From: Candidatus Desantisiibacteriota bacterium
GTDB lineage: Bacteria > JACRDZ01
DNA length: 37,767 nt
Reading direction: 5' to 3'
Assembly: GCA_016209155.1 (NCBI GenBank)
Contig: JACQWU010000323.1
Span: 1-37,767, forward strand
The notes below the pieces were generated by a model. The model ran no database searches and was not told where the DNA came from. It worked only from the letters and a program-made list of their open reading frames with translations. This document shows, in pieces, positions 1-37,767 of this stretch. How positions within the stretch are numbered: position 1 is the first letter of the stretch; every line of letters begins with the position of its first letter. The position numbers and the translations under genes were made by a program.

Positions 1-175
1 TAGAGAGAAATCTTTGAAAATTAATGAGTTAGAAGACTTTATGTATTCTCCCCCCTCTCTAGTCCTCAAATTGCTAATTTTTTTATACCGTTTTTCAATC
101 TAATCAAGTTAAAATTTATTAATGTAAATATTGAAACTGATTATTTAAAAATAAAATGATAATCTTAGCTTCTAT

Positions 176-249
176 TGTCATTCTGAGCAAAGCGAAGAAT
201 CTGTTTTTAAAGTATGAAAAGCAGATTCTTCGCTTCGCTCAGAATGACA
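176..249. repeat. 28-bp-stem palindromic repeat (TGTCATTCTGAGC family)
   Basis: tgtcattctgagcaaagcgaagaatctg (176-203) and its inverse (222-249), one mismatch. Confidence 0.85.
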
Positions 250-302
250 GAATTATTTCATCATACAAAAAGGTTTTTATGATCTTTTAAAAAAATTTGA
301 GG

Positions 303-380
303 GCACAGAGAAATTATTAGTTTTTCTCCGTGTTCTCTGTGGTTCATTTTTTATCCTTTCATTTTACTTTTGACAGTACC
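303..380. repeat. CACAGAG repeat ending ttttgacagtacc, copy 1 (3' of the PKS gene)
   Basis: tttttctccgtgttctctgtggttcattttttatcctttcattttacttttgacagtacc, nearly identical to 20290-20350. Confidence 0.8.
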
Positions 381-385
381 AAAAT

Positions 386-3300
386 TTATAACAGTTGATC
401 TGCTTGCTCTATATCCAAATTTCCTTCATATACCTGTTCTAATACCTTCTCAATAGAATAAGACGGTGTTGATTCCAAACTAACATGCAATGTCCTATCT
501 GATTTATTTAATTCCTTTGACAGAAATCCGGCAAATTCACGAATTGTCGGATAATCATATATTTTGGTTGCTATAATCGAGATGCCATACTGTTTATTGA
601 TCACCCGCACCCACTCCACACCTGTAACTGAATCCAATCCCATATCAATAAAAGGTTTATCTATATCAACTTCACTATGTTCCATGTATAAGGTTTTCGC
701 TAAGCTTATTGCTAATTCCTCCTGTAATAATTTTATTGATACGGGATTATACTTTTGAATCACAGGTTTAGAATTGTCCATTATTTTTAATTCTGGTAAT
801 GACTTACTTATAGATGGCAGAATGATTTGATTTTGATCTGATGTTTTGTGAGCCGGCAGTTGATTATCTGACAAAGAAGCTAACTTTATTTTGTTTGGTT
901 TTTCAGATTTATTGGATAAAATGATTACTTCTGCAGGTTCGGTCTTTAAAGGGTGTTGAGATAATATCGAACGTGACTTGTCTTCAGAAAGATGAGAGGC
1001 TTTTTTATCCGCTAGAGAATGTATTGACTTTGCATCTGTTGAGGTGCTGCTGCCTGATGGCATAACATTATTTTCTGACAACCAATATCTCTCTTGAACA
1101 AAAGGGTATGTAGGCAAACTTATGCGATGAGGTTTTTTATCACTGTAAAGTTTGCTCCAATTAACATTCAGCCCCTTGCACCAGAGATCCAAAAGTTTAT
1201 CATACTTTTTCCTGCTGATCCAAGTATCAATTGTTTTTTCAATATCTTCATCTTCTGCAATAATAGCCAGTACATCTTTACTGCGCTTAACCTGCCCTCG
1301 ATAGAGGTTCTCAAAATTATCCTGTCCTTCCAAAAACTTCTTAAGTTTTTCTTCAAGTTCTCTGATTGACGACACCATTATTGCCAGGCGATCTTCCATT
1401 GCTTCACGTCCCACTTGAAGGGTATAGGCTATATCTGCTAAATTAGCATCCAAGAATTGCTGTTCAAGAATCGCAGCCAATAATCGTTGAACTTGCTCTT
1501 TAAGGCGATTTTCATTTTTTGCTGATAGTATTATAATTGCAGGGTTCTGAGGGGTAATTGTAATTGACAACTGATTCTCTTTCTTTTGAATGAATTCTTC
1601 GATTATAACATAGGCATTGGCTCCGCCCGCACCAAAAGCAGAAATACCGGCAATTCTTGGATATTCTTTAGTCGCTCCATTGATTTCCAATATAGGACGT
1701 TTCCATTCAGCAAGCTCTTGTTGAACAACAAAGGGAGTGTTTTTGAAATCAATATTGGGATTAAGTATCCTGGAATGCAGCGATGGCACAAATTGTCTGT
1801 ATTTCATCTGTAATAGGACTTTTGTTAATCCCGCTATACCTGCTGCTGATTCCAAATGTCCTATATTTGACTTTACTGATCCGATCGAACAGTATTGCCT
1901 ATCTTCTGTATATTCTCCAAATGCCTTTGTCAGTCCTGTAATTTCTATTGGATCTCCCAGAGATGTCCCTGTTCCGTGAGCTTCTATATAACTAATTGTC
2001 CGAGGGTCTATCTTCGTCCTTTTTAATGCCTCCTTTATCATGTCCGTCTGGGCATTGGGATTGGGGACTGTGTATCCATTGGTCTTTCCACCTGTACTCA
2101 GCATTGTTCCTTTAATAATTCCATAAATATGATCATTGTCAATATTTGCTTTGTGCAATGGTTTTAAGACAATCGCTCCTACTCCCTCTCCTGCCACAAA
2201 CCCATCTGCCTGATTCCCAAATGATTTGCATTGATTGCTTGAAGACAGCATGGTCATTTCAGACAATTTAATATAATGCTCGGGATTTACAATCAGATTG
2301 ACTCCTCCTGCTATGGCGCATTCACTTGTGCCACTATGCAGACTCTCAACAGCCATATGAATCGCTGTTAATGAAGAAGAACAGGCAGTATCCACTGCTA
2401 TACTCGGACCTTGAAAATTCAGAAAATATGAAAGACGATTCGCAATAGACCAATAGCTTGAGCCGGTAGGATAGTTTCCATTCATAACCCCAACAAACAC
2501 TCCAATCTTTCTACTTCCGCAAAGTGTTGCTGGCGTATATCCTGCATCTTCAATGCTTGAATATGCTATTTCCAAAAACAGACGCTCCTGGGGATCTATC
2601 TGTTCTGCTTCTCTTGGAGAAATCTGAAAAAATGCAGGATCAAATTTGTCAATATTCTTGATAAAACCTCCCCATTTAGTATATATTTTTCCTTTTTTCC
2701 CTTTTTCTTCATTAAAGTAGGTTTGCCAATCCCATCTATCTCCCGGAATCTCAGCAATGCAATTTCTGCCATTTTTTAAATTATTCCAGAATTCAATAAT
2801 ATTATCTGCTTCCGGATATCGTCCTGCAAGCCCAATAATAGCAATATCCTGAAATCTGAAATTTTGAGACTCTGTTTGTTCGGTTTTTTGATTATACCGC
2901 TTCAGAAAGCGTCTGTTTTTTCTTATTGGCAAATTGTGATTCTCCGGTGAAGATGTAACATATATTTCATCATTATGAGAAATCTCTTTTTGATGTTCAT
3001 GCTCATCCAAACCCACCAGAGTAATCAATGATTCCTTCTGAGTTTTTATAAGATGATCTGCTACACCATCAATAGTTTGATACTCAAAAAATAAAGTGCT
3101 TGTAATATTATTCAGTACTTTACTGAGAGCACCGGTAAGCCGGACAATGAAAATTGAATCAATTCCATATTTTTCCAGAGGTGTTTTGGAATCGATATTG
3201 TGAGCGGGGATATTAAGGATTTCACCAACTAATTTTTTAATATAATTTATAGTTCTATCACGAAGAGAATCATACTTAATTTCACCGGTTGTCGAATACC

Positions 3301-6300
3301 TTTGTTCTATGGGCTGCTCTTTCCTTACTTCTGCATTAACTTTCTTTTGAACAGACGGTATACTCATTTTTGGCATTAGTTTTTGCCGGACAACCCCATC
3401 ACTTTCAGCAACTATAATTTGTTGACCTAATCTATGAGACTCATGTGCGGGGAAAAATACTGCCCCGAACCCTTCCTCTTTCAATACTTTTTGCCATGTC
3501 TCAGGATATAATCCGGGACAGCCAGGGATACGCAAACCTATATCCTCATACAGCCACCATCCTTCCAGAAGACCGAATGTCAGGTGTGTAAACAATGATG
3601 TATTGGTTATCTCATTTAGAAGTATAACTCCATTTTTTTTGAGCGCTGCTTTGGCATTCTGTAATGTCTGCCTTATTTTTTTCGTGGCATGCAGCACATT
3701 TGCAGCAATCACCAGATCATAACCTCCGGCATTTATTTTTTGGCCTGCTATTGGCGCACTTACATCAAATATACCGTAAGTCAAATATGGGTTCTCTTGC
3801 CCATACTCTTTTTCCGAATGCAAAAGAAATGACATGGAAATATCCGAATAGCAATACTCTTCAATATTATCCTTATACCTCCTAAGTTTCCTGAAGACTA
3901 TCGTGCTGGTACCGCCTGTTCCTGCTCCTATCTCAAGTATCCGAATCCGTGCAGATGGGTCTTGTTTAAGTCTCTCCTCAAAATAGTCAACTACAACATT
4001 GGCAAGCACTTCATTAAAGTAATCCGCAACAGGATTATCTTTAAATATTCCTTCAACCAATGACATTGAAGCATTCGGAAATATTATGTCTGTGGCATTC
4101 ATCTTCCCTTTGAGAATATCAGGTAGTCCTCGGAGAGTTGTCGCTAACAATATCACTTTTGCTTTCATATTGGGGTCTTTCAACCACTGACCCTTTTTCT
4201 GTTCCCATTCTTTCCATAACACATTTATATCTACTCGATTCTTATCTACAACAGTATATAACGCTCCATCAAAGTGTAAGTAATGTTTCCGTACCAAAAC
4301 AGAGATACTTTCTTTTAACCATTTATCATAAAATTCACTCAGACCACTCTTTATTTTGAGGTCAGCAAGCGCCACCTGATCTTCTGTAAATATGCCAATA
4401 GCTTGTAATTGCTCCAAGAGTATCCGGCAGATAACTTCTTCCATTTCCGACATGGCATCATTTTCTTTTAATACTATTTGACGGGTAGATAAAATCTTAT
4501 CTTTAATGATTTGAATAATCGAGGGAAGGGTATTTTCATAAACCGCAATCGCTTCATCTGTATTGACTCCCTTCATAACTAAAGGTTTTATAATCTTTAT
4601 CATAGCTATCTGATCCATCGGGGATACAAGTAGTGTTTCAGTTGCTTTCATACCTTCCGGTGGTTCAATGGAGCCGATCCCTGCTTGTGCTATCCTCTCC
4701 TGATATGCTTTTGAAGAAACAACCCCTACACTGCCCCAATAGCCCCAATTCATTATTTTCACAGTACATGGCCATTCAAGAACAAGCTGATGGGCAAAAG
4801 CATCGTTAAATGTGCAGCCTGCAGCATAGTTACTCTGTCCCGCAGCTTTTACATATGATTGCATGGAAGAGAAAAAGAGGACAAAATCCAATGGCTCGCG
4901 TTTGAATACTTGTACCATTCGCACACTTACGCTAACTTTCGCTGAAAGAGCTGAATTGAATTGCTCTTCTTGCATATTTGCAAGGCTTTGATCCAGGAGC
5001 ACAATTGCTGAATGTACTATCCCGTTTATATTTATATATCGTTGCTTAATCTCTTCATAGGCGCGCTGGAGGTCATCTAAGTTCGATGCATCAGCTGAAA
5101 TATATAGCGGTGCAGGGCCTAAGTCTGTAAGTCTATTTAATTTTGCTTGAATAGTTGGATTATTTTTTCTTCGTCCTATCCATATGATCTGAGCTTTATA
5201 GTTACGAATCATATACTCGCTCCAGACCTCTCCGATCCCTCCTGCGCCTCCTATCACCACATACACACCCCCGAATTTATAGTTAGCACTGGTCTGATTA
5301 GAATGAGGGCAATCTATTAATAACAAGTTTTGTCGATACCATTCACCTTTATTATAGACCCATGCTTCTCCTTGGGAATCAGCCGGTAGCGTAAACATAT
5401 CATAAATTGGCCATTCATCTCTGCTATCCAAATCAATGAACCGGATATTCCAGTTAGGATATTCTTTGGCAAGAGAGCCAACTAGCCCATTAATGCTCGC
5501 ATGAGATGGATTCACTCGATCACCTTTGTGAATAGGTTGAGACTGAATCGTGATTACACTCCAACCTAAATTTCTAGTATCATAGTTCAAACTCAGAAAA
5601 GCCTTAATTATTCTAAAAACTTGCAGCACCCCACAGTTTTGGTTTTCTATAATTGCTTCATCCGCTAGTGATATCAAAGGCGCATATGGAGCAATCCATA
5701 TAACATGATCAATAGTACTGTAATCTCGCAATTTTTGAGTAATATTCTCTATGGTATCATCAGACTCTATGTCTAATGCATATGCGTTTGGATAAAGCTT
5801 CTGAATAGCAAGCCTGTTATTTTCATTTCCACCTATAATCACAACCTGCTTTGTTGATAAAGGAAATATATCTCCATTTGGTTTTGGTATTGAATCCCAT
5901 ACAGGTGTCAGCAAGATATTGCCAACTGGTAACTCGGAGACAGAAGCTTGAATTGCGCTTTCCATCGTCCTTAATGAAAGTCCCTTCATACGCACGCAAA
6001 CATTACCTTTATCATCACATAAATCAATCTCAAATTTGTATATTATGCTCCCTGCTTTGCTACCATTACTATATCGGATAAATGCCCACATCAGCGATGC
6101 GCATTTTCCAAAAATTTCAAGTTCCTCTAGAGCAAATGGCAAGATCGGCTTGCTATAAACAACATCATCAGACAATATCGAATTATCATCACCTATCATT
6201 AAACCTATTGATGCTTGCAAAGCTGAATCCATTAAACAAGGATGCAAAACAAATTGATCTTTAGTATCAGATATAAATGAAGGCAAAGACAGCTTCGCCA

Positions 6301-9300
6301 ACATTTGACTGTCTCCTATAAGCACTTCATTTATACCCTGATGTCTCGAACCATACTCAATCCCCATTGCCTTAAATAACTCATAACATTTGCTAGAAGA
6401 AAGTTTGCTTTTGGTACATTGAGCTTTTAAATCTTTGATATTCAAAATTGGAATTTCAGAAATCGAAATAAGATGTGCTATTCCGCTGCTGTGAGTTACT
6501 ATATCAACATCGCTTTCTTGAGGTGTGCTGTAAATCTCATAAACAATCTCTTTGTTATTCTCAGGATAGAGTCCGATGTGAACATGGACCGGTTGTCCAT
6601 TTACTGATATGGGTTTTGCCCAAACAATATTCTTCAGGCTGATCCCTGTCAGATCTTCACGCAATGCTTTAGTTGACTGTTCCACTGCTGTTCGGGCCAT
6701 TTCAAGATAAGCCACCCCTGGTAAAACTTTTTGGCCATTCACGACATGATCCGCCAGAAAAAACTCGTCACCCGTAAAAGTAGAACTGAACCGCTGCTCA
6801 AATAAATCTGAAGTGTTTTGATGGAGTAAAGGATGAACAGCAGAAATATTAACCATGCTTATTGTTTTACTGCATGCTGCGGAATCTATATCAGTCACCC
6901 AGTAACGTTCTTTTGCAAATGGATAAACAGGCAGGGGAATCCGCTTCGGTATTTGATTTGAATATAATAATCCCCACTCTATCTCCACACCATTTACCCA
7001 AAGCCGCGCTAATCTTGTAAGTTTTTTTTTATTCAGCAATTTTCTTAGAAATTCTTTCCCCTCTTCTTCTTCACCTAAAAGTTCTATTTTCTCTTTATTT
7101 GATTTTATATCCCCTCGATAAACATTTTCAATATCAGATTTTCCCTCGCTATATTGCAACAATTTTTCCAGTAATTCTTTTGTGTTAGATACCACTAATG
7201 CGAGTCTCTCTTCCATTGGTTCCCGTCCCACCTGTAGGGTGTAGGAGATATCCAATAAGTCCGTATCTGATACGTCTTTATTTTCTAAAAATGCCGCAAT
7301 CTCTCTTGAATATACCTTCAGACGCTCTTCATTCCTAGCAGAAAGAACAATAATATATTGTCCTTCCAATGTAACATTAGGACTATTTAATGATTTGTAT
7401 TCCTCTAATATCAGATGAGCATTTGATCCTCCTGCTCCAAATGCGCTGATACCAGCACGACGAGGATATATCTTATCCTTCCCTGCTTCTTTTATAACAG
7501 GTTGTTTCCATTCCTTAAGTTCGCGTTGAATATAAAATGGTGATTCCTCAAAATTAATATTGGGATTCAGTTTCTCAGTATGGATAGAAGGCACCAACTG
7601 CTTATGATTCATCTGTAGTATCATCTTCGTTAATCCCGCTATACCTGCTGCTGATTCCAAATGTCCTATGTTTGACTTCACTGATCCGATCGAACAGTAT
7701 TGCCTATCCTCTGTATGTTCTCTAAATGCCTTTGTTAACCCTGTAATCTCTATCGGATCTCCCAAAGATGTCCCTGTTCCGTGAGCCTCTATATAACTGA
7801 TTGTCCGAGGGTCTATATTCGCCCTCTTTAATGTCTCCTTTATCAGACTTGCCTGAGCATTGGGGTTCGGTACTGTGTATCCTTTTGCCTTACCGCCAGA
7901 ATTAATAGCCGTAGCCTTAATAACAGCATATATATGGTCTCCATCCTCAATCGCTTTCTGCATTGATTTTAAGAGAACCGCACCCACTCCTTCTCCAGGC
8001 ACGTACCCGTTTCCGCCTTCTCCAAAACTGCGACATCTTCCATCACTTGAGGCAAATTTCAACTGGCTTAACAAAATATATTTATTCGGATGGATCGATA
8101 CATTTATTCCTCCGGCTATAGCTAATTCGCTTTCCCCTCTTCGTATACTTTCACAGGCAAGATGTATTGCTGTCAGGGACGATGAGCACATTGTATCTAA
8201 TGCAATACTCGGACCCTGAAGGTTGAAATAATAAGATACTCTATTAGCTATCGATGCATGCAGGGATCCGAGAGCAATTATATTTCCTTTTTGGGATTCC
8301 TTAACTCCAAATAACTGATATTCGCTATACATCACTCCGACAAATACACCCACCCGATTTTTCTCGATACGGGCAAGCGTATAGCCAGCATCCTCAATTG
8401 TGTGCCATACTGTCTCCAAAAAAAGCCGTTCCTGCGGATCCATAACTTCTGCTTCACGCGGAGCGATGTTAAAAAACAACGGATCAAATTTATCCACATC
8501 TTCTATAAAACCACCCCATTTGCTGTAACTGTTTCCTATTTTCTCTTTGTCAGGATTGTAATATTCCTGATAATCCCATCGATCTTGCGGTATCTCAGTA
8601 ATACAATCTTTTCCTTTTTTTAAATTTTCCCAATACTCCTCTATATTTTTTGCCATAGGATATCTACCACTTAATCCAATAATAGCAATATCTTCTGTCC
8701 CATTCTCAGCTTCTTCACTTGAATGCACAAATCTCCCAGGCCGTTGATATCTCTTCAATTCATTATCCTGATATACTTTTTCTTCCATCCCCTTTGTTCC
8801 TGTTTTATTATATCCTCCAATTGCTTCCAGCAGTCTTTCTATGTGGTTCTCTATAAAATATTTTGTAAGTTCTCTTATATTTTTATATTCAAAAAATAAA
8901 GTTTTTGATAATACTCCAAAATGCTCTTCAAGTTCCCTGGTTACATTCAAGATCATCACAGAATCTATGCCGTAACGCTCAAAAGGATCTTCTGATTGTA
9001 TTTTTGAAGACTGTAGCTTTATCTGATGAGAGATTATATTTTTTAAAAATATCTCTGCTTTTTCCTGTAACTGAATCTTCTCTTGGAGTCCATACTGTTT
9101 GCTGTTATATTCCACATCTGCTGAATAATCTTTATTCAACGCATTCTTTATTTGCTCGCCCTCTCCTTCGAGAACAATCAATTGTGAAACAGGAGATATC
9201 AATCCGTCTTCAAAAACCTGAATACCTTTTTCATTGCTTAATGGTCTAGCTCCGGTCAGTTTCTTGTAAAAAGCTATGGAATCCTCAGGTACCACCATAC

Positions 9301-12300
9301 CTCCTGATTCCCATAATGGCCAATTAATAGAAAGTGTTTTGCCGGATCGTTTTCCTTCTTCTTTCCATTGGCGGCGCATCTCTGAAAAATTATCCATAAA
9401 ACTGTTTCCATATGCATAATCACTCTGCCCTATATTACCTGTTATTGCTGCAATAGAAGAAAACATCACAAAAAAATCTAAGGGATATTCCTTAGTAACT
9501 TCGTCCAACCATATAGTGCCATATACCTTTGGTGACAGAACAGCTTCCATATTTTCTTTTGTCTTCTTCAGCATTAAAGAATCACGAATCACACCAGCGC
9601 TATGAATCACTCCATGTATTTCTCCAAAACGGGATCTTGCTTTTGAAATAAATTTCTCTACATCCCCCTTTTGTGATATATCAGCTTTGATATACATTAT
9701 TTTGGAACCAAGTTTCTCTATTCCCTGTAATTTCCTTTGTTTTTCATTAGACAAATCAGAACGACCTACAAGAACCAATCGTGCCTTAACCTTTCTGGCT
9801 AAGTGCTCTGCAAAAATTAGCCCCAGACCACCTGCACCTCCGGTGATTACATATACTCCTTCTTTTTTTAACGGCAAAGATATATTGGCTTTGTTTGTCA
9901 GCTTAAATTCTTTATAATTTTTTATAAATCGTGACCCGTCTTTATAACAAATCTCAACATTTTTCCTATCTTCTGACTGAAATTCAGGCAATATCAGATC
10001 AAGTAATCGTGAAGGATTTAGGTTGGTTTTAAATTTCTTGGTTATTTGTAAATCTATAATCTTATAAATAAAATTAGGATTTTCCATATGGATAGTTTTT
10101 GCAAAACCTGTTACCCCTGCATATTGCGGTAGCAGCTCATTAGCATGACTTGAATAGACATATAACAGATGTATCTTGCCTTTTATTTTTTGCTCCATAA
10201 GTCCCTGACTCAGATGAAATATAGAGTATATGCCATGGTCAAGCTGATTTCTGAGTGCATCTTCCTTATTTGTAAATTGTTCTTTTGACCACAGATGAAT
10301 AATTTTATCGGGCATTTTATCTTTTTCTCTCAAAGTCTTAAATAACCGGCGATAATCATTGGGCTGTCCGGGATTTATCTCATAAATATTATTTCCCTTA
10401 TCACTATAACTTTCTTTAGGTTTCACTAATATGACCGCGGGAGTATTATTATCATTTTTTATGCGATTATTTAATGTATTAAATACTTCCTCTCCTGTAT
10501 CAAAAAACAAAATAGTTCCTCTTTGAGCCTTTATTGTCTCTTTCGTAATAAGTTCCATCTTTTCCCATTCGCCGTGAAAATATAGTGTCTCATGAGTATT
10601 CAAATCAGTAATACGTTCTTTGTTCAGTAACTCATTATCATTAAAACCTTGTATGGTCTTAGTTTTGTTGTGAAATAGCCGTGGTAAAAAATCTTTTATT
10701 TTCACTAAAGCACTTCCACCCTCATCAACTAATTGAATATGAAATTTATTTAACGGCGCATCTTTACTATATCCATTTTCTGCTATTGCTACATAAACAT
10801 AAAATTTCTCAGGTAACGGCATTTTTATCTCTAACTCTCCAATTGAAAAAGGGACAGAGAGCATGGATGCTGTCTCATTACTTACCATCAGCCAGGCAAC
10901 TGTCTGTAACGCCCCATCCATGAGTGACGGATGAAGTACGAAATCCTGAAACTCCCCTCTCAATTCCTTAGGCAGCTCTATCAAAGATAAAGCTTCTCGC
11001 TCATTATGATACATCTTCTGTATTGTTCGAAAACCTGATCCATATTGAAGCCCTACGGATTGAAACATATCGTAACACTCTTTTCTGCTCTTAATATTCG
11101 GACATCGCGCTCGTATGGCTTCAATATCAATGAATTCATTATTATCAGAGATTTCATCATAGACTAATTTCCCGTACGAATAGATTATCCTGCTGTTAAC
11201 TTCTCCAGTAGTGCTAATCTCAAAATCCACAACACCCTTATCTCTATTTGAATATAGGCTTATTAAGACATCCTGCATCCCATCTGTCACTGTAACCGGT
11301 TTTACCCATATAATATCCTTTAACTTTCTTACCTTACCTTTTCGATAAGCTAAATTACCAGCTGCTCTTGCCATTTCTAAATGAACAACACCTGGCAGCA
11401 TCATTTCATTTTCAACAATATGATTTTTGATATATGAGTCTTCACTCGTGAATACTTTTTTATAACATTGTTCTTCCAACGTAGATTCATTAGTATCAAT
11501 CAGTGGATGAAGCATCGCAATCTGACTTTGTCTAGTGCTTATACCTTTGATGTTTTCAGATTCTGATATCCAGTATCGATCCCTGGCAAACGGATAGGTA
11601 GGCAATGAAATCCGGTTTGGTTTATGTCCCGAATACAATAAACTCTTGTCTATTTCTATACCTACTGTCCAAAGCTGTGCTAATTTTTCAATTTTCCTAT
11701 CATTTATTAAACTTCCTATAAACTCTTTTCCTGCATTTCCTTCAATCAAAATACCTACTTGTGCTTTACTTACCTTTACATTACCCTGAAAGATATTTTC
11801 TATATCTGCTTTACTTTCATAATATAGAGATAATTTTTCTAGCAAATCTTTTGTGTTTGATACTACCAATGCCAGCCTCTCTTCCATTGGTTCCCTGCCA
11901 ACATGTAAAGTATAGGCAATATCTGCAAGAGAAATAGCGTCTTTATTTTTTTCTAAATATTCATGCATCTCTAGAGCATATGTTTTGAGCCTTTCTTTAT
12001 CTTTGGCTGAAAGCATGATAATATATTGTTCCTGATTTTCTATTCTCGCTTGTAAGTTCGGCTTTTCATACTCCTCTAATATCAGATGAGCATTTGATCC
12101 TCCTGCTCCAAATGCGCTGATACCAGCACGACGAGGATATATCTTATCCTTCCCGGCTTCTTTTATAACAGGTTGTTTCCATTCCTTAAGTTCGCGTTGA
12201 ATATAAAACGGTGATTCCTCAAAATTAATATTGGGATTCAGTTTCTCAGTATGGATAGAAGGAACTAACTGCTTATGTTTCATTTGCAATATCACTTTAG

Positions 12301-15300
12301 TCAATCCTGCTATCCCTGCTGCTGATTCCAAATGTCCTATGTTTGACTTCACTGATCCGATCGAACAGTATTGCTTATCCTCTGTATATTCCTTAAATGC
12401 CTTTGTTAGCCCTGTAATCTCTATCGGATCTCCCAGAGATGTCCCTGTTCCGTGAGCCTCTATATAACTAATTGTCCGAGGGTCTATATTTGCCCTCTTT
12501 AATGTCTCCTTTATCAGACTTGCCTGAGCATTGGGGTTCGGGACTGTGTATCCGCTTGTCTTCCCCCCCGCATTTATGAAAGACCCTTTGATGACAGCAT
12601 ATATCTGATCTCCATCTGCAATGGCTTTCTTTAACGGTTTTAATAGCACTGCTCCAATTCCTTCTCCATCCACAAATCCATCTGCATCATCACCAAATGC
12701 CCTGCATTTTTCATCTCTTGAAAGCATGTTCATACTCGATAAGTTGCTGTAGTGCGCTGAGTGAAGAATCAGATTGACTCCGCCAGCTATCGCTGCTTGA
12801 CTCTCACCTCTTTTGATGCTCTCGCATGCAAGGTGAATCGCTGTCAGAGATGCCGAACAAGCCGAGTCTATAGCTATGCTTGGTCCCTGAAGATTGAAAT
12901 AGTATGAAACCCTATTTGCTATCGACCAATATGCCACTGGACTACCGTATCGGACATAATTATTGTTCATTACTCCTACAAAAACCCCTACTTTGTAATC
13001 TATCTCAGCAAGCGCTTTTCTCGTAATACCTGCATCTTCAAATAATGACCATGCTGTCTCTAAAAATAAACGTTCTTGTGGATCCATATTTTCCGCTTCT
13101 TTGGGAGATATGTTGAAAAATAAGGGATCGAATCTATCTACTTCATTTATAAATCCTCCCCATTTGCTATAGCTTTTTCCTGTTTGTCTAGAATCAGGGT
13201 TGTAATACTTATGCCAGTCCCAGCGGTCTATGGGGACCTCGCTTATACAGCTTTTACCACTCCTGAGATTTTTCCAAAAAGACTTGAGACTCTCTGACAT
13301 GGGATAACGCCCACTCACACCGATGATCGCTATGTCATGAACAGTATCTGGATTTTTTGAATCATCTTCCGGTTTATCACCCATAGTCTTATTCTCTGAT
13401 TCTCCCTTCGTAAATCCATATTTCATCTCTGACAAACCTTTCTCTTTTTTTACTTTGTCAGTAGTAAATATCTGATTCGAATTTTCTAAAAAAGAAGGTC
13501 TTTCCAGACTAAATCTCTTTTTAATATCATTCGTATAATTTTTAATAAAATAGTCTGTCAATGCCCCTGCCGATGGGTATTCAAATAATAATGTAACCGG
13601 TAGCTTCCCAAAGTCCCGTTCAAAATTTTTATTAAGTTCCATTACTATAAGAGAATCCACACCGTATTTTTCAAAATTAGACTGTTCATCCATATCTGTT
13701 TTTTTTATCTGTAATACTTCTGAAAATATACTTTTGACATATTCCATTACCTTTTCCCGCAAACCATTTGCCGATGCTGGAATATTAATAGGCTTTTCAT
13801 TGTAGTTTGAACCAATATGTTTAATCTCTTCAGGATACCTCTCCTTTACTTCTTTCTCAGGCTTTTTATTTTCCTTTATCAGCACCATTCCATCGCTTTC
13901 TCCGATAATTATTCTCTGTGCTGTTTTATCTTCAGTTATATTTGGAAGACCCAAAATCTTAGCTTTCCTGAACCCGTTTGACTCAAATATTCCTCTCCAG
14001 TTTTCCATCTCTATCAAAGGTGAATTCTTCAAACGATTCTCACTATCATTAAAAAGCCACCATCCATCTGTTAGTCCGAATATCAGTGTAATAAAGTCTT
14101 GTACACGGATCAGTTCATTCAGTATAAATAAACCGCTTGTTTTAAGCAGTTTTTTGGTTTGATTTAAAGTGTTATCTATTCGTTTTGTGGCATGTATCAC
14201 ATTGGTGCCAATCACTACATCTATGCTATTAGGCTCGAAACCTTGTGCTTTAGGATCCTCCTCAATATTTAATGCCTTGAATTCTACAAAGGGATACTCT
14301 ACTCCAAATCTCTTTCTGCCGTACTGGGTAAATCCTACTGAAATATCAGTATAAAAATACCGAATCTTTTGTGCATATTCTCTAATTGCCTCTAAAACAA
14401 ATTTACTCGTTCCTCCTGTACCTGCTCCTATTTCCAAAATCTTTATCTGCTCAACATCACCTTTATGAAGCATATACCTTATGTAACCACTTACAATTGT
14501 TGCCATAAACTGATTATAATAATCTGCAATTACATTCCCCTTATAAACACCCTCTACTAATGAAAAGTCGCCCCCAGGAAACATAATTTCCATATAATCT
14601 CTTTTTCCTGTAAGAATATCCGGATAAGACTGTATACATGCCCAAAGGAGATCCACATGTGACCTTATCTCAGGATAAAGAGATAACAACTGTTTTTTCA
14701 TATTTACATTATCTTTTAACTCCTCTTTTAGTTCAGCATTTTCTAGTCGAGAATTGGTTAATATCTCCTGACCTGTAAGTTGGATGAATCCTGCTTTGAC
14801 TTGAATTTCCAGTAAAGCATCAAACATTTGGTAATAGTCAGGGATTATCTTTAATTGCATTATTAAATCTTCTTTATAGTATCGTTCTCCTTGATACTGA
14901 AACACGCCCATGCTTTGAAAAGTATAAATTAATAATTTATGACTAAACTTTTCCAACTCGCTAAAAGCCTGCAAAAGCCTAAGAACCGTATCAATTTCAG
15001 GTATTTTGGGTTGTACTTGTGTAATTACAGTTTCAAGGATTGATGGAATGGTCAGAGGATAAAGTTCAATCCAGCGATTCTGGTCTATTCCCATCATCTC
15101 GTATAAGCGTTTATCTGCTTTGACCGAAATGATTTGATCCACCCTATAAGCTAATGTTCTCTTAATTGCCTCCATACCTTCTTTAGGCTCTATTGAACCT
15201 AAACCCTGTGCTGAAAGCCTTCTTTTGTATTCTGCGTTTGCCACAATCCCCACACTTCCCCAGTAGCCCCAATTAATAATCTTCACCGGATAAGACTCAT

Positions 15301-18300
15301 TCTGATTAAGATAATGTGCATACGCATCTTTGAATGTACACCCTGCGATATAATTACTCTGACCTGCATTGCCTGCAAAAGAAAGAATCGAGGAGAAAAA
15401 CATCATAAAATCCAATTCTTCTCCTTTTAAAGCTTTGTGTAAAACCACACTGCCTCTGATCTTCGGAGCCAGTGCTAAGCGAAAAGTCTCTTCATCCATA
15501 TTTTTCAGGGTTTTATCTCTCAAGATAATGGCAGAATGAATAACTCCGTTGATCTTGCCAAACTTTGATTTAGTTTCTTTAACAACAGCTTTCATAGCAT
15601 CCAGGTCAATGGCATTAGCTTTCAGATAAAGAACTTCGCCGCCTTTGGATTCAATCAGAGAAATCGTTTCCTTCTGCTCTGCGCTGAGATTGCTTAGTCC
15701 TATCAGTACTAATTTTGCCTGTACTGTCTCAGCAAGATGTCGGCTTAATTCCAGCCCTATGCCTCCACCCCCGCCTAAGATTAAATAGACTCCGTTTTGC
15801 TTAAAAGGTGTTTGACTTACAGATGGCAGACTAACAGGCTCAAATATCCTCGTATACCGCTTATCATTCCTGATTACGACTTCATTGGCTTGATGATGAG
15901 GGGGTTCATCGAGTATCGTTTTAACTAATGTTTGCAATTTTTCTGAATTTTTATGTATGTTCTCTAAGCTTATGTCAATACAGGTTATCTCCCACTCCGG
16001 ATATTCTTTAGCTATGGTTTTGGTTAAACCAAACAGGCTTGCTCCGTATGGTCTTATGATCGCATCCGTCTGTATCTGATGAACATCGTTAGTAATAACT
16101 TTTAACTTAAGTTTTCTCTGGGAAAAGCCACAACTAGATAGTGATTTGATCAAACGGAACAGAGAGAGTATGCCTTCTTCCTGACTCTCTTCCAGATACA
16201 TTAGATCATCCATGTCACTGGCTCCAGTTTGTATTCCTCCAAGAAAATAGATAGTGTTAATATTTTCAAACTGTGTTATACAGTCATTTAGGGCAGTGAA
16301 ATCTCCTATTTTAATCTTACATTTATTTTTTGAATAGTGCTTTGTCTCATCTCCTAACTCAATCTCTATCACTTCATCTTTTGCATTTGCTTTTGCCAAT
16401 GGCTTTTTAAACGCTAAACTTTGAGATGAATAAATAATAAAAATTATTTTTTTATTTGTTCCATCCTTTGAATCTTCTGAAGACTCGATTCGCTTAATTG
16501 ATAATGGAGAAAATTTCCATTTAGGTAATACAAAAAAATCTTGGAACGGATTTTTATATCTTCGTAAGGACACATGACTAAATTCAATACATATTAAACC
16601 TTTATTATTTAAAAAGACTGCATTAAATTGATCCTCATCAATTCTTTTAACATAAGCATATCCCTGATCCTCGAGAGGATGAAATATTTTCACTTCATCT
16701 ATGCTGAATGGCAGTCTAGGTTGATCATGCAGGATTTCATCAGCTGCTGTAAGTCCAACTATAGTCTGAAGAACTCCGTCCAGCATAGTGGGATGAAATA
16801 TAAAGTTTTGAAATTCCTCCTTGAGTGTTTCAGGTAATGCAAGAATAGATAATGCTTCATTTTTATTGAGAAATAATTCTTGAATAGATTGAAGGCTCAG
16901 GCCATAGGCTAATCCCTTTTTTTGAAAATCTTCATAACACTCTTTCTTGCTCTTTCTAACAATACAATTCTTTTTCACAACATCAATATCAATATATTCA
17001 TTTTGGCTTTTTGCTAAATTTTCATATACTAATTCACCCTGTGCATGCATTATTTTTTGACTGTTCTCTCCGATGCTGCTCACTTCGTATGTTGTAGTAT
17101 TACCAGACGAATAGAGGTTGATTTGAATCTCATCTGATTTATTTGATATAGTTACAGGTCTTGCCCAGACAATATTCTTAAGGTTAATTACTTTTTTTCT
17201 GCTTTTAATCTCTTCTGCTGCGCATGCCATTTCAATACATGCAACCCCTGGTAATACCTTCTGTCCAGCTACTACATGATCTTTTAAATAAAATTCATTT
17301 CCAGTAAATAAGGTAGTGAATTTTTTACTTCTCGCATCTGAAACATCCTTGTGAAGGAGCGGATGCAATTTATCAATTCCTTTTTCTTTTGTACGAACCA
17401 AAAAGGATACATGATCGAATATGTATAATGGCAGGGATACTTTATGAAAAATTCCAGATTGATAAAGCGTTTCCCATTTTATATCCACCCCATGTAGCCA
17501 TAAATATAGTAAGGATTTTCTTAAATTAGCAGACATATCTCCTGATATACCTAAATTTATTGATCTGTCTGTATCATCACAATGAATACCTATACCCAGA
17601 TTTAAAAATTTAAATTTTTCTACAGTTGCTGGAATGCCTGATATTAATAGCGCTTTTTTAATCCAGTCATGAATATCAAAAATTTCGCTAAGATTTTGAT
17701 TTTGATCTTTAAGATATTGATACGGATTTTTTAAATTCAAATTATTTTGTCTTTTATTAAGGATATCTACGATAGATTCAAAATCAGGAGTTTTGCTGCA
17801 TAATAATCCAAACAACATTTCTTTAGGTAAAACATCATCTACAATAAGGTCTATCAATTCATACAGTCTTCCATCAAGAACTCGCTGATCCTGAGACAGA
17901 TTCCATTTTTGATCGAGTCTCTGAAGAGAACTCAAAATCACTACTAAAAATAATAGTCTCTCATGCTCAGTATAAATATTTCCTGACAGTAAAAAATTGT
18001 CATCATAAAGCATTTCCATAAAACTGCATTCTGATTGTTTTAGAATGACATTCCATTCTTCTAGATATTTTTTAAAGGTAAACTGACTTGAATTTAATAA
18101 GCGTGCTTTTTGTATAAAATGATTTAACACTTCTTGTGGGACACTCAATCCATCTACAAGCAATTTGAGATAGGTTTTATTAAAATTATATGGTCTTAAT
18201 ACTTGCTCAGTAACATGATCATAAAAAGGAATGGCGGGACGATAAAACTTAACTTGTTGTAGCTCTTTATTATCCGTTAATATACCAAAGATATCCTCCA

Positions 18301-20218
18301 ATCTCATAATTCCACTAACAGCAAGACTTAACCAAAGGCCTGACTTCTCCCCTATAACTAATTCCGGGGAAAATCCTAATTCTATCAAAGTAGATATATA
18401 AGAATAGCCTGCTATAAAAGAATAAATAGGACGATACTTTTCTATCCACTGCTTTTTTTGAAACCTTTTTTGCAGATCCTGATTTTTATCCTGATGCTGC
18501 AAATATTCTATAACCTTATATAGGTTTTGCTCAAAGATATTTTCATTCTCTATGATTGGTCTAATATCATTAAAACCTTTCCATATAAGATCATTAATCC
18601 GTAAACACCAAGGTTGCATTCCTTTCGAAAAAATAACATCCTTTATTTTCAAAGAATCTATCAGGTCATTTTTATTATTTACAATCTTTCCATACCGATA
18701 AGGAAATGAAACTCTTCCCGTGAGAAGTGTTGCACAAACATCTTGAATATTCATATTTGAATAATCATCGCTCTTAACAAATAATTCCCATTCCTTTATC
18801 ATCTTCTCCAGACTTTGTGGAGTTTTTGCCGAAAGGACAAATAAATTATTTGATTCAGACACTCTTTTTTTTCCAGTATCATTTGTTAAAAGGCTTGTGC
18901 ATGACATTTTTTCTAATGGAGAAAATTCTTCCAATAACAAATGGGAATTCACTCCGCCAAAACCAAATGAACTTACCCCTGCCCGCAGTAATAGACTATC
19001 TTCCTTATCCTTCCAATCAGTCAAATCTGTAGCAACTTTAAAAGGTGTCTTTTCAAAATCAATAATAGGATTTATTGTCTTAATATTTAATGTAGCAGGA
19101 ATCTTTCTGTGCCGCATCATTAACAATACTTTTATAATCCCTGCTATGCCAGCAGATGCTTCCAGATGCCCGATATTTGTCTTCACAGATCCTATTTTGC
19201 AAAATTTATTATTTTTCGTATATTTACGAAAAGCTTGGGTAAGCGCCTCTATCTCGATAGGGTCACCTAATGATGTACCTGTTCCATGAGCCTCAATATA
19301 ACTTATTGTTTCCGGATTTAATCCTGCATCTTGATAAGCTGCTAAGATCACATCCTTTTGCGCCTCTATACTCGGCGCAGTGAGCGACAATGCCTTACCC
19401 CCATGATTCACTGCTGAGCCCTTAATGATTCCGTACACATGGGCACCTGCTTCTTCTGCATCTTCTAAGCGTTGCAAGAGGATGGACCCTACACCATCTC
19501 CAGGAACATATCCATCAGCATCTTTATCAAAAGTTTTACATTGACCATTAGGACTGAGCATCCGCGATTTTGAAAACGAAATATATTTCCATTGGTTAAG
19601 ATTCAGATTTACACTGCTTACAATCGCATAATCACATTCTCTTCGTAAAAGAGCACTCTTCGCTTCATGTATTGCTACGAGTGATGAAGCACATGCTGCG
19701 TTAATTGAAATGCTTGCACCTCGCAAATTAAAGACATACGAGATCCGGTTAGCCAATATACTTTCAAAATTGCCCAGGCAATCATAAACATCAGTTTCTA
19801 CATGGGGCGACAATATCTCATGCCGATAATCCACCGTCATTACACCCACATACACTGAGGTCTTTTTCCTCTGCAGAAGAGCAAGTGGTAAGCCTGAGTC
19901 TTCTATGCAATGCCATGTTTCTTCAAGAAGCAACCTCTGTTGCGGATCCATCACACTTGCTTCCCTCGGAGAGATATTAAAAAACCGATTATCAAATTGA
20001 TCAATGTTATCCAGCAGCCCGCACCACTTACTGACACTTTTGTTTGGTTCGTTTATATCAGAAGAATAAAAAGTGTTAATATCCCAGCGATCGGGAGGGA
20101 TTTCTTTAATCAAGTTAACACCGCACACCAGATTGTTCCAAAATTCGATGTAATTTTTAGCACCCGGAAATCTGCATGCAATGCCAATAACAGCGATATC
20201 CTTTATTTCTTTTTTCAT
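386..20218 (-). CDS. trans-AT-type modular polyketide synthase, 6610 aa, four KS modules
   Basis: Single ORF with four KS domains (active-site motifs AACASS, DSACSAS, DTMCSSS, DTACSSS, each with EAHGTGT and NIGHLE), three DH, three KR, two cMT (EIGAGTGGT) and four ACP (GxDS) motifs; no intact AT (GHSxG) seen. Confidence 0.97.
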   Translation of the reverse strand: MKKEIKDIAVIGIACRFPGAKNYIEFWNNLVCGVNLIKEIPPDRWDINTFYSSDINEPNKSVSKWCGLLDNIDQFDNRFFNISPREASVMDPQQRLLLEETWHCIEDSGLPLALLQRKKTSVYVGVMTVDYRHEILSPHVETDVYDCLGNFESILANRISYVFNLRGASISINAACASSLVAIHEAKSALLRRECDYAIVSSVNLNLNQWKYISFSKSRMLSPNGQCKTFDKDADGYVPGDGVGSILLQRLEDAEEAGAHVYGIIKGSAVNHGGKALSLTAPSIEAQKDVILAAYQDAGLNPETISYIEAHGTGTSLGDPIEIEALTQAFRKYTKNNKFCKIGSVKTNIGHLEASAGIAGIIKVLLMMRHRKIPATLNIKTINPIIDFEKTPFKVATDLTDWKDKEDSLLLRAGVSSFGFGGVNSHLLLEEFSPLEKMSCTSLLTNDTGKKRVSESNNLFVLSAKTPQSLEKMIKEWELFVKSDDYSNMNIQDVCATLLTGRVSFPYRYGKIVNNKNDLIDSLKIKDVIFSKGMQPWCLRINDLIWKGFNDIRPIIENENIFEQNLYKVIEYLQHQDKNQDLQKRFQKKQWIEKYRPIYSFIAGYSYISTLIELGFSPELVIGEKSGLWLSLAVSGIMRLEDIFGILTDNKELQQVKFYRPAIPFYDHVTEQVLRPYNFNKTYLKLLVDGLSVPQEVLNHFIQKARLLNSSQFTFKKYLEEWNVILKQSECSFMEMLYDDNFLLSGNIYTEHERLLFLVVILSSLQRLDQKWNLSQDQRVLDGRLYELIDLIVDDVLPKEMLFGLLCSKTPDFESIVDILNKRQNNLNLKNPYQYLKDQNQNLSEIFDIHDWIKKALLISGIPATVEKFKFLNLGIGIHCDDTDRSINLGISGDMSANLRKSLLYLWLHGVDIKWETLYQSGIFHKVSLPLYIFDHVSFLVRTKEKGIDKLHPLLHKDVSDARSKKFTTLFTGNEFYLKDHVVAGQKVLPGVACIEMACAAEEIKSRKKVINLKNIVWARPVTISNKSDEIQINLYSSGNTTTYEVSSIGENSQKIMHAQGELVYENLAKSQNEYIDIDVVKKNCIVRKSKKECYEDFQKKGLAYGLSLQSIQELFLNKNEALSILALPETLKEEFQNFIFHPTMLDGVLQTIVGLTAADEILHDQPRLPFSIDEVKIFHPLEDQGYAYVKRIDEDQFNAVFLNNKGLICIEFSHVSLRRYKNPFQDFFVLPKWKFSPLSIKRIESSEDSKDGTNKKIIFIIYSSQSLAFKKPLAKANAKDEVIEIELGDETKHYSKNKCKIKIGDFTALNDCITQFENINTIYFLGGIQTGASDMDDLMYLEESQEEGILSLFRLIKSLSSCGFSQRKLKLKVITNDVHQIQTDAIIRPYGASLFGLTKTIAKEYPEWEITCIDISLENIHKNSEKLQTLVKTILDEPPHHQANEVVIRNDKRYTRIFEPVSLPSVSQTPFKQNGVYLILGGGGGIGLELSRHLAETVQAKLVLIGLSNLSAEQKETISLIESKGGEVLYLKANAIDLDAMKAVVKETKSKFGKINGVIHSAIILRDKTLKNMDEETFRLALAPKIRGSVVLHKALKGEELDFMMFFSSILSFAGNAGQSNYIAGCTFKDAYAHYLNQNESYPVKIINWGYWGSVGIVANAEYKRRLSAQGLGSIEPKEGMEAIKRTLAYRVDQIISVKADKRLYEMMGIDQNRWIELYPLTIPSILETVITQVQPKIPEIDTVLRLLQAFSELEKFSHKLLIYTFQSMGVFQYQGERYYKEDLIMQLKIIPDYYQMFDALLEIQVKAGFIQLTGQEILTNSRLENAELKEELKDNVNMKKQLLSLYPEIRSHVDLLWACIQSYPDILTGKRDYMEIMFPGGDFSLVEGVYKGNVIADYYNQFMATIVSGYIRYMLHKGDVEQIKILEIGAGTGGTSKFVLEAIREYAQKIRYFYTDISVGFTQYGRKRFGVEYPFVEFKALNIEEDPKAQGFEPNSIDVVIGTNVIHATKRIDNTLNQTKKLLKTSGLFILNELIRVQDFITLIFGLTDGWWLFNDSENRLKNSPLIEMENWRGIFESNGFRKAKILGLPNITEDKTAQRIIIGESDGMVLIKENKKPEKEVKERYPEEIKHIGSNYNEKPINIPASANGLREKVMEYVKSIFSEVLQIKKTDMDEQSNFEKYGVDSLIVMELNKNFERDFGKLPVTLLFEYPSAGALTDYFIKNYTNDIKKRFSLERPSFLENSNQIFTTDKVKKEKGLSEMKYGFTKGESENKTMGDKPEDDSKNPDTVHDIAIIGVSGRYPMSESLKSFWKNLRSGKSCISEVPIDRWDWHKYYNPDSRQTGKSYSKWGGFINEVDRFDPLFFNISPKEAENMDPQERLFLETAWSLFEDAGITRKALAEIDYKVGVFVGVMNNNYVRYGSPVAYWSIANRVSYYFNLQGPSIAIDSACSASLTAIHLACESIKRGESQAAIAGGVNLILHSAHYSNLSSMNMLSRDEKCRAFGDDADGFVDGEGIGAVLLKPLKKAIADGDQIYAVIKGSFINAGGKTSGYTVPNPNAQASLIKETLKRANIDPRTISYIEAHGTGTSLGDPIEITGLTKAFKEYTEDKQYCSIGSVKSNIGHLESAAGIAGLTKVILQMKHKQLVPSIHTEKLNPNINFEESPFYIQRELKEWKQPVIKEAGKDKIYPRRAGISAFGAGGSNAHLILEEYEKPNLQARIENQEQYIIMLSAKDKERLKTYALEMHEYLEKNKDAISLADIAYTLHVGREPMEERLALVVSNTKDLLEKLSLYYESKADIENIFQGNVKVSKAQVGILIEGNAGKEFIGSLINDRKIEKLAQLWTVGIEIDKSLLYSGHKPNRISLPTYPFARDRYWISESENIKGISTRQSQIAMLHPLIDTNESTLEEQCYKKVFTSEDSYIKNHIVENEMMLPGVVHLEMARAAGNLAYRKGKVRKLKDIIWVKPVTVTDGMQDVLISLYSNRDKGVVDFEISTTGEVNSRIIYSYGKLVYDEISDNNEFIDIEAIRARCPNIKSRKECYDMFQSVGLQYGSGFRTIQKMYHNEREALSLIELPKELRGEFQDFVLHPSLMDGALQTVAWLMVSNETASMLSVPFSIGELEIKMPLPEKFYVYVAIAENGYSKDAPLNKFHIQLVDEGGSALVKIKDFLPRLFHNKTKTIQGFNDNELLNKERITDLNTHETLYFHGEWEKMELITKETIKAQRGTILFFDTGEEVFNTLNNRIKNDNNTPAVILVKPKESYSDKGNNIYEINPGQPNDYRRLFKTLREKDKMPDKIIHLWSKEQFTNKEDALRNQLDHGIYSIFHLSQGLMEQKIKGKIHLLYVYSSHANELLPQYAGVTGFAKTIHMENPNFIYKIIDLQITKKFKTNLNPSRLLDLILPEFQSEDRKNVEICYKDGSRFIKNYKEFKLTNKANISLPLKKEGVYVITGGAGGLGLIFAEHLARKVKARLVLVGRSDLSNEKQRKLQGIEKLGSKIMYIKADISQKGDVEKFISKARSRFGEIHGVIHSAGVIRDSLMLKKTKENMEAVLSPKVYGTIWLDEVTKEYPLDFFVMFSSIAAITGNIGQSDYAYGNSFMDNFSEMRRQWKEEGKRSGKTLSINWPLWESGGMVVPEDSIAFYKKLTGARPLSNEKGIQVFEDGLISPVSQLIVLEGEGEQIKNALNKDYSADVEYNSKQYGLQEKIQLQEKAEIFLKNIISHQIKLQSSKIQSEDPFERYGIDSVMILNVTRELEEHFGVLSKTLFFEYKNIRELTKYFIENHIERLLEAIGGYNKTGTKGMEEKVYQDNELKRYQRPGRFVHSSEEAENGTEDIAIIGLSGRYPMAKNIEEYWENLKKGKDCITEIPQDRWDYQEYYNPDKEKIGNSYSKWGGFIEDVDKFDPLFFNIAPREAEVMDPQERLFLETVWHTIEDAGYTLARIEKNRVGVFVGVMYSEYQLFGVKESQKGNIIALGSLHASIANRVSYYFNLQGPSIALDTMCSSSLTAIHLACESIRRGESELAIAGGINVSIHPNKYILLSQLKFASSDGRCRSFGEGGNGYVPGEGVGAVLLKSMQKAIEDGDHIYAVIKATAINSGGKAKGYTVPNPNAQASLIKETLKRANIDPRTISYIEAHGTGTSLGDPIEITGLTKAFREHTEDRQYCSIGSVKSNIGHLESAAGIAGLTKMILQMNHKQLVPSIHTEKLNPNINFEESPFYIQRELKEWKQPVIKEAGKDKIYPRRAGISAFGAGGSNAHLILEEYKSLNSPNVTLEGQYIIVLSARNEERLKVYSREIAAFLENKDVSDTDLLDISYTLQVGREPMEERLALVVSNTKELLEKLLQYSEGKSDIENVYRGDIKSNKEKIELLGEEEEGKEFLRKLLNKKKLTRLARLWVNGVEIEWGLLYSNQIPKRIPLPVYPFAKERYWVTDIDSAACSKTISMVNISAVHPLLHQNTSDLFEQRFSSTFTGDEFFLADHVVNGQKVLPGVAYLEMARTAVEQSTKALREDLTGISLKNIVWAKPISVNGQPVHVHIGLYPENNKEIVYEIYSTPQESDVDIVTHSSGIAHLISISEIPILNIKDLKAQCTKSKLSSSKCYELFKAMGIEYGSRHQGINEVLIGDSQMLAKLSLPSFISDTKDQFVLHPCLMDSALQASIGLMIGDDNSILSDDVVYSKPILPFALEELEIFGKCASLMWAFIRYSNGSKAGSIIYKFEIDLCDDKGNVCVRMKGLSLRTMESAIQASVSELPVGNILLTPVWDSIPKPNGDIFPLSTKQVVIIGGNENNRLAIQKLYPNAYALDIESDDTIENITQKLRDYSTIDHVIWIAPYAPLISLADEAIIENQNCGVLQVFRIIKAFLSLNYDTRNLGWSVITIQSQPIHKGDRVNPSHASINGLVGSLAKEYPNWNIRFIDLDSRDEWPIYDMFTLPADSQGEAWVYNKGEWYRQNLLLIDCPHSNQTSANYKFGGVYVVIGGAGGIGEVWSEYMIRNYKAQIIWIGRRKNNPTIQAKLNRLTDLGPAPLYISADASNLDDLQRAYEEIKQRYININGIVHSAIVLLDQSLANMQEEQFNSALSAKVSVSVRMVQVFKREPLDFVLFFSSMQSYVKAAGQSNYAAGCTFNDAFAHQLVLEWPCTVKIMNWGYWGSVGVVSSKAYQERIAQAGIGSIEPPEGMKATETLLVSPMDQIAMIKIIKPLVMKGVNTDEAIAVYENTLPSIIQIIKDKILSTRQIVLKENDAMSEMEEVICRILLEQLQAIGIFTEDQVALADLKIKSGLSEFYDKWLKESISVLVRKHYLHFDGALYTVVDKNRVDINVLWKEWEQKKGQWLKDPNMKAKVILLATTLRGLPDILKGKMNATDIIFPNASMSLVEGIFKDNPVADYFNEVLANVVVDYFEERLKQDPSARIRILEIGAGTGGTSTIVFRKLRRYKDNIEEYCYSDISMSFLLHSEKEYGQENPYLTYGIFDVSAPIAGQKINAGGYDLVIAANVLHATKKIRQTLQNAKAALKKNGVILLNEITNTSLFTHLTFGLLEGWWLYEDIGLRIPGCPGLYPETWQKVLKEEGFGAVFFPAHESHRLGQQIIVAESDGVVRQKLMPKMSIPSVQKKVNAEVRKEQPIEQRYSTTGEIKYDSLRDRTINYIKKLVGEILNIPAHNIDSKTPLEKYGIDSIFIVRLTGALSKVLNNITSTLFFEYQTIDGVADHLIKTQKESLITLVGLDEHEHQKEISHNDEIYVTSSPENHNLPIRKNRRFLKRYNQKTEQTESQNFRFQDIAIIGLAGRYPEADNIIEFWNNLKNGRNCIAEIPGDRWDWQTYFNEEKGKKGKIYTKWGGFIKNIDKFDPAFFQISPREAEQIDPQERLFLEIAYSSIEDAGYTPATLCGSRKIGVFVGVMNGNYPTGSSYWSIANRLSYFLNFQGPSIAVDTACSSSLTAIHMAVESLHSGTSECAIAGGVNLIVNPEHYIKLSEMTMLSSSNQCKSFGNQADGFVAGEGVGAIVLKPLHKANIDNDHIYGIIKGTMLSTGGKTNGYTVPNPNAQTDMIKEALKRTKIDPRTISYIEAHGTGTSLGDPIEITGLTKAFGEYTEDRQYCSIGSVKSNIGHLESAAGIAGLTKVLLQMKYRQFVPSLHSRILNPNIDFKNTPFVVQQELAEWKRPILEINGATKEYPRIAGISAFGAGGANAYVIIEEFIQKKENQLSITITPQNPAIIILSAKNENRLKEQVQRLLAAILEQQFLDANLADIAYTLQVGREAMEDRLAIMVSSIRELEEKLKKFLEGQDNFENLYRGQVKRSKDVLAIIAEDEDIEKTIDTWISRKKYDKLLDLWCKGLNVNWSKLYSDKKPHRISLPTYPFVQERYWLSENNVMPSGSSTSTDAKSIHSLADKKASHLSEDKSRSILSQHPLKTEPAEVIILSNKSEKPNKIKLASLSDNQLPAHKTSDQNQIILPSISKSLPELKIMDNSKPVIQKYNPVSIKLLQEELAISLAKTLYMEHSEVDIDKPFIDMGLDSVTGVEWVRVINKQYGISIIATKIYDYPTIREFAGFLSKELNKSDRTLHVSLESTPSYSIEKVLEQVYEGNLDIEQADQLL
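505..735 (-). other. ACP4, beta-branching type
   Basis: MGLDSVTGVEWVRVINKQYG; Trp at Ser+6 (Ser codon 629-631, Trp codon 611-613). Confidence 0.85.
1590..2855 (-). other. KS4 domain
   Basis: IAVDTACSSSLTAIH, EAHGTGTSLGDP, NIGHLESAAG. Confidence 0.95.
3025..3275 (-). other. ACP3
   Basis: LEKYGIDSIFIVRL. Confidence 0.9.
3440..4455 (-). other. C-methyltransferase domain cMT2
   Basis: ILEIGAGTGGTSTIV, VIAANVLHATK, NEITN. Confidence 0.9.
4580..5920 (-). other. KR3 domain
   Basis: GVYVVIGGAGGIG and LFFSSMQSYVKAAGQSNYAAG. Confidence 0.9.
5960..6842 (-). other. DH3 domain
   Basis: DHVVNGQKVLPGV and HPCLMDSALQA. Confidence 0.9.
7395..8697 (-). other. KS3 domain
   Basis: IALDTMCSSSLTAIH, EAHGTGTSLGDP, NIGHLESAAG. 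Confidence 0.95.
8830..9075 (-). other. ACP2
   Basis: FERYGIDSVMILNV. Confidence 0.9.
9170..10590 (-). other. KR2 domain
   Basis: GVYVITGGAGGLG and MFSSIAAITGNIGQSDYAYGN. Confidence 0.9.
10680..11514 (-). other. DH2 domain with altered motif
   Basis: NHIVENEMMLPGV (Gly of HxxxGxxxxP is Asn) and HPSLMDGALQT. Confidence 0.85.
12070..13341 (-). other. KS2 domain
   Basis: IAIDSACSASLTAIH, EAHGTGTSLGDP, NIGHLESAAG. Confidence 0.95.
13530..13765 (-). other. ACP1
   Basis: FEKYGVDSLIVMEL. Confidence 0.9.
13940..14990 (-). other. C-methyltransferase domain cMT1
   Basis: ILEIGAGTGGTSKFV, VIGTNVIHATK, NELIR. Confidence 0.9.
15085..16500 (-). other. KR1 domain
   Basis: GVYLILGGGGGIG and MFFSSILSFAGNAGQSNYIAG (catalytic Ser/Tyr). 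Confidence 0.9.
16555..17370 (-). other. DH1 domain
   Basis: DHVVAGQKVLPGV (HxxxGxxxxP) and HPTMLDGVLQT. Confidence 0.9.
17430..18720 (-). other. AT-like insertion of module 1, probably non-catalytic
   Basis: RPIYSFIAGYSYISTLIELGFSPELVIGEKSGLWLSLAVSGIMRLEDIFGIL resembles the AT core around GHSxGE, but GHS is replaced by GEKSG; the segment is absent from modules 2-4. Confidence 0.5.
18925..20203 (-). other. KS1 domain (PKS N-terminus, no preceding loading domain)
   Basis: IAVIGIACRFPGA...SINAACASSL...EAHGTGTSLGDPIE...NIGHLEASAG...SSFGFGGVNSHLLLEEF. Confidence 0.95.
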
Positions 20219-20241
20219 ATTTTTTCCCTTACACCATATTT

Positions 20242-20350
20242 GGTAATGTCAAAAATTAACCACAGAGAACACTGAGAAATTACAGAGTTTTCTCCGTGTT
20301 CTCTGTGGTTCATTTTTTTATCCTTTTTTCATATTACTTTTGACAGTACC
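20242..20350. repeat. CACAGAG repeat with 13-bp terminal inverted repeats, copy 2 (5' of the PKS gene)
   Basis: ggtaatgtcaaaa ... ttttgacagtacc (12/13 inverted match) enclosing accacagagaaca...tgttctctgtggt. Confidence 0.75.
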
Positions 20351-20376
20351 CCATATTTTTGAAATTACTTTTTTCT

Positions 20377-21159
20377 TTATTTTCTGTCATCCCAGGGAAA
20401 CTTCTTATATTTCACATAATTTTCAATATTTTCTCTTACCTTCGGATCAGACATCATCTGGAAACTCTCTGATATAGCTCCTTTTTCCATTTCATCTGTA
20501 ATTAACCACATGCTTCTGAAATAGCTCTTTATATTCTTAATGGTAGATTGCTCCAACCTAAATAATCGCTGAGAAAGATATTGTATACTTCTGTCAGGCT
20601 CTTCGCTGACCTCATCAACTAAATGAATATCAAAAGCTTCTTGCGCTGAAATTGGTAAGGTTGTTAAAGTCATACTATAAGCCTTTTGATATCCCACCCG
20701 TCGGATTAAATACGGTAGCACCATAGCTGGCAATAAACCCCATAATGCCTCAGATAAACTGATTTGAACCCTCGGTGTTGCAATTACCAAGTCACTAGCT
20801 GCTGCTAATCCAACTCCTCCTGCCATAACCTGACCCTCAATCTTAGAAATTATTACTTTCGGGGTTAATGTAAAACGTTTGATAGCTTTCATATATTGGG
20901 ACAAAAATGACATACTATCGTCTTTCTTATCTTGCACATTAAACATTGCAGCCTCTTCAAAATCCATTCCTGTGCAGAACACGTCATTTTGCCCCTCTAA
21001 AATTACTATCCGACATTGAGTATCCTGCTCAGCTTTATCCAATACCTCATTTAATTCCTTTATAAAGGCTCTATTAATACTATTTCGCTGTGATAAGCGA
21101 TTGAATGTGACAGTTATAACCCCTAGCGATTCTTTTACTAAAATTGTGTTATATTTCAC
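20377..21159 (-). CDS. enoyl-CoA hydratase/isomerase family protein, likely ECH1 (PksH-like) of an HMGS cassette
   Basis: Crotonase fold motifs (VILEGQNDVFCTGMDFEE, KIEGQVMAGGVGLAAASDLVIA); C-terminus YVKYKKFPWD recalls the ECH1 subfamily; sits in the PKS operon. Confidence 0.85.
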   Translation of the reverse strand: MKYNTILVKESLGVITVTFNRLSQRNSINRAFIKELNEVLDKAEQDTQCRIVILEGQNDVFCTGMDFEEAAMFNVQDKKDDSMSFLSQYMKAIKRFTLTPKVIISKIEGQVMAGGVGLAAASDLVIATPRVQISLSEALWGLLPAMVLPYLIRRVGYQKAYSMTLTTLPISAQEAFDIHLVDEVSEEPDRSIQYLSQRLFRLEQSTIKNIKSYFRSMWLITDEMEKGAISESFQMMSDPKVRENIENYVKYKKFPWDDRK

Positions 21160-21191
21160 GTTTGCTCACCATAATATCAATCAACTCCATA

Positions 21192-21276
21192 TTTACTCAA
21201 GTTGATTGACTTTTTTATTTGATATATGTAAATCTATTACGTATCAAGCAAAAAAGTCAGTCAACTTGAGTATTTA
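21192..21276. repeat. inverted repeat between the KS and ECH genes
   Basis: tactcaagttgattgactttttt / aaaaaagtcagtcaacttgagta, about 23-bp arms, one mismatch. Confidence 0.75.
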
Positions 21277-22563
21277 CAAAACAGCTCTTTTCAATAGAAT
21301 ACTTGTGTTTATACCTCCGAATCCAAAGGAATTACTCATTGCAATATTAATATCAGCTTGTGTTGAAATTGCCCTATTAAATCGACATTCATCATCAATG
21401 GGATTATCTAAATTTATATTAGGATGTACAAATCTATCTCTTATTTGAATAATTACCGCAATCGCTTCGACTACCCCTGCTGAGTACAGACAGTGTCCAA
21501 TTAAGCCCTTAGTTGAATTAATCCATACACGTGATAGATTTTTTTTGAATACCCTCCGAATAGCTCTAATCTCCGTTTCATCCCCTAACTGCGAAGACGA
21601 CCCGTGTGCATTTATATAATCTACATCCTCTGCCTTAACTTTAGCTTGATTTAATGCGAATTCCATTGCCCTGACTTCTCCATCCTCATTCGGATTAGAT
21701 AAACGATTGCCATCAAGAATGAGGGATGCTCCTAAAATTTCAGCTAATATGTGAATGTCTCGCTTTTTTGCAGATTCCAAGGACTCTAAAATGAGACATC
21801 CGCTGGCCTGACCATAAATAAATCCTTCATGGTCTTTATCAAAGGGACGACACGCCTTCTCTGGTTGATCATGAAAACGTTTTCCGCCCATGGCACCGAT
21901 GTTATAGAATCCTTGTAATTCCATGGGTGATAAATCTGCTATTGAACCCACTACCATACATGCATCAACAACACCTAATTGAATAAGCTGATATCCCTTT
22001 AAAATTCCAACATTACCACTGGCAGATGCCCCTCCTACAGTAAATCCTTCCCCTCTAATATCAAAAACCTCACTTAATATCCCAACATGATCAGTATCCA
22101 TATAATGTAGCGCATAACTTGGAGTTATGTATTCAAATGATTGAAAAAACTTTTGATATAAGTCATATTGAAAATTCATAGTAAGATTACTACCGGCTAT
22201 AATAATCCCAAAACGGTCTGGGGAAATTGTCACTTTATTGAGTCGAGCATCTATCCATGCCTCTAATGCTGATAAAACAGAACACTGTATCGCATATGGT
22301 AAACGCCAAGTACAATGTTTTGCTTTTTGCAATATTTCTTCTCCTAACAAAGTATATTGCTGAATAATTGATTCAAATGAAAAATTACTAATCTTAGCGC
22401 CAATTTTAACTGAAATAGCAGGTTTAGATAAATTCTCTAAATACTCTATACCATTTTGCCCAATCTTCAATGATTGTCCATAGTCATTAACATTATGCCC
22501 TATAGGACTAATAATTCCCATCCCTGTAATAACAACACGCCGTTGCATATGATCATTCATCAT
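21274..22563 (-). CDS. decarboxylating ketosynthase-like protein (PksF-like, Cys to Ser)
   Basis: KS fold with FTVGGASASGNVGI (Ser codon 22024-22026 at the Cys position), NAHGSSS and STKGLIGHC; start overlaps the ACP stop by 4 nt. Confidence 0.9.
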   Translation of the reverse strand: MMNDHMQRRVVITGMGIISPIGHNVNDYGQSLKIGQNGIEYLENLSKPAISVKIGAKISNFSFESIIQQYTLLGEEILQKAKHCTWRLPYAIQCSVLSALEAWIDARLNKVTISPDRFGIIIAGSNLTMNFQYDLYQKFFQSFEYITPSYALHYMDTDHVGILSEVFDIRGEGFTVGGASASGNVGILKGYQLIQLGVVDACMVVGSIADLSPMELQGFYNIGAMGGKRFHDQPEKACRPFDKDHEGFIYGQASGCLILESLESAKKRDIHILAEILGASLILDGNRLSNPNEDGEVRAMEFALNQAKVKAEDVDYINAHGSSSQLGDETEIRAIRRVFKKNLSRVWINSTKGLIGHCLYSAGVVEAIAVIIQIRDRFVHPNINLDNPIDDECRFNRAISTQADINIAMSNSFGFGGINTSILLKRAVL

Positions 22564-22814
22564 TTTAAACCTGACATCTTTTTTTCATATAAAATATCCA
22601 CCAGCCCTTGAATATTAGTAACCTTAGCAAATTCTACAAGGGGGATATTTATCCCAATAATCTCTATTATTCTTACTACTATATCCATTCTATCAATGGA
22701 ATTCGCCCCTATATCCTTTAGACTTTCTTCTATCCTGATTCCCTCGACTTGTATCCCAGGCAGTATCTCTACAATAGTATTTTTAACAATTTGGTAAATT
22801 TTTTCTTTGGTCAT
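22560..22814 (-). CDS. discrete acyl carrier protein (AcpK-like donor ACP)
   Basis: 84 aa with DIGANSIDRMDIVVRIIE phosphopantetheine Ser motif. Confidence 0.9.
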   Translation of the reverse strand: MTKEKIYQIVKNTIVEILPGIQVEGIRIEESLKDIGANSIDRMDIVVRIIEIIGINIPLVEFAKVTNIQGLVDILYEKKMSGLK

Positions 22815-22823
22815 AGTAACCTT

Positions 22824-24305
22824 TCAGTCAATTTGAGTTAATGTCTGAAAACGCTCATTTAACAGATTTGCTGTCTTTTCCATCAGCATTACTCCGATTT
22901 CATCAACATATCGATTTTTCCAATGTTCCATCGGAGTTCCCTTCACCCACTGATTAAACGCACCCAAGGCAGGGCCGCACTGTATCTGATAATCCACTTC
23001 ATGACCTGGGCTACCACTGAGTGCCAGGTGCGTAGAATAACCAAAATACCATCTAAAAATAAAAGCCATTTTTTGTTTAGGATTTCGTTCTGCTTTTTCT
23101 ATTTCTTCCGGTGGATAGTATAATTTGACTTCCTTATATATCTCATCAAAAGTCCGTTTAAAATATTTTTCTTGGATCATCTTTTTGGACTTCTCATCAA
23201 TTTCATCTAAAGAATTATATTGACGATACAAGTCATACAATTTATTTGCCCTTGCTGGAAAAAACACTCCTTTCTTCAGAACCTGAACCTTTGCCCCAAT
23301 CTCAAACATATCGCCTGCTGGCGCGTATTCTGTATCCTGTATATTTATCTCCTGCAGCATATTCTTCACCTCATCACTAGTACCAGCTTCAACAGTGCAT
23401 TGATTGATTGAACCCGTAAGAATGAAATCAGCACCTAAAATAAAAGCTGCTGCTGCTGCCTCAGGGGTTCCAATCCCACCAGCGGCCCCGACCCTTACCT
23501 TCTTTGAATATTGATATTTTTCCATCATCTCATTCCGCAGCTTGATAATCGCTGGCATCAAAGCGTAAGCCACCCCTCCATCAGTATGCCCGCCAGAATC
23601 CGCCTCTACACAGATATCATCTGCCATAGGGATATCTCTCAACATGCGAGCTTGTTCCTTAGTGATTTTATTCTCTTGCATTAGCTTTTCCACAATCCGT
23701 TCAGACGCAGGACTCAAGAATGCCTCAGCAACTTCCGGTCTTGATACCTTTGCTATTACCCTGTTGGCAATGGAGATTGAACCATTCCCATTCCGTTCTA
23801 ACCCAGATGCACGATATCGTACCAGTGGGGGCGTTATAGCCATATATGCTGATGCCTCGATTGTTCTTACATGATATTTCAGGAACAGATCTACAGCCTT
23901 TTCTTCTTTTTTTGAGTCAATTGGGTTGAATAGTAAATTCATACCATATGCATGTTCATCACCTAATTCATTTTGAATATATTGAATGGATTCCTCGATC
24001 TGTGGTATTTCTAAGCCGCCTGTACCAAAAAATCCCAACATTCTCACCTTGCCCATTTTTACGACCATCTCTTTAGAGGATATTCCCTTATACATTGAAC
24101 CTGTAGCATATGCATACTTGAGCTTATAATCTCTTTTAAATTCTTTATCTCCTAAAGACGAAGCTGTAATTATTGTCTGCGTTTGCTTTTCTGCATTATT
24201 AACTACAACCGAATTTATAGTTCTGGAGGATACTTCTTCTTGCAGTTGTTTTCTTTCCTGCATAAAGCCATTTTCATCATCTGTAATTATATGTAACTGT
24301 CTCAT
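22824..24305 (-). CDS. PfaD/PksE-type trans-acting enoyl reductase
   Basis: [59 protein letters not shown] typical of PfaD family flavoproteins. Confidence 0.93.
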
Positions 24306-24786
24306 TTTTCTTCTTCATTGAAAAATATTTATCTTTATAGTTGTGAAATAAATTCTTGCCATATTTTCCTGCTTTAAGGTTACGTCCGTTTTTAAATAAA
24401 TTTCTATTTTCCCTGCATGCCTTTACTACATACCGGACATAAATAATAACAATCAAAGAGAACGCATACCTTTACTCCTTTCAAGTGATGAAGGGAAATG
24501 GACGATCTTAAACATAGGCAATTCTCCTAACGATATAAAACATGTGAACACACCCACGTATAATTCATATTGGTTGAATTGCCTTTTTATTTATTTTTCA
24601 AAAAAGTCAGTCAACTTGATTAATTTAAAGACACTACCGTCATTAACTATTAATTGTATGTTTCAAATAAAAGATAAAAGAGTTCTGGGTATTTTTTTGT
24701 GGAATTTTTGATGAGTGGAGTATATTATAATGAAAGGGTTATATTCAATCACCTTCAGAGGGTATTTTTGGGTAGAGGGTGGACTA

Positions 24787-24946
24787 AGGGGTCATCATGA
24801 AATAAATATCACAAGATTGCGCAGGATTTTGGGCTGTATTCAAGGCGCTTATGAGGGCGCATACTGAATGTATGTAACCGAACAAGCAACGCAGAAGACA
24901 GTTCAAAAGACTAGCAAGATGTGATAGTTATTTCATGACGACCCCT
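24787..24946 (+). mobile_element. 160-bp MITE-like element, copy A
   Basis: Ends aggggtcatcatgaaataaatatcaca ... tgtgatagttatttcatgacgacccct; about 96% identical by eye to the reverse complement of 25976-26135. Confidence 0.8.
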
Positions 24947-25275
24947 AAGTACAGCTTCACATAATTAAGTCTACAAAATTCTCCTTATTCTCCTTTTGTC
25001 CCCCTTTTTCAAAGCTTAACGTTACCCTATAAGTTAAAGGTGGATGGAATTGAAAATTGAGCATTGAGCATTGACAATTGAGATTTAAAAACATGCTTTT
25101 AAATGTAATTTAGTGAATAAAATTATTAAAAAAAGATATTTAATGCTCAATGCTCAATTATAAATGCTCAATTGTCAATAAAATCATTAAAAAATGTAGG
25201 TAATAGTAAGAGCAAAGAGGGTTAGGGGAGATTTTTAATTTTTGTATACTTATTTCTGTGAAGCTGTACTTAGGG
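24943..25275. mobile_element. 333-bp element with perfect 19-bp terminal inverted repeats
   Basis: ccctaagtacagcttcaca (24943-24961) and tgtgaagctgtacttaggg (25257-25275), with nested inverted repeat 25056-25082 / 25141-25179. Confidence 0.6.
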
Positions 25276-25312
25276 CTTGCGAAAATACCATGTTATTTTT
25301 TCGCAAGCCCTA
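25271..25312 (-). terminator. hairpin downstream of the response regulator
   Basis: tagggcttgcgaaaa-N-ttttcgcaagcccta, 15-bp stem 5 nt past the stop at 25317. Confidence 0.6.
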
Positions 25313-25316
25313 AATT

Positions 25317-25952
25317 TTAAATCAAGCCTTTTCTTTTAGCTTTAAGAAGCGCGTCCTGTCTGTCTTTTGCTTCAAGTTTTTCATAAATATATTTTACATG
25401 TGAGTGTACTGTATTTGTGCTTATATTTAATTTACTTGAAATTTCTTTATAGCTGTATCCGATATCCATAAATTTAAGTATTTCCCTTTTTTTCTGGCTT
25501 AAAATATTGGCTTCAGGTTTTAATATATTCTGGAATTCTAATATTACTTTCTTTGCTATTTTAGGACTCATGGGAGCGCCGCCTTGATCTAGAGAATAGA
25601 TCGATTCTATAACTTCTCTTGGAGAACTTTCTTTTAAAATATAACCGGATGCTCCTGCTTTTAAAGCAGAAAAAAGATATTCTCTTTCTTCCATATCTGT
25701 ATAAACTAATATTTGAGTATTCGGGATTTTTTTTCTTATATTATATATTAATTCAACTCCTGAAATATCAGGGAAATTAAGTTCAGTCAGGATAATGTCC
25801 GGGGATAATTCTTCTATTGAAAGTATAGCTTTTTGTGCAGAACTGAAAATTCCGACCACTGCGATTTTATATTCCCCGCTTAAAATCAGCTTTAATCTTT
25901 CTAATAAAATAATATTGTGTTCTATTATTACAACTTTTAGCTGCATGTCCAT
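25317..25952 (-). CDS. NarL/FixJ-type response regulator with LuxR HTH; atypical receiver
   Basis: Receiver-like N-terminus (KVVIIEHN..., PDIILTELNFPDISG, GYILKESSPREV) and LuxR HTH (YKEISSKLNISTNTVHSHVKYIYEKL). Confidence 0.9.
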   Translation of the reverse strand: MDMQLKVVIIEHNIILLERLKLILSGEYKIAVVGIFSSAQKAILSIEELSPDIILTELNFPDISGVELIYNIRKKIPNTQILVYTDMEEREYLFSALKAGASGYILKESSPREVIESIYSLDQGGAPMSPKIAKKVILEFQNILKPEANILSQKKREILKFMDIGYSYKEISSKLNISTNTVHSHVKYIYEKLEAKDRQDALLKAKRKGLI

Positions 25953-25975
25953 AGTTTAATGTGTCTTATTAATTA

Positions 25976-26135
25976 AGGGGTCGTCATGAAATAACTATCA
26001 CATCTTGCTGGTCTTTTGAGCTGTCTTCTGCGTTGCTTGTTCGGTTACATACATCCAGTATGCTCCCTCACAAGCGCCTTGAATACAGCCCAAAATCCTG
26101 CGCAATCTTGTGATACTTATTTCATGACGACCCCT
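25976..26135 (-). mobile_element. 160-bp MITE-like element, copy B (inverted)
   Basis: aggggtcgtcatgaaataactatcaca ... tgtgatacttatttcatgacgacccct; same length as copy A, inverted. Confidence 0.8.
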
Positions 26136-26312
26136 AATAGCAATGTTTATGAATTTTATAAGTTTAGCTGATAAAGGTATAATATTCTGACTTAAAGCTG
26201 GGATATACACAAATTTGGATTATATACAATAAATACATAAGATCACATTGGTTAATATACAACATAAAATGGAAGATTTCAATAGAATTTTATTTTGGTC
26301 GCAAGCTCAAAC

Positions 26313-26342
26313 TTGACTTTGTACATACAATTGATGTACAAT
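26313..26342 (+). promoter_or_regulatory. toxin-antitoxin promoter with overlapping operator palindrome
   Basis: TTGACT-N18-TACAAT overlapping ttgtacat-N7-atgtacaa (26319-26341). Confidence 0.45.
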
Positions 26343-26348
26343 TAAATT

Positions 26349-26633
26349 ATGATATTTGAATGGAATTCTCAAAAAAATGAATGGTTAAAAAAAGAAAGAG
26401 GAGTATCGTTTGAACAAATTATTTTCCATTTATACCAGGGTGATTTATGGAAAACTTCTGATCATCCAGATCAAATTAAATATCCTGGGCAAAAAATTTA
26501 CTATGTAATAATGGATGATTATATTTATTTAGTTCCTTATAAAAAGGAAACCGCTCATATTTTTTTAAAAACAATTATTCCTAGTAGAAAAGCAACTCAA
26601 GATTATAAAAAAGAAATTGGAGAAATATTATGA
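26349..26633 (+). CDS. BrnT-like toxin
   Basis: MIFEWNSQKNEWLKKERGVSFEQIIF resembles BrnT N-terminus; overlaps a downstream CopG/BrnA-like ORF by 4 nt. Confidence 0.7.
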   Translation: MIFEWNSQKNEWLKKERGVSFEQIIFHLYQGDLWKTSDHPDQIKYPGQKIYYVIMDDYIYLVPYKKETAHIFLKTIIPSRKATQDYKKEIGEIL

Positions 26634-26905
26634 AATTAGATAAAGAAGAACAAGAAATTTTGGCAGCTTATGAAAATGGTTTAATTAAAACCAAGGCCCC
26701 TTTAAAAAAGGAACTAAAAAAAATTAAATCTATAGCTGAAAGTACATTTAAAAAAAATAAAAGAATTACGATTAGGCTTTATGAACATGATTTTGAAGGA
26801 ATTCAAAAAAAAGCTATGGAAATGGGGATTCCTTATCAGACATTAATTTCAGCAATGATTCATCGTTATATTGAAGGTGAATTAGTAGATAGTAAAAATA
26901 GATAA
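26630..26905 (+). CDS. CopG/RHH-type antitoxin
   Basis: KNKRITIRLYEHDFEGIQKKAMEMGIPYQTLISAMIHRYIEGEL typical ribbon-helix-helix. Confidence 0.75.
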   Translation: MKLDKEEQEILAAYENGLIKTKAPLKKELKKIKSIAESTFKKNKRITIRLYEHDFEGIQKKAMEMGIPYQTLISAMIHRYIEGELVDSKNR

Positions 26906-26926
26906 CTACTCCAATATCGAATTTCA

Positions 26927-29900
26927 TCACCATACCATCTCAGATAATGTTTTAAAATATTTTTCAGTTAAATCTCTGTATTCCAATGGGATACGATCTA
27001 ATTGTATATCTATTTTGTCCTGAAAATCTTTTTTTTCTTTATTTGTCAGTTCTTTTGACAACTCCTCCGGCGAGTTTATTTTCTCGAAAAATTTTGCTTT
27101 ATCTGCTTTGCGTTCCTTATCAAATTCCTCTTTTGTTTTTAATGATTTCTGAGTATCAAGCAATCTGTTTAAAATTCTTTTTTGTTTTCTGTTTAATTCA
27201 GAATTCAGCGCTTTCTTTTTTAATTCCTGAGCAACATTTTCCATTAAGTCTTTTATATCATCAAGTTTTCCCATCATACCTTCCATTTTATTATATTGAT
27301 CGTTTAATTGCTCAAGCATTTCTCTGAGTTTATTTTGTTCATAGGACATTTTTTCCAAAAGCTCCTGCTGTTCAGAAGATAGTTCTCCCTGTTTCTGCAT
27401 TTCATTTTGCATCATTTCAGTCATATCATTTATTCCTTGCTGCTGCTTGCTCATTTTATCGAGCTGGCTGAACATATCTTCGCTTCCAGCCTGTGACATT
27501 TTTTTCTTTAAATCGTTTGATGTTTCAAGAAATTCCGCAATAATTCTATTTAATTCCGTCAGATTTTCATGTATCAATGGTATAGCTGTAAATAAATCAT
27601 TTTCTCCGATATTGATTTTAAGCGAAGACATTTTTTTTGATAAATCCTGCAATCTAAAAGGTAATTCAGGTTTGATAACAGGTGATATTTTTGATATTGC
27701 AACTAATGTCTGCGCCAGATTATTTACTCCTTCACTAAGATGCATTTCCTTAATTGCAAATTCATCAAGAACATTTTCTTCAGCCAGAGTGAGATTTTTA
27801 TCCTGACGCGATTTTGTCTGTATATCCAGCAAAATTTTTTCCTGCTCATTTGATAGAAAAAGACCATTATAAATTATTGTCTGAATCATTCTCAATATTT
27901 CTTCGTTTACATTTCGCTGCATTTCTTTGATTAATTGATCCAGTTGCTCAGCAGTATCAGACATTTGTTTTTGTGTATCATTGGCATTTTTGCTTGATTG
28001 ATCAAATTTCTCATTTTTAAGATTTGCCTTGAGTTCCTGCATTTTTTCTGCAATTTCAGAATTTTTAATTTTGTTTCCTATATCCTGCAATTTTTTACTG
28101 ATATTAGGATTTTCTTTATTAAAATCCTTTGCTAATTCCATAATATTTTCCTGTAAATCGTTTATTTCCTTTTGATCCTGCTCCTGTTTAACTATTAAAT
28201 CATTCATTTCAGCTTTACTGATATTTTCTTTGCCTTTTTTGTTGATTTTTTCTAATGTTTTTTGCAATTCCTTTTGTCTTTCAGCTAATTGCTGGGCTTG
28301 TTTAGCCATTACTTCTAAGCGGCGTTCATTACGAACACGTTTTAAAAGCTCAATAGTTCTATCCAATTTTTGTATGAATTTCTCCTGATTGAATTCTGCA
28401 TCCATTAATGCTTTTTTCTTTTCATCCAGATTTATTTCTTTAATACTTTCATTTAATTTTTGTAAAGTATTTTTCATTTCTTCAGTCATAATATCATTCA
28501 TTAATTTCTGTATTTCCATAACTTTTTCCACTAAGGGCTGCTGGACAAGAGCGTTTTTCTTTAATTCATCAACATTTTTTTCCATTTTATTCTGAATATC
28601 TTTATCTTTTTCCATAACTTCTTTGTGCATTTCCTTAATCTGTTTTATTTCATTTTCCTTATTCCAATCAGTTTTATTTTCATCTTCAATATTTTTGCGA
28701 GTGTTTTCAATACGGGTTTCCAGATTTTTGCTTTCATCCTGAACTTCTTTTAACTCATCAATTTCCTTCCCTTGCTCTAATTCCGTTTCCATATAAATTT
28801 CAAAAAGAGACGGGAAAGTTAAGCTGAAAATCTGTGAAATCCCTTTTTTAGGTCCGTTAACAGTATCATTATCCCATGATTCAGCATAGTATTGAATAAC
28901 CTGTCCGGGAAAGAGTTTTTCATCGGTTAAATCCCATATATAGTTATACAAAACAGTTGTTTTTGCTGAAGTAAATTTAATTAAATCAATAGTTTTTTCC
29001 TGAGACTGGCTGATTATTTTATATTTCAATCTGATTTTTTTAATCCCATAATCATCAGTAACAGAAATGGATAAATTAATTTTCATATCCTGTGGAATTT
29101 TAATATCTCTGCCGGGATTTACTATTTCAACTTTTGGAATTGTGTCTTTTTCAACTTCAATAGTATATTTAACAGGATTGGAATTTTTTATTCCTTCTTT
29201 TGAAGTAATTGCAAATGAATAGTTGTCTGGCTTTGCTACCATGACATCTCCTGATATCTCAGTTGAATCAAGTATTTTTAAAATAGTTCTACCTGAATCA
29301 AAGACAATTTCAGCATTTTCTAATGCTCTATCAGCAGCAGCTTTAATTGTTACTCTGGTTCCTGGTAAAGCCTTAATATTACCAGATACATTATCAATAA
29401 TTTTTGGTTTTAATTCAGTATAAAGCGGGTAATTGCAAGTAAGATTAATATTGCTTATTACTGGTTCCTGATTGATAATTATTGTCCCAATATTAGAGCG
29501 GGCAGATGCTGCTGCTGCTGCATAAAAGGACATATTCATTTGAATATTTTTAAATGTATATTCAACCTCTCCTTTTTTGGGAACGATAATTTTTTCAAGA
29601 GGATAATAAACATCGCTTTTAACAGATGTATAAATAGTAATATCCTGTGGAATTTTTCCATAAATAAAAATATTTATTGATTGAGAGCTGTTTATATTTA
29701 CATATTTTTTATGCGGAAGAATACGTATAATCGTTCGGTCATGAAGATAATTCATGGTAGAGAATCTATAGAAATTATTATAAGTTATGGCTAATTGATA
29801 AGGGAAAATTGCTATCCATAACAAAAAAGGTCCTAAAAATAAAGATAAACTATAAAATTTTTTTCTTAAATTACCAAAATCTAAAATTTTAGACGGATTT

Positions 29901-30340
29901 GTCTTGCTTAATAATTCATCAGCATGTTTCATGCTGAGCTGCATAAATAATGATGAATAACCATAGACATTAGTATATAAATCAAAATTTTTATAGAAAT
30001 CCAGACTGCTGACTAACTTATTATCTGGAATAGGTATGCGGGATTCAATATATTCAGCCAGGGTTATAAAAGATTTTCCTTTAAAAAGCATTTGTATAAT
30101 TATAAAAGCCAAGCTAGTGATATTAAGACTAAAGAAAATCCAGAAAAAAAGTCTTTTATACTCAAACAGAAAATTATCAATAAAACAATAACTTATTAAT
30201 GATATAATTACAACAATACCCTGTAAGCATAAGCCTTCTAATAAAAACAATAAACGTCTGTAAAGCTGGAAACGCTTAATCCAGCTAAAAATATTTTGAT
30301 GCAGTAATTTTATTTCATTTATCATGATTTCATATTCCAC
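26927..30340 (-). CDS. DUF4175-like membrane-anchored coiled-coil protein
   Basis: N-terminal TM segments, extracytoplasmic Ig-like stretch (VTDDYGIKKIRLKYKI), then a long Glu/Lys/Gln-rich coiled coil. Confidence 0.7.
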   Translation of the reverse strand: MEYEIMINEIKLLHQNIFSWIKRFQLYRRLLFLLEGLCLQGIVVIISLISYCFIDNFLFEYKRLFFWIFFSLNITSLAFIIIQMLFKGKSFITLAEYIESRIPIPDNKLVSSLDFYKNFDLYTNVYGYSSLFMQLSMKHADELLSKTNPSKILDFGNLRKKFYSLSLFLGPFLLWIAIFPYQLAITYNNFYRFSTMNYLHDRTIIRILPHKKYVNINSSQSINIFIYGKIPQDITIYTSVKSDVYYPLEKIIVPKKGEVEYTFKNIQMNMSFYAAAAASARSNIGTIIINQEPVISNINLTCNYPLYTELKPKIIDNVSGNIKALPGTRVTIKAAADRALENAEIVFDSGRTILKILDSTEISGDVMVAKPDNYSFAITSKEGIKNSNPVKYTIEVEKDTIPKVEIVNPGRDIKIPQDMKINLSISVTDDYGIKKIRLKYKIISQSQEKTIDLIKFTSAKTTVLYNYIWDLTDEKLFPGQVIQYYAESWDNDTVNGPKKGISQIFSLTFPSLFEIYMETELEQGKEIDELKEVQDESKNLETRIENTRKNIEDENKTDWNKENEIKQIKEMHKEVMEKDKDIQNKMEKNVDELKKNALVQQPLVEKVMEIQKLMNDIMTEEMKNTLQKLNESIKEINLDEKKKALMDAEFNQEKFIQKLDRTIELLKRVRNERRLEVMAKQAQQLAERQKELQKTLEKINKKGKENISKAEMNDLIVKQEQDQKEINDLQENIMELAKDFNKENPNISKKLQDIGNKIKNSEIAEKMQELKANLKNEKFDQSSKNANDTQKQMSDTAEQLDQLIKEMQRNVNEEILRMIQTIIYNGLFLSNEQEKILLDIQTKSRQDKNLTLAEENVLDEFAIKEMHLSEGVNNLAQTLVAISKISPVIKPELPFRLQDLSKKMSSLKINIGENDLFTAIPLIHENLTELNRIIAEFLETSNDLKKKMSQAGSEDMFSQLDKMSKQQQGINDMTEMMQNEMQKQGELSSEQQELLEKMSYEQNKLREMLEQLNDQYNKMEGMMGKLDDIKDLMENVAQELKKKALNSELNRKQKRILNRLLDTQKSLKTKEEFDKERKADKAKFFEKINSPEELSKELTNKEKKDFQDKIDIQLDRIPLEYRDLTEKYFKTLSEMVW

Positions 30341-31679
30341 CCAGAGTGATTTCGGAAATTTGAAAACCCGGGGAACCGCAGATAGAAGTATATCCTACAG
30401 GTATAAAAAGAATATTATCAGCTACTTCAATTATATTATTTAGCATATCAGGCAATGTTGATGCAATTGTAACCTCACGTACTGGATAAGTAAGTTCTCC
30501 ATTTTCAATCCAGATGCCATTAATTCCAACAGAATACTCGCCAGTTATTGGATTAATCCCGCCAACATTCATAGTATGCTTTATATATATACCTTTATCT
30601 ATTTTTTTTATCATTTCATGTTCTTTAATATTTCCCTGTTCAAGATAAAAGTTAGAAGGGATAATAGCTGGTGTAGATTTATATGATGAGCGGAAACCAT
30701 TGCCTGTTGAAGAAATTCCTTCTTTATTCGCCGTATAAGTATTATAAAGATATTTTTTTAAAATACCATTTTGAATAAGTATATTTCGCTGAGTAGGGAC
30801 TCCTTCCCCATCCATTGGAACTGTTAGAAGTCCTCCTTTTAACGTACCATCGTCTATGATGTTTACTTTTGAATTGGCAATTTGCTTACCAGAACAATTT
30901 TTCAAAAATGATCTTCCCTTCTGGCATGCTTCAGCGCTCAGCGCGCTTGCAATGATAGAAACAAATTCACTGCCGGCATTTGGACTAAAAACTGCTGTTA
31001 GTTTTTGACTTTTGATTTTCCTACCGCCTAAAAGCATTATTGCTTCACGGGAAGCATTGCTTACCGCAGTATATGGGTCAAGCTTTTTATAAAAGCGATT
31101 TAAAGTAAAATCCATACCTGTTTCAGAAACAGAACCATCTGAAGCAATCATAATAAAAACCATTCCTGCTTCAGTTGCCCTATAACTTTTGCAAATACCC
31201 CTGGAATTAATTAAAAAATTGCTTTCTTCAACTTCATCATATAAAGCAAATTCAGTATTAATTATTCTCTTATCGTTATATCCAAGCTTTTCCGCTTCTT
31301 TCAGCTTATTGATTTTTTCTTCCAATGGAATTTGAGAAAGTTCATTGTCAAAAATATCAAAATTATTATCTGACGGCAAATTTTCAGGTAAAATATTTCC
31401 GGGGTCAGAATCTATTTCCTGTGCAAGATTTATTATTTTATCTAAAAGCGATGATAAATGAGGATCAGAAAAATCCGATGAATAACCAAAACCCAATTTT
31501 TTATCAATGAAGATGCGTATCCCAAGCCCTTTTTCTCTTGATGATTTAACTGATTCAACCTCTTCATGATGAACCTTGATTGTGTTTTTTAATTTTTCAG
31601 AAATAAAAATTTCTGCTTCATGAGCACCTTTTTTTCGTGCCTGTTTAATAAGATTTTCACCTAAAGCGTAGTAGTCCAT
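30330..31679 (-). CDS. pmbA: PmbA/TldE family metallopeptidase-associated protein
   Basis: TldD/PmbA family organisation, no HExxxH motif as in TldD, so the TldE/PmbA type. Confidence 0.85.
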   Translation of the reverse strand: MDYYALGENLIKQARKKGAHEAEIFISEKLKNTIKVHHEEVESVKSSREKGLGIRIFIDKKLGFGYSSDFSDPHLSSLLDKIINLAQEIDSDPGNILPENLPSDNNFDIFDNELSQIPLEEKINKLKEAEKLGYNDKRIINTEFALYDEVEESNFLINSRGICKSYRATEAGMVFIMIASDGSVSETGMDFTLNRFYKKLDPYTAVSNASREAIMLLGGRKIKSQKLTAVFSPNAGSEFVSIIASALSAEACQKGRSFLKNCSGKQIANSKVNIIDDGTLKGGLLTVPMDGEGVPTQRNILIQNGILKKYLYNTYTANKEGISSTGNGFRSSYKSTPAIIPSNFYLEQGNIKEHEMIKKIDKGIYIKHTMNVGGINPITGEYSVGINGIWIENGELTYPVREVTIASTLPDMLNNIIEVADNILFIPVGYTSICGSPGFQISEITLGGI

Positions 31680-31699
31680 ATTGCACCTCTTTGCTTATC

Positions 31700-34510
31700 T
31701 CATAAAACTTTTTTTAGATACTGCCCTGTATAAGAATTCGGATTAACAGCTATTTCTTCGGGTGTTCCGCATCCAACCATATATCCGCCAAGATCGCCGC
31801 CTTCAGGGCCAAGATCGATAATATAATCAGCAGTTTTAATTACATCAAGATTGTGTTCAATTACTATAATAGTATTACCTGCATCCGTCAATTGATTTAG
31901 CACATCCATCAATTTAGATATATCAGCAAAATGCAAACCAGTTGTTGGTTCATCCAATAGATACAGGGTGCGGCCCGTACTTCTTTTTCCCAATTCATTG
32001 GAAAGCTTGACTCTTTGAGCTTCACCGCCAGAAAGAGTAGTTGCAGGCTGTCCCAGTTTTATGTATCCCAGACCAACATCATTAATTGTTGAAAGTTTAT
32101 TTTTTATTCTTGGAATATTTTGAAAAAAATTCAGCGCTTCTTCAACAGTCATATCCAGAACTTCGGAAATGCTTTTTCCTTTATATTTTATTTCCAGAGT
32201 ATCGCGGTTATATCTTGTTCCCTTGCATACTTCACAGGGAACATATACATCTGGTAAAAAATGCATTTCAATTTTTATAATTCCATCGCCTTCGCATGCT
32301 TCACATCGTCCGCCTTTTACATTAAACGAGAATCTGCCTTCCTTATATCCCCGCATTTTTGATTCAGGAACTAAAGCGAATAACTTGCGTATTTCAGTGA
32401 AAACTTCAGTATAAGTAGCCGGATTAGACCGGGGAGTGCGTCCAATTGGAGACTGGTCAACATCAATAACCTTATCAAAATGCTCTTTACCCAAAATTTT
32501 TTCGTGTTCCCCAATTTGAACTCTTGACCAATAAAAATGATACATAAGCGAATTATATAAAATATCATTAATCAAAGTGCTTTTTCCTGATCCAGACACG
32601 CCAGTTATACATGTAAATAGTCCAATAGGAATTTTTATATCGATATTTTTTAGATTATTTTGCTTTGCACCAATTACTTCTAAAAATTTCCCTTTTGGTT
32701 TTCGGCGTTGAGCTGGAGTTTTGATGGACAATTTATGCATAAGATATTGCCCTGTTAAGGATTCAGAACATTTAAGCAAATCATCCGGATGTCCGCAAAA
32801 AACTAATTTACCGCCCCGCTCGCCAGCTCCAGGACCCAGATCAATAATATAATCAGCAGAAAGCATAGTTTCCTCATCATGTTCCACAACAATAACACTA
32901 TTTCCTAAATCTCTTAATTCCTTAAGAGTATTAAGCAGTTTGGTATTATCACGCTGATGCAAACCGATGCTTGGTTCATCAAGAATATATAAAACACCAA
33001 CAAGACGCGACCCAATTTGAGTTGCCAGACGAATACGCTGGGATTCTCCGCCTGAAAGTGTACCTGCATTGCGGTCAAGCGTTAAATAGCTTAACCCGAC
33101 ATTATTTAAAAATCCAAGTCTATTTTTTATTTCTTTAAGAATTTGATTTGCAATAAAAAGTTCTTTTTCAGTTAATTTAATTCCGATAAAAAACTGCATA
33201 AGTTCTTTAATAGATAAACGCGTAACATCAATAATATTTTTCCCTGCAATAGTAATAGCTAATGATTCAGGACGCAGGCGATTGCCGGAGCAGCTCGGGC
33301 ATGGCATAACACCCATATAATTTTCAAACTCTTCTCTTATAGCCTGTGACTGCGTTTCTTTATATCTGCGTTCCATATTGCCGATAACGCCTTCAAATTT
33401 AGTATAATGTTCATGACTGATATATTCTTTTTCAAATACAAATTTTATTTTTTCAGTGCCAGCGCCATAAAATAAAATATTTTGAATTTTTTGCGGAAGA
33501 TTTTTCCATTGTGTATCCAGACTGAAATTATAATGATGAGCAACTGCTTTTAACATCTGCTGGAAATAAAATGCAGTGCCTCTGCTCCATGGTTTTATTG
33601 CTCCCTGTTTTAATGACAAATTTTTATCAGGCACAATGCGATCAGGATCAAAATATATTTTATCTCCTAGCCCGCTGCATTCAGGACATGCGCCATAAGG
33701 ACTATTAAATGAAAACATACGCGGAGTTATTTCTCCAACACTTATTCCGCAGTTAATGCAGGCATATTTTTCACTGAAAAGAGTTTCTTTATCATCTTTT
33801 AAAAGAGTTAGTATCCCATCCCCAATAGCTAAAGCTTTTTCTACAGATTCAGCAATACGGTTTAAATTTTCAGCCTTTACTATTAACCTGTCTATAATAA
33901 CTTCAATATCATGTTTTTTATTTTTATTCAGTTTAATTTCATCTTCTTCAATATCATATATTTTTTTATCTATCCTGACTCTTAAATATCCTTCTTTTCG
34001 TATACCGTCAAGTATTTTGCGATATTCGCCTTTGCGGCCTCGTATAGCCGGAGCTAAAATCTGTATTTTAGAATTTTCACCCATTTCCATTATTCTATCA
34101 GTTATTTCCTGCGCGCTTTGCTGTGTAATTTCCCGCCCGCATTTATAGCAATGCGGTTTGCCAATTCTAGCAAAAAAGAGACGCAGATAATCATAAATCT
34201 CTGTAACAGTCCCAACCGTAGAACGCGGATTTTTGCTGGTGCTTTTTTGCTCAATAGAAATAGCAGGGGAAAGCCCGCTGATAAAATCAACTTCAGGTTT
34301 ATCCATCTGTCCTAAAAATTGACGCGCATAAGTGGATAGAGATTCAACATATCTGCGCTGTCCTTCTGCGTATATCGTATCAAATGCAAGCGATGATTTT
34401 CCTGATCCGCTTAAACCTGTTATAACCACAAGTTTATTTCGAGGAATAACGAGATCTATATGTTTAAGATTATGCTGACTTGCACCTTTTATAATAATAT
34501 TTTCTTCCAA
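31700..34510 (-). CDS. uvrA: excinuclease ABC subunit A
   Basis: [28 protein letters not shown], zinc-finger CxxC pairs, two LSGGE signature motifs. Confidence 0.99.
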
Positions 34511-34662
34511 AGTAATCTGCTCCTTTTTTTGATTTTCTTATATTACATAAATACTAATATTTTAAAAATTTTACTGGAAGCCTTAAATATATTATTTATA
34601 AAATAGAAAGTCAAATATATTATTACTTAAATTCAAATAATAACTGAAGTATTACCCCATTT

Positions 34663-34847
34663 TATACCCAAGCTAATCAGGTTTGCGAATTTATAACGTC
34701 ATCTGTACTTCATCTTGAAACGATATTCATTCGCAAAATCCTAGAGCGTAGTTAAAACTACGCCTGCGGTTTTGCTCAATCAGATCGTTCCAATCTGAAG
34801 CACATCTGATTGCTATAATTTTCGCAAACCTGATTAGCTTGGGTATA
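34663..34847. repeat. 185-bp palindromic (MITE-like) element
   Basis: tatacccaagctaatcaggtttgcgaa ... ttcgcaaacctgattagcttgggtata, 27-bp perfect TIRs. Confidence 0.8.
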
Positions 34848-34857
34848 ACAAAAATTC

Positions 34858-34887
34858 TTGACAATTTAATAATTCCATTCCTATAAT
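34858..34887 (+). promoter_or_regulatory. sigma70-like promoter TTGACA-N18-TATAAT
   Basis: Exact consensus hexamers: TTGACA 34858-34863, TATAAT 34882-34887. Confidence 0.6.
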
Positions 34888-34895
34888 ACAACTTC

Positions 34896-35042
34896 ATGGA
34901 TGACATGGATGCCGAGGCTGAAGAATTAGGCGGAAAGCGTTCGTTTTTTGCCGGTAAATTTGCAGAATTTAGCTGGCCAAATTTAATGGCTATTGGTAAA
35001 AGCGGATTTGATGTATTGAATCTATATTCCGAATCAATTTAA
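34896..35042 (+). CDS. short ORF, 48 aa, unknown
   Basis: MDDMDAEAEELGGKRSFFAGKFAEFSWPNLMAIGKSGFDVLNLYSESI*, between a consensus-like promoter and a terminator-like hairpin. Confidence 0.4.
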   Translation: MDDMDAEAEELGGKRSFFAGKFAEFSWPNLMAIGKSGFDVLNLYSESI

Positions 35043-35057
35043 AAAATGAATTTAAAT

Positions 35058-35091
35058 AAAAATATTCCTCCGCTGTTCAGGGATATTTTTT
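35058..35091 (+). terminator. Rho-independent-like terminator
   Basis: aaaaatattcc-N11-gggatatttttt: 11-bp stem with one G-U and a T run. Confidence 0.55.
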
Positions 35092-35126
35092 AAAACGCAT
35101 ATTTACCTACCTTAGGAGGAATAATT

Positions 35127-36638
35127 ATGAAAATATCAGCAAAAACGTATGCGCTAATATTTGTGTTATTAAGTTTATCTATGGCCTGCATTAATAGAAA
35201 AAAAGATGGAGATAATAATCCTGCTACACAAACAGGGAAGGAAATCCTTGTTAATGCAAATGATTCCACCTCAAGTAATTTTGTAACTATTGAAGAAGCA
35301 TTGAACACAGCAAAAAATGGGGATACAATTAAAATTGCAGCAGGTACATACACACCAACTGGAGGGACACTCGAACTTAAGCCGGGAGTTAAAATTGAAG
35401 GAGCTAATACTGTCACAACAATTATACAGGGTGATATTCTTGATCATAATTCGAGCACGGAACCAGTTTCTCTTTCAAATATTACTTTTAAAAATTTTAA
35501 CTTTCAAAGAGTAGGACCTTCAACTACACCTGAAGAGAAGAATATAATAAAGAATTGCAAATTTGCATCATTGAATATCAGTTATGGGGCAATTTTATCA
35601 GAAACAGACCCAAGTTACTCTTTTCTAATTGAGGGGAATACTGTCAGTGAGGAAATTAGATTTTCGCACGGTGCAGGTAAAGCAACAAATGTGATTAATA
35701 ACAATACAGTTACAGGCAATATCAGCTTGATAATGGGATCTGGGGCTACTAATATTATATCTAATAATACAGTGACAGGTATCATTGAGGATTTAAGTGG
35801 AACAACTACAACAACTATTTCCGGGAATACTATAAATGGAAGGATAGTTGATTCAAGCGGCGGCCACGATGACGGGACCGAAGATGAAATTATTGATAAC
35901 AATATTGTAATATTTGATGAAGACATTTTAGGACCAGAACTTGCAGCTATGGAAATTAAAGGGAGAAGCGCAACAGTCAGTAATAATACTGTTATCGTAA
36001 CAGGCAAGGCAAGCGGAATTATCATAAAATCAGGAACGCCGACAAATATTAAAGGAAATGTAATCACACTTCCGTATATCTTTGACTCGAGCGATCCTTA
36101 TAGTGACCCTGATAATCTTACATGCGCAATTTATACGCTTGCAGGAGCAGGTGAAGTATCAAATAACAAAATAACCGGAGGCTACTATGGAATCTATGAT
36201 AAAAGTGGTGGGGGAAAAATGGATAACAATGATATACAGAGTGCACATATAGGTATCTGGACAGCAGGGGGGAAGGAATTTAACAATAATACTATAAAGG
36301 ATTGTAAGAGTGATGGATTGATTATTGCTACAAAAGGTCCATTTTCATATAACACGATTATGAATAATCTTGGAGCAGGTATAAGAATTCTTAATATATT
36401 ATCTACCACCGTTCCCGATCTTGGTGGAGGAGCTTTAAATGGAGCCGGGAACAACACGATTAAAGGTAATGGGAATTATGATCTTATCATTGAATCTGCC
36501 AATTCTAATATTGATACAATTTTTGCAGAAAATAATTATTGGGATCATTCTTTGGAAGAGGAAATCAATAATTTAGATATATACGATGGACGGGATGAAG
36601 AGGGATTGAGCATAGTTAATTTTGTCCCATTTAAATAG
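35127..36638 (+). CDS. right-handed beta-helix repeat lipoprotein
   Basis: Signal with lipobox LSMAC; repeated NNTV/GNTI parallel beta-helix pattern; RBS aggagg upstream. Confidence 0.85.
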   Translation: MKISAKTYALIFVLLSLSMACINRKKDGDNNPATQTGKEILVNANDSTSSNFVTIEEALNTAKNGDTIKIAAGTYTPTGGTLELKPGVKIEGANTVTTIIQGDILDHNSSTEPVSLSNITFKNFNFQRVGPSTTPEEKNIIKNCKFASLNISYGAILSETDPSYSFLIEGNTVSEEIRFSHGAGKATNVINNNTVTGNISLIMGSGATNIISNNTVTGIIEDLSGTTTTTISGNTINGRIVDSSGGHDDGTEDEIIDNNIVIFDEDILGPELAAMEIKGRSATVSNNTVIVTGKASGIIIKSGTPTNIKGNVITLPYIFDSSDPYSDPDNLTCAIYTLAGAGEVSNNKITGGYYGIYDKSGGGKMDNNDIQSAHIGIWTAGGKEFNNNTIKDCKSDGLIIATKGPFSYNTIMNNLGAGIRILNILSTTVPDLGGGALNGAGNNTIKGNGNYDLIIESANSNIDTIFAENNYWDHSLEEEINNLDIYDGRDEEGLSIVNFVPFK

Positions 36639-36648
36639 CAAAAAAACA

Positions 36649-36705
36649 TTAACCACAGAGACACGCACAGAGAAGAAATGTTTTACCTCTGTGTCTCCTT
36701 TTTTA
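36649..36705 (+). terminator. CACAGAG-type hairpin after the beta-helix gene
   Basis: aaccacagagacacgcacagag...acctctgtgtctcctttttt, imperfect inverted repeat with T run. Confidence 0.4.
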
Positions 36706-36733
36706 GGATCTTATCTCCGGTAAATTCAGCAAT

Positions 36734-37585
36734 TTATATTGTTTTTTGCAGAAACTCTTTTATTTTTTCATATCTCTGTTCATTATCAACCTCTTTATCT
36801 GTAAATCCAGTTTCAAAAGTATCTCTTAATTTCTGATAAAATATACCTGTTGGGATTTTGCTGTCAGCGTTATAATCCCACTCTCTTATTTTTTCCAAGG
36901 CCTTTGAATAATCATCTTTCTGATGATCTTTTAATTCATAAATCCGTTCGCCATAATACTCATAGAGGTTAAAAAATGTCACGCATACCTGCAATACGTC
37001 AACCAAAGAAAATCCTTTATGAATGATTGCTTCCTTGAAATTTTTTTTCAAGAGGTTTAATCCGAATGAAGTTCCCCTGGCCAAAAACGTAGCTCCGCCA
37101 GCTAACATCAAATGAAGAGGATTCAAAGGCAATTCTTTTGTACCTTTGGGTGTAGAACGGCCGTGAAAATCAAACGGAGAAGTCGGAGTGTATTGTCCGG
37201 TTGTCAATCCATAAACACGGTTATTATGAACGATCATTGTTATATCAATATTTCTCTTTGCGGCGAAGATCAGATGTTCCATCCCCTCACCGTAGGCATC
37301 ACCATCCCCCGCGAAAACAATTACCTTCGTACTCGGTTTCGCAATTTTAATCCCTTCCGCCACAGGCAAGGTTCTGCCGTGAAGCGAATAAAAACTATTA
37401 AGGTTTAGGTAGTCAACAATTTTCGCATGACAACCTATCCCTGAAACCAAAACAATATTTTCCGATGGACAGCCCTCAGAGATCAACTCGTTAATAACAA
37501 CCTTAATCGCTGTTAATATCGCGAAGTTCCCGCAGCCTATGCACCATGTATTTTGAGTTTTTGTTACAATATTTTGCTGATTCAT
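36734..37585 (-). CDS. 2-oxoacid:ferredoxin oxidoreductase, beta subunit
   Basis: CIGCGNFAI, TPP motif FAGDGDAYGEGMEHLIFAAKRN, NNRVYGLTTGQYTPTSP. Confidence 0.93.
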   Translation of the reverse strand: MNQQNIVTKTQNTWCIGCGNFAILTAIKVVINELISEGCPSENIVLVSGIGCHAKIVDYLNLNSFYSLHGRTLPVAEGIKIAKPSTKVIVFAGDGDAYGEGMEHLIFAAKRNIDITMIVHNNRVYGLTTGQYTPTSPFDFHGRSTPKGTKELPLNPLHLMLAGGATFLARGTSFGLNLLKKNFKEAIIHKGFSLVDVLQVCVTFFNLYEYYGERIYELKDHQKDDYSKALEKIREWDYNADSKIPTGIFYQKLRDTFETGFTDKEVDNEQRYEKIKEFLQKTI

Positions 37586-37767
37586 TATTAAACTTCCTTA
37601 AATTATCTTCTTGACTTTATCCCTATTTTGCAGAAACCCCTTGTAAACATTAGAGTTTTATTTTTTCATGGGCACTACATTTTTTCTATAATATAAGGAG
37701 TTAACTTATAATCTACCTCCATAAGATGATATATTTTTCTAGCATCTTGAGATATTCTCGAAGGTAA

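Follow-up and report, generated by a model that had tools for sequence, protein, structure and literature searches.

The HMGS cassettes of the bongkrekic acid (BonF-I/BonN) and bacillaene (PksF-I) pathways contain a donor ACP, a KS with an S-H-H triad, HMGS, ECH1, ECH2 and a Trp-flagged acceptor. The roles of the cassette members in beta-branching have been set out (PMC12560621). The S-H-H triad is characteristic of decarboxylating KSs, as described in the lasonolide paper (PMC9600693), and the Trp flag is a recognized mark of beta-branching ACPs (PMC12560621, PMC9600693). In Candidatus Parabeggiatoa sp. 3 (QNEL01000049.1 and other contigs), the cassette (ACP-KS(Ser)-HMGS-ECH1-ECH2) is complete and contiguous; PfaD and two ATs are encoded on the opposite strand. 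The cluster of Vallitalea sp. McD1.14 holds ATs, PfaD, ACP, Ser-KS, HMGS and ECH1. Its line is much larger than the one described here: a single contig gave 16 PKS KS matches, and ECH domains lie within modules.

The window, the whole stretch of DNA that was analyzed, is a contig of 37,767 nucleotides (JACQWU010000323.1, here C290) from a Candidatus Desantisiibacteriota bacterium (GCA_016209155.1). The assembly is 3.08 Mb in 352 contigs, is an estimated 79% complete and is probably a metagenome bin. The same cassette parts occur in it. Unlike those of Bon, Pks and Parabeggiatoa, they are split: ACP, KS and ECH1 precede a megasynthase in the window, and HMGS and ECH2 open another contig, C43. 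Parabeggiatoa has a homologous KS1-pseudo-AT module, with identities of 68% for the Ser-KS, 62% for PfaD and 65% for ECH1 (against the ECH1-position gene of its locus L018). The first module of Vallitalea, KS1-pseudo-AT-KR, is also similar (33% over 1598 aa). The window carries the opening portion of a trans-AT PKS pathway, which very probably continues on C43.

Gene and domain order in the window

Five co-directional genes lie on the minus strand at 386-24305. These genes and the domain order of the original prediction were both recovered, from ORF coordinates and from Pfam and NCBIfam identities. The features are as follows.

22824-24305, minus: PfaD-type trans-acting enoylreductase; TIGR02814 699.7 bits (cut-off 449.25); 62% identity to the Parabeggiatoa homolog
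22560-22814, minus: discrete donor ACP of the HMGS cassette; PRK07117 82 bits (cut-off 79); 60% identity to the ACP adjoining the cassette KS of Parabeggiatoa L018
21274-22563, minus: decarboxylating KS (Cys to Ser; S-H-H); PRK07103 518 bits (cut-off 445); GGASASG; His residues kept
20377-21159, minus: ECH1 of PksH type, predicted to dehydrate; PRK07112 is the best NCBIfam match; PksH 3hp0, E=1e-44
386-20218, minus: four-module trans-AT PKS protein, 6610 aa (ORF, Pfam and NCBIfam)
18923-20200, minus: KS1 of the starter-KS clade, active site INAACASS (tree clade 98/100; PDB matches)
17504-18586, minus: pseudo-AT (AT-like) insert, GHSxG changed to GEKSG (homologs and AT profile match)
16529-17365, minus: DH1 (domain match; HVVAGQKVLP and HPTMLD motifs)
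15239-16321, minus: KR1 with structural subdomain (domain match; Ser-Tyr and NADPH motifs present)
13883-15076, minus: C-methyltransferase 1 (PF08242; match to DisA protein 6cca)
13541-13756, minus: ACP1, no Trp flag (domain match)
12059-13339, minus: KS2 (domain match; PDB matches are trans-AT KSs; in KS tree)
10649-11437, minus: DH2; HxxxGxxxxP motif with Asn for Gly; retains the catalytic His (immediately ahead of the start given here) and Asp
9299-10519, minus: KR2 (domain match, motifs)
8849-9076, minus: ACP2, no Trp flag (sequence motif)
7421-8695, minus: KS3 (domain match; in KS tree)
5945-6835, minus: DH3 (domain match, motifs)
4721-5791, minus: KR3 (domain match, motifs)
3419-4321, minus: C-methyltransferase 3 (PF08242)
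3029-3265, minus: ACP3, no Trp flag (sequence motif)
1583-2866, minus: KS4, catalytic motifs intact (domain match, motifs)
509-736, minus: ACP4, Trp six residues past Ser (DSVTGVEW), predicted beta-branching acceptor; alone with Trp at Ser+6 among seven PKS ACPs
389-481, minus: C-terminal tail, putatively of docking type; sequence IEKVLEQVYEGNLDIEQADQLL

The megasynthase ORF is uninterrupted. Pfam, NCBIfam and motifs place its domains in the order KS-(AT-like)-DH-KR-cMT-ACP / KS-DH-KR-ACP / KS-DH-KR-cMT-ACP / KS-ACP. Chance cannot account for an open frame of 6610 aa in which sixteen catalytic and carrier domains follow in order with their motifs intact. The predicted trans-AT type is supported by the lack of a catalytic integrated AT and by KSs that match trans-AT KSs. 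The cMT, DH and KR domains agree with the methylated and unsaturated units proposed originally, and the TIGR02814 score, well above cut-off, agrees with a PfaD-type ER acting in trans. The left end of the window is the contig end. Its 385 non-coding bases (1-385) contain the inverted repeat GTCATTCTGAGCGAAGCGAAGAATCTG, which may have caused the assembly to break here.

HMGS cassette parts and contig C43

The discrete KS has Ser for Cys at aa 180 (GGASASG) and keeps both His residues, which confirms the predicted Ser active site and gives an S-H-H triad. The window ECH scores 245.5 bits on PRK07112, just under the cut-off of 250, and PksH is its second-best PDB match. With the PRK07103 score of the KS and the discrete ACP, the triad and the PksH-like ECH identify ACP-KS(Ser)-ECH as the donor-ACP/KS0/ECH1 half of an HMGS cassette, rather than the "front end" it had been called. 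The sole HMGS of the bin lies at C43:3-755. It is cut by the contig start and retains the C-terminal 250 aa (52% identity to the Parabeggiatoa HMGS); its N-terminal part, ~160 residues, was not found elsewhere in the bin. An ECH2-type crotonase follows (PRK07110, 391 bits against a cut-off of 215). The halves on the window and C43 are complementary, with no duplication, and their members are predicted to act as beta-branching enzymes.

A candidate acceptor lies in the last module of the window. Trp at Ser+6 (GLDSVTGVEW) is found in one of the seven PKS ACPs on the two contigs, ACP4; Trp makes up 1.3% of the window megasynthase. Module 4 consists of KS4-ACP4 without a KR, so that the beta-keto group needed by HMGS would be available. 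From the unique Trp flag, the KR-less module and the cassette, we infer a beta-methyl branch at this module. The "unreduced beta-keto unit" originally assigned to it would most likely be converted to this branch, the flag marking the last KS-ACP as beta-branching.

C43 holds two or three further PKS proteins, with the order KS5-DH-KR-cMT-ACP-KS6-DH, then KR-ACP-KS7-ACP-KS8-cMT, and no final ACP. The assembly line in the window is partial, as proposed, but with these proteins, HMGS and ECH2 on C43 it is neither "compact" nor built on a "single megasynthase". KS5 is interrupted at its HGTGT motif by an in-frame TAG (C43 2755-2757), and the reading frame is open both before and after it; the codon may reflect an error of assembly, variation between strains or a genuine break. 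At C43 14946-18014, a methyltransferase separates the last KS from its linker, with no ACP behind it. C43 also carries two discrete AT-family genes, one with GHSLG, a PPTase, and a Lol-type exporter (ABC ATPase with a LolC/E-like permease, and a LolA-like protein).

Downstream of the C43 PKS genes are a benzoate-CoA-ligase-family enzyme and a CylI-like type III PKS, whose best PDB match is CylI (E=4e-19). An MxnB/CorB-type pyrone-forming ketosynthase was also considered on C43; no such name is among the PDB matches listed. Cylindrocyclophane is made by a cis-AT line, whereas the line upstream of the CylI-like enzyme here is trans-AT. A CylI-like type III PKS was not found in the Parabeggiatoa genome, nor any type III PKS in the related genomes.

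KS1 and its AT-like insert

Pfam detects no AT domain in the 6610 aa, and the sole AT-like stretch lacks the GHSxG Ser/His. The KS that precedes it, KS1, has 7zma, PksL and PksJ, all trans-AT KSs, as its best PDB matches. Combined scores had suggested a cis-AT type KS; this assignment was dropped because KS1 alone best matched trans-AT KSs. A 44-KS tree groups six first KSs in a single clade (support 98/100), among them the window KS1 and that of an MlnB-like protein of Bacillus velezensis pDMB05-1 (macrolactin type). The clade is common to this B. velezensis, Bacillus cereus, Vallitalea, Parabeggiatoa and, weakly, Sandaracinus. The MlnB-like protein, the first of its line, begins with this KS1 and a homologous pseudo-AT, and the later modules of that line differ from those of the window. 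Its mln assignment is putative, from gene neighborhood. Macrolactin has an acetyl-type starter and is not known to carry a beta-branch.

The pseudo-AT resembles an AT profile in 72 columns that surround the nucleophile (E=1.7e-8); KR, MT and DH controls all gave under 1% probability. The remainder has no detected AT likeness and carries conserved motifs of its own (QFTFKKYLEEW, KWDL). Parabeggiatoa, two further genomes of its order, Vallitalea and another Clostridia genome all have homologs behind KS1. So do the MlnB-like protein and a B. cereus plasmid; the match in Sandaracinus is weak. GHSxG is lost in all ten aligned sequences. Searched against plasmids, the pseudo-AT by itself reached no more than 35% identity, and an AlphaFold model from two sequences was uninformative (pLDDT 34). 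From these likenesses we read KS1 and the pseudo-AT as a conserved initiation unit. By the clade shared with the MlnB-like KS1, the starter is probably an acetyl-type unit.

Proposed pathway, alternatives and host

In the proposed pathway, KS1 and the dead AT-like domain would initiate with an acetyl-type start. Module 1 would add a C-methylated, unsaturated unit, module 2 an unsaturated one and module 3 again one that is C-methylated and unsaturated. The discrete ATs of C43 would supply malonyl, and a double bond would be reduced in trans by PfaD. Module 4, a KS-ACP that lacks a KR, would leave a beta-keto group. The Ser-KS would turn malonyl-ACP into acetyl-ACP, and HMGS would add the acetyl on the Trp-flagged ACP4. 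Dehydration by ECH1 and decarboxylation by ECH2 would then give the beta-methyl branch, and the chain would be handed to the C43 PKS proteins. We regard this explanation, a beta-branching trans-AT line whose first part is in the window and which continues on C43, as highly probable. The locus is a real trans-AT PKS with predicted beta-branching, and the pathway, which we could not match to a described one, appears to be undescribed but is of a familiar type.

One point to weigh is the link between the contigs. No overlap between the window and C43 was found, and because the two are not physically joined, one cluster is likely but not proven. The complementary cassette halves, the location of the bin's sole HMGS on C43 and the similar composition (tetranucleotide correlation 0.98 between the non-PKS parts) support one cluster. 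Besides the lack of overlap, it is weakened by the ~160 missing HMGS residues, the 79% completeness, the TAG in KS5 and a second UvrA. The window UvrA (31700-34510) shares 63% identity with the UvrA of two phylum mates, and a second full-length UvrA in the bin (G000:C227:5093-7897) is 83% identical to the window copy. These identities fit the window contig to the lineage; the bin may also contain a second, related organism. An empty-site comparison with C227 revealed no shared flanking genes or neighbors. C43 could instead be a separate PKS pathway, the window ACP-KS(Ser)-ECH being decayed and without HMGS and module 4 yielding a truly unreduced beta-keto unit. The absent overlap, fragmented bin, paired UvrA copies and KS5 TAG would all suit such a separation. 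We nonetheless consider it improbable, given the unduplicated halves of one cassette, the similar composition and the Trp flag on ACP4. A PUFA-synthase-like (Pfa) lipid pathway is suggested by the PfaD family match and is already contradicted. The PfaA model TIGR02813 scores 665-714 bits, far under its cut-off of 1010; cMT domains, the beta-branching cassette and trans-AT type KSs are present and a tandem ACP array is not. This leaves the Pfa reading with almost no probability.

A serious rival concerns the insert alone and is compatible with the beta-branching line that we favor. The pseudo-AT may be what neutral evolution has left of a cis-AT and play no part in initiation. Truncated AT-like domains without the Ser-His dyad have been described behind other trans-AT KSs (MmpF, OzmQ KS1 and MgsF KS4), where they were interpreted as evolutionary intermediates (PMC10098928), so the dead domain is not a new phenomenon. 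That AT resemblance is left over only about 72 residues also fits a remnant. Yet the insert is long, its own motifs are kept across distant phyla, and in the clusters examined it sits behind the first KS of a single clade. We lean slightly away from a neutral remnant, which could well be correct. A more specific proposal is that KS1 and the pseudo-AT form a conserved multi-phylum initiation unit, the dead AT remodeled for starter choice or loading. Here it would begin a polyene line ending on the CylI-like type III PKS. The product would be a methyl-branched lipid of the polyene-resorcinol or polyene-pyrone kind, which the Lol-type transporter would move outward. We hold this proposal as a tentative and rather doubtful one.

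No PfaD match was found in the three phylum-mate genomes examined, and G+C is 37% in the PKS genes versus 33% in the flank. On this absence in relatives and the higher PKS G+C, the pathway may have been acquired by horizontal transfer. Beyond the PKS genes, a 160-bp inverted repeat (24787-24946 and 25976-26135, 95.6% identical) surrounds a LuxR-type response regulator (25317-25952), a unit that is possibly a small mobile element. Two small overlapping plus-strand genes (26349-26633 and 26630-26905) look by eye like a putative BrnT/BrnA-type toxin-antitoxin pair. Candidatus Aminicenantes isolate Ww63 (5.7-Mb genome) is very PKS-rich, with 78 KS matches.

The locus adds a trans-AT PKS with predicted beta-branching from a very sparsely sampled phylum (three other genomes examined). 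The stretch originally labeled AT-like proves to be a dead domain that is conserved across phyla and goes with a starter-KS clade. Conservation of this KS-pseudo-AT unit makes the question of how the first unit is loaded directly testable in a Bacillus that grows easily.
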